This document shows positions 1 to 64,000 of a DNA stretch of 64,000 nt, in pieces. The position numbers were made by a program, and so were the translations under genes. The DNA lies in the NCBI RefSeq assembly GCF_024448165.1, contig NZ_JAMOLN010000013.1, positions 1-64,000 of the forward strand, given 5' to 3'. This stretch comes from Streptomyces longispororuber (GTDB lineage: Bacteria > Actinomycetota > Actinomycetes > Streptomycetales > Streptomycetaceae). Position 1 is the stretch's first letter. Each line of letters opens with the position of its first letter. The notes under the pieces are model-generated. The model had not been told where the DNA came from. It was given only the letters and a program-made list of their open reading frames with translations, and did no database searches.

Positions 1-2
1 TC

Positions 3-1727
3 GCCATCATCGGCATGGCCGGCGAGTTCCCCGGCGGCGCCGACACCGAGGCGTACTGGCAGGCGCTGCTGCGGGGCGACGACTCGGTCCGGGTCATCCC
101 CGGCGACCGCTGGGACTGGCGCGACGCCCACTCCTTCGCGCCGGACGAGCCGGGCACCTCGTACGGCCGGCACGGCGGATTCCTCGACCACGCCCTGGAC
201 TTCGACCCCGTCTTCTTCAACATCGCACCCCTGGAGGCGCGGTACATGGACCCGCAGGAGCGCCGCTTCCTGCAGTCCGTCTACCACGCCCTGGAGGACT
301 CGGGGCACTTCGCCCGGCCGACCGGCGACGTAGGCGTCTTCGTCGCCGCCATGTTCGGCCACTACCAGGACCTCACCGCCCCCGACCGGGTCATCGGCAG
401 CTCCTTCGCCGCCCTGGCCAACCGCGTCTCGTACGCCTTCGACCTGCACGGCCCGAGCATCGCCCTGGACACGATGTGCTCCGGCGGGCTCACCGCCCTG
501 CACCTGGCCGTCCGCAGCATCCGCGACGGGGACTGCGCGACGGCCGTGGCCGGCGGCGTGAACCTCATGACGCACCCGGGCAAGTACCGGCTGCTGTCCG
601 AGGGCAAGTTCCTCAGCCCCACCGGTCACTGCCAGGCCTTCGGCGTGGACGCGGACGGCTACGTCCCCGGCGAGGGCACCGCCGCCGTGGTCCTCAAGCG
701 GCTGTCCGACGCCGTGCGGGACGGCGACCGCGTGCACGCCGTCGTCCGGGCGACGGCGGTGAACTCCGGCGGCAGGACGGCCGGCTTCACCGTGCCGTCC
801 GAACGCGCCCAGCACCGCGTGATCGCCTCGGCGCTGGCCCGCGCGGAGATCGAACCGTCCGCGGTGACCTACGTCGAGGCGCACGGCACGGGCACCCGGC
901 TCGGCGACCCGATCGAGGTGCGCGCGCTGCGGCAGGCCTACGGCGGACCCGAGCAGGGTCGCGCCCACCTGGGCTCCGCGAAGAGCAACATCGGTCACCT
1001 GGAGTCAGCCGCGGCGCTGGCCGGACTCGTCAAGGTCGTCAAACAGCTCGCCCACCGGACCCTGGCGCCCACCCTCCACTGCGCCCTGGAGAACCCCGAC
1101 CTGCACCTCGACGACTCGCGCTTCGCCCTCGTCAAGGAGCCGCTGCCCTGGGCCAGGGGCAGCGCACCCACCCGCTTCGCCGGACTGAGCGCGTTCGGCG
1201 CCGGCGGCTCCAACGGCCACGCGATCATCCAGGAGTACGTCGCACCGCGCCCGGACACCCCCGCGTTCCCGCGCTACTTCGTCCCGCTCTCCGGACGGGA
1301 CGAGGCCGCCGTGCGGCGCCGTGCCGACGACCTCGTCGCGGCGCTCGACGACGCCCCCGACACCGCGTCGTACCTGTACGGGCTGAGCTACACCCTGTGC
1401 TGCGCCCGCCAGCACCACCGGGTCAGGCGCGGCTACTGGGCGTCGAGCACCCGGGAGCTGGCCGACCGGCTGCGCGACGGCGGCCGGGGCCCGGCCGACG
1501 GCGCGGGTGACCGGTGGGGCCGTGGCGGCCGCAGCCGGCCGACGGCCTCGCCGACTCGCCGGTGCCGTGCGTCCTCGTCCTCACCGACCCCGGCCGCGAG
1601 CACCGGCTGCCCGACCCACCCCCGGGCACCCGGCTGGTCCAGGTGCCGCCCGGGGACGAGCTCCGGCACCTCACCGGCGAGCCGGGCCAGGACCACCTGT
1701 ACTGGCTTGACCTGCGGCGCGAGGTGA
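3..1727 (+). CDS. lkcF: trans-AT PKS, LkcF-like, 5' part (KS1); cut by window start, frameshifted
   Basis: Ketosynthase domain of a modular polyketide synthase. The reading frame is open from base 3 with the usual KS opening (AIIGMAGEFPGG), so the true start lies outside the window and the ATG at 15 is internal. The active-site Cys sits in DTMCSGG (Cys about 159 of the visible part, tgc at 477), with the two catalytic His in EAHGTGT and KSNIGHLE. No acyltransferase domain follows, so loading must be in trans. The frame reads as good protein to about base 1510; from there to the stop at 1727 it has the Arg/Ser/Pro/Thr-rich look of a shadow frame, while the KR region continues one frame away from 1514. 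Domain order and neighbours fit LkcF of the lankacidin pathway, recalled to carry two KS domains. Symbol is by synteny. Confidence 0.8.
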   Translation, partial: AIIGMAGEFPGGADTEAYWQALLRGDDSVRVIPGDRWDWRDAHSFAPDEPGTSYGRHGGFLDHALDFDPVFFNIAPLEARYMDPQERRFLQSVYHALEDSGHFARPTGDVGVFVAAMFGHYQDLTAPDRVIGSSFAALANRVSYAFDLHGPSIALDTMCSGGLTALHLAVRSIRDGDCATAVAGGVNLMTHPGKYRLLSEGKFLSPTGHCQAFGVDADGYVPGEGTAAVVLKRLSDAVRDGDRVHAVVRATAVNSGGRTAGFTVPSERAQHRVIASALARAEIEPSAVTYVEAHGTGTRLGDPIEVRALRQAYGGPEQGRAHLGSAKSNIGHLESAAALAGLVKVVKQLAHRTLAPTLHCALENPDLHLDDSRFALVKEPLPWARGSAPTRFAGLSAFGAGGSNGHAIIQEYVAPRPDTPAFPRYFVPLSGRDEAAVRRRADDLVAALDDAPDTASYLYGLSYTLCCARQHHRVRRGYWASSTRELADRLRDGGRGPADGAGDRWGRGGRSRPTASPTRRCRASSSSPTPAASTGCPTHPRAPGWSRCRPGTSSGTSPASRARTTCTGLTCGAR

Positions 1728-4700
1728 CGGTGGCCGCCGAACTGGCCTTCGCCAAGGCCCTCCAGGGCTGCAGGACCCCGTCGACGATCCTCGGCGTGAC
1801 CCACGAGGACGACCCGGCCGAGGTGCGGGCGCGGGCCGGGTTCCTGCACGGACTCGCGGAGGAGAACCCGCACATCCGCACCGTGCAGCTGCGCCGCACC
1901 GGCCCCGGCGACGCGCTCGCCGACGGCTGGCGGCCGCTCCTCGACGAACTGCGCGCCGCCCGCCGGCCGCTCACCGAGGTCCGCCGGTCCGGCGGGATAC
2001 GGCAGACCCGCGAACTGACGGAACTCGGCCGTGCCACCGGCACCCGGCTGCGCACCCGGGGGACGTACCTGCTGACCGGCGGCCTGGGCAAGGTCGGCCG
2101 GGCCGTCGCCGAACTCCTCACCGAGCGGTACGACGCCACGGTCATCGCCGTCGGCCGGTCCGCACCCGACGACGCGCAGCGGCAGTGGATCGCCGCCAGG
2201 CCCGGACTCCACTACGAGCAGGCGGACATCGTCTCGATGGCCGCGACCCGGGAACTCGTCGAGACGATCCGCGAGCGCTTCGGCGGCCTCCACGGCGTCA
2301 TCCACTCCGCGGGCGTCGTCAGGGACTCCCTCGTACAGAACAAGTCGGCACAGGACGCGGAGGCGGTGCTCGCCCCGAAGACACGCGGCACGCTGAACCT
2401 GGACCGGTGCACCGCCGGACTGCGCCTGGACTTCTTCTGCGTCTTCTCCTCGATCTCCAGTGTCATGGGGAACACCGGGCAGAGCGACTACATCGCCGCC
2501 AACCGCTACCTCGACGAGTTCGCCGCCGAGCGCGCCCGGCGCGTGGCCGACGGCGAGCGCAGCGGTCTGAGCCTGTCGGTCAACTGGCCGCTGTGGCTGG
2601 ACGCCGAGGACGAGCGGCGCGAGCAGTACCAGTCGCTCGCCGCGTTCCTGCGCGGCCAGTTCGGCATGGAGCCGCTCTCCTCGCGGCGCGGCGCCGAGCT
2701 CTTCGCGGACCTGGTCGACGGCGTCCCGGACGACTGCCACCAGGTCGTGCCGTGCGTCGGCGACGCGGAGCTGCTGCGGCAGCGGCTGCTGCCCGCCACG
2801 GCACCGGCCGCCCCGATCGCCCCGGCAGCCCCGGCCGCCGCGCGCCCCCCGGCCGACGGCTCCCGCGCGACGCTGGAGGACATCGGCGCGCGGCTCACGG
2901 AGCTGGTGCGCGCCCGGACCGGACTGCGGCCGGAGGACATCCCCGTCGACCGCACCTGGGGCGATCTCGGCTACGACTCGGTGATGCTCCAGAGCCTGGC
3001 CCGGGACCTGGGCCCGCAGTTCGGCGTGGAGACCCCGCCCAACGCGCTCTTCAAGTACAGCACCATCAGCACGCTGGCTGCCTACCTGAGGGACCAGGGC
3101 GCACCGGCCCAGGAACAGGCCCCGAACCCGGCCGCGGAACAGGCCCCGGAACAGGCCGAGCCCCAGACCCGGACCCAGGCCCGGGAGCGGCCGCCGGAGC
3201 CGCAGGACACCGGGAGCGGCAAGTACGCCGTCATCGGGATGAGCGGCATCATGCCCGGCGGCGAGGACCTCGCGGACTTCTGGCGGCTGCTGGTCGAGAA
3301 CGGCAGCGCGATCCGCCCGGTCGACCGGTGGAAGGACCGCGACCAGCCGTACTTCGCGGGCACCATCGACGCCTACGACGCGTTCGACCACTCCTTCTTC
3401 GGGGTGTCCGCCCGCGAGGCGATGCTCATGGACCCGCAGCACCGGATCTTCCTGCAGAGCGCCTACAACGCCCTGCTCGACGCCGGCTACGCACCCGGCT
3501 CCCTGCGCGAGGTCGGCGTCTTCGCCGGCGTGCAGTTCAGCGAGTACCAGACGGCGCTGCAGCACAGCGACGACTGGGCCCACCCGTACACGGTCACGGG
3601 CAACGCGCACGCCATGCTCGCCAACCGCGTCTCCCACCTGCTCGACTTCACCGGCCCCAGCCAGACCGTCGACACGGCCTGCTCCAGCGGCCTGGTGGCG
3701 CTGAACCGGGGCGTGCTCTCGCTCGCCGCGGGGGAGTGCGACGTGGCCCTGGTGGGTGCCGTCAGCGTGCTCGTCGACCCGGCCGCCACCGACGCGGCGA
3801 GCCGACTCGGCGTCCTCTCCCCGGACTTCCGCTGCGCCACCTTCGACAAGGACGCCAATGGATACGTCCGGGCCGAGGGCGTGGGCTGCGTGGTGGTCAA
3901 ACGGCTCGACGACGCCCGGCGGGACGGCGACGCCGTGCTCGCGGTCGTCGAGGCGGCGGCCGAGAACCACGACGGCCGCTCCAACTCGCTGACCGCCCCC
4001 AACCCCGAGGCGCAGGTCGCCCTCCTGAAGCGGGTCTACACGCCCGAACTGGCCGACCGCGTCTCCCACATCGAGGCGCACGGCACCGGCACCCACCTCG
4101 GCGACCCGATCGAGATCGGCGCGCTGCGGACCGCGTTCGAGGGACTCGCGCCGCACCGCGAGCAGGGCAGCATCACGCTCGGCGCGGTGAAGACGAACGT
4201 GGGCCACCTGGAGCCCGCCGCCGGCATGGCCGGGCTGCTCAAGCTGCTGCTGTGCCTGCGCCACCGGCGGCTGCCGGCGAACGTCAACTTCAAGGAGCGC
4301 AACCCGCTGGTGGAGCTGGCCGGTTCGCCGTTCCGGCTGCTGCTGGAGAACGAGGCGTGGGAGCGCGGCACCCCGCTGGTCGCGGGCGTCAGCTCCTTCG
4401 GGTTCGGCGGGTCCAACGCGCACGTGGTCCTCTCCGAGGCACCCGCCGCGCCGCCGGCCCGCACGGTGTCCCGGCCGCACTGGATCGTCCCGCTCAGCGC
4501 CCGCTCCGCCGCCTCGCTCGCCCGGATGCGGGACGGCCTCCTGGCGTGGCTGGACGGTCCGGAGGGCAGGGGAGCGGACCTCGCGGACATCGCCCACACC
4601 CTGGCGGCGGGCCGCGACCACTTCGAGTACCGGACGGCCTGGGTCGTGGCCGACACCGCCGAGCTGCGGCAGCGGCTGGCGCAGGCGCGCCCGGCGGACG

Positions 4701-4912
4701 TGGCCAAGTGCCGTCCCCAGCGCCTGACCACCCACCGGGTGACGCTGCCCGACGCGGCGGACCCCGGTCACCGCGCGGCACTGGAGGACCTGCGGGACCG
4801 CTATGCGGCGGGCGAGGAGTTCGCATGGCAATCGATGTTCGACGACGGCCGGTTCGGCCGGCTGCACCTGCCGGGCTACGCGTTCGAGCAGAACCGGTTC
4901 TGGTTCGAGTGA
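1514..4912 (+). CDS. lkcF: trans-AT PKS, LkcF-like, 3' part (KR-ACP-KS2)
   Basis: Continuation of the PKS above, one frame away. Residues count from the GTG at 1514, which is probably not a real start: a TGA at 1508-1510 blocks this frame upstream, and adding one G to the GGGG run at 1516-1519 joins both parts into one protein. Ketoreductase at about 180-370 with NADPH motif TGGLGKVG (about 186) and catalytic Ser/Tyr in SSISSVMG and DYIAANRYL. ACP with its phosphopantetheine Ser in LGYDSVML (about 487). A second KS at about 570-990 has Cys in DTACSSG (about 722), EAHGTGT and KTNVGHLE. The protein ends right after the KS linker (LPGYAF...FWFE), so KS2 has no carrier on the same chain. No AT, DH or MT domain is seen. 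Confidence 0.85.
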   Translation: MGPWRPQPADGLADSPVPCVLVLTDPGREHRLPDPPPGTRLVQVPPGDELRHLTGEPGQDHLYWLDLRREVTVAAELAFAKALQGCRTPSTILGVTHEDDPAEVRARAGFLHGLAEENPHIRTVQLRRTGPGDALADGWRPLLDELRAARRPLTEVRRSGGIRQTRELTELGRATGTRLRTRGTYLLTGGLGKVGRAVAELLTERYDATVIAVGRSAPDDAQRQWIAARPGLHYEQADIVSMAATRELVETIRERFGGLHGVIHSAGVVRDSLVQNKSAQDAEAVLAPKTRGTLNLDRCTAGLRLDFFCVFSSISSVMGNTGQSDYIAANRYLDEFAAERARRVADGERSGLSLSVNWPLWLDAEDERREQYQSLAAFLRGQFGMEPLSSRRGAELFADLVDGVPDDCHQVVPCVGDAELLRQRLLPATAPAAPIAPAAPAAARPPADGSRATLEDIGARLTELVRARTGLRPEDIPVDRTWGDLGYDSVMLQSLARDLGPQFGVETPPNALFKYSTISTLAAYLRDQGAPAQEQAPNPAAEQAPEQAEPQTRTQARERPPEPQDTGSGKYAVIGMSGIMPGGEDLADFWRLLVENGSAIRPVDRWKDRDQPYFAGTIDAYDAFDHSFFGVSAREAMLMDPQHRIFLQSAYNALLDAGYAPGSLREVGVFAGVQFSEYQTALQHSDDWAHPYTVTGNAHAMLANRVSHLLDFTGPSQTVDTACSSGLVALNRGVLSLAAGECDVALVGAVSVLVDPAATDAASRLGVLSPDFRCATFDKDANGYVRAEGVGCVVVKRLDDARRDGDAVLAVVEAAAENHDGRSNSLTAPNPEAQVALLKRVYTPELADRVSHIEAHGTGTHLGDPIEIGALRTAFEGLAPHREQGSITLGAVKTNVGHLEPAAGMAGLLKLLLCLRHRRLPANVNFKERNPLVELAGSPFRLLLENEAWERGTPLVAGVSSFGFGGSNAHVVLSEAPAAPPARTVSRPHWIVPLSARSAASLARMRDGLLAWLDGPEGRGADLADIAHTLAAGRDHFEYRTAWVVADTAELRQRLAQARPADVAKCRPQRLTTHRVTLPDAADPGHRAALEDLRDRYAAGEEFAWQSMFDDGRFGRLHLPGYAFEQNRFWFE

Positions 4913-4942
4913 CCGGCACCAGCAACGGAATCGGGAGTGGGC

Positions 4943-7774
4943 ATGGACGAGCTGCTTGAGGACGACACCCCGGTCGTCGTCGGCATGGCCTGCCGGTTCG
5001 CCGGCAGCGACGGCCTGACGGAGTACTGGGAGCGGCTGCGGGACGGCCGCAGCGCCGTGGGCACCACCCGGCGCTGGGCGGGGCAGGAACCCGACCACGG
5101 CGCGGGCTTCGTCGGTGGATTCCTCGACGGGCACCAGGACTTCGACGCGCGGTTCTTCCGCGTCTCGCCGAACGAGGCACAGTGCATGGACCCGCAGCAG
5201 CGGATCCTGCTGCAGTCGGTGCAGCACGCCGTCGACGACAGCTATCTGACGCCCGCGGACCTGCGCGACCTGGACTGCGGCGTGTTCGTCGCCGGACTGC
5301 CCGGCGACTACCGCTCACTGGTGGCGCAGCGCAGCGACGTCGTCTACGGCACCCACAGCTTCCTGGGCAACGCGCCCTCGACGCTGTCGGGCCGCATCTC
5401 CTACTTCTACGACATCACCGGCCCCTCGATCACGCTGGACAGCGCGTGCTCGTCGTCGCTGGCGGCGCTGCACGAGGCGGTGCTCAACGTCCGGGCCGGG
5501 CAGTGCCGCGCCGCGGTCGTCGGCGCCGTGTCGGTCTTCAGCACCCCGGAGGTGCTGCGGTTCGCCCAGCGCTCCCGGATGAGCTCCCCCGAGGGCACGT
5601 CGCTGCCCTTCACCGACGCCGCCGACGGCTTCGTCCCGGCCGAGGGCGCCGCGGCGCTCGTGGTCATGCGGCACGACGAGGCGCGGGCCAGGGGACTGCG
5701 GATCTACGGCGCGGTCCAGGCGACCGGCACCAACCACAACGGCACCACCAACGGCCTGATGGCGCCGAGTTCGCAGCCGCAGGCCCGGCTGATCTCCGGG
5801 CTCTACGAGCGCGCGGGCATCGACGTGTCACAGATCGCCTACCTGGAGACGCACGGCACCGGCACACCGCTGGGCGACCCCATCGAGCTGGAGGGACTGC
5901 GCTCCGCGTTCCGTGCGGCGGGCGGCGACGGCTGTCACCTCGGCGCCGTGAAGCCGCTCATCGGGCACACGCTGGTGGCCTCGGGGCTGGCCAGTGTCAT
6001 CAAGGCGCTGCTCGCCTTCCACCACGACACGATCCCGCCGGTGGCCGCCGCCGACGACGAGACCGTCTCCTACCTCGACGTGGCACCGTTCCAGATCAAC
6101 CGGGAACCGCTGCCGTGGCCGCAGGACAAACCGCTCTGCGCCATCAGCGCGTTCGGCTTCACCGGCTCCAACGGGCACGTGGTCCTGCGCAAGCTGCCCG
6201 CCGCCCCCGCCGACGCGGACGCCGTGCACCGCCGCCAGGGGCGGTCGCTGCCCTTCTGCCTGTCGGCCGCGTCGCGCGACAGCCTCGCCGCCCTGGCGGC
6301 AGCCACCGCGGACCTGGTCGCCGAGCTGCCCGAGCACCTGCTCCGGGACCTGTCCCAACTGCTGCTGCGCCGCCCGCGCCTGCCGCACGAGCTGGTGGTC
6401 GTGGCCTGTTCCCGCGACGAACTGCGCGCCGCCCTGGCCGCGCAGGACCGGCCCGCGGAGCACGGCAGGACCCCCCGGTCCGCGGACATCGACCGGCTCG
6501 ACGACACCTTGCGCGACCTGGTCGTCCTGTGGCGCACGCACGACACGACCGCGGCCCTCGGCCGCCGCCTCGACGCACCGGCCGACCTGGCCCCGCTCGC
6601 GCTGCCCGCCTACCCCTTCGAGAAGAAGCGCCACTGGGTCCTGGAAGAACCCGTGGCACCCCTCGTCCCCGAACCAGCACCCGAAAGGGGCCCGGACCCC
6701 GTGAACGACGCACTCGACGAACTCGACGGACCCGACGGACCCGACGAGCTCGACGGCCTCGTGCGCGAGCTGTGCGACCGGCTCTCGGCCCTGCTGGGCT
6801 TCGAGGACGGGTCGGACGAGGTCGTGCCCGGCACCAGGATCGTCACGCTCGGCCTGGACTCGCTCTCGGCGATCCAGCTCCTGAGCCCGTACCAGAAGGC
6901 CGGCAGCGCCATCAAGGCGCACGACCTCTTCCGCCACGAGACGGTGGCCGACCTCGCCGCCGCCATCGGCGGCCGCCCGGCCGGCCCGACGCCGGACCGG
7001 GCCCCGGCCCACCTGGCCCACCCGGCCGACCGGGCCCGCCAGGCGACCCCGCTGATCCAGTGGTCCCAGTACGGCGACACCGGGCGACCCACACTGCTGC
7101 TCCCGCCGCTCAACTGCGACGAGCGGGCGTGGACCCAGCAGATCCCGGCGCTGCTGCGCGCGGGACGCAAGATCTACGTCCCCGAGTACCCGGGACACAA
7201 GGGCACGTCCTTCGACGAGGAGCGGTTCTCCTTCGAGGCGCTCGCCGACGAGGTCGCCGAGTTCCTCCTGGACACCGTCGGCGGCCCGGCCGACCTGGTC
7301 GGCTGGTCCCTGGGCGGCTGCATCTCCACGCTGACCGCCCTGAACCACCCGGAGCGGGTCGCCTCCCTGACCCTCGTCAGCTGCGCGCCCCGCTACGGCG
7401 AGGACGCCTTCGAGCGCACCCTGGACCTGCGCGAGGAACTGCGTCTGCACGGCGGCCTGTTGGAGGCGGTGTTCGGCGCGGGCGACAACCTCGCCGAGAA
7501 GTTCAGCACGAACGCCTCCATGGACATCCTGCGCTCCTACTACACGTCCCTGACCGCCTTCGACGTCGTCGACCGGCTGCCCGGCCTCGGCACCGACTGC
7601 CTGGTGGTCCGCGGGCTCGGCGACTGCGTCCTCGACGAGGCGGCGGTCGCCCAGTACGCCCGGGTGCCCGGCGTGCGGCTGCGCGAGTTCGCGGACCACG
7701 GGCACTACGTGCCGCTCACCGCGGCCCGGGACTTCAACAGGACGCTGACGGAGTTCTGGGCGGAGCGGGACTGA
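4943..7774 (+). CDS. lkcG: trans-AT PKS terminal protein KS-ACP-TE, LkcG-like
   Basis: Last module and release protein of the polyketide line. KS at about 10-430 with Cys 169 in DSACSSS and His in ETHGTGT and KPLIGHT. ACP with Ser about 639 in LGLDSLS. C-terminal alpha/beta-hydrolase thioesterase at about 700-943 with nucleophile Ser about 789 in VGWSLGG and His in DHGHYVP. A repetitive Asp-rich linker (DELDGPDGPDEL) separates KS and ACP. The ATG at 4943 is chosen over the GTG at 4937 because GGGAG lies 5 bases upstream. The gene follows the previous PKS by 30 bases. A KS at the end of one protein and another at the start of the next, with no ACP between, is odd but fits the modular-iterative line proposed for lankacidin. 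The TE would release, probably macrocyclise, the chain. Confidence 0.85.
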   Translation: MDELLEDDTPVVVGMACRFAGSDGLTEYWERLRDGRSAVGTTRRWAGQEPDHGAGFVGGFLDGHQDFDARFFRVSPNEAQCMDPQQRILLQSVQHAVDDSYLTPADLRDLDCGVFVAGLPGDYRSLVAQRSDVVYGTHSFLGNAPSTLSGRISYFYDITGPSITLDSACSSSLAALHEAVLNVRAGQCRAAVVGAVSVFSTPEVLRFAQRSRMSSPEGTSLPFTDAADGFVPAEGAAALVVMRHDEARARGLRIYGAVQATGTNHNGTTNGLMAPSSQPQARLISGLYERAGIDVSQIAYLETHGTGTPLGDPIELEGLRSAFRAAGGDGCHLGAVKPLIGHTLVASGLASVIKALLAFHHDTIPPVAAADDETVSYLDVAPFQINREPLPWPQDKPLCAISAFGFTGSNGHVVLRKLPAAPADADAVHRRQGRSLPFCLSAASRDSLAALAAATADLVAELPEHLLRDLSQLLLRRPRLPHELVVVACSRDELRAALAAQDRPAEHGRTPRSADIDRLDDTLRDLVVLWRTHDTTAALGRRLDAPADLAPLALPAYPFEKKRHWVLEEPVAPLVPEPAPERGPDPVNDALDELDGPDGPDELDGLVRELCDRLSALLGFEDGSDEVVPGTRIVTLGLDSLSAIQLLSPYQKAGSAIKAHDLFRHETVADLAAAIGGRPAGPTPDRAPAHLAHPADRARQATPLIQWSQYGDTGRPTLLLPPLNCDERAWTQQIPALLRAGRKIYVPEYPGHKGTSFDEERFSFEALADEVAEFLLDTVGGPADLVGWSLGGCISTLTALNHPERVASLTLVSCAPRYGEDAFERTLDLREELRLHGGLLEAVFGAGDNLAEKFSTNASMDILRSYYTSLTAFDVVDRLPGLGTDCLVVRGLGDCVLDEAAVAQYARVPGVRLREFADHGHYVPLTAARDFNRTLTEFWAERD

Positions 7775-7847
7775 CCCGCACCGCCGCACGACACCACTCA
7801 CCCCTCTCACCCCTCTCACCACTTACGAAAAGGATCGGTTGCGGGAC

Positions 7848-8402
7848 ATGCTCGTACACGCGGACAAGGCGTCGGTCGTCCTCTTCGACATGCAGCTGGA
7901 GCTCGTTCCGCTGCTGATCGACGGCACCCAGTTGCTGCACAACACCTGCTGGATGGCGGAGGTGGCGCGGGAGTTCGACCTCCCGGTGCTGCTCACCGAG
8001 CACAAGAAGCTGGGCGGGCTCTCCCTGTCGCTGCACGAGGCGGCCGAGGGCGCGACCCGGCTGGAGAAGGAGCACTTCGACCTGCTGCGCGAGGAGCCCA
8101 TCGCGCAGTACGTGGCGGCCTCCGACCGGGACCAGTACGTGCTGGCCGGTGCGGAGACCCACGTCGTCGTCCTCCAGTCGGCGCTGAGCCTGCTGGAGCA
8201 GGGCAAGACGGTGTTCGTGCTGGCGGACACCGTCTCCGCCCGCAACCAGGCGGACCACGAGCTGGGCCTCGACCGGCTGCGCCGGCACGGGGTCCACCTG
8301 ATCACGCGGGAGATGTTCTTCTTCGAACTGATCCGCAACTCCGAGGACGCGCGCTACCTCGACCTGGCGAAGAAGTACCTGGACGGCCGCTACATCCGCT
8401 AG
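7848..8402 (+). CDS. lkcH: isochorismatase-fold hydrolase, LkcH-like, nucleophile Cys absent
   Basis: A 184-residue protein of the isochorismatase/cysteine-hydrolase fold. Asp14 in LFDMQ and Lys74 in RLEKEHFD match two catalytic positions of the family. The usual nucleophile segment THVCVLQT reads ETHVVVLQS here, so the Cys is Val107. The protein may therefore act like the Cys-free members (EntB, PhzD) or be non-catalytic. Position between the KS-ACP-TE gene and the ABC-F pair matches LkcH, annotated as an isochorismatase in the lankacidin cluster; its step in the pathway is not known to me. The start is uncertain: AAAGGA at 7829-7834 is 4 bases from a TTG at 7839 and 13 from the ATG chosen. 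The stop overlaps the stop of the convergent ABC-F gene. Confidence 0.75.
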   Translation: MLVHADKASVVLFDMQLELVPLLIDGTQLLHNTCWMAEVAREFDLPVLLTEHKKLGGLSLSLHEAAEGATRLEKEHFDLLREEPIAQYVAASDRDQYVLAGAETHVVVLQSALSLLEQGKTVFVLADTVSARNQADHELGLDRLRRHGVHLITREMFFFELIRNSEDARYLDLAKKYLDGRYIR

Positions 8403-10150
8403 GACCGCTCGGCCCCGGGCCCTCGCCCTGGTCCGGTCAGTCTTCCCTCGGACAGTTCCAGGAGCCGGTCACGGTGGCGTTCGCGCAGGGCCCGGTCGTG
8501 GGTGACGGTCACGACCGGCCCCGTGAAGCGGTCCACCGCGTCCAGCAACTGCTCGACCAGCACCAGGCTCAGGTGGTTGGTGGGTTCGTCGAGCAGCAGC
8601 AGGTGCGGCCGCGCGGCGAAGAGCAGGGCGAGGTCGAGGCGCCGCCACTGGCCGATGGACAGCCGGTTCGCGGGCGTGTCGAAGTCGTCGGCGCCGAACA
8701 GCCCGAACCGGGTCAACTCGGCGGCGGCGTCCTCGACATGGGCCGCGCGGCGCGCGGCGAACGCGTCGAGGAGACCGCGCCGCTCCGCCCCGAAGTCGCT
8801 GTCCTGCGGCAGGTATCCGATACGCAGCCCCGGCGCCCGCCACACCTGGCCGGCGTCCGGCGCCCGCTCGCCCACCAGGACCGAGAGCAGCGTCGACTTG
8901 CCCGCCCCGTTCGGACCGCTGATGACGAACCGGCTGCCCGCCGCCAGTTCCAGGTCCGCCGCCCGCAGCACCTCGCCGACGCTCACTCCGGTGGCCCGCA
9001 GGAGTACGCCGTCGGCCGGCTCCTGGACCCCGTCCGCCGTCTTCCCGGCCTCCGCGGCCTCCGCGTCCTGCGGGGGAGCGAAGTCGAGGGGCTCCGGCGG
9101 CCGCGGCACGGCCTCGCCGAGCAGCCGCTGCAGATGCAGTTGGGCGGCGCGCCCCGTGCGGGCGACGGCCCGTTCGGCGCCGCTGCCCGCCGCGTCGTAG
9201 GACAGCTTGTCGTTGTCGGCCCGGCCGCTGTAGACCCGCCCGCTGGTGGCGGCCCGCTGCACCCGCCGCCGCGCCTCCGCCAGCTCCTTGCTCCACTCGC
9301 GGTACCGCTGCCACCAGCGCTCCCGGGCGGCGGCGCGCTCGGCGAGGTAGTCGCGGTAGCCGCCGCCGTAGCGGACGGTGGAGCCGCGGGGGCCGTCCAG
9401 GTCGACGATGGCGGTGACCGCCGTGTCCAGCAGCGCCCGGTCGTGCGAGGCGATCAGACACGGGCCCCGGTAGGCGCCGAGCCACTGGACGAGCCAGTCC
9501 ACCGCCCGGTCGTCGAGGTGGTTCGTCGGCTCGTCGAGCAGCAGCCCGGCCGGTTCGTCGAGCACCAGCGCGGCCAGCGCGAGACGGGACCGTTCGCCGC
9601 CCGACAGGGTCCGCACGCCGCGTCCCCGGTCGATCCCGGCGAGCCCGAACACGTCGAGGACCTCGCCGATCCGGGCGCCGAGCTCCCAGCCGCCGCGCCG
9701 GTCGAACTCCTCCTGGAGCCGCCCGTACTCGTCGAGGACCGCGGCGAGATCGCCCTCGTCGGACGCCATCCGCTCCTCGGCGGCCCGCATCCGCGCGGAC
9801 ATCTCGGCGAACTGCGCGGTCGCCCGGGCCAGCACGTCGTCGATGGTGAAGTCGGCCGGGAAGTCCGGCTGTTGGGGCAGGAATCCCACGTGTCCCGTCA
9901 CCGCCCGCACCACCTCGCCGCGCTGCGGGGCGAGGTCGCCGGCGATGGCCCGCAGCAGCGTGGACTTGCCGCGCCCGTTCTCGCCGATGAGGCCCACCCG
10001 CTCGCCGTGCGAGACCTTGAGCGACACGTCGTGCAGCACCACGCGGTCGCCCAGGACGACGTGCAGGTTCTCGGCGAGCAGATGCGCCGAGCGGTGGTCG
10101 GCGGACAGGACGTCCTGCCCGCCGGGCAGGTCGGAGGAGGCGTCACTCAT
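8399..10150 (-). CDS. lkcI: ABC-F ATPase, probable ribosome-protection self-resistance, LkcI-like
   Basis: A 583-residue soluble protein with two ABC ATPase domains and no membrane segment, hence ABC-F. First Walker A GENGRGKST near residue 57, first signature LSGGERSR, Walker B LLLDEPTNHLD; second Walker A GPNGAGKST, signature LSIGQWRR (non-canonical) and Walker B LLLDEPTNHLS, where the last Asp of the first copy is Ser. The domains are joined by a charged linker (about 270-330). Known antibiotic-resistance ABC-F proteins dislodge drugs from the ribosomal peptidyl-transferase centre, the lankacidin target, so self-protection is the natural role. Its start overlaps the stop of the upstream ABC-F gene by 8 bases, so the two are co-transcribed and translationally coupled. 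The lkcI/lkcJ letters are assigned by order only. Confidence 0.85.
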   Translation of the reverse strand: MSDASSDLPGGQDVLSADHRSAHLLAENLHVVLGDRVVLHDVSLKVSHGERVGLIGENGRGKSTLLRAIAGDLAPQRGEVVRAVTGHVGFLPQQPDFPADFTIDDVLARATAQFAEMSARMRAAEERMASDEGDLAAVLDEYGRLQEEFDRRGGWELGARIGEVLDVFGLAGIDRGRGVRTLSGGERSRLALAALVLDEPAGLLLDEPTNHLDDRAVDWLVQWLGAYRGPCLIASHDRALLDTAVTAIVDLDGPRGSTVRYGGGYRDYLAERAAARERWWQRYREWSKELAEARRRVQRAATSGRVYSGRADNDKLSYDAAGSGAERAVARTGRAAQLHLQRLLGEAVPRPPEPLDFAPPQDAEAAEAGKTADGVQEPADGVLLRATGVSVGEVLRAADLELAAGSRFVISGPNGAGKSTLLSVLVGERAPDAGQVWRAPGLRIGYLPQDSDFGAERRGLLDAFAARRAAHVEDAAAELTRFGLFGADDFDTPANRLSIGQWRRLDLALLFAARPHLLLLDEPTNHLSLVLVEQLLDAVDRFTGPVVTVTHDRALRERHRDRLLELSEGRLTGPGRGPGAERS

Positions 10151-11780
10151 CGTCGGGAGCCCCCGCTTCCTGCAGCCGGCCGTCGGACATCCGCAGCCAG
10201 CGGTTCACCCCGATCTCCTTGATGAACCGCTCGTCGTGACTGACCACGACGAACGCGCCCTCGTACGAGTTGAGGGCCCCTTCCAACTGCTCGACGCTGT
10301 CCAGGTCGAGGTTGTTGGTCGGCTCGTCGAGCAGCAGCAGCTGCGGCGCGGGCTCGGCGCCCAGGACGCAGGCCAGGGTGGCGCGCAGCCGCTCGCCGCC
10401 GGACAGGGACCCCACCGGCAGGTGCGCCGCGGCCCCGCGGAAGAGGAAGCGGGCCAGCAGGGTCATCCGCTCCGCCTCCGGCTTGTGCGGCGCGTAGTCG
10501 GCCATGCACTGCGCGACGGTGCGGTCCAGCGGCAGGGTGTCGAGACGCTGGGACAGATAGGCGATGCGGCCGTCCGCCCGCTTGAACTCGCCGCTGCGCG
10601 CCGCCAGTTCACCGCTGATCACCCGCAGCAGCGTGGACTTGCCCGCGCCGTTGGGGCCGGTCAGCGCGATCCGCTCCGGACCTCGGATGGTCAGGGCCAC
10701 CCCGTCGCCCGCGAACAGGTCCCGCTCGCCGTAGCGGACGTTGATGTTCTCGCCGAGGAAGACGGTCCGGCCCGCCGGGACGTTGGTGTCGGGCAGCTCC
10801 AGCGAGATCCTGCGGTCGTCCCGCAGCATCCGGCTCGCCTCGTCCAGCCGCGTCCTGGCGTCGGCGAGACGCTGGCCGTGCGTGTCGTTGGACTTGGCCG
10901 CCGACTCCTGGGCGCGTCGCTTGAGGGTGCCGGCGGCCATCTTGGAGATGCTGCCCTTCGCGGCGGCGCGGGCGCCGACCCCGGCCCGGCGCGCGGCCCG
11001 CTCACGGGCCTGCTGCATCTCCCGCTTCTCCCGCTTGACCTGCTGCTCGGCGGTGCGGATGTTCTTCTCGGCGGTCTCCTGCTCGCCGCGCACGGCCTCC
11101 TCGTAGTCGCTGTAGTTGCCGCCGTACCACCGCATGTCGCCCGCGTCGAGTTCGGCGATGCCGTCCATCCGGTCGAGCAGCGCCCGGTCGTGACTGACCA
11201 CCAGCAGACAGCCGGTCCAGCTCTCCAGCACCTGGTAGAGCCGGCGGCGGGCGTCCAGGTCGAGGTTGTTGGTCGGTTCGTCGAGCAGCAGCACGTCGGG
11301 CTGTCTGATCAGCTGGTTCGCCAGGCCGAGCGAGACGACCTGGCCGCCGCTGAGGGCGTGCAGCCGCTGGGTCAGCGGGACGCCGTCGAGGCCGAGGCGG
11401 TCGAGCTGGGCCCGGCTGCGCTCCTCGATGTCCCAGTCGTCGCCGACCGTGGCGAAGTGTTCCTCGGCCACGTCGCCGGACTCGATGGCGTTCAGGGCCT
11501 CGATGACCGGCGCGATGCCGAGCACCTCGGCCACGGTCAGGTCACCGGTCAGCGGCAGGTTCTGGGGGAGGTGGCCGAGCAGGCCCTTGACGGTCACGGA
11601 GCCGCGGTTCGGGCTCAGTTCGCCCGTGATCAGGCGCAGCAGGGTGGACTTGCCCGCACCGTTCGGTGCGACCAGGCCGGTGTGGCCCTCGCCCACGGTC
11701 CAGGACAGGTCGTGGAACACGGGAGTGCCGTCGGGCCAGGAGAAGGAAAGGTTCGAGCAGACGATTCCGGCATCGGACAT
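10143..11780 (-). CDS. lkcJ: ABC-F ATPase, second copy, LkcJ-like
   Basis: A 545-residue ABC-F protein with two ATPase domains. Walker A APNGAGKST and GPNGAGKST, signatures LSGGQVVS and LSGGERLR, Walker B LLLDEPTNNLDLD in both halves, and a Lys/Arg/Glu-rich coiled-coil linker at about 235-300 that in this family reaches into the ribosomal E/P site. It differs clearly from its downstream partner, so the pair is not a recent duplication. The ATG at 11780 (MSDAGIV) is chosen because GCGAGG lies upstream; an in-frame ATG at 11822 would add 14 poorly folding residues. It heads the minus-strand operon and diverges from pqqA. Likely role is protection of the host ribosome. Confidence 0.85.
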   Translation of the reverse strand: MSDAGIVCSNLSFSWPDGTPVFHDLSWTVGEGHTGLVAPNGAGKSTLLRLITGELSPNRGSVTVKGLLGHLPQNLPLTGDLTVAEVLGIAPVIEALNAIESGDVAEEHFATVGDDWDIEERSRAQLDRLGLDGVPLTQRLHALSGGQVVSLGLANQLIRQPDVLLLDEPTNNLDLDARRRLYQVLESWTGCLLVVSHDRALLDRMDGIAELDAGDMRWYGGNYSDYEEAVRGEQETAEKNIRTAEQQVKREKREMQQARERAARRAGVGARAAAKGSISKMAAGTLKRRAQESAAKSNDTHGQRLADARTRLDEASRMLRDDRRISLELPDTNVPAGRTVFLGENINVRYGERDLFAGDGVALTIRGPERIALTGPNGAGKSTLLRVISGELAARSGEFKRADGRIAYLSQRLDTLPLDRTVAQCMADYAPHKPEAERMTLLARFLFRGAAAHLPVGSLSGGERLRATLACVLGAEPAPQLLLLDEPTNNLDLDSVEQLEGALNSYEGAFVVVSHDERFIKEIGVNRWLRMSDGRLQEAGAPDDE

Positions 11781-12139
11781 AGACGCATGCCTCGCAGATG
11801 ATGCGGGCGCACCGAAGCGCACCCATGGGGTGTGTGGTCAGAGCACGTGCGACATCCCGGTCTCACACGGAGATGTCGTCGTCACCCGCGATCACCACGG
11901 CTACCTCTCCCTCGCTCTCACACCATCTGCTGATCACCGTAGCAGAAGGAGAAGGCGCCGCCGGTGGAATCGGGTCATCGGCCAACTGCCCTGGAGAGAA
12001 AGCATGTTCATACGCGTGCGCCGCAAGACACATTCTTGAGCGCAACACAAGCCCTGAACATTGCAGACTCTTCACGTGCATCGTTAGTGTCGCCCTCGCT
12101 TCATTCGAAAAAACACCGTTCTGTGAAAAGGAGCGTCGC
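11781..12139 (+). other. 359-base divergent intergenic region between ABC-F and pqqA
   Basis: No convincing gene. It is clearly more AT-rich than its surroundings toward the pqqA side. It contains a promoter-like element for pqqA (12061-12090) and, near the ABC-F side, an inverted repeat CGACATC (11850-11856) / GATGTCG (11872-11878) with a 15-base loop. The repeat could be part of a leader or attenuator for the ABC-F genes, which are often controlled that way; no short leader peptide with a clean stop was found. Confidence 0.5.
12061..12090 (+). promoter_or_regulatory. candidate promoter of the pqq operon
   Basis: TTGCAG at 12061-12066 and TAGTGT at 12085-12090 are separated by 18 bases, a fair match to the vegetative sigma consensus in an AT-richer stretch 50 bases upstream of pqqA. 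Seen by eye only. Confidence 0.35.
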
Positions 12140-12250
12140 ATGCGAATCGCCGACAAGGAACTCCGCACCGAGAAGACGGCATGGCACCGTCCCGATTTCG
12201 TTTCCTTCGACACCGGCATGGAAGTCACCGCCTACTTCAGCCGCGACTGA
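12140..12250 (+). CDS. pqqA: PqqA, precursor peptide of pyrroloquinoline quinone
   Basis: A 36-residue peptide with an excellent ribosome site (AAAAGGAG, 6 bases before the ATG). The C-terminal half carries the PqqA hallmark, Glu and Tyr spaced E-x-x-x-Y in GMEVTAYFSRD, preceded by the usual Trp-x-x-Pro (WHRPDF). In PQQ biosynthesis these Glu and Tyr side chains are cross-linked by PqqE (with PqqD presenting the peptide) and become the cofactor skeleton. The N-terminal leader of about 11 extra residues is longer than in the classic 23-24-residue PqqA. It heads the operon pqqA-C-D-E-B; an in-frame upstream extension to 11798 exists but has no ribosome site and looks non-coding. Confidence 0.92.
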   Translation: MRIADKELRTEKTAWHRPDFVSFDTGMEVTAYFSRD

Positions 12251-12276
12251 CCCTCCGCCGCAGAAAGGACGCAGGC

Positions 12277-13005
12277 ATGGCGATGTCCGTGACGCACGAG
12301 GTGGACGCGCCCTGGAGCGAGGCCGAATTCCGGCAGGAGCTGCAGGCGCTGGAGTCCTCGTACTGGGACCGGCACCCCTTCCACCGTCGGATGCACGACG
12401 GTCTGCTGGGCCAGGACGAGCTGCGGCTGTGGGCGGCCAACCGCTGGTACTACCAGCGCTGCCTGCCCCAGAAGGACGCCGCGATCGTGGCCAACTGCCC
12501 GCTGCCCGAGGTGCGGCGGCAGTGGCTGTCCAGGATCGTCTACCACGACGGGACGGACGCCGCGTCGGGCGGCGCGGAGAAGTGGCTGCGACTGGGCGAA
12601 GCGGTCGGGCTCCGGAAGGACGACGTGCTCGACGAGCACCTCGTCCTTCCGGGCACCCGCTTCGCCGTGGACGCCTACGTGGACTTCGCGCGCCGCCGCC
12701 CCTGGCTGGAGGCCGCCGCGTCCGGGCTCACCGAACTGTTCTCCCCCGGCCTGCTCGCCCACCGCCTCGGCCGGCTGCGGGAGCACTACCCGTGGATCGC
12801 GGAGGAGGGCTTCGAGTACTTCACCGCCCGCATCGAGGTGGTCGGACCCGAGGGCCGCTCCCTGCTCGACCTGGTGGTCCGGCACGCCGTCACCAGGGCA
12901 CAGCAGGAGGCCTGCGTTCGTGCCCTGGCCTTCAAGTGCCAGGTCCTGACCGCCGTCCTGGACTCGCTCGACTACCACACGGGAAACGGAGCACCGCGGA
13001 CATGA
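12277..13005 (+). CDS. pqqC: PqqC, pyrroloquinoline-quinone synthase
   Basis: A 242-residue cofactorless oxidase that performs the last ring closure and eight-electron oxidation in PQQ synthesis. Recognisable family features are WSEAEFRQEL, the YWDRHPFH segment and WAANRWYYQRCLPQKDA near residues 50-70, followed by YHDGTD. The ATG at 12277 has AGAAAGGAC 7 bases upstream; the frame is open further 5' but that part is a shadow of pqqA. The stop overlaps the start of pqqD in an ATGA junction. Length is normal for the family (about 235-255). Confidence 0.92.
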   Translation: MAMSVTHEVDAPWSEAEFRQELQALESSYWDRHPFHRRMHDGLLGQDELRLWAANRWYYQRCLPQKDAAIVANCPLPEVRRQWLSRIVYHDGTDAASGGAEKWLRLGEAVGLRKDDVLDEHLVLPGTRFAVDAYVDFARRRPWLEAAASGLTELFSPGLLAHRLGRLREHYPWIAEEGFEYFTARIEVVGPEGRSLLDLVVRHAVTRAQQEACVRALAFKCQVLTAVLDSLDYHTGNGAPRT

Positions 13006-13274
13006 CCGGCCTGCCCGAGCCCACCGTGCCGCGCCTGCGGCCCGGAGTCCGGCTCACCAGCGACCCCGCCCGCGGCGAGCTGGCCCTGCTGCCCGAACGC
13101 GTCGTGGTCCTCAACGACACCGCGGCCGCGGTGCTCGCCCACTGCGACGGCACCGCCTCCGTCACCCGCATCGTCGAGCGCCTCGGCCAGGACTACGACG
13201 GCGTGCGCACCGAGGACGTCTGCGAGCTGCTGCTGCGCCTCGCGGAGCGCCGGGTGGTGGACCTGGATGGCTGA
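13002..13274 (+). CDS. pqqD: PqqD, peptide chaperone
   Basis: A 90-residue RiPP-recognition-element protein that binds the PqqA leader and delivers it to PqqE. The RRE-like pattern is visible: PRLRPGVRLTSDPARG, a hydrophobic strand LALLPERVVVLNDTAAAVL, and a helix-rich C-terminus ending VCELLLRLAERRVVDLDG. It overlaps pqqC by 4 bases and pqqE by 8, so translation is coupled and the three proteins are probably made in matched amounts. Confidence 0.9.
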   Translation: MTGLPEPTVPRLRPGVRLTSDPARGELALLPERVVVLNDTAAAVLAHCDGTASVTRIVERLGQDYDGVRTEDVCELLLRLAERRVVDLDG

Positions 13275-14361
13275 GCCGGCCGTCGCCGCGCCGCTGGGCA
13301 TGCTGATCGAGCTGACCCACCGCTGCCCCCTGCACTGCCCGTACTGCTCCAACCCCCTGGAACTCGCCGCCCGCTCCGCCGAGCTGAGCCGCGAGCAGTG
13401 GCTGGACATCCTCACCCAGGCCCGTGAACTCGGCGTCGTGCAGATGCACTTCTCCGGCGGCGAACCCCTGGCCCGCCCCGACCTGCCCGACCTGGTCGGC
13501 CACGCCCGGCAGCTCGGCGCCTACGTCAACCTGGTCACCAGCGGCGTCGGCCTGACCGCCGAGCGGGCGCGGGACCTCGCGGAGCGCGGCGTCGACCACG
13601 TCCAGCTCTCCCTCCAGGACGCCGACCCGGAGTCCGGCGACCGGATCGCCGGGGCCCGGGTGCACGCCGCCAAGCTGAAGGCCGCCGAGGCCGTCACCGC
13701 CGCCGGCCTCCCGCTCACCGTCAACGTCGTGCTGCACCGCGGGAACATCGACCGGGTCGAGCGGATCGTGGACCTCGCCGTCTCCCTGGGCGCCGACCGG
13801 ATCGAGCTCGCCAACACCCAGTACTACGGCTGGGGGCTGCGCAACCGCGCCGCGCTGATGCCCACCGCCGGCCAGCTCGCCGCGGCGCGCGACGCGGTGC
13901 GGCGCGTCCGCGAGCGGCACGCGGGCGGCCCCGATCTGGTCTACGTGGCGGCCGACTACTACGACGACCGGCCCAAGCCGTGCATGGACGGCTGGGGCAG
14001 CACCCAGTTGACCGTCACCCCCACCGGCGACGTGCTGCCGTGCCCCGCCGCGTACGCCATCACCACCCTGCCGACGGAGAACGTGCTGCGCAGCCCGCTC
14101 GCGGAGATCTGGTACGCCTCGCGGGCGTTCAACGCCTACCGCGGCACCGGCTGGATGCGCGACCCGTGCCGCACCTGCCCGGAGCGGCACACCGACCACG
14201 GCGGCTGCCGCTGCCAGGCCTTCCAGCTCACCGGCGACGCCGCGGCCACCGACCCGGCCTGCGGTCTTTCCCCGCACCGGAACCTGGTCGACGCGGCGCT
14301 CGCGGAGGTCACCGACGGGCCCGCACCGGCGTTCGTGCCGCGCGTTCCGGTGGCGCCGTGA
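13267..14361 (+). CDS. pqqE: PqqE, radical SAM Glu-Tyr cross-linking enzyme
   Basis: A 364-residue radical SAM/SPASM protein that forms the C-C bond between Glu and Tyr of PqqA. The SAM-cluster Cys are Cys20, Cys24 and Cys27 in CPLHCPYC, followed by HFSGGEPLAR. The SPASM region has PKPCMDGWG, VLPCPAAY and CRTC...GGCRCQAF, the expected auxiliary-cluster ligands. Length and motif order are those of genuine PqqE rather than of generic SPASM enzymes. It overlaps pqqB by 4 bases (GTGA). Confidence 0.93.
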   Translation: MAEPAVAAPLGMLIELTHRCPLHCPYCSNPLELAARSAELSREQWLDILTQARELGVVQMHFSGGEPLARPDLPDLVGHARQLGAYVNLVTSGVGLTAERARDLAERGVDHVQLSLQDADPESGDRIAGARVHAAKLKAAEAVTAAGLPLTVNVVLHRGNIDRVERIVDLAVSLGADRIELANTQYYGWGLRNRAALMPTAGQLAAARDAVRRVRERHAGGPDLVYVAADYYDDRPKPCMDGWGSTQLTVTPTGDVLPCPAAYAITTLPTENVLRSPLAEIWYASRAFNAYRGTGWMRDPCRTCPERHTDHGGCRCQAFQLTGDAAATDPACGLSPHRNLVDAALAEVTDGPAPAFVPRVPVAP

Positions 14362-15263
14362 AGGTGGTTCTGCTCGGCACCGCGGCCGGCGGCGGCTTCC
14401 CGCAGTGGAACTGCGCCTGCGCGCTGTGCGTCCGCGCCCACCGCGGCGAACTGCCCGCACGCTCCCAGGAGTCCGTCGCCGTCAGCGGCGACGGACGGGA
14501 CTGGTGGCTGCTCAACGCCTCGCCCGACATCCGCACCCAGCTCATCGCCGCGCCCGCCCTGACGCCGGGACCCGGCCCGCGCGACACTCCCGTGCGCGGC
14601 GTCCTGCTCACCGACGCCGAGGTCGACCACGCGCTGGGGCTGGCCGTGCTGCGCGGCGGCGCGGACCTCACGGTGCACGCCGCGCCGCCGGTCCGCGACG
14701 CGCTCACCACCGGCCTGCCGCTGCGCGGTCTGCTGGACCGCTACACGCCCTGGGAGTGGCGGGACAGCACCGTCGCCGGCGGCTTCGCCCTGTCCGGCGG
14801 CCTCACCGTCACCGCGCACCCGGTCAGCGCCAAGGCCCCCAAGTACGTGGGCGATCCGGACCCCGGCGTCCCCTGGGTGGTGGCCTACCGCATCGAGGAC
14901 CCGGCGACCGGCGGCGTGCTCCTGTACGCGCCGTGCCTGGCCGTCTGGCCCGACGGCTTCGAGGACCTGCTGGCCTCGGCGTCCTGCGCCCTGCTGGACG
15001 GCACCTTCTTCAGCGCCGACGAGCTGGGCAGCGCGGTGCGCGCCGCGGACGCCGGGCAGCCGCTGATGGGGCACCTGCCCGTGGACGGCCCCGGCGGCAG
15101 CCTCACCCGCCTCGCGCGCCTCGCCCGCCCTTGCGGACCGCGCCGGATCTACACCCACCTCAACAACACCAATCCGCTGCTCGACCCCGAGTCCGCCGCC
15201 ACGGAAACGATGCGCGGGGCCGGTGCGGAAGTGCTGCCGGACGGCGCCGAACTCATTGTCTGA
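14358..15263 (+). CDS. pqqB: PqqB, metallo-beta-lactamase-fold hydroxylase
   Basis: A 301-residue protein of the MBL fold needed to hydroxylate the cross-linked tyrosine. It begins MKVVLLGTAAGGGFPQW and has the structural zinc motif CACALC, both typical of PqqB, then LLTDAEVDHALG in place of the hydrolytic HxHxDH motif, and THLNNTNPLL near the C-terminus. GTG start within the pqqE stop. Last gene of the pqq operon. Confidence 0.92.
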   Translation: MKVVLLGTAAGGGFPQWNCACALCVRAHRGELPARSQESVAVSGDGRDWWLLNASPDIRTQLIAAPALTPGPGPRDTPVRGVLLTDAEVDHALGLAVLRGGADLTVHAAPPVRDALTTGLPLRGLLDRYTPWEWRDSTVAGGFALSGGLTVTAHPVSAKAPKYVGDPDPGVPWVVAYRIEDPATGGVLLYAPCLAVWPDGFEDLLASASCALLDGTFFSADELGSAVRAADAGQPLMGHLPVDGPGGSLTRLARLARPCGPRRIYTHLNNTNPLLDPESAATETMRGAGAEVLPDGAELIV

Positions 15264-15440
15264 GCCGGGGACTTCTTGGTTTCTCCGAGCACTCCTCAAG
15301 CGTTCATCAAGCATTCCTTCCGTGTTCCTCCAGCAATTCTGACTCGTATGTCGATGGCCTGTGTTACCCGTGGCGGGCGAAGCTGTGTACCGTTCAGAAC
15401 CCGGCCAGGCGGCCAGTGAGCCGAAATGCGGGGGAGATGA

Positions 15441-16517
15441 GTGAGTTCCATGCCCGATTCCCATGCACTTCTTTTCGAGGCGGCGCGCGAGGATTCCGAC
15501 GCGCCTGCCACGACGACGGCGGCGGCCATGGCCGGAACTCTCGGCGAGGACGTCGAATCCGTCCCGATCGCGTCGCTCGTGCCCGGCTACTCGCCCCGCC
15601 TCCAGGGGGAGGACGCCGCGCACGTCGCCCGGCTCGCGGAGCTCGACGAACCGCTGCCGCCGATCCTCGTGGAGCGGTCCACGCTGCGGGTGATCGACGG
15701 CATGCACCGCGTCATGGCCGCCTGCGCGCAGGGCCGTACGACCATCGAGGCGCGGTTCTTCGACGGCGCGGCCGAAGAGGCGTTCCTGCTCGCCGTCCGG
15801 TCCAACACGGCGCACGGCCTGCCCCTCTCCCGGGAGGACCGCAGGGCCGCGGCGGAGCGCATCCTCGCCCAGTGGCCGCACCTGTCGGACCGGGCCGTGG
15901 CGCGCACCGCCGGCATCGGCGCCAAGACCGTGGCCGCCCTGCGGTCCGCGTCGGACGGCGCGACGCCCCACCCGCGGGCCCGCCGGGGCAGGGACGGCCG
16001 GGTCCGGCCGCTGGACGGTTCCGAAGGCCGCTGGAAGGCCGCCGAACTGCTGGCGGAGCGGCCTCGGGCCTCGCTGCGCGAGGTGGCCAGGGAGGCCGGC
16101 ATCTCACCGGCGACGGTCAGCGACGTCCGCAAACGACTCGTCGTGGGCCGGTCGCCCGTACCGGAACCGCGCACCACCGACGACGCCCACGACGCTCACC
16201 GCACCCACGACGCCCCTCGGGAAGCCCCGGCCGTCGTCCACCCGATCCAGCCGGTCCACCCGGCTCAGCCGGTCCAGCCGGTCCGTTCGGCCGATGTCTC
16301 GCCCATGGACAAGCTCCTGCGCGACCCGTCCCTGCGGCACAAGGAGAGCGGCCGTCAGCTGCTCCGCCTGTTGCAGCGCAACGCCCTGGAGCCGCGGGAA
16401 CTGCTGCTGATGGCCGAGGTCGTGCCCGCGCACTGCACGGACCTCGTGGCCGACCTGGCGAGGAAGTACGCGGGCATGTGGGCGCAGTTCGCGCGCGAGG
16501 TCGGCGACTCCGGCTGA
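15441..16517 (+). CDS. StrR-family ParB-like transcriptional activator
   Basis: A 358-residue DNA-binding protein. The N-terminal ParB/sulfiredoxin-like domain (about 30-130) contains VESVPIASLVPGYSPR, PPILVERSTLRVIDGMHR and FLLAVRSNTAHG, the pattern of StrR, Bbr, Tei15* and relatives. Two helix-turn-helix segments follow: LSDRAVARTAGIGAKTVAAL (about 155) and ASLREVAREAGISPATVS (about 213). A Pro/His/Gln-rich linker with VHP/VQP repeats precedes a conserved C-terminal part (MDKLLRDPSLRHKESGRQLL). StrR-type proteins activate antibiotic clusters by binding GTTCRACTG-N11-CAGTYGAAC; a perfect copy lies 15 bases after this gene. GTG at 15441 has GGGGGAG upstream; ATG at 15450 is an alternative. 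It sits right of the pqq operon and could control the left cluster, the SGNH gene, or both. Confidence 0.85.
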   Translation: MSSMPDSHALLFEAAREDSDAPATTTAAAMAGTLGEDVESVPIASLVPGYSPRLQGEDAAHVARLAELDEPLPPILVERSTLRVIDGMHRVMAACAQGRTTIEARFFDGAAEEAFLLAVRSNTAHGLPLSREDRRAAAERILAQWPHLSDRAVARTAGIGAKTVAALRSASDGATPHPRARRGRDGRVRPLDGSEGRWKAAELLAERPRASLREVAREAGISPATVSDVRKRLVVGRSPVPEPRTTDDAHDAHRTHDAPREAPAVVHPIQPVHPAQPVQPVRSADVSPMDKLLRDPSLRHKESGRQLLRLLQRNALEPRELLLMAEVVPAHCTDLVADLARKYAGMWAQFAREVGDSG

Positions 16518-16532
16518 CCCCGCCCGGCGGGT

Positions 16533-16561
16533 GTTCAACTGCCGTGGCCGCGCAGTTGAAC
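16533..16561 (+). promoter_or_regulatory. perfect StrR-type operator
   Basis: GTTCAACTG (16533-16541), 11 bases, then CAGTTGAAC (16553-16561). Both half-sites fit the published StrR consensus without mismatch and the spacer is the required 11. The symmetry extends to 13 bases per arm (16530-16542 / 16552-16564). It lies 15 bases behind the StrR-family gene and about 60 upstream of the SGNH hydrolase, so it most likely drives that gene. A role as terminator hairpin is possible but there is no T-run. Confidence 0.8.
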
Positions 16562-16620
16562 ACCGCCGCACCACGGCCGCCCGCGGCCGCACACCCCCCA
16601 AGGAAAGGTACGAACGCCCC

Positions 16621-17907
16621 ATGCGCAGAGGCATATCCGCGCTGCTGACCGTGTCCCTCGCCGTGCTCGCCCCGGCCCTCGCCCCGGCGCCCGTCGCCAA
16701 CGGCGCCACCGCCACCGACACGTTCATCGGCACCTGGGCGGCCCCGCCCACCACCGTGCCCGCCACAGACACCACGGTCTACGAGGACCAGACGCTGCGG
16801 CAGAAGGTCCACCTGTCCGTCGCCGGACACAGCGTCCGGGTGCGGTTCACCAACGAGTTCGGTACGACGCCGCTGACGATCGGCGAGGCGCACGCCGCGC
16901 TCCCGGCGGCGGGCGGCCCCGCGACCGCCGTCGACACCGGCACCGACCGCGCACTGCGCTTCGACGGCAGCACGTCGACGACCCTCGAACCCGGCACTCA
17001 GCGCTGGAGCGACCCGGTCCCGCTGCCCACGACGGCCGGCGGCGACCTCGTCATCAGCCTCTACCTGCCCGAGCGCACCCCCGGCGGCACCGTGCACTCG
17101 GCGGCGTACCAGAGCAACTACGTCGCGGCCGGCGACGTCACCGGCAAGCCCGACCTGACGCCGACCTCGACCGTCACGTCCTGGCACTTCCTGTCCGGCG
17201 TCGCCGTCGACGGAGCCGCCGGGACGGCGGACGCGGCGCTCGTCACCCTCGGCGACTCCATCACCGACGGCGAGCACACCACGGTCGACGCCAACCACCG
17301 CTGGCCCGACCTGCTCGCCGAACGGCTGCGCGGGGACCGGCAGTTGGCCGGCACCGGCGTCGTCAACGCGGGCATCGGCGGCAACCGGCTGCTGCGCGAC
17401 CCGAACCCGGTCCCGGGCACGCCGGCCGAGTCCTTCGCCGCGTACTTCGGCGAGAGCGGGCTCAAGCGGTTCGACCGGGACGTGCTGAAGCAGCCGGGCG
17501 CCCGCAGCGTCACCGTGCTCCTCGGCGTCAACGACCTCGGCTCACCGGGCCTCGTCGCCCCCACGACCGAGGAGGTGACCGCGGCCGAAGTCATCGAGGG
17601 ATACCGGCAGTTGATCCAGCGGGCCCACCAGCACGGCCTGCGGATGCTCGGCGCGACGATGCTGCCCTTCGAGGGCGACGTCCTCGGCTACTACACCCCG
17701 CAGCGGGAGGCGGTCCGGCAGGCCGTCAACGACTGGATCCGCACGAGCGGCGCGTTCGACGGAGTCGTCGACTTCGACACGGCCGTCCGCGACCCCGACC
17801 GGCCCGGCCGGCTGCTCCCCGCGTACAACGGCGGAGACGGTCTGCACCCCAATGACGCGGGGATGGCCGCGATGGCCCGGGCGTTCCCCCTGCAACTCCT
17901 GCGCTGA
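16621..17907 (+). CDS. secreted SGNH/GDSL-family hydrolase
   Basis: A 428-residue exported esterase/lipase-like protein. Residues 1 to about 29 form a signal peptide (MRRGI, a hydrophobic Leu/Val/Ala stretch, then ANGA). The catalytic Ser is in block I LGDSITDG (about residue 213), the oxyanion residues in GIGGNRLL and GVNDLG, and the catalytic Asp/His pair in DGLHPND near the C-terminus. It carries a beta-rich N-terminal domain typical of the larger Streptomyces members. RBS AAGGAAAGG precedes the ATG. A StrR-type operator upstream suggests control by the neighbouring activator. Its link to either antibiotic is unclear. Confidence 0.85.
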   Translation: MRRGISALLTVSLAVLAPALAPAPVANGATATDTFIGTWAAPPTTVPATDTTVYEDQTLRQKVHLSVAGHSVRVRFTNEFGTTPLTIGEAHAALPAAGGPATAVDTGTDRALRFDGSTSTTLEPGTQRWSDPVPLPTTAGGDLVISLYLPERTPGGTVHSAAYQSNYVAAGDVTGKPDLTPTSTVTSWHFLSGVAVDGAAGTADAALVTLGDSITDGEHTTVDANHRWPDLLAERLRGDRQLAGTGVVNAGIGGNRLLRDPNPVPGTPAESFAAYFGESGLKRFDRDVLKQPGARSVTVLLGVNDLGSPGLVAPTTEEVTAAEVIEGYRQLIQRAHQHGLRMLGATMLPFEGDVLGYYTPQREAVRQAVNDWIRTSGAFDGVVDFDTAVRDPDRPGRLLPAYNGGDGLHPNDAGMAAMARAFPLQLLR

Positions 17908-18072
17908 GCGGAATTCCACACGGCGCGACGTCACAACTCGCCGCCACATCGAGTCAGTTCGGTATCCGCTCTGTCTTTTCCCTCCCCAAGTTCCCGGCCC
18001 CTCAACTAACCTGACGTGCCATCACGCACCGGTCACCTACCGGAAAACGAACGGCGCAGCCTCGGGGGGACC

Positions 18073-20238
18073 GTGCCTGACGACCTCGGATTCGAGAAGC
18101 TCCTCCAGGAGGACGGCCTGGTCGCCGGTCTGCTGGGAAAGTCCCGCAAAGGGCGCAATCGTCCGCTGCTCTACGGGCCCGACCTGCCCGTCGTCGTCCT
18201 CACCGGCGGGCCGGGAATGGGCAAGGGGCGACTGCTCGGCTGTATCCGGAGCATTTTCGGGGCGTACGTACCGGTGGCCTGGATCGACTGCGGGGCGGCC
18301 GTATTCCGGCGGCGGGCCGAGGAACACCCCGGCACCCGCTCCGAATGCACCGAGGCGCTGCGCGAAATCGGGCTGCAATTCCAGAAGTGGGACGGCGACG
18401 GCGGCGGAATCAAGACCCCGCGCCTGTACGCGGGGCTCGCCGCGATCGCCGCCAGCGACGGGCAGGACTCCACCGGCGACCTTGTGAGCGAGGTGCGGCG
18501 CCACGACGCCCTCGTACCGAAGGGATCGTTCTGGCGCGGCGTGTTCCACCGGGCCCGCGCGGGCTATCTCAACGCGCTGCTGGGGCTCGTCGCCAACCCC
18601 CTCACCGCACCGGTCGTCGTCGCCGTCGTCGACGAACTCCTCGCCCGGCTCTCCCACGAGGGCACCGCGGCGCTGCGCGGCTGCTACGGCGCCTACCCAG
18701 GAGCCGCGGGCATGCCACGGCTCGGACTGCACACTCTGGCCAACGACTTCCAGCAGGGCGGCGCCGCCCGCCGCACGGCGGAAGGCTTCCTCTTCCGGGC
18801 GCTGCGCGAGGACGTCGAGGCCGCGTACGGCGGATTCGGCGGCCTCGCCCACGCGGGGCGGCCCGCGCTGCTCCTCGACCGGGCCGACACCGCCCTCGGG
18901 CGCAACCTGGTCAGACCGGTGCTCACGGACCGCGAGCACGGCCACCACGACCGGCTCGTCGTCGTCGCCACCGCCCGGCACGAGGGCGGCGGCCGGCTCC
19001 TCGGCCGGGAACGCGCCGTCGGTGAGGACCGGCCCACCGCCTGGGCGCCCTCCGACGGGCCCCCGCCGGACTGGCGGCGCCCGCCCGCGCCCGACCCCGA
19101 CCTGGCGCCCCCGGCCCGCGGCGTCGTGCTCGTCCGGATGCCCGTCCTCACCCGCGAACAGCAGCAGGAGGCGACGACCCGACTGCGCGTCCAGCCCTCC
19201 GGCACCACGGCCGGCGCCGGTTCCGGCGACCCGACGACGTCCTGGCAGCTCGTCGACTTCGGCATCCACCGGCTCAGCGGCGGCCGCCCGCTGTTCGTGA
19301 CCCGGCTCGGCGAGGCCACCGCAAGCTACCGGCCGCCGGCCGGGCGCGGCACCCCCGCCCTCCTCGACGGCACCGTACGGACCGGCGACGACGAGCCGCC
19401 GCAGCCCGTCGGCGACGTCCTCCTCGACGAACTGGTGCTGCGCCAGCTGCCCGAGGAACTGCCGGCGCTCCACCACGACCAGTGGCTCGACCTCCTCAGC
19501 CACCTGTCCGTCGCCCACGACGTCGACTGCGCCCAGGCCCTGATGCTGCGCGTCCAGGCGGGCCGGGCCGCCCAGCTGAGCGCGTACCGGATCGCCGAAC
19601 TGCTCCAGGACAGCGGCTGGCCCCACTGCCCCCGGCACTTCATCGGCGACCTCGGCCTGCGCACCCTGCTCCGCCAGCGCCTCTACCGGATGCGGCCCGA
19701 CGGCGCGGCCTGGGCCCGCAACCACGAACAGCTCCGGCACCACTACCACCTGCTGCTCCGCGACCAGCACCCCGACCCGGTGTTCGGTTCCGCGGGCGCC
19801 CACCGCCTCAACCACCAACTCGCCCACCAGGGCGCGGAGCCCGTCGTCGCCCGGCTGACCAGCACCTTCGCCACCACCGACCCGAGGCTGTGGTGCGCCG
19901 ACGTCCTCTCCATCGCCCAGGCCCCGCTGCTCGGCCGGGACGACGACCGGCGGGCCAGGGCGCTCGGCGAGGTGCAGACGGAGGGCGGCCTGCTGCACTG
20001 GCGGGTCGACCGCCTGCTGCACGCCCTGTGGCTGTGCGAGGACCGGACCCGGCCGATCGACGAAGCCGTCGCGGACGCCCTCAAGGACGTCCTCGACGAC
20101 CTGTGCACCGAGGCGCCGCGCGCGGCCGCCGTGCTCACCGACACCGCACGGAGATGGGGCGAATTGATCGAGAACCGGCAGCCGCTCAAGCCGTGCGCAT
20201 GCACCCGGCACATCGGCAGGAAGGCACAGCGGACATGA
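18073..20238 (+). CDS. large P-loop NTPase-like protein, function unknown
   Basis: A 721-residue protein with a nucleotide-binding motif TGGPGMGKGR near residues 43-54 and a buried Asp strand (PVAWIDCGAAV) after it, as in STAND/AAA-type NTPases. The rest is Arg/Asp/Leu-rich with a Pro-rich linker (about 330-360) and no domain I recognise; the C-terminus has a Cys pair (KPCACTRH). The start is uncertain: GTG at 18073 has a G-rich ribosome site (GGGGGGA), while an in-frame GTG at 18016 would add 19 residues. It is coupled by an ATGA overlap to a membrane-anchored receptor-like gene, so the two probably act together in sensing or signalling. It does not look like part of either biosynthetic pathway. 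Confidence 0.6.
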   Translation: MPDDLGFEKLLQEDGLVAGLLGKSRKGRNRPLLYGPDLPVVVLTGGPGMGKGRLLGCIRSIFGAYVPVAWIDCGAAVFRRRAEEHPGTRSECTEALREIGLQFQKWDGDGGGIKTPRLYAGLAAIAASDGQDSTGDLVSEVRRHDALVPKGSFWRGVFHRARAGYLNALLGLVANPLTAPVVVAVVDELLARLSHEGTAALRGCYGAYPGAAGMPRLGLHTLANDFQQGGAARRTAEGFLFRALREDVEAAYGGFGGLAHAGRPALLLDRADTALGRNLVRPVLTDREHGHHDRLVVVATARHEGGGRLLGRERAVGEDRPTAWAPSDGPPPDWRRPPAPDPDLAPPARGVVLVRMPVLTREQQQEATTRLRVQPSGTTAGAGSGDPTTSWQLVDFGIHRLSGGRPLFVTRLGEATASYRPPAGRGTPALLDGTVRTGDDEPPQPVGDVLLDELVLRQLPEELPALHHDQWLDLLSHLSVAHDVDCAQALMLRVQAGRAAQLSAYRIAELLQDSGWPHCPRHFIGDLGLRTLLRQRLYRMRPDGAAWARNHEQLRHHYHLLLRDQHPDPVFGSAGAHRLNHQLAHQGAEPVVARLTSTFATTDPRLWCADVLSIAQAPLLGRDDDRRARALGEVQTEGGLLHWRVDRLLHALWLCEDRTRPIDEAVADALKDVLDDLCTEAPRAAAVLTDTARRWGELIENRQPLKPCACTRHIGRKAQRT

Positions 20239-21866
20239 ACGTGCGGAACGTGCCGGACTGGCTGTACCGGAAGCTGTGGGCCACCCGCCTGAAGAAGGCC
20301 CTGACGGCCCTGGTCGCCGTGGTCGTCGTCGTGGGCGTCGTGTCGGTGGTCGGGTACCGCGTGACCCGGCCCGACGAACCCGACCACTGCGCGACCGGCG
20401 TCGACCGGATCGACGGCGAGTGCATCGGCGTCAGCGCCTCCGCCTACGACTTCGGCACCCCGGAGATCAGCAAGGTCACCGCGGCCATCGCCCGGGAGAA
20501 CCGCCGGATCGAGAGCAAGCCGCACGTCACCCTGGCCATGGTGCTGCCCCTTGAACCCGAACTGGCCGCCGAACGCGGCGAACTGCGCAGCGAGTTGCAG
20601 GGCGCCTACCTCGCGCAGTACCGCGTCAACCGCCTGCAGCGGACCCCGCTGGTCCGGCTCGTCCTCGCCAACCCGGGCAAGGACTACAAGAAGTACGACA
20701 CCGTCGTCGACACGCTGGGCACGATGGCCGCCTCGCGCGACGACAACCTCCGCGCCGTCACCGGATTCAACCTCAGCCTCAAGGAGTCCAAGGCGGCCAT
20801 CGGCCGCCTCACCAACGACCTGCACATCCCGGTCGTCATCAGCCGGGCCAGCGCCGACGACATCGCCAACCCGGAGAAGGGCGAGGCCCGCTACAAGGGA
20901 CTCGCCCGCATCATCCCCACCAACCAGGCCCAGGCCGACGCGCTCGCCTGCCGCGCCGGGACACCCGACAAGGACACCGTCCTGGTCAAGGACACCCGGC
21001 CCGACATCTACGTCTCGTCGCTCGCCAAGGCGTTCAGCTGCCGCGAGAAGGGCGAACCAGGCCCCAAGGACCAGGAGTTCGAGTCGCCCGGCATCAACCG
21101 ACTGGGCAACACGGGCAACGACTTCGCCTTCATCGGCAACAACATCTGCCAGTCGAGCGCCCGGACCGTCTACTTCGCCGGGCGCCCCGTCCACCTGCGC
21201 CTGTTCGCCCTGAAGCTGGCCGAGGCGGGCTGCCGCGACAAGAAGTACACGATCATCAGCGGCTCCGGCTCGGCGACCCTGGAGCGCTACATGAGCGAGG
21301 AGGACTGGCAGGTGCTCCGCGGCGGCGGGAAGGAACCCGCCGTCACCGTGCAGTACGCGGCGCCCGGACACCCCGAGGCGTGGGAGCGGGAGATCGCCCG
21401 GTGGCGCGACGCCCGCAAGAAGGCGGCCGGCAAGGCGCCCACAGACGCGCAGCTCCCCGCATATCTGACCGAACCCCGCGACCAGTTGCGGAAGCTGACC
21501 GACCTCGTCACCTCCGGGCGGGCCGGTGACATCGGTCCGGTGGAGCTGGACGACTCGCGCACCATGCTCGTCCACGACGGCGTGTACACCGCGGCCCAGG
21601 CCGTGTTCCTCGCCAACACCCAGACCGGCGACAGGATCCCGGCGCGGGAGCGGGTCGCCGCCCAGTGGACCCGCCTGGAGTCCGCCTACCGGGTGGCCGG
21701 CACCAGCGGCTGGATCTGCCTCACCAACGGCGGCAACCCCTACGACAAGCCGGTCGCCATCGTCGAACTCGATCCGCGCACCCGGAAGTTGGCGTTCGTT
21801 CGGCTCGGCTGGCCGGAGGGCCGGCCGCAGCCGGACAACTGCGTGGTGCCGAGCGGGACGGACTGA
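20235..21866 (+). CDS. membrane-anchored periplasmic-binding-like receptor protein
   Basis: A 543-residue protein with a single N-terminal membrane segment (about residues 21-43, a run of Ala/Val) after a short basic cytoplasmic tail (WATRLKKAL), then a large extracellular part. The extracellular region resembles the type I periplasmic-binding fold of branched-chain amino acid receptors (HVTLAMVLPL, AAIGRLTNDLHIPVVIS, TVYFAGR), and keeps several Cys (DHCATG, GECIG, NNICQSS, EAGCRD) that could form disulfides outside the cell. There is no transporter partner. Four-base overlap with the NTPase gene. Family assignment is by fold pattern only. Confidence 0.6.
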   Translation: MNVRNVPDWLYRKLWATRLKKALTALVAVVVVVGVVSVVGYRVTRPDEPDHCATGVDRIDGECIGVSASAYDFGTPEISKVTAAIARENRRIESKPHVTLAMVLPLEPELAAERGELRSELQGAYLAQYRVNRLQRTPLVRLVLANPGKDYKKYDTVVDTLGTMAASRDDNLRAVTGFNLSLKESKAAIGRLTNDLHIPVVISRASADDIANPEKGEARYKGLARIIPTNQAQADALACRAGTPDKDTVLVKDTRPDIYVSSLAKAFSCREKGEPGPKDQEFESPGINRLGNTGNDFAFIGNNICQSSARTVYFAGRPVHLRLFALKLAEAGCRDKKYTIISGSGSATLERYMSEEDWQVLRGGGKEPAVTVQYAAPGHPEAWEREIARWRDARKKAAGKAPTDAQLPAYLTEPRDQLRKLTDLVTSGRAGDIGPVELDDSRTMLVHDGVYTAAQAVFLANTQTGDRIPARERVAAQWTRLESAYRVAGTSGWICLTNGGNPYDKPVAIVELDPRTRKLAFVRLGWPEGRPQPDNCVVPSGTD

Positions 21867-21881
21867 GGCAGGGCCCGCGGA

Positions 21882-23165
21882 TCAGCCGGTGCCGTCGGCC
21901 ATGCAGGCCGTGAGCGTGGTGCCGTCGGCGGGGTCGATCAGCAGGAACGACCCCGTACGCCGGGAGTCCGCGTACAGGTCGAGCGCGAGCGGCTCGGCCG
22001 TGCGGACCAGCACCCGGCCGATGTCGTTCGCCGCCAGCTGCCCGGGGTCCGGGCACTGGGAGAGGTCGTCGAGGGCGAGCCGGGAGGGGATCGCGTCGAC
22101 GACCGCCTGGACCGTGCGGGTGGTGTGCTTGAGCAGCACCCGCTGACCGACGGCGAGCGGACGGTCCGCGACGTGGCAGACCACGGCGCTCACCTTCCGG
22201 GTGACCGTGGGCGCCGCGTCGGGCGGGGCGATCAGATCGCCGCGCGAGATGTCGATGTCGTCCCGGAGCCGCACCGTCACCGACTGCGGCGCCCACGCGG
22301 TCCCGACGGCCTCGCCGAGCAGGTCGATCGCCTCGACGGTGCTCGCGCGGCCCGTGGGCAGCACGGTCACCGGGTCGCCGACGCGCACGACGCCGGAGGT
22401 GATCTGCCCGGCGTAGCCGCGGTAGTCACGGTGCTCGGCGACCTGCGGGCGGATGACGTACTGCACCGGGATCCGGGCGGGCCCGTCGTCCGGGCGGTCG
22501 CCGACGGAGACGGTCTCCAGGTGCTCCAGGAGGGTGGGCCCCGCGTACCAGTCCATGGTCCGGGAGGGCTCCACCACGTTGTCGCCGGCGAGCGCGGAGA
22601 CCGGGATGGCGGTGATCTCCCCGACGCCCGGTCCCAACTCGCGTGCGTACGCGGCGAATTCCTCCGCGATGGCGTCGAAGACGGGCCGCGCGAAGTCGAC
22701 CAGGTCCATCTTGTTGACGGCGAGCACGAGGTGCGGGACGCGCAGCAGAGCGGCGATCGCGGCGTGCCGGCGGGTCTGTTCCACGATGCCGTGGCGGGCG
22801 TCGACCAGGATCACCGTCAGCTCGGCGGTGGAGGCGCCCGTCACCATGTTGCGGGTGTACTGGACGTGGCCGGGGGTGTCCGCGAGGACGAACCGGCGGC
22901 GGGGCGTGGCGAAGTAGCGGTAGGCGACGTCGATGGTGATGCCCTGCTCGCGTTCGGCCCGCAGCCCGTCGGTGAGCAGCGCGAGGTCGGGGGCGTCCTG
23001 GCCGCGGCCGCGCGAGACGTGCTCGACGGCCTCCAACTGGTCGGCGAGGACCGACTTGGAGTCGTGCAGCAGCCGTCCGACCAGCGTGGACTTGCCGTCG
23101 TCCACGGACCCGGCGGTCGCGAAGCGCAGCGTGTCGACTTCAATGGCATCAGTGGCAACAGACAT
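21882..23165 (-). CDS. cysN: CysN, sulfate adenylyltransferase GTPase subunit
   Basis: A 427-residue translation-factor-like GTPase that drives ATP sulfurylase (CysDN), making adenosine 5'-phosphosulfate. G1 motif GSVDDGKST (about 19-27), G3 DTPGHVQYTRN, G4 NKMDLV. Length is that of the free form without a fused CysC. The frame is open upstream of 23165 but MSVATDAIEVDTLRF is the usual N-terminus. The start lies 2 bases from the cysD stop. Last gene of the XRE-cysC-cysD-cysN operon. There is no sulfite-forming reductase or APS reductase nearby, so the set is aimed at PAPS, not at sulfide. Confidence 0.93.
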   Translation of the reverse strand: MSVATDAIEVDTLRFATAGSVDDGKSTLVGRLLHDSKSVLADQLEAVEHVSRGRGQDAPDLALLTDGLRAEREQGITIDVAYRYFATPRRRFVLADTPGHVQYTRNMVTGASTAELTVILVDARHGIVEQTRRHAAIAALLRVPHLVLAVNKMDLVDFARPVFDAIAEEFAAYARELGPGVGEITAIPVSALAGDNVVEPSRTMDWYAGPTLLEHLETVSVGDRPDDGPARIPVQYVIRPQVAEHRDYRGYAGQITSGVVRVGDPVTVLPTGRASTVEAIDLLGEAVGTAWAPQSVTVRLRDDIDISRGDLIAPPDAAPTVTRKVSAVVCHVADRPLAVGQRVLLKHTTRTVQAVVDAIPSRLALDDLSQCPDPGQLAANDIGRVLVRTAEPLALDLYADSRRTGSFLLIDPADGTTLTACMADGTG

Positions 23166-23167
23166 GT

Positions 23168-24151
23168 CTAGAAGTACCCTTCGCGCTTGCGGTCTTCCAT
23201 CGCGGCCTCGGACATCTTGTCGTCGGCGCGGGTGGCGCCGCGCTCGGTCAGCCGGGACGCGGCGATCTCGGTGATCACCTTCTCCACGGTGTCGGCGTCG
23301 GAGTCGACGGCGCCGGTGCAGGACATGTCGCCGACGGTGCGGTAGCGCACCAGACGGGTCTCGACCGTCTCGCCCTCCTTCGGGCCGCCCCAGTCGCCGG
23401 CCGTCAGCCACATGCCGTCGCGGTCGAACACCGGCCGCTCGTGCGCGTAGTAGATCGAGGGCAGCTCGATGTTCTCCCGAGCGATGTACTGCCAGACGTC
23501 CAGCTCGGTCCAGTTGGACAGCGGGAAGACGCGGACGTGCTCACCGGGCGCGTGGCGGCCGTTGTAGAGCTGCCACAGCTCGGGGCGCTGGCGGCGCGGG
23601 TCCCACTGGGAGAACTCGTCGCGCAGGGAGAAGACGCGTTCCTTGGCGCGGGCCTTCTCCTCGTCGCGGCGACCGCCGCCGAAGACGGCGTCGAACTTCT
23701 CGCTCCGGATGGCCTCCGTCAACGGCACGGTCTGCAGCGGATTGCGGGTCCCGTCCGGACGTTCGCGCAGCACGCCCCGGTCGATGTGGTCCTGCACGGA
23801 CGCGACGTGCAGCCGCAGCCCGTGCTCGGCGACGACGCGGTCGCGATGGGCCAGGACCTCGGGGAAGTTGTGTCCCGTGTCCACGTGCAGCAGGGCGAAG
23901 GGCAACGGGGCCGGAGTGAACGCCTTCAGCGCCAGGTGCAGCATGACGATGGAGTCCTTGCCGCCGGAGAACAGGATCACCGGCCGCTCGAACTCGCCCG
24001 CCACCTCGCGGAAGATGTGCACCGCCTCCGACTCCAGCACGTCGAGGTGGCTCAGGGCGTGCGGAGTGTCGCGGACCGGCCGCCGGGTGCCTTCGCGGCG
24101 CGGCGGACCCGTGCGTTCCGGGGCGGACCCGGGTGCGGTGACCGTCGTCAT
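23168..24151 (-). CDS. cysD: CysD, sulfate adenylyltransferase small subunit
   Basis: A 327-residue PP-loop ATPase that adenylates sulfate together with CysN. PP-loop SGGKDS at residues 62-67; other family signatures are HVDTGHNFPEV, DAVFGGGRRDEEKARAKER and the C-terminal YRTVGDMSCTGAV and DRKREGYF. It starts inside the cysC stop (4-base overlap). The first 30 residues are a Pro/Arg-rich extension. Probably a pathway-dedicated copy; a housekeeping cysDN would be expected elsewhere on the chromosome. Confidence 0.93.
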   Translation of the reverse strand: MTTVTAPGSAPERTGPPRREGTRRPVRDTPHALSHLDVLESEAVHIFREVAGEFERPVILFSGGKDSIVMLHLALKAFTPAPLPFALLHVDTGHNFPEVLAHRDRVVAEHGLRLHVASVQDHIDRGVLRERPDGTRNPLQTVPLTEAIRSEKFDAVFGGGRRDEEKARAKERVFSLRDEFSQWDPRRQRPELWQLYNGRHAPGEHVRVFPLSNWTELDVWQYIARENIELPSIYYAHERPVFDRDGMWLTAGDWGGPKEGETVETRLVRYRTVGDMSCTGAVDSDADTVEKVITEIAASRLTERGATRADDKMSEAAMEDRKREGYF

Positions 24152-24780
24152 GCCAGCCCCCTCTCGGTCAGCAGCGCGTGCAGGGCCGCCGCGCACTCGG
24201 CCACGCCCCGGGTGTGCGTCTCGATCCGCAGATCGGGGAAGTCCGGCCGCTCGTAGGGGTCGTCCACCCCGGTCAGGCCAGTGAGCCGGCCGGCCGCCTG
24301 CTGCGCGTACAGGCCCTTCACGTCGCGTTCGGCACACACCTCGACCGGGGTGGCGACGTGCACCTCCAAGTAGGGGGTGTCGCTGCTCTCGTGGCGTCTG
24401 CGGACGGCCTCCCGGTCGGCCGCGTAGGGCGCGATCACCGGGACCAGGGCGGTGACGCCGTTGCGGGCCAGCACCTCGGCGAGCAGGCCGAGGCGCTGGA
24501 CGTTGGCCTGGCGGTCGGCGCGGCTGAAGCCCAGGTCCGCGCAGAGCGACGAGCGGAGTTCGTCGCCGTCCAGCACCTCGACCCGGCGCCCGTCGGCCCG
24601 CAGCCGGTCGGCCAGGGCGCGGGCGAGGGTGGTCTTCCCGGCGCTCGGCAGGCCGGTCAGCCACACCGTCGCGCCCGGCCGGCAGGTGCAGATCGGCTCC
24701 CTCTGCGTCCTGTTCCCGTGCGGGGTCTCGTGCGGTGGCCCGTGCGGGGTCCGCGCTGATTCCGGAAGCTGCGTCGTCAT
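24148..24780 (-). CDS. cysC: CysC, adenylylsulfate kinase
   Basis: A 210-residue kinase that converts APS to PAPS, the sulfate donor for sulfotransferases. Walker A GLPSAGKTT at 43-51, then VLDGDELRSSLCADLGFSR, the APS-binding segment, and DPYERPDFPDL in the C-terminal half. Overlaps cysD by 4 bases and the XRE gene by 4. Presence of a complete cysC/D/N trio in an NRPS cluster that also has a sulfotransferase at 44.4 kb argues that sulfation is a biosynthetic step. Confidence 0.93.
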   Translation of the reverse strand: MTTQLPESARTPHGPPHETPHGNRTQREPICTCRPGATVWLTGLPSAGKTTLARALADRLRADGRRVEVLDGDELRSSLCADLGFSRADRQANVQRLGLLAEVLARNGVTALVPVIAPYAADREAVRRRHESSDTPYLEVHVATPVEVCAERDVKGLYAQQAAGRLTGLTGVDDPYERPDFPDLRIETHTRGVAECAAALHALLTERGLA

Positions 24781-25379
24781 GACACCTCCTGAATGCTGAG
24801 GCCGGTGGCCCGGGGAAAGGTCACGGCTGCCTCGCAGAGACGGTGGCGGATGGTGAGCGAGGCGTGTACCTCGTCGCCGTTGGCGGTGGTGTAGATGTGC
24901 GGGACGTCGGCGGGCCAGTGGGCGTGCCCGCCGGCCGGGACCACGACCGGCCGGCGGGCCGGTCCGACCCGGGCGCTGCCCGAGAAGACGGTCAAGTGCT
25001 CGGTGACGCCGTGCTGGTGGGGCGGGGAGACCTGGGTGATGCCGGGGCGGATGCGGATCCGGTACAGCTCCGACGTGGCCTCGTGGTCGGTGAACGTCTC
25101 CAGGAGCGTGGCGGAGACCGCGGTGCCGTGCACCTCCTCCGGCCGCCCCGCCGGATCGGGATCGGCGAGCAGGACGGCCAGCGGGATGCGGAGCTGGGTG
25201 GATATCGCGTAGAGGGTCTCGAGGGTCGGATTGCGGGTGCCGGTTTCCAGACCGGACAGCGTCGCCTTGCCGATCGACGCCCGCTGGGCCAGTTCCGACA
25301 GCGACAGACCGTACAGCCGTCGCAGCGTTCTGACACGCCGCCCGACCTCCACGGCGAATGGTTTGGTCATCTTCTCCAC
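24777..25379 (-). CDS. XRE-family HTH regulator with C-terminal cupin
   Basis: A regulator of about 200 residues (GTG at 25379; ATG at 25370 gives 197). The N-terminal HTH_3 domain (VGRRVRTLRRLYGLSLSELAQ ... GKATLSGLETGTRNPTLETL) is followed by a small beta-barrel cupin domain (HQHGVTEHLTVFSGSARVGP ... VVVPAGGHAHWPADVPHIY) that could bind a small ligand or metal. It leads the cysC-D-N operon and diverges from the halogenase gene. Two copies of a 16-base palindrome (GTTCCGAA...GGAAC) lie in the 140 bases between, one touching its own ribosome site, so autoregulation and joint control of the cys and halogenase operons are likely. Confidence 0.85.
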   Translation of the reverse strand: MEKMTKPFAVEVGRRVRTLRRLYGLSLSELAQRASIGKATLSGLETGTRNPTLETLYAISTQLRIPLAVLLADPDPAGRPEEVHGTAVSATLLETFTDHEATSELYRIRIRPGITQVSPPHQHGVTEHLTVFSGSARVGPARRPVVVPAGGHAHWPADVPHIYTTANGDEVHASLTIRHRLCEAAVTFPRATGLSIQEVS

Positions 25380-25389
25380 ATTCCTTTCC

Positions 25390-25405
25390 GTTCCGAAAAA
25401 GGAAC
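25390..25405. promoter_or_regulatory. operator-like palindrome 1 (GTTCC-N6-GGAAC)
   Basis: GTTCCGAAAAAGGAAC, 10 bases upstream of the XRE gene GTG. Half-sites GTTCC/GGAAC with a 6-base centre. It shares 14 of 16 bases with the second copy, 36 bases away centre to centre. Confidence 0.65.
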
Positions 25406-25425
25406 CTCAATGTCTTGCGCCAGGC

Positions 25426-25441
25426 GTTCCGAATTCGGAAC
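25426..25441. promoter_or_regulatory. operator-like palindrome 2 (GTTCCGAATTCGGAAC)
   Basis: A perfect 16-base palindrome between the divergent XRE-cys operon and the halogenase operon, 12 bases upstream of a TTGACA hexamer. Together with the first copy it is the best candidate target of the XRE-cupin protein. Confidence 0.7.
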
Positions 25442-25453
25442 GAGAGGCCTTCC

Positions 25454-25483
25454 TTGACAGTGAACTCAGCGGCGTGTTCACCT
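25454..25483 (+). promoter_or_regulatory. candidate promoter of the halogenase operon
   Basis: A consensus -35 hexamer TTGACA at 25454-25459 followed 18 bases later by a weak -10 (TCACCT, 25478-25483). The halogenase ATG is 40 bases downstream with AAAAGGTGGG before it. The -35 is convincing, the -10 is not. Confidence 0.4.
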
Positions 25484-25522
25484 GTTTGAGGCGAGATGAA
25501 ACCTCCTACTAAAAGGTGGGTC

Positions 25523-26470
25523 ATGGCTCAGCAGATATCGGATTTCGCGCTTTCCGACGCTCAGATCGAGCAGTTCAACGAGAATGGATTCATCGGTCCG
25601 TTCGACGTGTACGAGCCGGAGGAGATGGACCGCAGCCTGAAGGCGCTGCGGCCCAAGCTGATCAACACGAAGACGTCGATCTACCAGCAGAGCGGTGCCG
25701 TCTCCGGCACCACCAACCTGGCCAACTACGACCGTCACCTCGACGTCGACTTCCTGGCCGACCACATCACCCAGCCCAGCATCGTGGGGCCGGTGACCAG
25801 CCTGGTCGGCCCCGACGCGCTCTGCTGGCGCACCGAGTTCTTCCCCAAGTACCCCGGCGACGAGGGCACCGACTGGCACCAGGCCGACAACTTCTCCAAC
25901 GTGGCCGGCTCGAAGTACCCGCAGATCGTGTGGCCCGAGGACGCGGAGTTCGGCGGCACCATCACCGTGTGGACCGCGTTCACCGACGCCACCGTCGAGA
26001 ACGGCTGCCTGCAGTTCATCCCGGGCTCGCACAAGACGATGAACTACGACGAGTCCAAGGTGATGGAATACGACGCGGATTCCATCAACAAGAAGGAGAA
26101 GGACGGCGTCAGGCGCGGCTTCTTCGGCTATGACTACCGGCAGCTCCAGAAGGACCCGAATTGGAGCCCGGACGAGTCCAAGGCCGTCTCGATGGAGATG
26201 CGCAAGGGCCAGTGCATCGTCTTCTGGTCGACGCTCATGCACGCCTCGCACCCGCACAACGGCCTGACCGACCAGATGCGCCTTGGTTTCGCGGCCCGCT
26301 ACCTGCCGACGTCCGTCCGCGTCTACCCGTACTCCGACGCGCTCGTGGAGTTCGGCGGCGAGGCCAGCCTCGACAAGTTCGGCAACGTCCTGGTCGCCGG
26401 CAAGGACGGCTACGGACACAACCGCTTCGTCGACCGGACCGTCACCGGTCGTCCCTTCGTCACGCGATAG
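25523..26470 (+). CDS. SyrB2-type Fe(II)/2-oxoglutarate halogenase
   Basis: A 315-residue enzyme closely resembling SyrB2 of syringomycin (310 residues): [51 protein letters not shown] and [12 protein letters not shown] all line up with what I recall of SyrB2. The iron site reads His119-Gln-Ala121 and His240. Ala replaces the carboxylate of hydroxylases, which opens the site for chloride, so this is a halogenase of unactivated aliphatic carbon. Arg253 would bind 2-oxoglutarate. Such enzymes act on aminoacyl groups tethered to a carrier protein, and a free carrier and free A domain follow directly. The ATG at 25523 has AAAAGGTGGG upstream. With the flavoprotein two genes on, the product is more likely a cyclopropane than a retained chloride (KtzD/KtzA logic). 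Confidence 0.93.
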
Positions 26471-26482
26471 GAGGCCAACTCG

Positions 26483-26734
26483 ATGGCCAGCACAGAGATC
26501 GAGTCCTGGGTCGTGGACACCTGCCGCGAACTGGGGCTGCTGGTGGAGCAACCTGGCGACGACTTCTTCGCCGGCGGCGGCAACTCGCTGACCGCGGTCC
26601 GCCTCATCGCGAAGGCCGAGGAGCGGTTCGGCGAGGACAGCCTGATGCCCGACGACCTCTTCGAGCGCAGCACGGTGCAGGAGATCGCCGCGACGATCCA
26701 GGCGAGCCGGGACCGGTCCCGGGTCCTGGACTGA
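26483..26734 (+). CDS. free peptidyl carrier protein
   Basis: An 83-residue stand-alone thiolation domain. Phosphopantetheine attaches to Ser35 in FFAGGGNSLTAVRL. It has AGGAGG upstream and sits 12 bases after the halogenase and 12 before the A domain. Role by analogy with KtzC or the SyrB1 carrier: it holds the amino acid while the halogenase and flavoprotein work on it, then passes it to the assembly line. Confidence 0.92.
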   Translation: MASTEIESWVVDTCRELGLLVEQPGDDFFAGGGNSLTAVRLIAKAEERFGEDSLMPDDLFERSTVQEIAATIQASRDRSRVLD

Positions 26735-26746
26735 CAGGAGTTCGGC

Positions 26747-28321
26747 ATGGACAGGCTGACCGGCGGCGACGTGGCACTCGCCGTGCACCGGCGGATCAAC
26801 CGCACCGCCGTGCCCTACCCCGACGACCGGGGCGTCAAGGAGCTGTTCGAGGCGGTCGCCGCCCGTCTGCCCGAAGCGACCGCGCTCGTCCACCGGGACC
26901 GCGTGATCACCTACCGCGACCTGAACCGGGCGGCGAACGGGGTCGCCGCGGAGCTGCGGCGCCGCGGCGTCACCCCGGGCGCCGCCGTCGTGATCGGGGT
27001 GGGCCGCTCGCCCGAGCTGATCGCCGCGATCCTCGGCGTGCTCAAGTGCGGCGGCCACTACGTCCCGGTGGACCTCGGCTGGCCGGCGGAGCGCATCCGG
27101 TCGGTCCTGGCGCAGACCGGTGCCGCGCACCTCGTCACCGACACACCGGACGCGGTCGCCGGCCGGTTCCCCGGACTCGACGTCCTGTCGCCGGACGTGC
27201 CGCCCGTCGAGGCGGACCCGGCGCTGCGGACGGGTCCTGACGACCTCGCCTACGTCAACTTCACCTCCGGCTCCACCGGCCGGCCCAAAGGCGTGCCGAT
27301 CCGGCACCGCAGCATCGCCCGCCTGGTCTTCGACGCCCGGTACGCCCGGCTCGGCGAGCGCACCAGGATCCTCCAGCTCGCGCCCGTGTACTTCGACGCG
27401 GCGACGTTCGAGATCTGGGGCGCGCTGCTGCACGGCGGGACGTGCGTGCTCTACCCGTCGCCGTGGATCCGGCTGTCCGAGCTCAAGCGGACCGTCGCCG
27501 CGCACGGTGTCACCGTGGTCTTCCTGACCACGGCACTGTTCAACACCGTGGTGGACGAGGGGCCCGCCGCTCTCGACCAGGTCGAAACCGTCCTGACCGG
27601 CGGCGAGTTGCACTCCATGCGGCACCTGCGCAAGGCGGTGGCCCGCTACGGCCCCGGCAAGGTCGTCAACGTGTACGGCCCGACCGAGTGCACGACGTTC
27701 GCCACCTACTCCCCGCTCGACCTGGACGGGCTGCCGGAGTCCGTCGCCGACCTTCCGATCGGGCTCCCCCTGCAGAACACCCGGCTGTACGTGGTCGACG
27801 GCGACACCCTGTGCCCGCCCGGCCGGGTCGGCGAGATCTGCCTGGCGGGTCCCGGCCTGTCGCCCGGCTACCTCGACGCGCGCGACGCGGCCCGCGGGCA
27901 CTTCGTGGAGCGCGAGATCGACGGGGTCCGCGAACGGCTGTACCGGACCGGTGACCGCGGGCGGCTGCGCGCGGACGGCGAGGTCGTCTTCGAGGGCCGC
28001 CTTGACGACCAGGTGAAGATCAACGGGTTCCGGATCGAGCTCAGCGAGGTCGCCCACCACCTTGACCGGCACCCCGGAGTGCGGTTCAGCCACGTGGCGG
28101 TCGGTGAGAACGGCGCGGGGGAGAAGACACTGATCGCGTTCGCGGTTCCGCGCGACGACCGGTGCACGGCGCAGGAGATCACGGAGTTCCTGGGCGTGCA
28201 CCTGCCGGGTTACATGGTGCCGACGGCGATCCATCTGCGGGACTCCCTCCCTCTGTCCGGAACCGGCAAGGTGGACCGGCAGGCTCTGGTGACGGAGTAC
28301 GCCGTAGGGGGTGCGCAGTGA
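26747..28321 (+). CDS. free adenylation domain, Ile-like code
   Basis: A 524-residue amino-acid-activating enzyme without C or T domain. Core motifs: A3 FTSGSTGRPKG, A5 NVYGPTE, A7 YRTGDRG, A10 GTGKVDR. Aligned by eye to GrsA-PheA, the specificity residues read D-A-F-F-L-G-V-T-F-(K), a branched-chain, isoleucine-like code. That agrees with kutzneride KtzB, which loads Ile for chlorination and cyclopropane formation. It would load the preceding free carrier protein. Its stop overlaps the next gene (GTGA), so the four-gene cassette is one transcription unit. Confidence 0.88.
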   Translation: MDRLTGGDVALAVHRRINRTAVPYPDDRGVKELFEAVAARLPEATALVHRDRVITYRDLNRAANGVAAELRRRGVTPGAAVVIGVGRSPELIAAILGVLKCGGHYVPVDLGWPAERIRSVLAQTGAAHLVTDTPDAVAGRFPGLDVLSPDVPPVEADPALRTGPDDLAYVNFTSGSTGRPKGVPIRHRSIARLVFDARYARLGERTRILQLAPVYFDAATFEIWGALLHGGTCVLYPSPWIRLSELKRTVAAHGVTVVFLTTALFNTVVDEGPAALDQVETVLTGGELHSMRHLRKAVARYGPGKVVNVYGPTECTTFATYSPLDLDGLPESVADLPIGLPLQNTRLYVVDGDTLCPPGRVGEICLAGPGLSPGYLDARDAARGHFVEREIDGVRERLYRTGDRGRLRADGEVVFEGRLDDQVKINGFRIELSEVAHHLDRHPGVRFSHVAVGENGAGEKTLIAFAVPRDDRCTAQEITEFLGVHLPGYMVPTAIHLRDSLPLSGTGKVDRQALVTEYAVGGAQ

Positions 28322-29445
28322 ACGGCGCGTCCTGGGAGACCCCGCGGCACACGGAGTTCCGTACGCGGGTGCGCGACGTGCTGGCGGAGACGGTCCTCCC
28401 GTACGCCGACCGGTGGGAGGAACAGGGCCGGCCGGACCCTGCCGTGTGGAAGGCCCTCGCCGCCGAGGGGCTGCTCGCCCTCGGTCACCACGGCGAGGCG
28501 TTCCTCGACAGCGCGATCCTCCTGGAGGAGCTGGGCCGCACCGGCTACGCGGGCATCCGCGCCGGCATCGGCGTGCACGCCTACATGGCCACCTCGTACC
28601 TCGACCTGTTCGGCACGCCCGAGCAGAAGGAGGCGTACCTGGAACCGGCCCGCCGGGGCGAACGCGTCGCCGCGCTCGCCATCACCGAGGCGGACGCCGG
28701 CTCGGACCTCAGCCGGCTCAGCACCCGGGCCCGCCCCCGCGACGGCGGCGGTCTGCTGGTCGACGGCGAGAAGCTCTATGTCGCCAACGGCTCCCAGGCG
28801 TCGTTCTTCGTCGCGCTCGTGCGGACCCGGGACGAGGCCGCGACGCCCCGCCGGGGCCTGACCGGCGCGAGCCTGCTGCTGATCGACGCCGACACCCCGG
28901 GGGTGCGGCGCACGGCACAGCGGATGCTGGGCTGGCGCTCCGCCGACATCTGCACGGTCGTCCTCGACGACGTCGTCGTCCCCGACGACCGGGTGCTCGG
29001 CCGCAAGGACCACGCGCTGATGCACGTGATCCGCGGCCTGGACTTCGAGCGGCTGGTCGCCGGGCTCCTCGCGGTCGGCGGCGTCGCCCACTGTCTGGAC
29101 CTGCTGAACGGGCACATCCGCCGCCGCCGGGTCAAGGACACCCCGCTGTACGGGCATCAGGTCGTGCGCCACGCGTTCGCCGAGCTCACGGCCGACCACG
29201 AACTGGTCACCCAGTACGGCCGGCACGCGGCCCTGCTGCACAGCCGCGGTGAACTGGACAGCCGCACGGCGACCGTGCTCAAGCTCAAGGCGACCGAACT
29301 CGCGGTGCGGGCTGCTCACGTCTGTCTCCAATTCCACGGGGCGCAAGGGTGCCTGGACGAGTCCACGGCGGCCCGGCTCTACCGCGACGCCTCGGCGGGC
29401 ACGATCGCGGCCGGTGCCAGTGAGCTGCTACGCGAGCTGATCTGA
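28318..29445 (+). CDS. acyl-CoA-dehydrogenase-like flavoprotein, probable cyclopropane former (KtzA-like)
   Basis: A 375-residue FAD protein of the acyl-CoA dehydrogenase family: ALAITEADAGSDLS, GEKLYVANGSQASFF, LGWRSADIC and the C-terminal FHGAQGCLDEST...YRDAS are family landmarks. In kutzneride biosynthesis KtzA, of the same family, abstracts the alpha proton of gamma-chloro-Ile on a carrier protein and closes a cyclopropane (allocoronamic acid). The same gene neighbours (halogenase, carrier, A domain) make that role the first choice here. Simple alpha,beta-dehydrogenation of the tethered residue is the alternative. Its end overlaps the convergent LAL regulator by 18 bases. Confidence 0.85.
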   Translation: MNGASWETPRHTEFRTRVRDVLAETVLPYADRWEEQGRPDPAVWKALAAEGLLALGHHGEAFLDSAILLEELGRTGYAGIRAGIGVHAYMATSYLDLFGTPEQKEAYLEPARRGERVAALAITEADAGSDLSRLSTRARPRDGGGLLVDGEKLYVANGSQASFFVALVRTRDEAATPRRGLTGASLLLIDADTPGVRRTAQRMLGWRSADICTVVLDDVVVPDDRVLGRKDHALMHVIRGLDFERLVAGLLAVGGVAHCLDLLNGHIRRRRVKDTPLYGHQVVRHAFAELTADHELVTQYGRHAALLHSRGELDSRTATVLKLKATELAVRAAHVCLQFHGAQGCLDESTAARLYRDASAGTIAAGASELLRELI

Positions 29446-32268
29446 GGCGCCGACCGGCGTCGGCCGGTCGGCGAACCGGGCGTCGGTGAACCGGGCCGCC
29501 CGGCCGATCGAGGTGGCGACCTGGGCCCGCGAACCGACGTCGAGCTTCTTGAAGATCCGGCCGAGGTGGGTCTCCACGGTCTTGTGGCTGAGCCGCAGCG
29601 CGCGGGCGATCTGCTGATTGGTGCAACCGTCGCTGACCAGCACCGAGATCTCCCGCTCCCGGCTGCTCAGCCGGGCAAGACGGGCGTCGGCCGACTGGGC
29701 AGGCGCGCTCGTGGCCAGGTCGTCGGTGTGGTCCAGATATCCGTGGGCCCCACGGTCGCGCAGCAGGACCTGCGCCTCGTCGAGCTGGCGGCGGGCCACC
29801 GCGGAGTCGATGCCCGCCCAGGCCGCCGCGACGGCCAGATGGGCCCGGACCACGTCGAGCGGCCGGCCGGCCCGGGTCAGCGTGACGACCGCGCTGGACG
29901 CGAAGACGGCGGCCCTGAGCGGATCGGTGACCCGGTGGTGATGGGCCCGCGCCAGCAGCGCCAGACCTGTCGCACCCGGCAACCGCAGCCGGCCCGCGGC
30001 CTCTTCGGCCACCGTCGCCCACCGCCCCGCCTCGGTCGCCGAACCGCGCCGCTCCCCTTCGAGACGGGCGAGGACCTCGGCGACGGCGGGCACCATCGAG
30101 ACGACGGGGAACGAGGCGGCACGCCGCACGGTCCCGGTCGACAGGAGTTCCCTGCACAGTTCCTGGTCGCCCGTGTCGAAGGTCGTCTCCAGCAGCGACA
30201 GCCGCACGCGGTCCGCCCACGGCTCGCGCCACGCCTCCGCCCGCCGGGCCGCCTCCCGCGCCTCGCGCAGGGCCGCCGCCCGGTCGCCGCCGATCCACGC
30301 GGCCCGGGCGAGCCCGGCCCCCGCCTCGGCCAGCAGACAGTCGCTGCCGATCCGGTCCGCCGCGCGCATCGCCCGGTGACCCGACTCGATCGCCAGGTCG
30401 ACGCGCCCGAGCCGTAGCCTGACCTCGGCGAGCCCGGTCGCGAACTGCGGTACGAGGTGGTCGAGTTCGTGGGCCGCGGCGATGCCGAGACCCCGCTCGA
30501 AGTGCCGTGCGGCCGCCGCGTCCTGCTCCAGCCGGGCCAGGGACCTGGCCAGCCAGTACAGCGGGTCGAGCCGGCCGACGAGAGCGGTGTCGTCGAGCCC
30601 GTCGAGCAGGGCCGCCACGCCGTCGAGCCGGGCGGTCGCCTGCGCGGTGCGGCCCGCGTCCGCGTCCTGGGCGCCGAGCAGCGCCCCGGCGTACGCGCGG
30701 GCCAGCGGGTCGGACCGGTCGGTGGCCCAGCGTGCCGCGGGCGGGGCGCCGCCGGGCAGCGGGGTGCCGCGCTCCAGCGCCGCCGCGAGCCGCGCCAGGT
30801 CGATCAGGGCGAGTGCCTCGGGTTCGCCGGCCACGTCCGGCCGCACCGCGTCCAGCAGGGACTCGGCCAGGGCGTACCGGCCCAGCAGGCGCTGCGCGCG
30901 GGCCCGCCACTCGGCGGCCTCCGCCCGCAGCACGAGCGGGACTTCGGTGCCGGGCGACGCGGTCCGGTCGAGGACGTCGAGGGCCTCGCTGGGCCGTCCG
31001 GCGACGACCAGGGCCTTGCCGGTGCGCACCCGCTGCGCGTAGAGGAGGGTGCCGTCCCCGGGGGCGCAGGTGTGGTCGGCCGGTCGCGGCAGCAGGCCCG
31101 AGCGGACCCGGTCGGCGACCGGTGTCCGGTGCGGTACGGGTCCTGCCTGGCCGTGGGCGCACGGGGCGGGCAGCGGGACGAGCCCGGTCGCCGCGGTGTG
31201 CGCGGCGAGCCGCCACCGCTCACTCGTGGAGTGGTAGGCGGTGGCCCGCAGCAGGGAGTTCCGGAACCGGTACTGGTCGGCGAGTTCGCCGGGCCTGACG
31301 ATGTCCTCGCGCAGCAGCTCGGCGACGGCGTCGGCGAGGCGCTCGGCGGGCAGTTCGGTGAGGGACCGCAGCTCGTGGAGGGTGAACGCGTCCCCGAGGA
31401 CCGCCGCGGACTGCGCGACGAGCCAGCCGTCGCCCGTCACGGCGCGGAACTCCTCGAGGAAGCGGGTGAAGGGGGTGAGTCCGGGGGCGTCGGGCGCGGT
31501 CCCGCCGTAGGCGCGGGGCGCCGCCGCCAGGGCAAGCAGCAGCCCCGGGTTGCCGCCCGCCCGGCCGGTCAGGGCCCTGCGCAGCGGCCGGGCCGTCCCC
31601 TCGGGCAGGAGCGCGTCGAGCTCCGGCTCGGGCAGGGGGCCGAGTTCGATCCGGTGCGTTCCCGGGACGGACGCCAGGAGTCCGCGCAGGCGCAGCGGGG
31701 ACTGGCGGTCGCGATGGGCGACCACGATGACGAGGCGGGCGTCGGGCGGCCTGCGCACGAGGCTCTCCAGCAGGTCGAGCGAGGCCGGGTCCGCCCAGTG
31801 GACGTCGTCCAGGGCGAGCACGAGACCGCTCGACTCCGTGAGCCCGCGCACCGCCTGACGCAGCGCCGATCCCATCGGGCCCGGTGCGACCGGGCCGGGC
31901 GCGGGGGCGGGCCCGGCCGTCAGGTCCAGTGCGGGGAACACCCCGCCGAGCACCTGCCGGCAGGTGCTCGGCAGGTTCCGCAGAACCGTGCCGGCCCGGT
32001 CGGCGAAAATCTCGTCGAACGCGTCGGAGAACAACTGATAAGGCGCGGCGCCCGCGGCGGGGCCCGCCGCGGCGTGCGCGACGGACCAGCCCTGCTTTCT
32101 GGCGTCATCGAGTATCCGGTGCAGCAACCGGGTCTTTCCTGTCCAGGGCTGTCCCAGAATCTCCACGACGGCGGGAGTCGTACGCTGCGGGTCGAATAGG
32201 CGACCCGTATCCGCTTTCGTGGACCGGCCGGTCGGGACCGGCCGTGGAATTGCCCCGTCACCTTCCAT
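29428..32268 (-). CDS. LAL-type (large ATP-binding LuxR) regulator
   Basis: A 946-residue transcriptional regulator. Walker A is GQPWTGKTR near residue 40, Walker B-like [15 protein letters not shown] near 135, and the middle is a long Ala/Leu-rich helical-repeat region. The C-terminus is a LuxR HTH ([20 protein letters not shown] ... [19 protein letters not shown], about 870-930). LAL proteins are usual cluster-situated activators in Streptomyces. It is the last gene of the minus operon, overlapping the MbtH gene by 11 bases, and likely controls the NRPS genes. Confidence 0.9.
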
Positions 32269-32527
32269 GAACGGCGATCTCTTCCTGAGCAGGGGGCGCG
32301 CTCGCCCCCGACGGCCGGCTCTCGCCCGCCATCGCGCGGCGCAGACTCAGCGGCCGCATATCGGTCCAGTGCGCCTCGATGTATTCCAGGCACTGCTCCT
32401 TGGCGGTCGGCTCCAGCACGGCACGCCAGCCGGCCGGAATCTCTTTTCCGTCGGGCCAGATCGAGTACTGCTCCTCTTCGTTGATCACAACGACATGGCG
32501 CTCGGAACTGTCGGTAGACACACTCAT
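32258..32527 (-). CDS. MbtH-like protein
   Basis: An 89-residue partner protein that many NRPS adenylation domains need for folding or activity. The MbtH signature is complete: [38 protein letters not shown] disordered tail of about 25 residues follows. Only one MbtH gene is seen, so it probably serves all A domains of the right cluster. Confidence 0.94.
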
Positions 32528-32660
32528 CTCCCTACATGACCTTTGTGTGGTGGCAACTGCAGGTATGGGCTGTCGATCTGCCCGTCGAGCCGATTGTGCG
32601 AAATCCTATTCGCAGCCGCTCAAGAAGGGCTTGGAAGTTGCCATAGGCGACGCGGGCCGG

Positions 32661-32678
32661 CCCGGCAGAAGAGCCGGG
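32661..32678 (-). terminator. hairpin between thioesterase and MbtH genes
   Basis: CCCGGC-AGAAGA-GCCGGG, a perfect 6-base stem with a 6-base loop, in a 226-base gap with no gene. It may be an attenuator or partial terminator separating the NRPS part of the operon from mbtH and the regulator. There is no T-run. Confidence 0.3.
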
Positions 32679-32753
32679 GAACACGGCCCGAAATTCCGTC
32701 ACGTCGCGTTTGGGCGCAGGTCAATTAGTGGGAAGGCCGTTCCACGCCCAAGA

Positions 32754-33539
32754 TCACGCGTACTCTTCGGCCCGCCCCGCGAGGGCCTGCCGGAGCTCGC
32801 CGGCGATCTCGGGGACCCGGGCGAGGAGGTAGAAGTGGCCGCCCGGATGCACGGACAGGGCGGCGGGCGCGGTGGTGACCGCGGACCACGCCCCGGCCTC
32901 GGACGGGGGCACGCGCGGGTCCTCGGCACCGGTCATGGCGATCACCGGGCAGGTGAGCGGCGGACCGGGGGCGGCGCGATAGGTCTCCACCGCCTCGAAG
33001 TCGGCGCGCAGGGCGGGCAGCGCCAGCCTGAGGAGGCCCGGATGCTCCGGCGGAGGGCCGTCCGCCCCGTTCAGGTGCGCCACTTCGGCGAGGATCGCGT
33101 CGTCGCCGAGGTGGTGGAAGGCCGGTCCTGGCGGCAGGAACGGGCCGCGCCGGGCGGAGGCCACGAGCAGGGACGCGGGGCGGCCGTCGGCCTCCAGCCG
33201 GCGGGCCAGCTCGAAGGCGACGACGGCGCCCATGCTGTGGCCGAACAGGGCGAGGGGCGTGGTGTCCTCGGGGTCCAGCAGGCGGAAGAGCGCGTCGGCC
33301 AGCGGCGCGATGGACCGGGCCGCCGGCTCCCTCCGCCGGTCCTGGCGGCCGGGGTACTGCACGGCCAGGACGTTCACCTCCGGTGCCAGGGCTTGGGAGA
33401 AGGGGAGGTAGTCGCCGGCCGAACCGCCCGCGTGCGGCACGTACAGCAGTCGTGGCGCCCCGGGCAGCGCGGGCCTGAACTGCCTGATCCACAGGTCGCG
33501 TTCGGACCGGGGCGCGGTGGGCAGGGTGGGCGCGGTCAT
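32754..33539 (-). CDS. type II thioesterase
   Basis: A 261-residue alpha/beta-hydrolase of the RifR/SrfAD type, which clears misloaded carrier proteins. Nucleophile Ser in GHSMG near residue 103, His in PGGHFYLL near 236, and the N-terminal LYVPHAGGSAGDYLPFS pattern. Its ATG overlaps the stop of the small dehydrogenase gene. A second protein of this type lies at 45.4 kb, so the cluster has two. Confidence 0.92.
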   Translation of the reverse strand: MTAPTLPTAPRSERDLWIRQFRPALPGAPRLLYVPHAGGSAGDYLPFSQALAPEVNVLAVQYPGRQDRRREPAARSIAPLADALFRLLDPEDTTPLALFGHSMGAVVAFELARRLEADGRPASLLVASARRGPFLPPGPAFHHLGDDAILAEVAHLNGADGPPPEHPGLLRLALPALRADFEAVETYRAAPGPPLTCPVIAMTGAEDPRVPPSEAGAWSAVTTAPAALSVHPGGHFYLLARVPEIAGELRQALAGRAEEYA

Positions 33540-34432
33540 CGGCGCAGGGCGGACTCGGTGAGCGCACGGCGGTAGAAGAGCTGTGCGTCGTCCTCGTCGA
33601 GCAGTCCCGACGCGCCGTGCAGCTGGAGGGTCTCCGTCGCGGTGTCCACGGCGAGTTCACGGGCGAGGCGCAGCGCGTGCGCGGGCTCGTCCGCACAGTG
33701 GATCAGGCTGCGGACGGCTTCGAGGCGGGCGGCCAGCGCCGCGAGCCGGAAGGCGGGGGACTGGTGCGCGCCGAGCGGCTTGCCGAAGACGGTCCTGCGG
33801 CGGGCGTGCGCGGTGGCGAGGTCCAGGGCGCCCCGGCTCAGACCGGCCAGGTAGGCGGCCTGACCGGAGCGGATCCGGTCGGTCAGGGCGCGGGGGTCGG
33901 CGAGCCGGCCGGACAGCACGAGCGGCACGTCGGCGGCCACCTCGACGGTGAAGAGCCCGCCGCCGCCGAGATCGGCGTGCTCGGTCAGCCGGACGCCCGG
34001 CCGGTCGAGCTCGACGACGCCGAACTCGGCGCCGTCCACGGTGAGCAGCAGGTCGGCCTGGTCCGCGCAGCGCACGAAGCGCCGGTCGGGCCCGGCCAGC
34101 GCCGCCGCGAGCTCGCCCGCTCGCAGCGCGTCGAGCAGCTCCGCCGTGCGTGGCGACGCGGGGAGCGCGGCGAGCGCCTCGACGGCCGCCACCGTGTCGA
34201 GGTAGGGCCCGCGGTAGAGGGTCTCGCCCAGCAGTTCGGCGACGGGCAGGGCGGCCTGCGGGTCGTGCAGCGCGCCCGCCTGGGCCAGCGCGGCCCACAC
34301 GGCGCCCTGGGCGGACGCCGCCTCGGCGGACAGCGGGCGTTCGCCGAGCCGGCGCAGCACGGGGCGCAGCTCGGGCGCGAAGACGTCGCTCAGCGGGTCG
34401 GCGGCGGTCAGCGTGGCCGGGGTGGTCGTCAC
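33536..34432 (-). CDS. acyl-CoA dehydrogenase family, short subunit
   Basis: A 298-residue member of the acyl-CoA dehydrogenase family, about 80 residues shorter than usual. The C-terminal half is recognisable (RRTVFGKPLGAHQSPAFRLA and LQLHGASGLLDEDDAQLFYRRA); the N-terminal half is Ala/Leu-rich and has lost the usual flavin-binding TEP/GSD segment. It overlaps the full-length dehydrogenase gene by 4 bases (GTGA). Pairs of one long and one short subunit are known to form heterotetramers in actinobacterial steroid degradation (ChsE1/ChsE2), and I infer the same here. GTG start at 34432. Confidence 0.8.
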   Translation of the reverse strand: MTTTPATLTAADPLSDVFAPELRPVLRRLGERPLSAEAASAQGAVWAALAQAGALHDPQAALPVAELLGETLYRGPYLDTVAAVEALAALPASPRTAELLDALRAGELAAALAGPDRRFVRCADQADLLLTVDGAEFGVVELDRPGVRLTEHADLGGGGLFTVEVAADVPLVLSGRLADPRALTDRIRSGQAAYLAGLSRGALDLATAHARRRTVFGKPLGAHQSPAFRLAALAARLEAVRSLIHCADEPAHALRLARELAVDTATETLQLHGASGLLDEDDAQLFYRRALTESALRR

Positions 34433-35586
34433 AGCAACTCCAGGTGCGAGGTCGCGATGGTGCGCAGCATCACCTCGGACGTGCCCGAGGCGAGGGTGAG
34501 CGTCGGGGCGTAGCGCAGCGCCCGCGCGACGCGTCCGAGGTCCGGCGCGTCGGGGTCCTGATTGGTCAACAGGCCGTCCCTGCCACGTAGTTCGAGGCAG
34601 AACCGGGCCACTTCGCGCGCCTGCTCGGTGACGTACCACTTGGACATGGCGGCCAGCACCGGATCGGCCCGGCCCGCGTCGAGCCCGGCCACCATCCGCC
34701 AGGCGAGGGCGTGCCCGGCCGTCAGCCGCGCGTCGAGCTCGGTGTACCGGTCCCGCAGGGCGTCGGGGACCGCGTCGGCCACCGAGTCGAGCCAGTGCCG
34801 GATCTTGGCGTGGAAGTCGATGCCGGTCCGCTCCAGCACCAGCAGTTCGCTGATCATCCGCCAGCCGTCGTCCACCTCGCCGAGCACGTCGTCGCGGGTC
34901 AGCCGGACCCCGTCGACGGAGATCTCGCAGAAGGCGTCGTCGGTGAGGTTCGGCAGCGTACGGATCGTCACGCCGGGGGAGCGCAGCGGGAGCAGGAACA
35001 GCCCGATGCCGGGCATGGTGCCGGGCACGGTGATCGCCGCGCACAGCGCCGTGTCGGCGAACCCGGACTTCTGGTTGAACACCTTGGTGCCGTACAGCCG
35101 CCAGGCGCCGTCGCCGTCGGGCTCGGCCCGCGTGGTCATCCGGCCGAGGTCGGACCCGGCCTGCGGCTCGGTGAACAGTACGGTGGCGATCTGCTCGCCG
35201 CGCGCCAACGCCGGGAGCAGCCGGGCCCGTTGGGCGTCGGTGCCGCTGTCGAGGACGAAGCGTCCCACGATGTCGACGCTCAGCACGTGCGCGTCGTCCG
35301 GCACCCCGGCGAGGATCATCTCCTCGGTGACCACGGCGGACTCGTAGTGGCCGAGCCCGGCGCCGCCGTACCGCTCGGGCCAGCTCGGCGCGAGCCAGCC
35401 GCGCTCGCCGAGCAGCCGGTAGGTCTCCAGCAGCCCCGGCTCCTCGCCGGGCGGCAGCCGCCGGATCCGGCCGACCTCCTCCTGGACGCGGTCGGAGCGC
35501 AGCAGCGCGCGCACCTCCTCGCGGAAGGCGCGTTGCGCGGGTGTCGGCCGGGTGTCGGGCACGTCGGCCACGGGCAGGTTCGTCAT
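34429..35586 (-). CDS. acyl-CoA dehydrogenase family, full-length subunit
   Basis: A 385-residue flavoprotein: LGERGWLAPSWPERYGGAG, ATVLFTEPQAGSDLGRMTT, GTKVFNQKSGFADTAL and the C-terminal ASGTSEVMLRTIA are classical family marks. Together with the short subunit downstream it would oxidise an acyl or aminoacyl thioester, presumably on an NRPS carrier or on an acyl-CoA building block; the substrate cannot be read from the sequence. It starts 3 bases after the NRPS stop; a GTG at 35592 would overlap it. Confidence 0.88.
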   Translation of the reverse strand: MTNLPVADVPDTRPTPAQRAFREEVRALLRSDRVQEEVGRIRRLPPGEEPGLLETYRLLGERGWLAPSWPERYGGAGLGHYESAVVTEEMILAGVPDDAHVLSVDIVGRFVLDSGTDAQRARLLPALARGEQIATVLFTEPQAGSDLGRMTTRAEPDGDGAWRLYGTKVFNQKSGFADTALCAAITVPGTMPGIGLFLLPLRSPGVTIRTLPNLTDDAFCEISVDGVRLTRDDVLGEVDDGWRMISELLVLERTGIDFHAKIRHWLDSVADAVPDALRDRYTELDARLTAGHALAWRMVAGLDAGRADPVLAAMSKWYVTEQAREVARFCLELRGRDGLLTNQDPDAPDLGRVARALRYAPTLTLASGTSEVMLRTIATSHLELL

Positions 35587-35588
35587 GG

Positions 35589-38168
35589 TCACATCGACTC
35601 CTGGTCGAGCAGCGCGCCGAGCGTCCCGCCCAACTCCGCGACCTGCGGAGGGCGCATCATTCCGTAGTGGTCGCCGGGCACGCGGCGCATGATCACCGGC
35701 CCGCTGGTCCAGGCCGCCCAGTCGTCGGCGGTGGACGCGGGGGAGTCCTCGGTGAGCAGCAGGTCGATCCGTCCGTCGTACTGCTCGGGACGCCACACCG
35801 CGGCCGTCGAGATGATCACGCGGAAGACCTCCATGCGGCGGCGCATCAGGTCGGCGGACCCGGGCGGCACCAGACCCGACTCGACGAGCGCGTCGATGAC
35901 CCGGTCGGCCTGTTCCGACTCGTCAAGGGCGGCCAGTTCCTCCACGGACCCGGCGGGCGGGTCGACCCCGGCCGTCAGCGCGAGGTTCTCGGCGAACATG
36001 GCGCGCAGCAGCGCCGCGTCCGGTGCCTCGTCCAGCATGGGTGGCCGCTGCGTGTCCAGCATCGCGAGCAGCGTGACCCGGGCGCCGCGCCGGCGCAGCC
36101 GCACCGCGGTCGCGTGCGCGAGGCCGCCGCCGACCGACCAGCCGACGAGCCGGTACGGCCCCTCGGGCGCCACCCGGAGCACGGCGTCGGCATACGCCTC
36201 GGCCATCTCCCCGATGGACGCGGGGAGTTCGCCCTCGTCCAGGCCCGGCACGGAGATCCCGTAGTACGGGACGCCGGCCGGCAGTTCACGGCAGAGCGCG
36301 GCGTACGCCAGCGACGAGCCGCTGCTCGCGTGGAAGAGGAAGACCGGGGCCCGTCCGGGGTCACCGGGCAGCAGCGGCACCACGACGTCCGCGGGCTCTG
36401 CGTCGGCCGCCGGCCGGGCGGGGCGTGTCGCGGCCAGCGCGTCGTCGGCCGCGGTCACCAGTGCGGTCAGGGTGGGACGGTGGAGGAACTCGCCCAGATC
36501 CAGGGCGATTCCGGTCCGCTCCCGGATCTCCACGACGAGCGCCGCCGCCTGGAGCGAACCGCCGCCGAGGGTGAAGAAGTCGTCGTCCGCCCTGGCCTCC
36601 GGCACGTCGAGCGCCGCGCGCCACAGCCCGGTGATCAACTGCCCGAGCGCGGACCAGGACCCGGGCGCCGGAGCGGGGGGCCGCTCCGTGTCGTCCGGCG
36701 CCGCGGTGGACGGGACACCGGGGAGGGGCCCACTCAGCGTGAGGGCGCTCAGCGGGGTGCCGGGCGCCGTGACCATGGTCTCCAGCACGGTCCGCAGATC
36801 GGCCAGCAGACACTCGACGCGCGCCCGGTCGAACAGCTCGGTCGAGTACTCGGCGGTCAGCTCCAGCGCGTGCGTGGAGGTGCGGGCGGCGCTCAGCGTG
36901 AGGTCGAAGCGCGACGTGCCGAGCGGCACGTCGCACGACTCCACGCGCAGGTCGCCGAGCGTGAACCCCTCGACGCGGGACTCGCTGGTCACCAGGGCGA
37001 CCTGGAACAGCGGGTTGCGGGCGCCGGAGCGTGTGGGCCGCTGCCGGGCCACCACCTGGTCGAACGGCAGCTCCTGGTGGCGGTGGGCGTCCGTCACGAC
37101 ATCGGCGGTGCGCTCGAGCAGCGTGCTCAGCGACGGGTCGCCCGCGGTGCTGGTGCGCAGCACGAGCGTGTTGGGGAAGAAGCCGATCAGCGGCTCCAGT
37201 TCGGGCCTGACCCGGCCGGCGAAGACGGTGCCGACGGTGATGTCGGTGCTCTCGGCCCAGCGGCTCAGCACCGCGTTCAGCGCGGTCGCGAGCACGGTGA
37301 GCAGCGGGCCCTCGTGCGCCGCCGTCAGGGCCTGGGCCAGCCGGGGCGGCAGCGCCACCCCGGTGATCGTCTCGCCGGCCCAGGTGGGTTTGCGCGGCCG
37401 CGGCCGGTCGGCGGGCAGCGCCGTCGGGACGGCTCCCGCCAGCTGCCGCGCCCAGTACTCGGCCTGCCGCTCGCCCACCGGACCGGCGATCCGGTCGCGC
37501 TGCCAGGCGGCGTAGTCCGTGTACTGCACGCCCGGGGCCGACGAGGGCAGTTCCGTCCCGTCCGGCCCGGCCAGATAGTCCCGGCTGAGCTCGCCGACGA
37601 GCAGCGGGATCGACCAGTCGTCCACGACGGCGTGGTGCAGGATCAGGGCGAACACGTGGTCGTCGGGGGCGAACCGCCACAGCCGCGCCCGCAGCGGGGC
37701 GGCCGCGGCGAGGTCGAACGGCTCCCGGGCCGCCCGCGCCACGTGCTCGCGCAGCGCCCGCTCCCGCCCGTCCGCGTCGAGCCCCGGCAGGTCCTCCAGC
37801 GGGAGCGGCACGGACTCGGGCGGCTCCTCGACGATCTGCCGGTCCCGGGCGAACCGGGTGCGCAGCACCGCGTGCCGGGCCGCGAGCCGGGTGACGGCCC
37901 GGCCGAGGGCGGCCACGTCCAGCGGGCCGCGCAGCCGCAGCACCACGGGCGTGTGGTAGATCGCCTGATGGTCCATCAACTGGTCGAGGAACCACATGCG
38001 TTGCTGCGCGTACGACAGGGGGGCGGCGGTGCCCGGCGGCAGCGGTGCGATCGGGCCGGGCAGCTCGCCGCGCCCGCGCACCGCCTCCTTGGCGCGGAGG
38101 CGGGCGAGCAACTCGGCGCGCCGCTCGGGGGACAGCCCGGCCAGGCGCTCGCGCAGAGCGGTGTCCAT
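35589..38168 (-). CDS. NRPS termination protein C-T-TE, no A domain
   Basis: A 859-residue NRPS protein. C domain at about 45-480 with active-site motif LHHAVVDDW, where the usual Gly after the second His motif is Asp. A carrier domain with Ser in FFTLGGGSLQA near residue 545 follows directly, so an A domain is missing. The C-terminal thioesterase (about 620-859) has Ser in VGWSVGGG and His in GDHYGMM. The last amino acid must be loaded in trans, as in syringomycin SyrE, which receives its residue from the SyrB1/SyrB2 pair. Two free A domains (26747 and 43012) are candidates. The TE releases or cyclises the peptide. It overlaps the upstream C-A-T gene by 1 base. Confidence 0.92.
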   Translation of the reverse strand: MDTALRERLAGLSPERRAELLARLRAKEAVRGRGELPGPIAPLPPGTAAPLSYAQQRMWFLDQLMDHQAIYHTPVVLRLRGPLDVAALGRAVTRLAARHAVLRTRFARDRQIVEEPPESVPLPLEDLPGLDADGRERALREHVARAAREPFDLAAAAPLRARLWRFAPDDHVFALILHHAVVDDWSIPLLVGELSRDYLAGPDGTELPSSAPGVQYTDYAAWQRDRIAGPVGERQAEYWARQLAGAVPTALPADRPRPRKPTWAGETITGVALPPRLAQALTAAHEGPLLTVLATALNAVLSRWAESTDITVGTVFAGRVRPELEPLIGFFPNTLVLRTSTAGDPSLSTLLERTADVVTDAHRHQELPFDQVVARQRPTRSGARNPLFQVALVTSESRVEGFTLGDLRVESCDVPLGTSRFDLTLSAARTSTHALELTAEYSTELFDRARVECLLADLRTVLETMVTAPGTPLSALTLSGPLPGVPSTAAPDDTERPPAPAPGSWSALGQLITGLWRAALDVPEARADDDFFTLGGGSLQAAALVVEIRERTGIALDLGEFLHRPTLTALVTAADDALAATRPARPAADAEPADVVVPLLPGDPGRAPVFLFHASSGSSLAYAALCRELPAGVPYYGISVPGLDEGELPASIGEMAEAYADAVLRVAPEGPYRLVGWSVGGGLAHATAVRLRRRGARVTLLAMLDTQRPPMLDEAPDAALLRAMFAENLALTAGVDPPAGSVEELAALDESEQADRVIDALVESGLVPPGSADLMRRRMEVFRVIISTAAVWRPEQYDGRIDLLLTEDSPASTADDWAAWTSGPVIMRRVPGDHYGMMRPPQVAELGGTLGALLDQESM

Positions 38169-41100
38169 CAGGCGTCCTCCAGGTCGTCGAGCAGCTCGGC
38201 CAGCAGGTCGTCGTCGGCCGCGGCCAGTTCCTCGCCCTCGATGAGCTCGGCGAGACCGGCGATGGTCGAGGCGCGGAAGAAGGCGCGCAGCTCCAGGCTG
38301 ACGCCGAAGGCGTCGCGCACCCGCGACGTGATCTGGGTGATCCGCAGCGAGTTGCCGCCGAGCGAGAAGAAGTCGTCGTGCACGCCGAGGTCCGTGGTGC
38401 CCAGGACCTCGCCCCAGATCTCGGCGAGCCTGCGCTCCGTCGGCGTGCGCGGCCCGGTCCTCTCGGACGCGGCCGGGCGGTCCGGATCGGGCAGCCTGGC
38501 GTGGTCGATCTTGCCGTTGGCGTTCAGCGGGAAGGAGTCGACGGCGACGAACGCGGCGGGGACCAGACCGGCGGGCAGCAGCGCGGAGAGCTCCGTGCGC
38601 AGGGCCGCGGTGTCGGGCACGGCGCCGTCGTCCGTCACGAGGTGGGCGACGAGGGCGCCGTCCCGCAGCGTCACCAGGGCCTGCCGGATCCCCGGCCGGT
38701 CGGTGAGCACCGCCTCGATCTCGCCCGGTTCGACGCGCAGTCCGCGCACCTTCAGCTGGCGGTCCACCCGGCCGTGGAAGGTGAGGACGCCGTCGGGGCG
38801 GCGGACCGCCAGGTCACCGGTGCGGTAGACCCGGCTGCCCGGCGGACCGAAGGGGTCGGGCAGGAACTTCTCCGCGGTCAGCCCCGGACGGCCGAGATAG
38901 CCGCGGGCCACACCGGTCCCGCCGATGTACAGCTCGCCGGGGACTCCCTCGGGCGCGAGGTCGCCGCGCTCGTCCACGACGTACGCCCGGTAGCCGGCCA
39001 GCGGCAGACCGATGGGCGGCGGACCGTCCAGCGGGCCGGGGACGAGGTGGTCGATGCAGGCGACGGTCGCCTCGGTGGGCCCGTACGCGTTGTGGAACTC
39101 GCGGCCCGGCACGTTCCACCGGTTGACCAGGTCACCCGGGTAGGGCTCCAGACCCACGAACAGGGCCCGCAGATCGGGGAAGGCGTCCGCGTCGAGCTCG
39201 CCGAGGATCGCCGGGGGCAGGTCGGTCACCGTGACCGCCGTGGAGCGCATCAGCTCGGCGAGCCCGTCGAAGTCGTGCAGCACCTCGACCGGCGCCTGCA
39301 CGAGTGCCGCGCCGCTGGTCAGCGCCGAGAAGAAGTCGAAGACGCTGACGTCGAAGGCCGGGTTGGCGAACTGGAGCACGCGGTCCCCGGGCCCGAGCCG
39401 GAAGGTCCCGACGATGGTGAGCACGAACTCGACGACCTGACGGTGCTCCACCACCACGCCCTTGGGGCGGCCGGTGGAACCCGACGTGTAGATGACGTAG
39501 GCCGCGGAGGCGGGGTCGACGACCCGCGCGGAACCGTCGTCGGCGTCGTCGCTCTCCTCGGTGTCGGGCGCGTCCAGCAGGACCGGCGACACCCCCTCGG
39601 GCAGCAGCCCGGCGACGTCGCCCACGGTCACCACGGTCCGGCAGTCCGCGTCGTCGAGCATCCACGCGATCCGGTCCGCCGGATAGCCGGGATCCATCGG
39701 CAGGTACGCCGCGCCCGCCTTGAGCACCGCGAGCAGCGCCGCGGGCAGCTCGGGGCCGCGCGGCAGCAGCACGCCGACGATCTCGCCCGCCTCGGTGCGC
39801 CGCCGCAGCCGCCGGGCCAGCCGGTCGGCGCGGGCGTTCAGTTCGCCGTACGAGACGGTGGTGCCCTCGAACAGGCACGCGGGGGCGTCGGGGTCGGCGG
39901 CGGCACGCGCCTCGAAGAGCTGGTGGAGCAGCCGGCCGCGCGCACCGGGCGCGTCGGGACCGGTGCTGTGGCGCAGCGCGAGGGCCCGCCGCTCGGAGCC
40001 GAGCAGATCGAGGCCGGACAGCGGGACGGTGGGGTCGGCGCACACCTGGTCGAGCACGGCGGCGTACTGCGCGAGCAGCCGCTCGATCCGGTCCGCGTCG
40101 AAGAGGTCGGTGGCGTACTCGGCCCACAGGTCGAGCCCCTCGCCGGGGACCTCGGTGACCTGCACGGCGAGGTCGAACCGGGCGGTGCCCTGCCCGACCG
40201 GCTCGGCGACGACCCGCAGGCCGCCCGCCTCACCGCTGCCCGCCGTCGCGTTCTGCAGGGTGAAGGAGACCTGGAAGAGCGGATTGCGGCTGGTGTCCCG
40301 CTCGGGGCGCAGCTCCCGGACGAGCCGGTCGAAGCCGAGTCCCTGGTGGAGGTGGGCGCCGAGGACGGTCTCCCGGGTCCGGGCGATCAGCTCGCTGAAG
40401 GCCGGGTCGCCGGCGGTGCTGGTGCGCAGCACCAGCGTGTTGGCGAAGAAGCCGATGAGCCGCTCGATGTCGGGGTGGTCGCGCCCGGCGAACACCGAGC
40501 CGACGGCCACGTCCTTGGCGCCGGTGTAGCAGGTCAGCAGGGCGTTGAAGGCGGCCAGCAGCACGCTGAGCAGCGTCGCCTGCTCGGCGCGGGCCAGTTC
40601 GCCGAGCCGGGTGCGCAGCCCGTCGGGAAGGCGCAGGACGGTGGTGGCGCCGCGGAAGCTCTGCTCGGCCGGTCGCGGCCGGTCGGTGGGGAGGTCGAGC
40701 GTCGGCAGGTCCGCGAGGCGCTCGCGCCAGTAGGCGAGCAGCCGCTCGGTGGCCTCGGCCGACGCCTTCTCCCGCTCCCAGGACGCGAAGTCCGCGTACT
40801 GGACGGGTAGTTCGGGCAGCTCGGTGGTGGTGCCGGCGACCGCGGCGGCGTAACCGGCCGTCAGTTCGCCGACCAGGATGGCGGTGGACCAGCCGTCGGT
40901 CGCGATGTGGTGGATGCACAGGACCAGCAGGTGTTCCGTGGGCGCGAGCCGGATCAGCCGGGCGCGCAGCAGCGGACCGGCCGCCAGGTCGAAGGCGCCG
41001 GTGGCGACCTCGTCCGCGAGGGCGCGGGCCGTCTCGTCGGCCTTGTCGGGGTCCAGCTGATCCGTCAGATCGGTCAGCGGGATGTCCACCCGGTCCGGGG

Positions 41101-41470
41101 CCGGATCGATGATCTGGTGCGGCACCCCGTGCTCTTCGCTGTAGCGGGTGCGCAGGCTCTCGTGGCGTCCGACGACGAGGGTGAGCGCCGCGACCAGCTT
41201 CTCGTGGTCCAGCTCCCCGTGCAGGCGCAGCGCCAGCGGGGAGTTGTAGACGGGCTGGCCCGGCGTCCACTTGTCGAGGAACCAGAGCCGCTGCCCGGCG
41301 AACGACAGGGGCAACGGACGGTCGCGCGGCACCGGGGACAGACTCGCCGGAGCGTTTCGGCGAGCGCCCAACTCCTTCAGCAGCCGCTTGGCCTCGGTGA
41401 CCTCACCGGTGGCCTTGCGAGCGGTGCGGGCACGAGCCGGGATCGGCCCGCCGGCTTCGAACCTCGGCAT
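38168..41470 (-). CDS. NRPS module C-A-T
   Basis: A 1100-residue single-module NRPS. C domain at about 50-485 with IHHIATDGWS; A domain at about 515-1000 with YTSGSTGRPKGV, NAYGPTEAT and NGKIDH; carrier domain with Ser in FFSLGGNSLR near 1058. Specificity residues by eye: D-V-F-D-F-G-A-V-A-(K), which I cannot assign. No epimerase or methyltransferase is present. The ATG at 41470 has AGGAG 7-8 bases upstream and is preferred to 41488. It heads the minus-strand operon and diverges from the MFS gene. Confidence 0.92.
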   Translation of the reverse strand: MPRFEAGGPIPARARTARKATGEVTEAKRLLKELGARRNAPASLSPVPRDRPLPLSFAGQRLWFLDKWTPGQPVYNSPLALRLHGELDHEKLVAALTLVVGRHESLRTRYSEEHGVPHQIIDPAPDRVDIPLTDLTDQLDPDKADETARALADEVATGAFDLAAGPLLRARLIRLAPTEHLLVLCIHHIATDGWSTAILVGELTAGYAAAVAGTTTELPELPVQYADFASWEREKASAEATERLLAYWRERLADLPTLDLPTDRPRPAEQSFRGATTVLRLPDGLRTRLGELARAEQATLLSVLLAAFNALLTCYTGAKDVAVGSVFAGRDHPDIERLIGFFANTLVLRTSTAGDPAFSELIARTRETVLGAHLHQGLGFDRLVRELRPERDTSRNPLFQVSFTLQNATAGSGEAGGLRVVAEPVGQGTARFDLAVQVTEVPGEGLDLWAEYATDLFDADRIERLLAQYAAVLDQVCADPTVPLSGLDLLGSERRALALRHSTGPDAPGARGRLLHQLFEARAAADPDAPACLFEGTTVSYGELNARADRLARRLRRRTEAGEIVGVLLPRGPELPAALLAVLKAGAAYLPMDPGYPADRIAWMLDDADCRTVVTVGDVAGLLPEGVSPVLLDAPDTEESDDADDGSARVVDPASAAYVIYTSGSTGRPKGVVVEHRQVVEFVLTIVGTFRLGPGDRVLQFANPAFDVSVFDFFSALTSGAALVQAPVEVLHDFDGLAELMRSTAVTVTDLPPAILGELDADAFPDLRALFVGLEPYPGDLVNRWNVPGREFHNAYGPTEATVACIDHLVPGPLDGPPPIGLPLAGYRAYVVDERGDLAPEGVPGELYIGGTGVARGYLGRPGLTAEKFLPDPFGPPGSRVYRTGDLAVRRPDGVLTFHGRVDRQLKVRGLRVEPGEIEAVLTDRPGIRQALVTLRDGALVAHLVTDDGAVPDTAALRTELSALLPAGLVPAAFVAVDSFPLNANGKIDHARLPDPDRPAASERTGPRTPTERRLAEIWGEVLGTTDLGVHDDFFSLGGNSLRITQITSRVRDAFGVSLELRAFFRASTIAGLAELIEGEELAAADDDLLAELLDDLEDA

Positions 41471-41722
41471 GCGGCATCTCCTCTGCACAGACTCCTGGTG
41501 CCTGGCAACTGTGGCCCACGCGGTAAGGGGCGGCTATCGGGACTTCTCCCGACTGGCCGGGCAGGGCCGCGATGTCCCAGCGTGACTGGGGAGTTTCCCG
41601 GAGTGCTGGGTCCTGTCCTGGGTTCCCTGTCTGCGCCCCGACGCCCGGCACCGCGCCCGCCCTCCGGGCGGACGACGGGGAACTCCGGACAGGACCCAGG
41701 CGCGAAGTGAGGTGGGGCACCG
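41471..41722. promoter_or_regulatory. divergent control region with long inverted repeat
   Basis: A 252-base gap between the NRPS operon and the MFS gene. TGGGTCCTGTCC (41607-41618) is repeated inverted as GGACAGGACCCA (41687-41698), 68 bases apart, and the inner flanks match in 7 of the next 9 positions. GGGA...TCCC palindromes lie at 41539-41550 and 41589-41599; a related GGGAACTTCCC is at 45289 in the other divergent region of this cluster. Likely binding sites for a cluster regulator; promoters themselves not located. Confidence 0.5.
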
Positions 41723-43015
41723 GTGCAGATCCGACGGCAACCGCGGGCGGATCAGCGCCCGGCACGGCAGGACGGCGACTTCCGGCGACTGTGGGCCGGG
41801 GACGCGGTGTCGCAGCTGGGTTCGCAGATCACCATCTTCGCGCTGCCCTACATGGCGGTGGCATCACTGGACGCGTCGGCCGATCAGGTCGGCCTGCTCC
41901 AGGCGCTCTACACCCTGCCGTTCCTGCTGGTCCCGCTGCCCGCCGGAGTGTGGCTGGAGAACCGGGCCCGGCGGCCCGTGCTCATCCTGATGTGCCTGCT
42001 CGGCGCCGCCCTCGTCCTCTCGGTCCCGGTCGCCGACGCCTTCGGCTCGCTCGGGCTCGCGCACCTCTACGTCATCGCGCTGCTGGGCGGCGCGGGAGCC
42101 GTCGTCTCGGACATCGCCAAGGTCTCGCTGGTGCCGCAGCTCGTCGGCGCCGATCAACTGGCCTCGGCCAACAGCCGGTTGAACGTCGGCCTCGCCGTCG
42201 GCGGCACCGCGGGACCCGGCCTCGCCGGCTGGCTGACCGCGCTGGTGGGCGTGTCGAACGCGCTCGTCCTCGACGCCCTGTCCTACCTGTGGTGCGCGCT
42301 GATGACCGGCCGCATGACCCACCGCGAGCCGCCGCCCCCGCCCGGCCGTCCCGCCCGGAACCTGCCCGCGGAGGTGCGCGAGGGACTGCGCACCGTCTTC
42401 GCGACACCCCCGGTGCGCAGCATCGCCCTGCACGCGGCGCTCAACAACGCGGGCGTCCAGCTCCTGAACGTCGTACTCGTCATCCACCTCGTCCGCGACC
42501 GCGACGACGGCAGCGCCGCCTACGGCCTGGTACTGGTCTGCGGCGGTGTCGGCGCCGTCCTCGGCACCCTCGCCGCGCCCCGGCTCATCCGGGCCTTCGG
42601 GTACGGCCGGGCCATGCTCGGCACCCTCGCGGTCACCGTCAACGCGTTCTGGATCATGCCCCTCGTGGACGGCTCGCGCCCGGTCGTGGTGGCGTCGTTC
42701 GCGCTGGCCCTCGGCATCGCCTCGGCGGGCACGGGCGTCGGCGGCGTGGTGAGCGTGACGGTCCGTCAACTCCTCACGCCCGCCTCCCTGCACGCCCGGA
42801 TGAACGCCAGCTACCGCATGGTCACCTTCGGCACGATCCCGCTCGGTGCGCTGCTCGGCGGGCTGCTCGTGGAGCGGATCGGCGCGGCGGCGACGCTGTG
42901 GATCGTGCCGTTCCTGTTCACCGCGGCCGTACTGCCGCTCGCCCACCGGTCCGTGCGCTCGCTCGGCAGGACCCCCGAACACACGGAGCGAAAGGTACTG
43001 GAGGTGAAGCGGTGA
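41723..43015 (+). CDS. MFS exporter
   Basis: A 430-residue membrane protein of the major facilitator superfamily with about 10-12 hydrophobic segments. It opens DFRRLWAGDAVSQLGSQIT, which is the usual start of the DHA3/MefE-like drug-efflux group, and has DALSYLWCA at the end of the first half. Export of, and resistance to, the peptide product is the likely role. GTG start with GAGGTGGGG upstream. It overlaps the following A domain by 4 bases. Confidence 0.88.
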   Translation: MQIRRQPRADQRPARQDGDFRRLWAGDAVSQLGSQITIFALPYMAVASLDASADQVGLLQALYTLPFLLVPLPAGVWLENRARRPVLILMCLLGAALVLSVPVADAFGSLGLAHLYVIALLGGAGAVVSDIAKVSLVPQLVGADQLASANSRLNVGLAVGGTAGPGLAGWLTALVGVSNALVLDALSYLWCALMTGRMTHREPPPPPGRPARNLPAEVREGLRTVFATPPVRSIALHAALNNAGVQLLNVVLVIHLVRDRDDGSAAYGLVLVCGGVGAVLGTLAAPRLIRAFGYGRAMLGTLAVTVNAFWIMPLVDGSRPVVVASFALALGIASAGTGVGGVVSVTVRQLLTPASLHARMNASYRMVTFGTIPLGALLGGLLVERIGAAATLWIVPFLFTAAVLPLAHRSVRSLGRTPEHTERKVLEVKR

Positions 43016-44460
43016 CGTTCATCGACCGGATCGCGGCACAGGCCGCGGCGGACCCCCACGCGGTGGCGGTCCTCGACGGCGACACAGCCGTCACGTACGC
43101 CGAGTTGTGGGAGCGGGCCGGCCGGACCGCGGCCCGTCTCACCGCGGCCGGAGTCGGCCCCGGCAGCCGGGTCGCCGTCGCCGCGGGCCGCGGCGCGGCA
43201 CACGTCGTCGCGGCACTCGGCAGCTGGCGGTCGGGCGCCGCGGTCGTCCCCCTCGACCCCGCCGCCACCCCGCTGCGCCGCGAGCAGGTGCTGCGCGCCG
43301 CCGCCCCGGCCGCCACGATCGGCGGGGACGGAACCGTCGAGCGGCACGGCGGCCCCGGCCCCGACGACACCGCGCCCCTGGGCCTCGACCGCTGCGCCAC
43401 GGACGGCTACTACGTGTTCACCTCGGGGTCCACCGGCCGGCCGAAGGGCATCGCCATGCCCCGCGCCGCCCTCGACAACCTGGTGGACTGGCAACTGTCC
43501 GACCTCGGCGAACGCCCGCACCGCAGGGTCGCCTGGTTCGCCCCGGTCGCCTTCGACGTGTCGCTCCAGGAGATCGTCTGCACGCTCGCCGCCGGCGGGA
43601 CGCTCGCCGTGGTGCCCGAGGAGATCCGCGCGCGTCCCGACGCGTTCCTCGCCTGGCTGGTGGAGACCCGCATCGAGGTGCTCCACCTGCCGTACGTCGC
43701 CCTGCAGATGCTCGCGGTGCAGGCCGCCACGAGCCCGCTCACCGCACGGCTGCGGCTCACCGAGGTGATCACGGCCGGCGAGGTGCTCAAGTGCACCCCG
43801 GACATCGTGCGCATGTTCCTGCGCCTGCCGGGCGCCCGGCTGACCAACCAGTACGGCCCGTCGGAGACCCATGTCGTCACCCGGTACGCGCTCCCCGGCG
43901 ACCCGGCCCTGTGGCCCGCGCTCCCGCCGCTCGGCACCGCCGTCCCCGGCGTGCGGGTGACGCTGCGGGACGCCGAAGGGGCCGAGGTCGCGCCGGGGGA
44001 GCAGGGCGAGCTGTGCGTCGGCGGGATCGTGCTGCGCGGCTACGTGGGCGAGGGCGCGGCCGAGGCCAACGCGCGGGCCCTCGCCGGGGGTCACTACCGC
44101 ACCGGCGACCACGCGAGCGAACGCGCCGGACTGTTCTCGTTCGCCGGGCGCAAGGACCACCAGGTCAAGATCGACGGACACCGGGTGGAGCCCGAGGGCG
44201 TCGAGAGCGTGCTGCTCGAACACCCCGGCGTGCGGGAGGCGGTGTGCCTCGTCACCGGCCGGGAGTCCCTCGCCCGCTCCCTCGCCGCGATCGTCGTGGG
44301 CAGCGCGGGACAGGCCGAGCTGCAGGCGTTCCTGCACGCCCGGCTGCCCGCGTCGATGGTGCCGCGGCGGTTCGTCGTCGTGGACGCGCTGCCGCTCACT
44401 ACCACCGGAAAGGCCGACCGGCTGGCCGCCGAGCGGCTACTCGCGCCCGGCCGGCTGTAG
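43012..44460 (+). CDS. free adenylation domain, proline-like code
   Basis: A 482-residue A domain without C or T. Core motifs: FTSGSTGRPKGI, FDVSLQEI, NQYGPSET, YRTGDH, TTGKADR. The FDVSLQEI...TLAAGGTL style and the code D-V-Q-H-I-A-Q-V-V-(K) are closest to proline activators (DVQLIAHVVK, eight of ten the same). The substrate may be Pro or another cyclic imino acid. Because the cluster has the machinery for a proline-like azabicyclic amino acid, that residue is an attractive substrate. The only NRPS carrier without its own A domain is in the C-T-TE protein, so this A domain may load it in trans. Its end overlaps the convergent sulfotransferase by 24 bases. Confidence 0.88.
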   Translation: MTFIDRIAAQAAADPHAVAVLDGDTAVTYAELWERAGRTAARLTAAGVGPGSRVAVAAGRGAAHVVAALGSWRSGAAVVPLDPAATPLRREQVLRAAAPAATIGGDGTVERHGGPGPDDTAPLGLDRCATDGYYVFTSGSTGRPKGIAMPRAALDNLVDWQLSDLGERPHRRVAWFAPVAFDVSLQEIVCTLAAGGTLAVVPEEIRARPDAFLAWLVETRIEVLHLPYVALQMLAVQAATSPLTARLRLTEVITAGEVLKCTPDIVRMFLRLPGARLTNQYGPSETHVVTRYALPGDPALWPALPPLGTAVPGVRVTLRDAEGAEVAPGEQGELCVGGIVLRGYVGEGAAEANARALAGGHYRTGDHASERAGLFSFAGRKDHQVKIDGHRVEPEGVESVLLEHPGVREAVCLVTGRESLARSLAAIVVGSAGQAELQAFLHARLPASMVPRRFVVVDALPLTTTGKADRLAAERLLAPGRL

Positions 44461-45198
44461 CCGCCGCTCGCGCAGCGTCTCGTAGAACGGCAGGTGGTGC
44501 CGGAGGTACGAGGACAGCGCGGGGTCGGCCGCCAGGTCCGCCGCGTGGTCCCGCCGCGTCGTGCGGAAACCGGCGGACGAGCTGGCCTCCTCGTGCCAGC
44601 GGGAGGTGCGCTGCCACTCGCTGCGCTCGCCCGGCTGCCAGTTCAGGGCGTCGGGCAGGAAGGGGATGCCGACGGCCGCGCAGTACGCGGCGATCAGGCC
44701 GGGGGCGTCCGTGACCAGGTCCGCCGAGTCGATGACGGCCGGCGGCCTGGCACTGCGCGCGGCGACCGCCCGGTAGATCTCGAACTGCGCCTCCCCGCCG
44801 ATCTGGTGGAGCCGCACCTCGGGGTTGAGCGCGTGGTAGGAGGCGATGGTCTCCGCGGGGTGGCGGATGATGAAGGTGTGCGTGGCGTCGCGGCCGAGGA
44901 AGGCCTCGTCGGCCAGGAGCGCCGGATAGCGCTCGTCGGTCGTGTCCTTGAAGAAGACCGGCTTGGCGCGGGCCAGCTCCCGGATCGCCGCGAGCAGCTC
45001 CGCCTCCGTGCCGACCGTCAGGTCGCCGACCTGGACGCTGCCGAACTCCGCGAGGTTCGAGAAGGGTTCGTGCAGCACGTGGTGGTCGCCGCGCTCGGCC
45101 ATCATCCGGAAGAACGCCGTGGAGCGGCTGCGCGGCATGCCCCACAGCGCGATGATGCGCGGCCGGTCGTCCGTGTCGTTCTCGCTGGTCACCGTCAC
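44437..45198 (-). CDS. PAPS-dependent sulfotransferase
   Basis: A 253-residue sulfotransferase. The PAPS 5'-phosphate loop is WGMPRSRSTAFFRMM near residues 19-33, and FIIRHPAETIASYHAL near 110-125 matches the 3'-phosphate binding strand-helix (Arg and Ser). It is the natural user of the PAPS made by CysC/D/N. In azinomycin- and ficellomycin-type pathways a hydroxyl of the carrier-protein-derived diamino acid is sulfated and then displaced by an amine to form an aziridine; the presence of that same precursor pathway at 58-64 kb suggests the same step. Plain sulfation of the finished peptide is the alternative. GTG start with AAGGGA 6 bases upstream. Confidence 0.85.
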   Translation of the reverse strand: MTVTSENDTDDRPRIIALWGMPRSRSTAFFRMMAERGDHHVLHEPFSNLAEFGSVQVGDLTVGTEAELLAAIRELARAKPVFFKDTTDERYPALLADEAFLGRDATHTFIIRHPAETIASYHALNPEVRLHQIGGEAQFEIYRAVAARSARPPAVIDSADLVTDAPGLIAAYCAAVGIPFLPDALNWQPGERSEWQRTSRWHEEASSSAGFRTTRRDHAADLAADPALSSYLRHHLPFYETLRERRLQPAGRE

Positions 45199-45288
45199 TG
45201 TCGTCCCTTCGCCGGCACGGCCGTTGAGCTCCGCAGTCTGGCACGGAACGGAGCCCCGTCCGAGGCGTTGCGGCCCTTCGCCGGGTAG

Positions 45289-45299
45289 GGGAACTTCCC
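45289..45299. promoter_or_regulatory. palindrome GGGAACTTCCC in divergent region
   Basis: Perfect palindrome in the 185-base gap between the sulfotransferase and the thioesterase/NRPS operon. Related sites occur at 41539 and 41589 in the other divergent region, so it may be a shared operator. The regulator is not known. Confidence 0.35.
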
Positions 45300-45383
45300 G
45301 ACTGTCACGCCCCCGGGACGGCTGCGAATCTCGAACCAGCTCTGCAGGGATCGTCCGACTCGACGGGAACAGTGTGGTGTCGC

Positions 45384-46145
45384 ATGAACGCGCTTCGGGT
45401 GTGGTCGAAGGCGGACGAGGTCCGGATGTGGCTGCTCTGCCTGCCGCCTGGGGGCGGTGACGCGCGGCTGTACAAGGAGTGGGCCGGGCGGCTGCCCGAG
45501 AGCATCGGTGTGGCGGCGCTCGAACTGCCCGGCCGCGGCGGCCGAAAGGGCGAGCCGTGGGCCACGAGCAGCGAGGCCGTCGTCGACGAGTACGCCGACG
45601 CCGTCACCCCGCTGCTGGAACGGCCGGTGATGCTCTACGGGCACAGCATGGGGGCGGTCCTCGCCCTCGACCTGGCCCACGCACTGCGCGCCCGGCACGG
45701 CGCCGAGCCGCTCGCGCTCGTCACCGCCGCCAGCGAACCGCCCGAGCGGCGGGCCGTGGAGATCACGTCCGACGCCACCGACGACGAACTGGTGCGGTGG
45801 CTGCGCGCCCTCGGCGGCACGCACGAGGAACTGCTCGGCTGCCCCGAGTACCTCGCCGAGCTGCTGCCGGTGCTCCGCGCCGACCTGGGCCTCCTCGAAC
45901 GCAGGCCGCGACGCGCCCTGCCGCCGCTCGGCTGCCCGGTCCACGTCTACCTCGGCGCGCGGGACCCGATGGTCGACGGCCCCGGAGCACAGCGCGGCTG
46001 GGCCGCGCACACGACGCGTGAACAGCCGCCCCGCACTTTCCCGGGCGGCCACTTCTTCGTATCCGAATCCACCGAACAGGTCCTGGCGGCACTGGCCGAG
46101 GACGCGGACGCGGCGGTCGGCGGCCGCCTCCTGCGGCCCCGGTGA
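45384..46145 (+). CDS. thioesterase, type II
   Basis: A 253-residue alpha/beta-hydrolase: LLCLPPGGGDARLYKEW, nucleophile Ser in LYGHSMGAV near residue 90, His in FPGGHFFVSE near 223. It is a normal Ser-type editing thioesterase, not the Cys-type shuttle (SyrC, CmaE) that one might expect next to a SyrB2-like halogenase. It leads the main plus-strand NRPS operon. Start uncertain: ATG 45384 or GTG 45372, neither with a strong ribosome site. Confidence 0.9.
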   Translation: MNALRVWSKADEVRMWLLCLPPGGGDARLYKEWAGRLPESIGVAALELPGRGGRKGEPWATSSEAVVDEYADAVTPLLERPVMLYGHSMGAVLALDLAHALRARHGAEPLALVTAASEPPERRAVEITSDATDDELVRWLRALGGTHEELLGCPEYLAELLPVLRADLGLLERRPRRALPPLGCPVHVYLGARDPMVDGPGAQRGWAAHTTREQPPRTFPGGHFFVSESTEQVLAALAEDADAAVGGRLLRPR

Positions 46146-46219
46146 CCAGGGCCCGGACGACCAACGTTCCGGTGCACACGGCGCACGCACGGCGGCGAGA
46201 CCGAGAGGGAGGAACAGGC

Positions 46220-49656
<3,437 letters not shown>

Positions 49657-49660
<4 letters not shown>

Positions 49661-52600
49661 GCCCCATCGACGCCGCGACGCTGCGGCCCGGCAACATGAC
49701 CCCCGACCAACTCAAGCTGCTGGAACGCCTGTTGGCCGAGCAGGGCGCCGCGCCCGCCCCGGTCCCCGGGATCCGGCCGAACGCCGTGGACCGCACGCAC
49801 GCCGAGCCGTCCTCCGCCCAGCGCCGCATCTGGTTCTTCGACCGGCTGCAGCCCGGCTCGGCGCTCTACACCATCTCCGGGGTCGCCGAACTGCGCGGCA
49901 CCTTCGACCGCGAGGTGCTCGCCCGCTGCCTCACCGAGGTCGTACGCCGCCACGAGACGCTGCGCACCACCTTCCACGGCGACGGCGACGACCCGTTCAC
50001 CCGGGTCGAGCCGCTCACCCCCGTACCGCTGGAGCTCACCGACCTGTCCGCGCTGCCGGCGGCCGCCCGGGACCAGGCGGTGCGCGAGCGGCTCGACGCC
50101 GAGGCGCTGCGCCCCTTCGACCTGTCCCAGGACCTCATGCTGCGGGCGGGCCTGCTGCGCCTCGCCCCCGACCGGCACCTGCTGCAGCTGTCGATGCACC
50201 ACATCGCCGCCGACGGCTGGTCGCTCGGCGTGCTGCTGCGCGAACTGGGCGCGCTCTACCCGGCGTTCTCGACCGGGGAACCCTCGCCGCTGCCCGAACC
50301 CGCCGTGCAGTACGCCGACTACGCGGCCTGGCTCAACGAGCGCATGCGCGAGCCCGCTCACGAGGACGCGCTGCGCGGCTGGGTCGACCGCCTCCAGGGC
50401 GCCTCCGCCCTCGACCTGCCGACGGACCGGCCGCGCCGCGACTCGGGCTCCTTCAAGGGCGGCCAGGTGCCGCTGACGGTGTCCGCCGACCTGATGGCCC
50501 GGATCAAACAGCTGGCCGACCAGGAGCGGGCGACGCCCTACATGGTGCTGGTCGCGGCCCTCACCTCCCTGCTCGGGCGGTGGAGCGGCGGCCGCGAGGA
50601 CGTCGTCCTCGGCTGCGCCGTCGCGGGCCGCAACCGCAGCGAGATCGAACCGCTCATCGGGTTCTTCGTGAACACCCTCCCGCTCCGCCTCGACCTCGGC
50701 GGACAGCCCTCGTTCCGCACCCTGGTGGGCCGGGCTCGCACCGCCTGCCTGGACGGCTACGCGGGCCAGGACGTGCCCTTCGAGCAGATCGTCGAACGCC
50801 TCCAGCCGGACCGGGAACCGGGCGCGCGGGTGCCGCTGGTGCGGCACATGCTCGTCCTGCACAACAGCCCGCGCTCCGCGCTGAAGCTGCCGGGGCTCGA
50901 CATCGAGGTCCTCCCGCTGGACACCGGCACCTCCAAGTTCGAGATCCAGATCGAGCTGACCCCCACCGAGGACGGCGGGCTCGGCGGCTGGCTGGAGTAC
51001 GTGACGGACCTGTTCGACGAGGCCACCGCGGTCCGGCTGACCGAAGCCCTGGTGACGCTCCTCGACGAGGGCGTCGCACGGCCGGACGTCCCGGTAGACG
51101 AGCTGCGGATGCTGTCCGCCGCCGACCGGGAGACCGTCGTCGAGCGGTGGAGCGGGGCCGCGGCCGAACCGGCCGGCACCGGGCTGCTCCACCAGCTGTT
51201 CGAGCGGGCCGCCGACCGGACCCCGGACGCGGTCGCCCTGATCGACGGCGCCCGGACCCTGACCTACGCGGAGCTCGACGAGCACGCCAACCGCCTTGCG
51301 CACCACCTGATCGCCCGCGGCGTGCGCCTCGACGACGTCGTCGGCGTCCAGCTGCCGCGCTCGGCCGACGCCGTCGTCGCGATGCTCGCGGTGCTCAAGG
51401 CCGGTGCGGCCTACCTGCCGCTCGACCCCGCCCACCCGGCGCGCCGCCTCGCGGAACTGGCCGAGGAGGCGGGCGCCCGCGTCGTCCTCACCGACACCGC
51501 CGCGGACCCGGCGTCCCCCGCCACCCGCCCCGACCTCGACGTGCCGCAGGGCGCGAGCGCGTACGTCCTGTTCACCTCCGGATCGACGGGCCGGCCCAAG
51601 GGCGTGACCAACGAGCACGCGGCCGTCGCCAACCGGATCCTGTGGATGCAGGACGCGTACGGACTGGAGCCCGGCGAAGCGGTCCTGCACAAGACGCCGC
51701 TGGGCTTCGACGTCTCCGGCTGGGAGTGGCTGTGGCCGCTGGCCGTCGGCGCGCGCATCGTCGTCGCCGGTGACGACGGCCGCCGCGACCCGCGCGTCAT
51801 CGCCCGGCTGATCCGCGAACACGCGGTGACCACCTGCCACTTCGTCCCCTCCATGCTGCGCGCCTTCCTCGACGGCCCCGCCGCGGAGTGCGCGGACGTG
51901 CTGCGCCGGGTCGTGTGCAGCGGGGAGGAACTGCCGCCCGCGACCGCCCGCCGGTTCAGGAGCGCGCTGCCCGACACCCGCCTGTACAACCTCTACGGGC
52001 CCACCGAGGCCGCCATCGACGTGACGGCGTGGCAGGTGCCCGAGCAGCTCGCGCCGGAGCACGAGGCACGCCTGCCCATCGGCGCCCCGATCGCCGGCGC
52101 CCGGCTGCACGTCCTGGACGCCCGCCTCGAACCGGTGCCGCCCGGCGCGATCGGCGACCTGTTCATCGGCGGCGTCCCGCTGGCCCGCGGCTACCGCGGC
52201 CGGCCGGGGCTGACCGCCGACCGGTTCCTGCCCGACCCGTTCACACCGGGCGGCCGGCTGTACCGCACCGGCGACCGGGCGCGCTGGGCCGCCGACGGCA
52301 CGCTCGACTACCTCGGACGCGCCGACCACCAGCTCAAGATCCGCGGCCAGCGGATCGAACCCGGCGAGATCGAGGCCGTCCTCGGCGCCCACCCGGCCGT
52401 CGAGCGGGCCGTCGTCCTGCCGTTCCGCGACGCGGAGGGCGACCTCCAACTCGCGGCCTACGCGGGCCTCGGACCGGACGACGGGACCGCGGCGGAGCCG
52501 GAAGGACCGGAAGGGCCGGCAGGGCCGGCAGGAGAGGGGAACGCCGACCACGTCGACCGCTGGCGCACCGTCTTCGACGACACCTACCAGGCGTCCAACC

Positions 52601-54195
52601 CCTCGGCGGAGGTGGTGGACCTGGCCGGCTGGAACGACTCCACCACCGGCGAGCCCATCTCCGAGGAGGGGATGCGCGTCTGGGTCGACGAGACCGTGGA
52701 CCGCATCACCGCGCTCAACCCGTCGAACGTGCTGGAGATCGGCTGCGGCACCGGACAGTTCCTGCTCCGGCTCGCCCCGCGCTGCGCCCGCTACGTCGGC
52801 ACCGACATCTCGCCCGGGGGCCTCGACCGGCTCGCCACTCAGCTGACCGCGGACACGACCGCGGAGCTCGCGGTGCGGCCCGCCGACGACTTCTCCGGTT
52901 TCGCCGAGGGCGAGTTCGACACGATCATCCTCAACTCGGTCGTGCAGTACTTCCCCGACGTCGACTATCTGCTGCGCGTCCTGCGCGGCGCCCTCGCCCT
53001 GCTCGCCCCCGGCGGCCACCTCTTCGTGGGCGACGTACGGGACCTGCGTCTGGTCGAGGCGTTCCACTGCTGGGTGCAGGCGGCCCGGCTGCCCGACGCG
53101 ACCCCGGTCGCCGATCTGCGCAGGCTCGTCGACCAGCAGATCGCCCAGGAGGAGGAACTGCTCCTCCACCCGGCCCTGTTCGAGACGGTCGCCCCCGCCG
53201 AGCGGGTCACCCTGCTCGCCAAGTCCTCCCCGCACCGCAACGAGCTGACCCGGTTCCGCTACGACGTGATCATCACCGCGCCCGGCGGCCCCGACACTCC
53301 CGCCACCCCCGCCGCGCCCGACGCCTGGCACCCCTGGACGCCCGGCGCACCCGAGCGGGACGGCTCGTACGGGCTGCGGGGCCTGCCCGACGCCCGGCTG
53401 ACCGAGGACCTGGCCAGGGTGCGGCTGCTGCGCGAGAGCGGCGCGGACACCGTGGGCGCGCTGCGCCGCGCCCTCGCCGCCGCGGACCCGGAGCCCGCCG
53501 GTGAACCCGCGGACCTGACCGTCCCCGCCGGCCGCACCCTGCTGCCCCGGCTCGGCGCCGAGGCCGGTCTGCTGGACCCGGAGTTCCGCGAAGGAAGCCG
53601 CCCGGCAGGCGGCCGCGCACCGCAACTGCCGCCCACCGACGGTGAGTTCGCCAACGACCCGCGACGGGCGATCCGCGCCCGGCTGACCGTGGCCGGGCTG
53701 CGCGAGCACCTGCACCGGGCGCTGCCCGACTACATGGTCCCCGCCTCCCTGATGGTGGTCGACCGCTGGCCGATCGGCCCCAACGGCAAGCTGGACCGGG
53801 CCGCGCTGCCCTCGCCCAGCTCGCTCAGGCCGGCCCTCGCGACCGGCTACGTCGCCCCGCGCGACGACACCGAGCGGATCATCACTCGGCTCTGGCAGGA
53901 GGCCCTCGGCCTCGACCGGATCGGCGTCCACGACGACTTCTTCTCGCTGGGCGGGCACTCCCTGCTCGCCGTCCAGATCGTCGGCCGCATCCAGGACCGG
54001 TTCGGCTGCGAACTCCCGCTCGGCGTACTGCTGCGCGCCCCGACGATCGCCGCCGTCGGCGAGTGGATCACCCAGGCCGCGGCCGAGCCGACGCCGCGGA
54101 TCGCGCCCATCACGCGCACCGCCCGCCGCCAGCGCCCAGCCGCCGCGCCCCGTGCCGCCACCGCGTCCCCCGCCGAGCAAGGAGCCCGATCATGA
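49657..54195 (+). CDS. NRPS module C-A-MT-T, Ser-specific, methylating
   Basis: A 1512-residue NRPS. C domain at about 50-480 with MHHIAADGWS. A domain from about 505 with FTSGSTGRPKGV and NLYGPTEAAID; code D-V-W-H-V-S-L-I-D-(K), a clear serine code. A methyltransferase is inserted after A8 at about 965-1345: SAM motif VLEIGCGTGQFLLRL and NSVVQYFPDVDYL. The A subdomain resumes (LPDYMVPASL, NGKLDRAAL) and the carrier has Ser in FFSLGGHSLLAV near 1430. The expected residue is N-methyl-Ser; O-methyl-Ser, as in kutznerides, cannot be excluded. Coupled by 4-base overlaps to both neighbours. Confidence 0.92.
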
Positions 54196-57100
54196 GCGAA
54201 CAGGCCTTGGCCGACGACGAACCGTTCGAGCTGCCCGCCTCGTTCGGGCAGGAGCGGCTGTGGCTGCTCGACCGGCTCGCCGCCGGCAGCGCCTACCACC
54301 TCGGCGGCGCCATCCGGCTGGACGGCCCGCTCGACCCGGACGCCCTGGCCCGCGCCGTCACGCGGCTCGTCGAACGGCACGAGATCCTGCGCACCACCCT
54401 GGAGCTCTCCACCGACGGCCAGTTGGTGCAGCTCGTCCATCCGGACGTCCGGTCCGCCACGGCCCGTCTTGAGGCGCCCGAGCCCACGCTCGACGCCGCC
54501 CGCCGCACCCTGGCCGAGTACGTCGACGCCCCCTTCGACCTCGCCGCAGGACCGCTGCTGCGCACCGCGCTCGTCCGGTTCGGCGAGACGTCCTGGCTGT
54601 TCGGCGTCGTGATGCACCACATCGTGTCCGACGGCTGGTCGATCGGCGTCTTCCACACCGAACTCGCCGCGTTCTACCGCGAAGAGATCGGGGCGCAGGC
54701 GGCAGACCTGCCCGAACTGCCCATCCAGTACGGCGACTTCGCCGCATGGCAGCGCGACACCGTGGGCGAGGCCGGGTCGGAGTTCACCGACTACTGGCGC
54801 GAGCGCATGGCGGGTGCCGCGCCGCTGGAGCCCGCCGTGCCCGTCACCGGGCCCGGCGTCTCCTCCAACGTGCCGGTGGCGCTGCCCGCGGCGCTGGTGG
54901 AGGCGGTCGACCGGCTGGCGAAGCAGGAGTCGGCGACCCCCTTCATGGTGCTGACCGCCGCCTACATGGCGGTCCTCGCCCGCTGGACCGAACGCGACGA
55001 CATCGTGATCGGCATCCCGGTCGCGGGCCGGCCCCGGCCCGAGCTCCACCACCTCATCGGCTTCTTCGTCAACACGCTGCCCCTGCGCACCCGCGTGGAC
55101 GGCGGATCGTCCTTCCGCGCGCTGCTCGCCGCGGTCCGCGAGACCTGCCTGGGCGCCTTCGAGCACCAGGACCTGCCGTTCGAGCGGATCGTCGAGGTCT
55201 CCGGAGCCGAGCGCGTCCAGGGCCGGACCCCGCTGGTCAACGCGATCCTCGCCCTGCAGAACACGCCCGCCCCGCAGTGGGACCTGCCCGGCATCACGGC
55301 CGAGCAGGTCGACCTCGCGGACCTGCCCGCCCAGTTCAGCCTCAACCTCTACCTGTCCGGGACGGCGGACGCGGGCCTGGCCGGCCGGATCGTGCACGAC
55401 GAGCAGTGGGACCCCGCCGACGTACAGCGGCTGGCCCAGGGCTGGCTCGCCCTGCTCACCGACGCGGTGGCCGACCCGGCCAAGCCGGTCGGACTGCTCT
55501 CCCTCGGCGTGCGCGGCGACGGCGCCGAGGACGCCGAACCCCCCTACGGCGACGGCCTGGTGCACCAGTGGATCACCGAGGCCGCCCGGAAACACCCCGA
55601 CCGGATCGCGATCACCGCTCCCGACGACGAGATCACCTACCGCGAACTGGACGAGCGGTCGGACGACTGGGCGCGGCTGCTGCGCTCGTACGGCGTCGGA
55701 CCCGACCGGCTGGTCGCCCTCTGCATGCAGCGTTCCTGCGCCCAGATCGTCGCGGCCCTCGGCATCCTCAAGAGCGGCGCCGGCTACATGCCCCTGGACC
55801 CCGGCCACCCCAAGGAGCGCCTGGAACGGCTGATCGCGAACGCCGGCACTCCCGTCGTCGTGGCCGACGAGGCCACGGCCGGCCTCTTCGACGACGGCGC
55901 CGGGGTCCGGATCCTGCTCGCCGACAGCGTTCTCGCCGACCGTCACGATGGCCCGGCCCCCGACACCCGGGACCAGCACCCGGAGTCCCTCGCCTACGTC
56001 ATCCACACCTCCGGCTCCACCGGCACCCCCAAGGGCGCCATGAACACCCACCGGGGGGTGGTCAACGTGATGCGCTGGACCCAGCGGCAGTTCTCGCTCA
56101 CGCCCGCCGACGCCGTACTGGTCAAGACCCCGTGGAGCTTCGACGTCTCCACCGTCGAGTGGATGGCGCCGCTCAGCGCGGGGGCCCGGCTCGTCGTCGC
56201 CGAACCCGGCGGCCACCGCGACCCCCGCTACCTCGCGGGCCTCATCGCCGAACAGTCGGTGACGTTCGCCCACTTCGTGCCGTCGATGCTCCAGGCGTTC
56301 CTCGCCGAGCCCGCCGCCGCCCGGTGCGCCGGGACGCTGCGGCTCGTGCACGTCGGCGGCGAGGCGCTGCCGATCGCCACCGCCGGGCGCTTCAGCGAGG
56401 TCCTGCCGGACACCGAGCTGTGGAACCTCTACGGGCCGGCCGAGACCGCCGTCTTCGTCAGCGTCCACCCGGTCGGTGCCGCGGACCTCGACCGGCAGCG
56501 GGTGCCCATCGGCCACCAGATGCGCGGCACGCGACTGCACGTCCTCGACCGACGGGGCGAGCCGGTACCCCCGGGCGTGCCCGGCGAACTGCACGTCGGC
56601 GGGGTGTCGGTGGGCCGCGGCTACCTCGGATCGCCCGCGCTCACCGCGGAACGGTTCGTCCCCAACCCCTTCACCCCCGGCGCACGCCTGTACCGCACCG
56701 GCGACCGGGTGCGCCGACTGCCCGACGGGGCACTGGAGTTCCTCGGCCGCTACGACCACCAGGTGAAGCTGCGGGGCATCCGCGTGGAACTGGGGGAGAT
56801 CGAGGCGGCGCTCGGCCGCCACCCGGACGTCCGCCAGGTCGTCGTCGAGGTGCGCGGCACCGGCGCCGACATCCGGCCGGTCGCCTACGTCGGCTGCCCC
56901 GAGCACCAGCCGACCGGCGAGGACCTGCGCGGCTTCCTGCTGCGCACGCTGCCCCCGGCGCTGGTGCCGAGCACGTTCGTCGTGCTGCCCGCGCTGCCGG
57001 TGAGCGTCAACGGCAAGATCGACCGCTCCGCGCTGCCCGAGGCGGACCTCGCCGTACGGCGCACGGTGGCGGCCGTCGCGCCGCGCACACCGGCCGAGCG

Positions 57101-57338
57101 GCTGCTCTCGGAGATCTGGGCGGACGTGCTCGAACTCCCCGAGGTCGGCGTCCAGGACAACTTCTACGAGCTCGGCGGCAATTCGCTGCGCGCCGTCCGG
57201 GTCTTCCAGCGCACCCAGGACGAGGGGCTCGTGACGGCCCTGGAGCCCATGCTCGGCGACCACACCATCGAACAGCTCGCGGCCGGACTCGGCACCGGCT
57301 CCGGCGAGGCCCTGCACGACATCGGCCAGCTCCAGTGA
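54192..57338 (+). CDS. NRPS module C-A-T
   Basis: A 1048-residue single-module NRPS. C domain at about 10-440 with MHHIVSDGWS; A domain at about 455-950 with HTSGSTGTPKGA, NLYGPAET and NGKIDR; carrier with Ser in FYELGGNSLR near 998. Code by eye D-V-V-H-H-G-L-V-F-(K). The C-terminal part of the pocket resembles Ser-type domains but position 239 is Val and 299 is His, so the substrate is probably unusual. It is the last NRPS before the dioxygenase and amino-acid genes, which makes it a candidate for a non-standard monomer from that pathway. Confidence 0.9.
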   Translation: MSEQALADDEPFELPASFGQERLWLLDRLAAGSAYHLGGAIRLDGPLDPDALARAVTRLVERHEILRTTLELSTDGQLVQLVHPDVRSATARLEAPEPTLDAARRTLAEYVDAPFDLAAGPLLRTALVRFGETSWLFGVVMHHIVSDGWSIGVFHTELAAFYREEIGAQAADLPELPIQYGDFAAWQRDTVGEAGSEFTDYWRERMAGAAPLEPAVPVTGPGVSSNVPVALPAALVEAVDRLAKQESATPFMVLTAAYMAVLARWTERDDIVIGIPVAGRPRPELHHLIGFFVNTLPLRTRVDGGSSFRALLAAVRETCLGAFEHQDLPFERIVEVSGAERVQGRTPLVNAILALQNTPAPQWDLPGITAEQVDLADLPAQFSLNLYLSGTADAGLAGRIVHDEQWDPADVQRLAQGWLALLTDAVADPAKPVGLLSLGVRGDGAEDAEPPYGDGLVHQWITEAARKHPDRIAITAPDDEITYRELDERSDDWARLLRSYGVGPDRLVALCMQRSCAQIVAALGILKSGAGYMPLDPGHPKERLERLIANAGTPVVVADEATAGLFDDGAGVRILLADSVLADRHDGPAPDTRDQHPESLAYVIHTSGSTGTPKGAMNTHRGVVNVMRWTQRQFSLTPADAVLVKTPWSFDVSTVEWMAPLSAGARLVVAEPGGHRDPRYLAGLIAEQSVTFAHFVPSMLQAFLAEPAAARCAGTLRLVHVGGEALPIATAGRFSEVLPDTELWNLYGPAETAVFVSVHPVGAADLDRQRVPIGHQMRGTRLHVLDRRGEPVPPGVPGELHVGGVSVGRGYLGSPALTAERFVPNPFTPGARLYRTGDRVRRLPDGALEFLGRYDHQVKLRGIRVELGEIEAALGRHPDVRQVVVEVRGTGADIRPVAYVGCPEHQPTGEDLRGFLLRTLPPALVPSTFVVLPALPVSVNGKIDRSALPEADLAVRRTVAAVAPRTPAERLLSEIWADVLELPEVGVQDNFYELGGNSLRAVRVFQRTQDEGLVTALEPMLGDHTIEQLAAGLGTGSGEALHDIGQLQ

Positions 57339-57346
57339 GGGCCGCC

Positions 57347-57436
57347 TCGTACCAGCGGCCCACGGACCATCAGCACACGTACCAGCAGGACACGGACCAG
57401 CAGCACCCAGACCAGCAGCACACAGACCAACAGCGC
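57347..57436. repeat. six imperfect 15-base tandem repeats
   Basis: Units at 57347, 57362, 57377, 57392, 57407 and 57422, built on ACGGACCAGCAGCAC; the first unit is the most diverged. They fill most of the 116-base gap between the last NRPS gene and the dioxygenase gene. One frame would encode Thr-Asp-Gln-Gln-His repeats that run in frame into the dioxygenase, but without a start codon or ribosome site. Confidence 0.75.
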
Positions 57437-57454
57437 ACGGAGAAAGTGGGAAGG

Positions 57455-58192
57455 ATGTCGGTTGCAACCCTGGCCCTGACACGTCGGGCGGAAGCACTCG
57501 GGAAATGGGGGGAGGCCCTGGCGGGCGACGACTTCGTCGCGCTCCCGGGCAGCGAGCTGGCCGGCTGGTTCACACCGGCGGACCGCGCCCGCTTCTTCGC
57601 CACCTGGGACCACCTGCACCGCGACGAACTGGTCACCGGCGGCGTCGTCCGCGAGCGGCGGTACGGGCGCCTGGCGGCCTCGCGCGGCCCCGGCGGCGAG
57701 TGGAGCTTCACGCCGCTGCCGCACCAGGCCTTCCAGCAGACCGCGGAGCACATCCCGCTGTACGAGGGACAGGCCAGGATGTTCAGCCCGATCCGGGCCG
57801 AGACGCTGGCCGACCCGGTCCTCACCGGACTGATCGCGGCCGACCTGGCGGTCGTCGCCGCGGTCGTCCCCGAGGCGTCCCGCTTCGAGGTGGGCCTGCA
57901 CCAGATCCGGGTGCTGGCCACGCCCGACGCGCCGGGCTGCCCGACCCCCGAGGGCCGGCACCGGGACGGCCACGACTTCATCGGCATGCACCTCATCGGC
58001 CGGGTGAACTGCGCGGGCGGCGAGTCGGTGGTCCACCGCGAAGGACTGCCGCCGACCCGGATGACGCTCACCGAGCGGCTCGACTCGCTCGTCGTGTCCG
58101 ACACCCGGATCACCCACGAGGTCACCCCCACCGTCGCCGACGGCGCCACCGGCGTACGGGACATGCTGCTGGTCGACATCAATGAACGCTGA
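57455..58192 (+). CDS. 2OG-Fe dioxygenase, PF10014 / isoleucine-hydroxylase type
   Basis: A 245-residue Fe(II)/2-oxoglutarate oxygenase. The facial triad is His169 and Asp171 in EGRHRDGHDFIG and His221 in ITHEVTP; AGGESVVH after the first motif is typical of the PF10014 group that includes L-isoleucine 4-hydroxylase IDO and hydroxylates free amino acids. Unlike the halogenase at 25.5 kb the acidic iron ligand is present, so it hydroxylates or desaturates. The substrate may be the diamino acid released by the next gene product. ATG at 57455 sits directly after GGGAAGG; GTG at 57446 is an alternative. It overlaps the next gene by 11 bases. Confidence 0.8.
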   Translation: MSVATLALTRRAEALGKWGEALAGDDFVALPGSELAGWFTPADRARFFATWDHLHRDELVTGGVVRERRYGRLAASRGPGGEWSFTPLPHQAFQQTAEHIPLYEGQARMFSPIRAETLADPVLTGLIAADLAVVAAVVPEASRFEVGLHQIRVLATPDAPGCPTPEGRHRDGHDFIGMHLIGRVNCAGGESVVHREGLPPTRMTLTERLDSLVVSDTRITHEVTPTVADGATGVRDMLLVDINER

Positions 58193-59288
58193 CCCGACGC
58201 ACGCCGAGGCGACGCGGACGCTGCGCGGCCTGGTGGAGATCCCCTCGCCGTCCGGAGCGGAAGCGGCGGCCGGGGCCTTCCTCGCCGCGCGGATGACGGC
58301 GCTCGGCTACGACGTGCGCACCGACGCCGTCGGGAACGTGATCGGCGAGATCGGCGACCCCACCGGGCCGGTGATCATGATGGTCGGCCATCTGGACACG
58401 GTGCCGGGGGACCTCCCGGTCCGGGAGTCCGGCGGCCTGCTGTTCGGCCGGGGCACCGTGGACGCCAAGGGCCCGCTCGCCACCTTCGTGCACGCCGGGG
58501 CACGGGCGGCCGCCGCCGCGGGCGCCCGGATCGTCGTGGTCGGCGCGGTGGAGGAGGAGGCCGCCTCGCGCGGTGCCCACCACCTCGCCGCCACCGTCGA
58601 CCCGCCGGACGCCCTGCTGATCGGCGAGCCGAGCGGCGCCGGCGCCGTCGTCGTCGGCTACCGCGGAGTCCTGCGTTTCCGCTACGAGGTGCGGCGCCCG
58701 CCCGCCCACACGAGCAGCCCCGCCGAACGGGCCGCCGAACTCGCCAGTGACCTGTGGCAGGCGGTGCGCACCCTGCTGCCGCCCGCCCCGGCGGACGCCT
58801 CGCTCTTCGAGCACGCCGCGCCGGCCCTCGTCGCCCTGGAGGGCGGCCTGACCCACGCCCGCGCCGAGATCTCCTGCCGCGTGCCGCGCGGCTTCGACGC
58901 CGCCCGCTTCCTCGACGAGGTGCGCGGACACGCGGCGGGCGGCGAGATCACCGTCGTCGAGCAGGTGCCGGCCGTCCGGACCGGACGCGGCACGCCCCTG
59001 GTCCGCGCCTTCGCCGGCGCCGTGCGCCGGCGGACCGGCGCGGTCTCCGTCAAGGTCAAGCTCGGCACCTCCGACATGAACATCCTCGCGCCCCACTGGG
59101 ACGTGCCCGCCCTCGCGTACGGCCCCGGGGACTCCCGGCTCGACCACACCGACGAGGAGCACATCCCGCTGGCCGAGTACCTGCTCGCCGTCGACGTCCT
59201 GACCGAGGCACTCCCGGACATCGCGAAGTCCCTGGCCCGGCCGCTGGTTGGAGCGGCCGCCCCCACCAACGAAGAGAGGCGACCGTGA
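58182..59288 (+). CDS. M20 metallohydrolase, LysK-like
   Basis: A 368-residue di-zinc deacylase. Metal ligands are visible in VGHLDTVPG, GTVDAKGPL, EEEAASRG, GEPSG and HTDEEHIP; GTVDAKGP is characteristic of LysK, the enzyme that frees lysine or ornithine from the amino-group carrier protein LysW. In the Streptomyces secondary pathways (vazabitide, ficellomycin, azinomycin) a homologue releases the finished diamino-dihydroxy acid from its carrier. It is followed by a LysX-like ligase with a 4-base overlap, which supports this reading over a general peptidase. Confidence 0.85.
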   Translation: MNADPTHAEATRTLRGLVEIPSPSGAEAAAGAFLAARMTALGYDVRTDAVGNVIGEIGDPTGPVIMMVGHLDTVPGDLPVRESGGLLFGRGTVDAKGPLATFVHAGARAAAAAGARIVVVGAVEEEAASRGAHHLAATVDPPDALLIGEPSGAGAVVVGYRGVLRFRYEVRRPPAHTSSPAERAAELASDLWQAVRTLLPPAPADASLFEHAAPALVALEGGLTHARAEISCRVPRGFDAARFLDEVRGHAAGGEITVVEQVPAVRTGRGTPLVRAFAGAVRRRTGAVSVKVKLGTSDMNILAPHWDVPALAYGPGDSRLDHTDEEHIPLAEYLLAVDVLTEALPDIAKSLARPLVGAAAPTNEERRP

Positions 59289-60136
59289 GCGTCGACGACC
59301 TCCCCCTGGCCGTGCTGGCCTCCCGGATCAGACTCGAGGAGAAGCAGCTCCTCGCCGAACTCGACAGGCGCCGGGTCCCGTTCACGCTCCTGGACACCAG
59401 GACGACCGTCTTCGGATCCGGCCACGACTTCCGCTTCCGAGGCGCGCTCACCCGCGAGATCGGACACACCCGCAACCTGTACGCCACCCGGCTGCTCGAA
59501 CACGCGGGCGTGACCGTGGTGAACTCCTCGGCCATCCTCGACACCTGCGGGGACAAGCTGTTCACCACGCTCAAGCTGGAGGCGGCCGGACTCCCGGTGA
59601 TCCGCTGGATGGCGACGCTCACCCCGGAGGGGGCGCTGCCCGTCCTGGCGGACTTCGGCTACCCCGCCGTGGTCAAGCCCGTCGTCGGATCGTGGGGGCG
59701 GCTCGCCTCCCGTCTCGACGGCCACGACGCGGCCGAGGCGGTCCTCGAACACCGCGACGCGCTGCCCGGACCGGTCAACAAGATCACCTACGTCCAGGAG
59801 TACATCGACAAGCCGGGCCGCGAGATCAAGGCGTACGTGATGGGCGGCGAGACCGTCGGGGCGATCTACAAGAGCTCCGACGAGTGGCGCACCAACACCA
59901 AGCGCGGCGGCATCCCCTCGGTGTGCACACCGGACGACGACCTGCTGAAGCTGCTCACCGCCACGGCCGAGGCGATCGGCGACGGCGTCCTCGGCATCGA
60001 CGTGCTGGAGGACCGCTCGGGCGCGTACTACGTCAACGAGGTCAACCACACGCCGGAGTTCCACGGCGCGCTGGACGTCCTCGAAGTGGACCTGGTCGGA
60101 CGCTACGTCGACCACGTCCTGAGCAGGGTGGGGTGA
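59285..60136 (+). CDS. ATP-grasp ligase, LysX-like
   Basis: A 283-residue ATP-grasp enzyme of the LysX/RimK group. Landmarks: N-terminal LAVLASRIRLEEKQLL, RNLYATRLLEHAGVTVVNS, KPVVGSWGRLASR, YVQEYIDKPGREIKAYVM, TNTKRGGIPS and the metal-binding EVNHTPEFHG. LysX attaches alpha-aminoadipate to the C-terminal Glu of LysW; the secondary-metabolism homologues attach Glu instead, starting the route to 2,6-diamino-5,7-dihydroxyheptanoic acid. The carrier protein it would need is not visible in this window. GTG start inside the lysK-like stop. Confidence 0.88.
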   Translation: MSVDDLPLAVLASRIRLEEKQLLAELDRRRVPFTLLDTRTTVFGSGHDFRFRGALTREIGHTRNLYATRLLEHAGVTVVNSSAILDTCGDKLFTTLKLEAAGLPVIRWMATLTPEGALPVLADFGYPAVVKPVVGSWGRLASRLDGHDAAEAVLEHRDALPGPVNKITYVQEYIDKPGREIKAYVMGGETVGAIYKSSDEWRTNTKRGGIPSVCTPDDDLLKLLTATAEAIGDGVLGIDVLEDRSGAYYVNEVNHTPEFHGALDVLEVDLVGRYVDHVLSRVG

Positions 60137-60140
60137 CCCG

Positions 60141-60422
60141 GTGAGCGAGCACCCCATCGAGTGCCGGGGCGGCCTCGTGCCGCTGCCGCCCGGCCACCGG
60201 GACTGGCTGCCGCTGGTGTTCGGCGGCGACGACCAGGCACGCGCCGTCGACGGCGCCGAGGTCCTGGTGCACTACCCCGACGCGGTGGACCCCGAGTGGA
60301 TCCACTGCCGGCCGGGGCTGAACCGGGCCCGCGTCCCGCTCGTCAGGCCCGAGAACCCCACCGCGATCCGCCTGCCCGACCGTCCGGGCGTCTGGGTCCA
60401 CATCGAGGAGGCTGCCGCATGA
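60141..60422 (+). CDS. 93-residue protein of unknown function
   Basis: A small soluble protein, GTG start, lying 4 bases after the LysX-like gene and overlapping the aminotransferase start by 4 bases, so it is surely translated. It has GGLVPLPPGHRDWLPLVFGG, two Cys (IECRG, WIHCRPG), and a C-terminus GVWVHIEEAAA. It is not a LysW-type carrier: there is no CxxC zinc site and no C-terminal acidic EDWGE-like tail. I do not recognise a family. Its place inside the operon suggests a role in the carrier-protein pathway. Confidence 0.8.
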   Translation: MSEHPIECRGGLVPLPPGHRDWLPLVFGGDDQARAVDGAEVLVHYPDAVDPEWIHCRPGLNRARVPLVRPENPTAIRLPDRPGVWVHIEEAAA

Positions 60423-61747
60423 CCGGAAACGGGCTGGCGATGTTCGGCGGTCCCCGCGCCGTACCCCGCGACCGGGCCACGAAGGACCTGGTCGGCTGGC
60501 CGGTGATCACCGACGCGGAGCGCCAGGCCGTCGTCGGGGTCCTGGAGAGCGGCCAGTTCACCTCGAACAACCCCGGCGCGGGACAGGTGCAGCTCCTCGA
60601 ACGCGAGTGGGCCGCACTGGTCGGCACCGAGCACTGCGCCGCGGTCTCCAACGGCACCACCGCGCTGGAACTCGCCCTGGCCGCGGCCGGCGTCGAGCCC
60701 GGCTCGGAGATCCTGGTCCCGGCGCTGTCGTTCATCGCGAGCGCCGTGGCCCCGGTGCACCGGCTCGTCGTCCCCGTCTTCGTGGACATCGACCCGGTCA
60801 CCTACACCATGGACCCGCGCGCCGTCGCCGCGGCCATCACGCCGCGTACCGCCGCGATCCTCGCCGTCCATCTGCACGGCCTGCCCTGCGACATGGACGA
60901 GCTGCGCGAACTCTCCCGCCGCCACGGCCTGTTGCTCATCGAGGACGCCGCCCAGGCGCACGCCGCCGAGTACCGCGGGACCCGGACCGGCGCGCTCGGC
61001 GACGTCGCCGCCTTCAGCCTCAACGTGGTCAAGAACCTGCCGACCTGCGGCGAGGGTGGCCTGATCACCACGGACGACTCCGAGCTGTACTCCCGGCTGC
61101 TGCGCCACCGCCAGTTCGGCGAGGAGCTCGAAGGGCGCGCCAAGCGCGACTACATCTCCCACGAGCTGGCGGGCAACGCCAAACTCAGCGCGGTCCAGGC
61201 CGCGTTCACCCGCTGCCAGCTGGACCGGCTCCCGGAGTACCACCAGGCGCGCGACCGCAACGTCCGGGCCCTGCTCGACCGGCTCGACGCGCTGCCCGGC
61301 CTCCTGGTGCCGCACTGCCCCGACGACCGCACGCACGCCTGGCACATCCTCCGCTTCCGCTTCTCGCCCGAGCAGATGGGCATCGAGGGCGCGACGCCCG
61401 GCGCGGTCCGCGCCGCCGTCGAGCGGGTGATGCGGGCCGAGGGCGTCCCGCTCCAGCAGTACCAGCCGGTGCCGCTGCCCGAGCAGGAGGCGCTGCTGAC
61501 CCGCAAGGGGTTCGGCGGCTACCCGTGGAAGCTGCGGCCCGGCGAGTACGGACCGACCGACACCTACCCGAACACCCTCGCCGTCATCGAGGACTCGCTG
61601 ACCCTGCAGCGCTGGCACCTCAACCCGGCCGCGGGACCGGTCCTCCAGGACTGCGCGGCCGCGTTCGAGAAGGTCTGGGCGAACCTCGACAAGGTGGCGA
61701 CGCTCGCCCGGACGATGAGCCCCGCGCCGGCGGAGGCGGTCCGATGA
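60419..61747 (+). CDS. DegT/DnrJ/EryC1-family PLP aminotransferase
   Basis: A 442-residue fold-type I aminotransferase. The PLP Lys is Lys205 in FSLNVVKNLPTCGEGG; other landmarks are GTEHCAAVSNGTTALELAL, VPALSFIASA and LIEDAAQAHAA. In the carrier-protein pathway a family member aminates the ketone made by the transketolase, giving the 6-amino group of the diamino-dihydroxyheptanoate. It is longer at the C-terminus than sugar aminotransferases (about 370-400). Coupled by 4-base overlaps at both ends. Confidence 0.9.
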   Translation: MTGNGLAMFGGPRAVPRDRATKDLVGWPVITDAERQAVVGVLESGQFTSNNPGAGQVQLLEREWAALVGTEHCAAVSNGTTALELALAAAGVEPGSEILVPALSFIASAVAPVHRLVVPVFVDIDPVTYTMDPRAVAAAITPRTAAILAVHLHGLPCDMDELRELSRRHGLLLIEDAAQAHAAEYRGTRTGALGDVAAFSLNVVKNLPTCGEGGLITTDDSELYSRLLRHRQFGEELEGRAKRDYISHELAGNAKLSAVQAAFTRCQLDRLPEYHQARDRNVRALLDRLDALPGLLVPHCPDDRTHAWHILRFRFSPEQMGIEGATPGAVRAAVERVMRAEGVPLQQYQPVPLPEQEALLTRKGFGGYPWKLRPGEYGPTDTYPNTLAVIEDSLTLQRWHLNPAAGPVLQDCAAAFEKVWANLDKVATLARTMSPAPAEAVR

Positions 61748-62625
61748 CGTCAACAACCGCTGCGACCACGACGACCGCCACGACCGCGACCGCCCGCGAG
61801 GACGTCGCCACCCTCGCCGAGCGGGCGCACCGGGTGCGGGAGCGGGTGCTGGAGATGGGCGCCGGCGAGACCGGCACCCACCTCGGCGGCAGCCTCTCCG
61901 CCGCCGACCTGCTGACCGTGCTCTACGGCTCGGTGCTGCGCGTCGATCCCGACCGCCCCGACTGGCCCGACCGCGACCGGTTCGTGCTCAGCAAGGGCCA
62001 CGCGGGCGCCGCCCTGTACGCCGTGCTCGCCGAGTACGGGTTCATCCCGTCCGAGGAGTGCGCCGACTACGCGAAGGCGGGCAGCCGGCTCGCCGCGCAT
62101 CCGCTGCGCCGCGTCGAGGGCGTCGAGTTCCCCACCGGCTCGCTCGGCCACGGCCTCTCGCTGGCCGCGGGCGCCGCGCTCGCCGCCCGCCGACTCGGCC
62201 GCCCCTCCCGGGCGTTCGCCCTGCTCGGCGACGGCGAGCTGCAGGAGGGCTCGGTCTGGGAGGCCGTGATGGGTGCGGCCCACCACAAGCTGGACAACCT
62301 CGTCGCCGTCGTGGACCGCAACGGCTGGCAGATCAGCGGCACCACGGAGGAGTGCCTGTCGCTGGAGCCGCTGGCCGACCGCTGGCGCTCCTTCGGCTGG
62401 GCGGTGCGCGAGGTGGACGGACACGATCTGCCCGCGCTGCTCGCCGTGTTCGACGGACTGCCGGACCCCGAGGGACGGCCGACGGTCGTCCTGGCCCGCA
62501 CCGTGAAGGGCCGCGGCGTCCCGATGCTCGAGGACCGCAAGAAGAGCCACTTCGTCAAGCTGACGCCGAAGCTCCACGTGCGCGCGTTGGCGGGACTCCG
62601 CAACCGCAGGGAGCGACAACAGTGA
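61744..62625 (+). CDS. transketolase, N-terminal (TPP-binding) subunit
   Basis: A 293-residue N-terminal half of a split transketolase. TPP site GDGELQEGSVWEAV followed by NLVAVVDRNGWQ, plus SKGHAGAALYAVLAEYG and AHPLRRVEGVEFPTGSLGHG. Split pairs of this kind transfer a two-carbon ketol unit to the carrier-bound glutamate semialdehyde in the vazabitide-type route, making the C7 skeleton. A Thr/Ala-rich stretch occupies the first 15 residues. ATGA overlap with the aminotransferase. Confidence 0.92.
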   Translation: MTSTTAATTTTATTATAREDVATLAERAHRVRERVLEMGAGETGTHLGGSLSAADLLTVLYGSVLRVDPDRPDWPDRDRFVLSKGHAGAALYAVLAEYGFIPSEECADYAKAGSRLAAHPLRRVEGVEFPTGSLGHGLSLAAGAALAARRLGRPSRAFALLGDGELQEGSVWEAVMGAAHHKLDNLVAVVDRNGWQISGTTEECLSLEPLADRWRSFGWAVREVDGHDLPALLAVFDGLPDPEGRPTVVLARTVKGRGVPMLEDRKKSHFVKLTPKLHVRALAGLRNRRERQQ

Positions 62626-63617
62626 CCGAGCTGACGATCGCGCAGGAGGCGCCCGCCGCGCCGGAGCCCAGCTGGGAGGAGCGGTACGCGGGACCGAGCC
62701 GGGAGATCTGCCGGCGCACCCTGGCCGAACTCGCCCGGCGGGACCCGCGGATCATGTGCGTGGACTCCGACGTCGGCGGACTGGAGACCCTCTTCGCCGA
62801 CCTGCCCGAGCAGTACGTCAACGTGGGCATCGCCGAGGCCAACCTGATCGGCATGGCCGCGGGCATGGCCGCGTCCGGCCTCGTCCCGTTCGCGCACACC
62901 CTGAGCGGCTTCGCCGCGGCCCGCGCCTGCGAGCAGATCAAGGTGGACGTGGCGGGCAACGACCTGCCGGTGCGCATCATCGCCACCCACGGCGGACTGT
63001 CCGCGGGACACTACGGGCCCACCCACCACGCGGTGGACGACATCGGGATCCTGCGGCTGCTGCCCAACCTCACCGTGCTGGTGCCCGCCGACGCGGTGGA
63101 GGCGGAGGCGGCGCTGATCGCCGCCGCCGACCATCCCGGCCCGGTCTTCCTGCGGCTGGGCCGCAGCGAGACGCCCCTCGTCCACCGGGGCCCCGTCGAC
63201 TTCCGGATCGGCCGCGCCCTGACGCTCGCCGACGGCGACGACGTCACGCTGATCGCGACCGGACCGCATCCGGTGCTGATGGCGCGGCGCGCCGCCGAGA
63301 CGCTGGCCGCCGAGGGCATCGGGGCCCGCGTCCTCAACATGCACACCATCAAGCCGCTGGACGAGGAGGCGGTGCTGCGGGCGGCGGCCGAGACCGGAGG
63401 CATCGTCACCGTCGAGGACCACCTGGTGACCGGCGGCCTCGGCGGCGCCGTCTGCGAGGTCGTGGCGGCCCGCGGCGGCTGCCCGGTGCGCCGGATCGGG
63501 GTGCCCGACCGCTTCAGCGACCGGGTCGGCGGTGAGCTCGACCTGCTTCGGCACGCGGGCGTCACCCCGGAGCGCATCGCCGCCGAGGCCCGGCTGCTGA
63601 CCGGAGCGGCGGTCTGA
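62622..63617 (+). CDS. transketolase, C-terminal subunit
   Basis: A 331-residue partner with the pyrimidine-binding domain and C-terminal domain of transketolase. The catalytic Glu is in NVGIAEANLIGMAAG; THGGLSAGHYGPTHHAVDD and VTVEDHLVTGGLGGAV are family marks. GTG start overlapping the N-subunit stop by 4 bases. It is the last plus-strand gene; the next gene is convergent 6 bases away, so the kinase, reductase and carrier protein of the route must be on another transcript. Confidence 0.92.
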   Translation: MTELTIAQEAPAAPEPSWEERYAGPSREICRRTLAELARRDPRIMCVDSDVGGLETLFADLPEQYVNVGIAEANLIGMAAGMAASGLVPFAHTLSGFAAARACEQIKVDVAGNDLPVRIIATHGGLSAGHYGPTHHAVDDIGILRLLPNLTVLVPADAVEAEAALIAAADHPGPVFLRLGRSETPLVHRGPVDFRIGRALTLADGDDVTLIATGPHPVLMARRAAETLAAEGIGARVLNMHTIKPLDEEAVLRAAAETGGIVTVEDHLVTGGLGGAVCEVVAARGGCPVRRIGVPDRFSDRVGGELDLLRHAGVTPERIAAEARLLTGAAV

Positions 63618-63622
63618 TGGAC

Positions 63623-64000
63623 TCAGCCGCCGGCCCGCCACAGGGCGAGCACGCCCCGGTCCGCGCCGCGCGGCAGCACGAACGCGGGCACCGCCTCGGC
63701 GGGCCGGGGATCGGCCAGCACGTCACCGGGCCGGGTGAGCCCGTCGGCGCCGCGGAACCGTGCCCGGCCGCCCACCCGCCGGGCCGCGCGCTCGGCCAGC
63801 ACCGCGATCTCGGCCCCGGGCGCGGGGCCGGGTGCGGCGGGCAGCGCCACGGTGCCGTGCGGCCCGCTGAACCAGACCCGCATCGGCCCGTCCCACAACG
63901 GGACGGGTTCGCCGCCCCACGGATAGGGCAGCTCCTCGTCCGGTGCGGCGAGGTCCTTCTCCATGTGGACCTCGGAGAGCGGCTTGTCCGGGCCGGGGAA
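63623..64000 (-). CDS. unknown protein, C-terminal part, cut by window end
   Basis: An open frame on the minus strand runs off the window edge. There are 12 more codons upstream of the ATG at 63964 (PDKPLSEVHMEKDL), and they read as coding, so the true start is probably outside. Visible features are PYPWGGEPVPLWDGPMRVWF and an Ala/Arg-rich C-terminus ending VLALWRAGG. No family recognised. It is convergent with the transketolase operon. It could be a further enzyme of the azabicycle pathway, but nothing in the sequence shows this. Confidence 0.6.
   Translation of the reverse strand, partial: FPGPDKPLSEVHMEKDLAAPDEELPYPWGGEPVPLWDGPMRVWFSGPHGTVALPAAPGPAPGAEIAVLAERAARRVGGRARFRGADGLTRPGDVLADPRPAEAVPAFVLPRGADRGVLALWRAGG

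Follow-up and report, generated by a model that had tools for sequence, protein, structure and literature searches.

The window analysed here, 64,000 nucleotides of the 81,842-base Streptomyces longispororuber contig NZ_JAMOLN010000013.1, contains from position 21,882 onwards the genes listed in Table 1, which belong to an NRPS cluster of 40 genes and 56.65 kb (contig 21,882-78,531). A sequence-only reading had described a single locus that holds a halogenase cassette, a LysX/LysK/aminotransferase/split-transketolase set, PAPS genes and a sulfotransferase, and every one of these genes lies where it had been placed. The span then proposed, 21,882-63,617, stands as to gene content but not as to its end, because the cluster is cut by the window and continues past 63,617 to about 78,531 of the contig. 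This further part begins with the GNAT gene, which straddles the window end, and encodes AziU2-like and AziU3-like proteins, a VOC/glyoxalase protein, LysW, LysY, LysZ and a second M20 peptidase, along with a FAAL-like NRPS, a penicillin acylase and a small protein of membrane type. Three features of the window had not been named before: a second set of flavoproteins, arranged as a pair, the stand-alone A domain at 43,012-44,460 and the A-less C-T-TE protein.

Table 1. Cluster genes in the window, with window coordinates, strand and supporting evidence.
Feature	Position	Strand	Evidence
CysN-like GTPase subunit of sulfate adenylyltransferase (PAPS supply)	21882..23165	-	PF00009 E 5.9e-40; 84-85% in CL7, G021
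CysD, sulfate adenylyltransferase subunit	23168..24151	-	PF01507 E 2.4e-45
CysC, APS kinase	24148..24780	-	PF01583 E 3.6e-53
XRE/cupin regulator	24777..25379	-	PF01381 E 9.9e-13, PF07883
SyrB2/KtzD-type non-haem iron halogenase	25496..26470	+	TIGR01762; SyrB2 2fct E 1.4e-130; 73% to Kutzneria sp. 744; WHQAD
Stand-alone carrier protein, KtzC-like	26483..26734	+	PF00550 E 1.7e-10; 56% to Kutzneria protein
Stand-alone A domain, KtzB-like, code DAFFLGVT	26747..28321	+	PF00501; Kutzneria code DAFFLGMT
Acyl-CoA-dehydrogenase-like flavoprotein, KtzA-like, predicted cyclopropane-forming	28318..29445	+	PF00441/02770/02771; 59-60% to Kutzneria protein
LuxR-family (LAL-type) regulator	29428..32268	-	PF13191, PF00196
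MbtH-like protein	32258..32527	-	PF03621 E 2e-20
Thioesterase 1	32754..33539	-	PF00975 E 1.2e-41
Short ACAD-like protein, beta partner of predicted oxidase pair	33536..34432	-	PF00441 E 6e-15
ACAD-like protein, alpha partner of predicted oxidase pair	34429..35586	-	ACAD N, M, C domains; best PDB match 8hk0_A E 1.2e-88
NRPS C-T-TE, A-less	35589..38168	-	Pfam; C-T part missing in S. parvulus
NRPS C-A-T, code DVFDFGAV, predicted azabicycle module	38168..41488	-	Pfam; A code
MFS exporter	41723..43015	+	PF05977 E 2.2e-35
Stand-alone A domain, code DVQHIAQV	43012..44460	+	PF00501 E 1.3e-57
Sulfotransferase	44437..45198	-	PF19798 E 1.3e-20; no PDB relative found by sequence
Thioesterase 2	45372..46145	+	PF00975 E 4e-41
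NRPS C-A-T, code DMYSVGLY	46142..49660	+	Pfam; A code
NRPS C-A-MT-T, Ser-like code DVWHVSLI	49657..54195	+	Pfam; A code
NRPS C-A-T, code DVVHHGLV	54192..57338	+	Pfam; start inferred, ORF scanned 54,063-57,338
2OG-Fe dioxygenase	57455..58192	+	PF10014 E 1.7e-50
M20 peptidase, LysK-like	58182..59288	+	PF01546 E 3.1e-23
LysX-like ATP-grasp ligase	59285..60136	+	PF22626, PF08443; TIGR02144 E 6.5e-77
Short protein (93 aa) related to C-terminal part of AziU2	60141..60422	+	Profile-profile 99.3%, E 1.6e-20; blastp E 4e-6
DegT/DnrJ aminotransferase	60419..61747	+	PF01041 E 3.9e-83
Transketolase, N half	61744..62625	+	PF00456 E 7.4e-43
Transketolase, C half	62622..63617	+	PF02779, PF02780
GNAT acetyltransferase, truncated by window end, full gene to contig 64,462	63623..64000	-	PF00583 E 7.1e-12

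The cluster recurs in three other Streptomyces. All 40 genes are found, with order kept in 39 of 39 neighbouring pairs, in both Streptomyces sp. CL7 and Streptomyces strain YIM 130001 (G021), while S. parvulus retains 37 of the 40 (36 of 36 pairs), no cysC being found there at its usual site between the regulator and cysD; median protein identity to the three clusters is 83-85%. For 12 of the 14 flanking ORFs, the regions retrieved from these genomes contain no matching sequence, and the remaining two match solely as ABC ATPases at 33-50% identity. Recovery of the full gene set in identical order in two other genomes excludes chance, and this conserved order amid differing flanks leads us to conclude, from gene arrangement, that the cassette and the carrier-protein/azabicycle genes are one inherited unit. 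The possibility that the two gene groups serve separate pathways is thus opposed by their occurrence as one syntenic block in all three relatives. Synonymous divergence is similar in the two groups, with no split between them, and purifying selection acts on those genes for which rates were obtained, 27 of the 40 (dS 0.14-0.60, omega 0.11-0.57). Across genomes, an AziU3 homolog and a halogenase are present together in 4 of 392 cases against 2.9 expected by chance, so that co-occurrence as such is near chance and solely their linkage in this single lineage is special. A search of plasmids for AziU3 gave four records, CL7 alone exceeding 60% identity, and a promoter/terminator scan of 21,000-33,000 gave no signal above shuffled sequence.

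The cassette halogenase scores 434.5 bits against the chlorinating enzyme family TIGR01762 (cut-off 226.3), and its iron-binding motif, aligned with SyrB2, reads WHQAD both in Kutzneria and in all four Streptomyces (the window, CL7, G021 and S. parvulus), with Ala at the position where hydroxylases have Asp or Glu. The code of the cassette A domain equals that of the Kutzneria enzyme at seven of eight residues and presumably denotes a branched aliphatic substrate. The four genes stand in the same order as the kutzneride cassette KtzD-KtzC-KtzB-KtzA of Kutzneria sp. 744 (73, 56, 59 and 59% identity), and a 2025 review (PMC12615548) describes KtzD as carrying out cryptic chlorination of thioesterified Ile in preparation for the cyclopropyl ring. 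These likenesses point to cyclopropane formation by the cassette. The ring nevertheless rests on sequence, and the cassette might instead chlorinate a carrier-bound amino acid without forming a cyclopropane, through another flavoprotein oxidation, retention of the chlorine or use of a different branched residue. A sister cluster in another Streptomyces (G124) indeed has a related halogenase beside an A domain with a Thr-like code, and a flavoprotein 45% identical to ours, differences which suggest that chemistry within the halogenase family may vary. Such an outcome is unlikely here, however, in view of the Kutzneria-like gene order, the 59-60% identity of the flavoprotein and the reported role of KtzD.

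Counting against the model proposed below, 18 of the 24 other halogenase loci inspected have a thioesterase within or adjoining the cassette, and none is so placed here or in Kutzneria. Thioesterase 1 was discarded for this role, as it groups with none of those from the other loci; thioesterase 2 groups with the thioesterases of two halogenase loci devoid of the flavoprotein (L120 and L121, support 0.88) and is a possible cassette thioesterase. Action of the 2OG dioxygenase on Ile was likewise rejected, since homologs also occur in 7 of 25 azabicycle loci without a halogenase (G002, G199, G041, G077, G086, G076 and G157).

The second group of genes comprises an amino-group-carrier pathway. LysW matches PF21344 above cut-off (E 2.8e-15) and TIGR01206 just below it (51.3 bits, cut-off 53.2), and its C-terminal end is EDWGE. 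The LysX-like ligase falls just below the TIGR02144 cut-off (258.4 versus 275.6 bits) and above that of the RimK family TIGR00768 (213.5 versus 143.4 bits); by Pfam domain, LysX, LysZ, LysY and LysK are all present. To these are added a split transketolase, a DegT aminotransferase, a sulfotransferase, the PAPS genes and, adjoining each other past the window, homologs of AziU2 and AziU3 (PDB 8gs1/7wuw, E 2e-34 and 2e-56), a set of azabicycle type that suggests aziridine formation by the cluster. A flavoprotein pair, recognised by its ACAD domains and PDB match and a candidate for the NRPS-associated oxidase, lies at 33,536-35,586, and a 2023 paper title by Cheng et al. names an NRPS-associated oxidase heterotetramer completing 1-azabicyclo[3.1.0]hexane. 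The DVFDFG[GA]V code occurs in 27 of 28 genomes with an AziU3 homolog versus 1 of 13 next-best A domains outside such loci, and hence the DVFDFGAV domain likely marks the azabicycle module. The code is not exclusive to azabicycles, for G124 combines a DVFDFGGV module and a flavoprotein pair with absence of an AziU3 homolog. This combination also favours a product in which the LysW-made amino acid stops short of the full azabicycle, in the form of a diamino-dihydroxy acid that is still open or of a simple aziridine. We judge that quite improbable, as the cluster has the sulfotransferase, PAPS genes, AziU2, AziU3 and the flavoprotein pair, with purifying selection on those that were measured, and as the oxidase named in the title by Cheng et al. 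also speaks against it.

The NRPS line has six extension modules, in keeping with the earlier estimate of about six residues. In S. parvulus the stand-alone A domain at 43,012-44,460 and the C-T of the 35,589-38,168 protein are lost together, and the former is predicted to load the latter in trans. The loading NRPS matches FAAL-like subfamilies below cut-off. The penicillin acylase (PF01804, E 1.1e-174) has an N-terminus that appears hydrophobic by eye and is probably exported. A kutzneride-type O-methyltransferase in the Ser module was rejected, as the MT region has no match in an 80-kb Kutzneria stretch.

No module stands out as acceptor of the cyclopropyl residue. The DMYSVGLY module was rejected for this role. 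Its close relatives (E up to 1e-180) occur in 4 of 392 genomes of the sampled genus, in each case on a contig that also carries a halogenase, but G124 has the same module with a Thr-like cassette code, and in Streptantibioticus cattleyicolor a similar DMYSGGLY module adjoins a FAAL NRPS and an acylase, while the 43 kb examined there contain no halogenase match. The A-less C-T-TE protein was dismissed because S. parvulus retains the cassette without that C-T. This C-T is the sole module without an A domain, and the lack of an evident acceptor lends some weight to a locus with two products. The NRPS would then make the azabicycle peptide, and the cassette would make either a small molecule of its own or a building block for an NRPS elsewhere in the genome; a Mycobacterium intracellulare plasmid, moreover, carries the cassette with no NRPS module annotated in the surrounding 20 kb. 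On the other hand, every module except the C-T protein has its own A domain, so that one of them could still accept the cyclopropyl amino acid in free form, and cassette and NRPS genes form one block whose order is kept in three other Streptomyces with differing flanks. We therefore hold two separate products to be improbable.

A single fatty-acylated peptide containing both a cyclopropyl and an azabicyclic aziridine residue is, in our assessment, the probable product. Gene content and order, together with conservation, motifs and codes, lead us to infer the following chemical steps, residue order and final product, with both rings entering one peptide. LysX would attach Glu to LysW, and LysZ and LysY would convert it to the semialdehyde. 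Extension by two carbons through the split transketolase and amination by the aminotransferase would then yield a carrier-bound diamino-dihydroxyheptanoate. The sulfotransferase, supplied by CysNDC, would sulfate a hydroxyl, AziU2/AziU3 would expel the sulfate with closure of the aziridine, and a LysK-like M20 peptidase would free the amino acid from its carrier. This amino acid would next be taken up by the DVFDFGAV module and, while carrier-bound, oxidised by the flavoprotein pair, which would let the azabicycle close. The cassette would charge its carrier with Ile (or Val), chlorinate the residue and form the ring through its flavoprotein. Chain synthesis would begin at the FAAL-like NRPS with an acyl group and proceed through the six extension modules, of which the final one would receive its residue in trans from the stand-alone A domain. 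The penicillin acylase would remove the acyl cap outside the cell as a means of self-protection. More tentatively, and with somewhat less than even confidence, we propose that this one assembly line defines a new class of prodrug lipopeptide, which joins a cyclopropyl amino acid to a 1-azabicyclo[3.1.0]hexane aziridine warhead freed by extracellular removal of the cap, and of which the S. parvulus peptide would be a form naturally one module shorter.

Both aziridine amino acids and cyclopropane amino acids are rare, and their biosynthesis relies on different chemistry. While each part is known, the combination of the two gene sets appears to be new, and the earlier claim that no described product has both is borne out in the open-access literature searched, where no characterised cluster with this gene set was found. 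The product could already be known and its cluster described outside open-access papers, given that the cluster occurs in S. parvulus and that a close relative (89%) of the DMYSVGLY protein lies in a record named S. albogriseolus, both worked species; since no such gene set or product appears in titles or abstracts among the open-access papers listed, we consider this very improbable. The cluster is directly testable, being present in four strains, one of which has a culture-collection number (S. parvulus JCM 4068), and a possible outcome is a new, possibly DNA-alkylating, peptide family. In addition, the DVFDFG[GA]V signature could help to locate azabicycle modules in genomes, and the natural module deletion of S. 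parvulus pairs the stand-alone A domain with its likely target.

Among known systems, the vazabitide A and ficellomycin clusters are not known to have a halogenase cassette. The azinomycin B pathway, compared here through PDB sequences only, shares the AziU2 and AziU3 homologs, which are adjacent here, and differs in its NRPS body and as to the halogenase cassette. For azinomycin a transketolase pair and a sulfation step are reported, and both gene types occur here; a point of difference is its reported start from N-acetyl-Glu, with a carrier protein as alternative. A carrier-protein route to the azabicycle precursor is reported for vazabitide A and a sulfation-mediated azabicyclohexane for ficellomycin, both of which resemble the present cluster. 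Two Streptomyces loci (G199 and G041) have in common with it LysW-X-Y-Z-K, transketolase, aminotransferase, AziU2/3, dioxygenase, flavoprotein pair and a DVFDFGGV module (35-69%), as well as a FAAL-like domain in G199, but the 58-60 kb retrieved from them show no match to the penicillin acylase or to the halogenase cassette. Conversely, G124 shares the FAAL-like NRPS, DMYSVGLY module, Ser-MT module, penicillin acylase, exporter, halogenase and flavoproteins, and has no LysX, LysW, transketolase or AziU3 match in 80 kb. In Kutzneria, finally, the 21 kb surrounding the cassette contain no LysX, LysW or AziU3 match, whereas here the cassette is joined to the LysW/AziU genes.

The two gene groups of the locus, a kutzneride-type halogenase cassette (predicted cyclopropane) and a LysW carrier/AziU2/AziU3 azabicycle set (predicted aziridine), are co-inherited within one cluster whose borders lie at about 21,882 and 78,531. 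The window covers 1-64,000 of a contig of 81,842 bases within a 10.5-Mb genome and truncates the cluster, further genes of which continue beyond 64,000 (see table). Pfam and NCBIfam scans recovered every gene named in the sequence-only reading, each in its assigned place. The AziU2 and AziU3 homologs, unassigned or vaguely described by Pfam, were identified by PDB search, and the sulfotransferase has a Pfam match and no relative in the PDB by sequence search.

Features of the cluster and its surroundings (contig coordinates), with A-domain substrate codes
Feature	Coordinates	Details
PKS tail, outside cluster	3-7774(+)	KS, KR, ACP, KS, hydrolase/thioesterase-type domains
Tandem pair of ABC ATPases, outside cluster	8399-11822(-)	two ABC matches apiece (ABC-F-like)
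Radical SAM/SPASM protein adjoining TENA/PqqC-like protein, outside cluster	12181-14361(+)	
Thioesterase 1	32,754-33,539(-)	
Flavoprotein pair	33,536-35,586	alpha partner: best PDB match 8hk0_A
C-A-T protein	38,168-41,488	A code DVFDFGAV
Thioesterase 2	45,372-46,145(+)	
93-aa protein	60141-60422(+)	resembles solely the C-terminal part of AziU2
GNAT	63,623-64,462	
AziU2 homolog	64,451-65,050	PDB search: 8gs1_A/7wuw_A, E 2e-34
AziU3 homolog	65,047-66,087	PDB search: 8gs1_B/7wuw_C, E 2e-56
VOC/glyoxalase protein	66,152-66,550	
LysW	66,710-66,895	C-terminal EDWGE
LysY	66,898-67,923	
LysZ	68,003-68,857	
Second M20 peptidase	68,904-70,235	
FAAL-like/T/C-A-T NRPS	70,260-75,434	
Penicillin acylase	75,555-78,065	
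154-aa protein	78,067-78,531	membrane type judged by eye
A code, FAAL NRPS second domain		DVTHVSLI; three relatives DVLHVILI or DVLQVILI
A code		DMYSVGLY
A code		DVWHVSLI; Ser-like
A code		DVVHHGLV; relatives DV[GA]HQSL[VI]
A code, stand-alone domain		DVQHIAQV

Both the borders and the joint inheritance follow from conserved content and order, unmatched flanks and a shared range of substitution rates. All 40 cluster genes were recovered in Streptomyces sp. CL7 and in Streptomyces sp. YIM 130001, and 37 of the 40 in S. parvulus JCM 4068, with neighbouring pairs conserved in 39/39, 39/39 and 36/36 cases, respectively. Three genes are absent from S. parvulus: the stand-alone A domain, cysC and cysN, the last of which may lie past the end of a contig that stops within cysD. 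The C-T-TE protein of this genome was scored as found on the TE part alone. Here the regulator directly adjoins cysD (L072, G200:C23 ~61,800-62,658), with no cysC between them, unlike the other three clusters. Twelve of the 14 flanking ORFs have no match in the loci of these relatives, the other two match as ABC ATPases only (33-50%), and neither the MFS gene at 78,598 nor the PKS tail has a counterpart there (no ortholog and no match, respectively); the fetched stretches extend 3-29 kb past the cluster, except in S. parvulus, whose contig breaks off within the cluster at its cys end. For the 27 of the 40 genes that were measured, pairwise dS (0.14-0.60) and omega (0.11-0.57) do not separate the two gene groups. 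Across 392 sampled genomes of the genus, 28 carry an AziU3 homolog, 41 the halogenase (E up to 1e-60) and four both, versus 2.9 expected by chance. In three of these double carriers (the genome under study, YIM 130001 and S. parvulus) the two genes lie 35-39 kb apart on a single contig; G278, the fourth, has them on separate contigs. The complete set of CL7 resides on pSALBX2 (L003/L004), a 458-kb linear plasmid, a location that may be a reason for the patchy spread of the cluster.

According to passages of PMC9570651, the azinomycin route proceeds from an acetylated diamino-dihydroxyheptanoate through sulfation to aziridine closure, and vazabitide A uses a carrier-protein variant of it. Passages of PMC11880133 have sulfotransfer taking part in azabicyclohexane formation for ficellomycin, and the title of a paper cited there states that an oxidase heterotetramer and an NRPS complete the azabicycle, a role that the flavoprotein pair would fit. 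Among the 28 genomes with an AziU3 homolog, 27 have the code of the C-A-T protein or its variant DVFDFGGV (3 + 17 + 7; the exception is G360), the A domain and AziU3 being on different contigs in four of these 27 (G163, G320, G076 and G002). The 19 genomes that score highest with this A domain all have an AziU3 homolog, and the DVFDFG[GA]V signature appears in only one of the 13 best-scoring A-domain matches outside AziU3 loci. These comprise 12 without the signature, two of which lie elsewhere in AziU3 genomes, plus the match in genome G124, which has DVFDFGGV and a flavoprotein pair without an AziU3 homolog. No halogenase match was found in the 25 other AziU3 loci within the stretches fetched, some only 3.5 kb long. 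The 93-aa protein is present in all four clusters and, as a protein distinct from AziU2, in G199, G002 and G041.

The cassette of Kutzneria sp. 744 has the identical gene order, with 73, 56, 59 and 59% identity for halogenase, carrier, A domain and flavoprotein, and an A code of DAFFLGMT against DAFFLGVT here. The halogenase can be aligned with SyrB2 (2fct, E 1.4e-130) and shares a WHQAD motif with the Kutzneria protein; the other members of the Kutzneria cassette are named KtzA to KtzC. In passages of PMC12615548, KtzD chlorinates thioesterified Ile, preparing the cyclopropyl ring of allocoronamic acid. Of 24 other halogenase loci, 18 (11/17 and 7/7 in two sets) have a thioesterase within or directly beside the cassette, and none occupies that position in the present cluster or in Kutzneria. 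In a FastTree tree, thioesterase 2 falls into a group with the enzymes of two such loci (support 0.88) and thioesterase 1 groups with no cassette thioesterase. The four-gene halogenase cassette is also found on Mycobacterium intracellulare plasmid NZ_CP015269.1 (L006, 19958-23994), no NRPS module being annotated in the 43-kb stretch covered.

The count of six extension modules agrees with the earlier prediction of a peptide of about six residues. S. parvulus lacks both the stand-alone A domain and the C-T portion of the C-T-TE protein; read most simply, the former would load the latter in trans. This natural loss (L071-L072, G200:C23 ~45,000-51,750) leaves the docking peptide fused straight onto the thioesterase; in YIM 130001 the stand-alone A domain is split over two frames (L067, G021:C14:64858-66302), reflecting either an error in sequencing or a broken gene. 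With the C-T missing, no A-less module is left for the cyclopropyl residue in S. parvulus, whose cassette genes retain intact reading frames; the residue is therefore probably taken up in free form via one of the A domains, as the amino acid, or arrives by transfer. By elimination, DVVHHGLV is a weak candidate for the cyclopropyl module, since it is the one module for which neither G124 nor the azabicycle loci showed a close counterpart.

No such gene set or two-ring product appears in titles or abstracts among the matches listed from the open-licence literature, nor in passages of PMC9570651, PMC10764440, PMC12615548, PMC9040887 and PMC11880133. The individual parts are already known; what appears to be new is their combination. 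The sister cluster of G124 shares the FAAL-like NRPS, the DMYSVGLY and Ser-MT modules, the acylase, the exporter and a halogenase cassette, and no carrier pathway was seen at that cluster. The A code of its cassette is Thr-like, and the locus (L168-L171, G124:C1:7062116-7113891) also encodes an argininosuccinate-synthase-like protein and an NRPS ending in a reductase. Plasmid pSCAT of Streptantibioticus cattleyicolor (L191, 19944-35576) combines a DMYSGGLY module with a FAAL-like NRPS and a penicillin acylase, with no halogenase match within 43 kb. G199 and G041 possess the same carrier pathway and a DVFDFGGV module without the halogenase. The cluster under study looks like a cross of the G124 and G199/G041 kinds on a common acyl-capped chassis.
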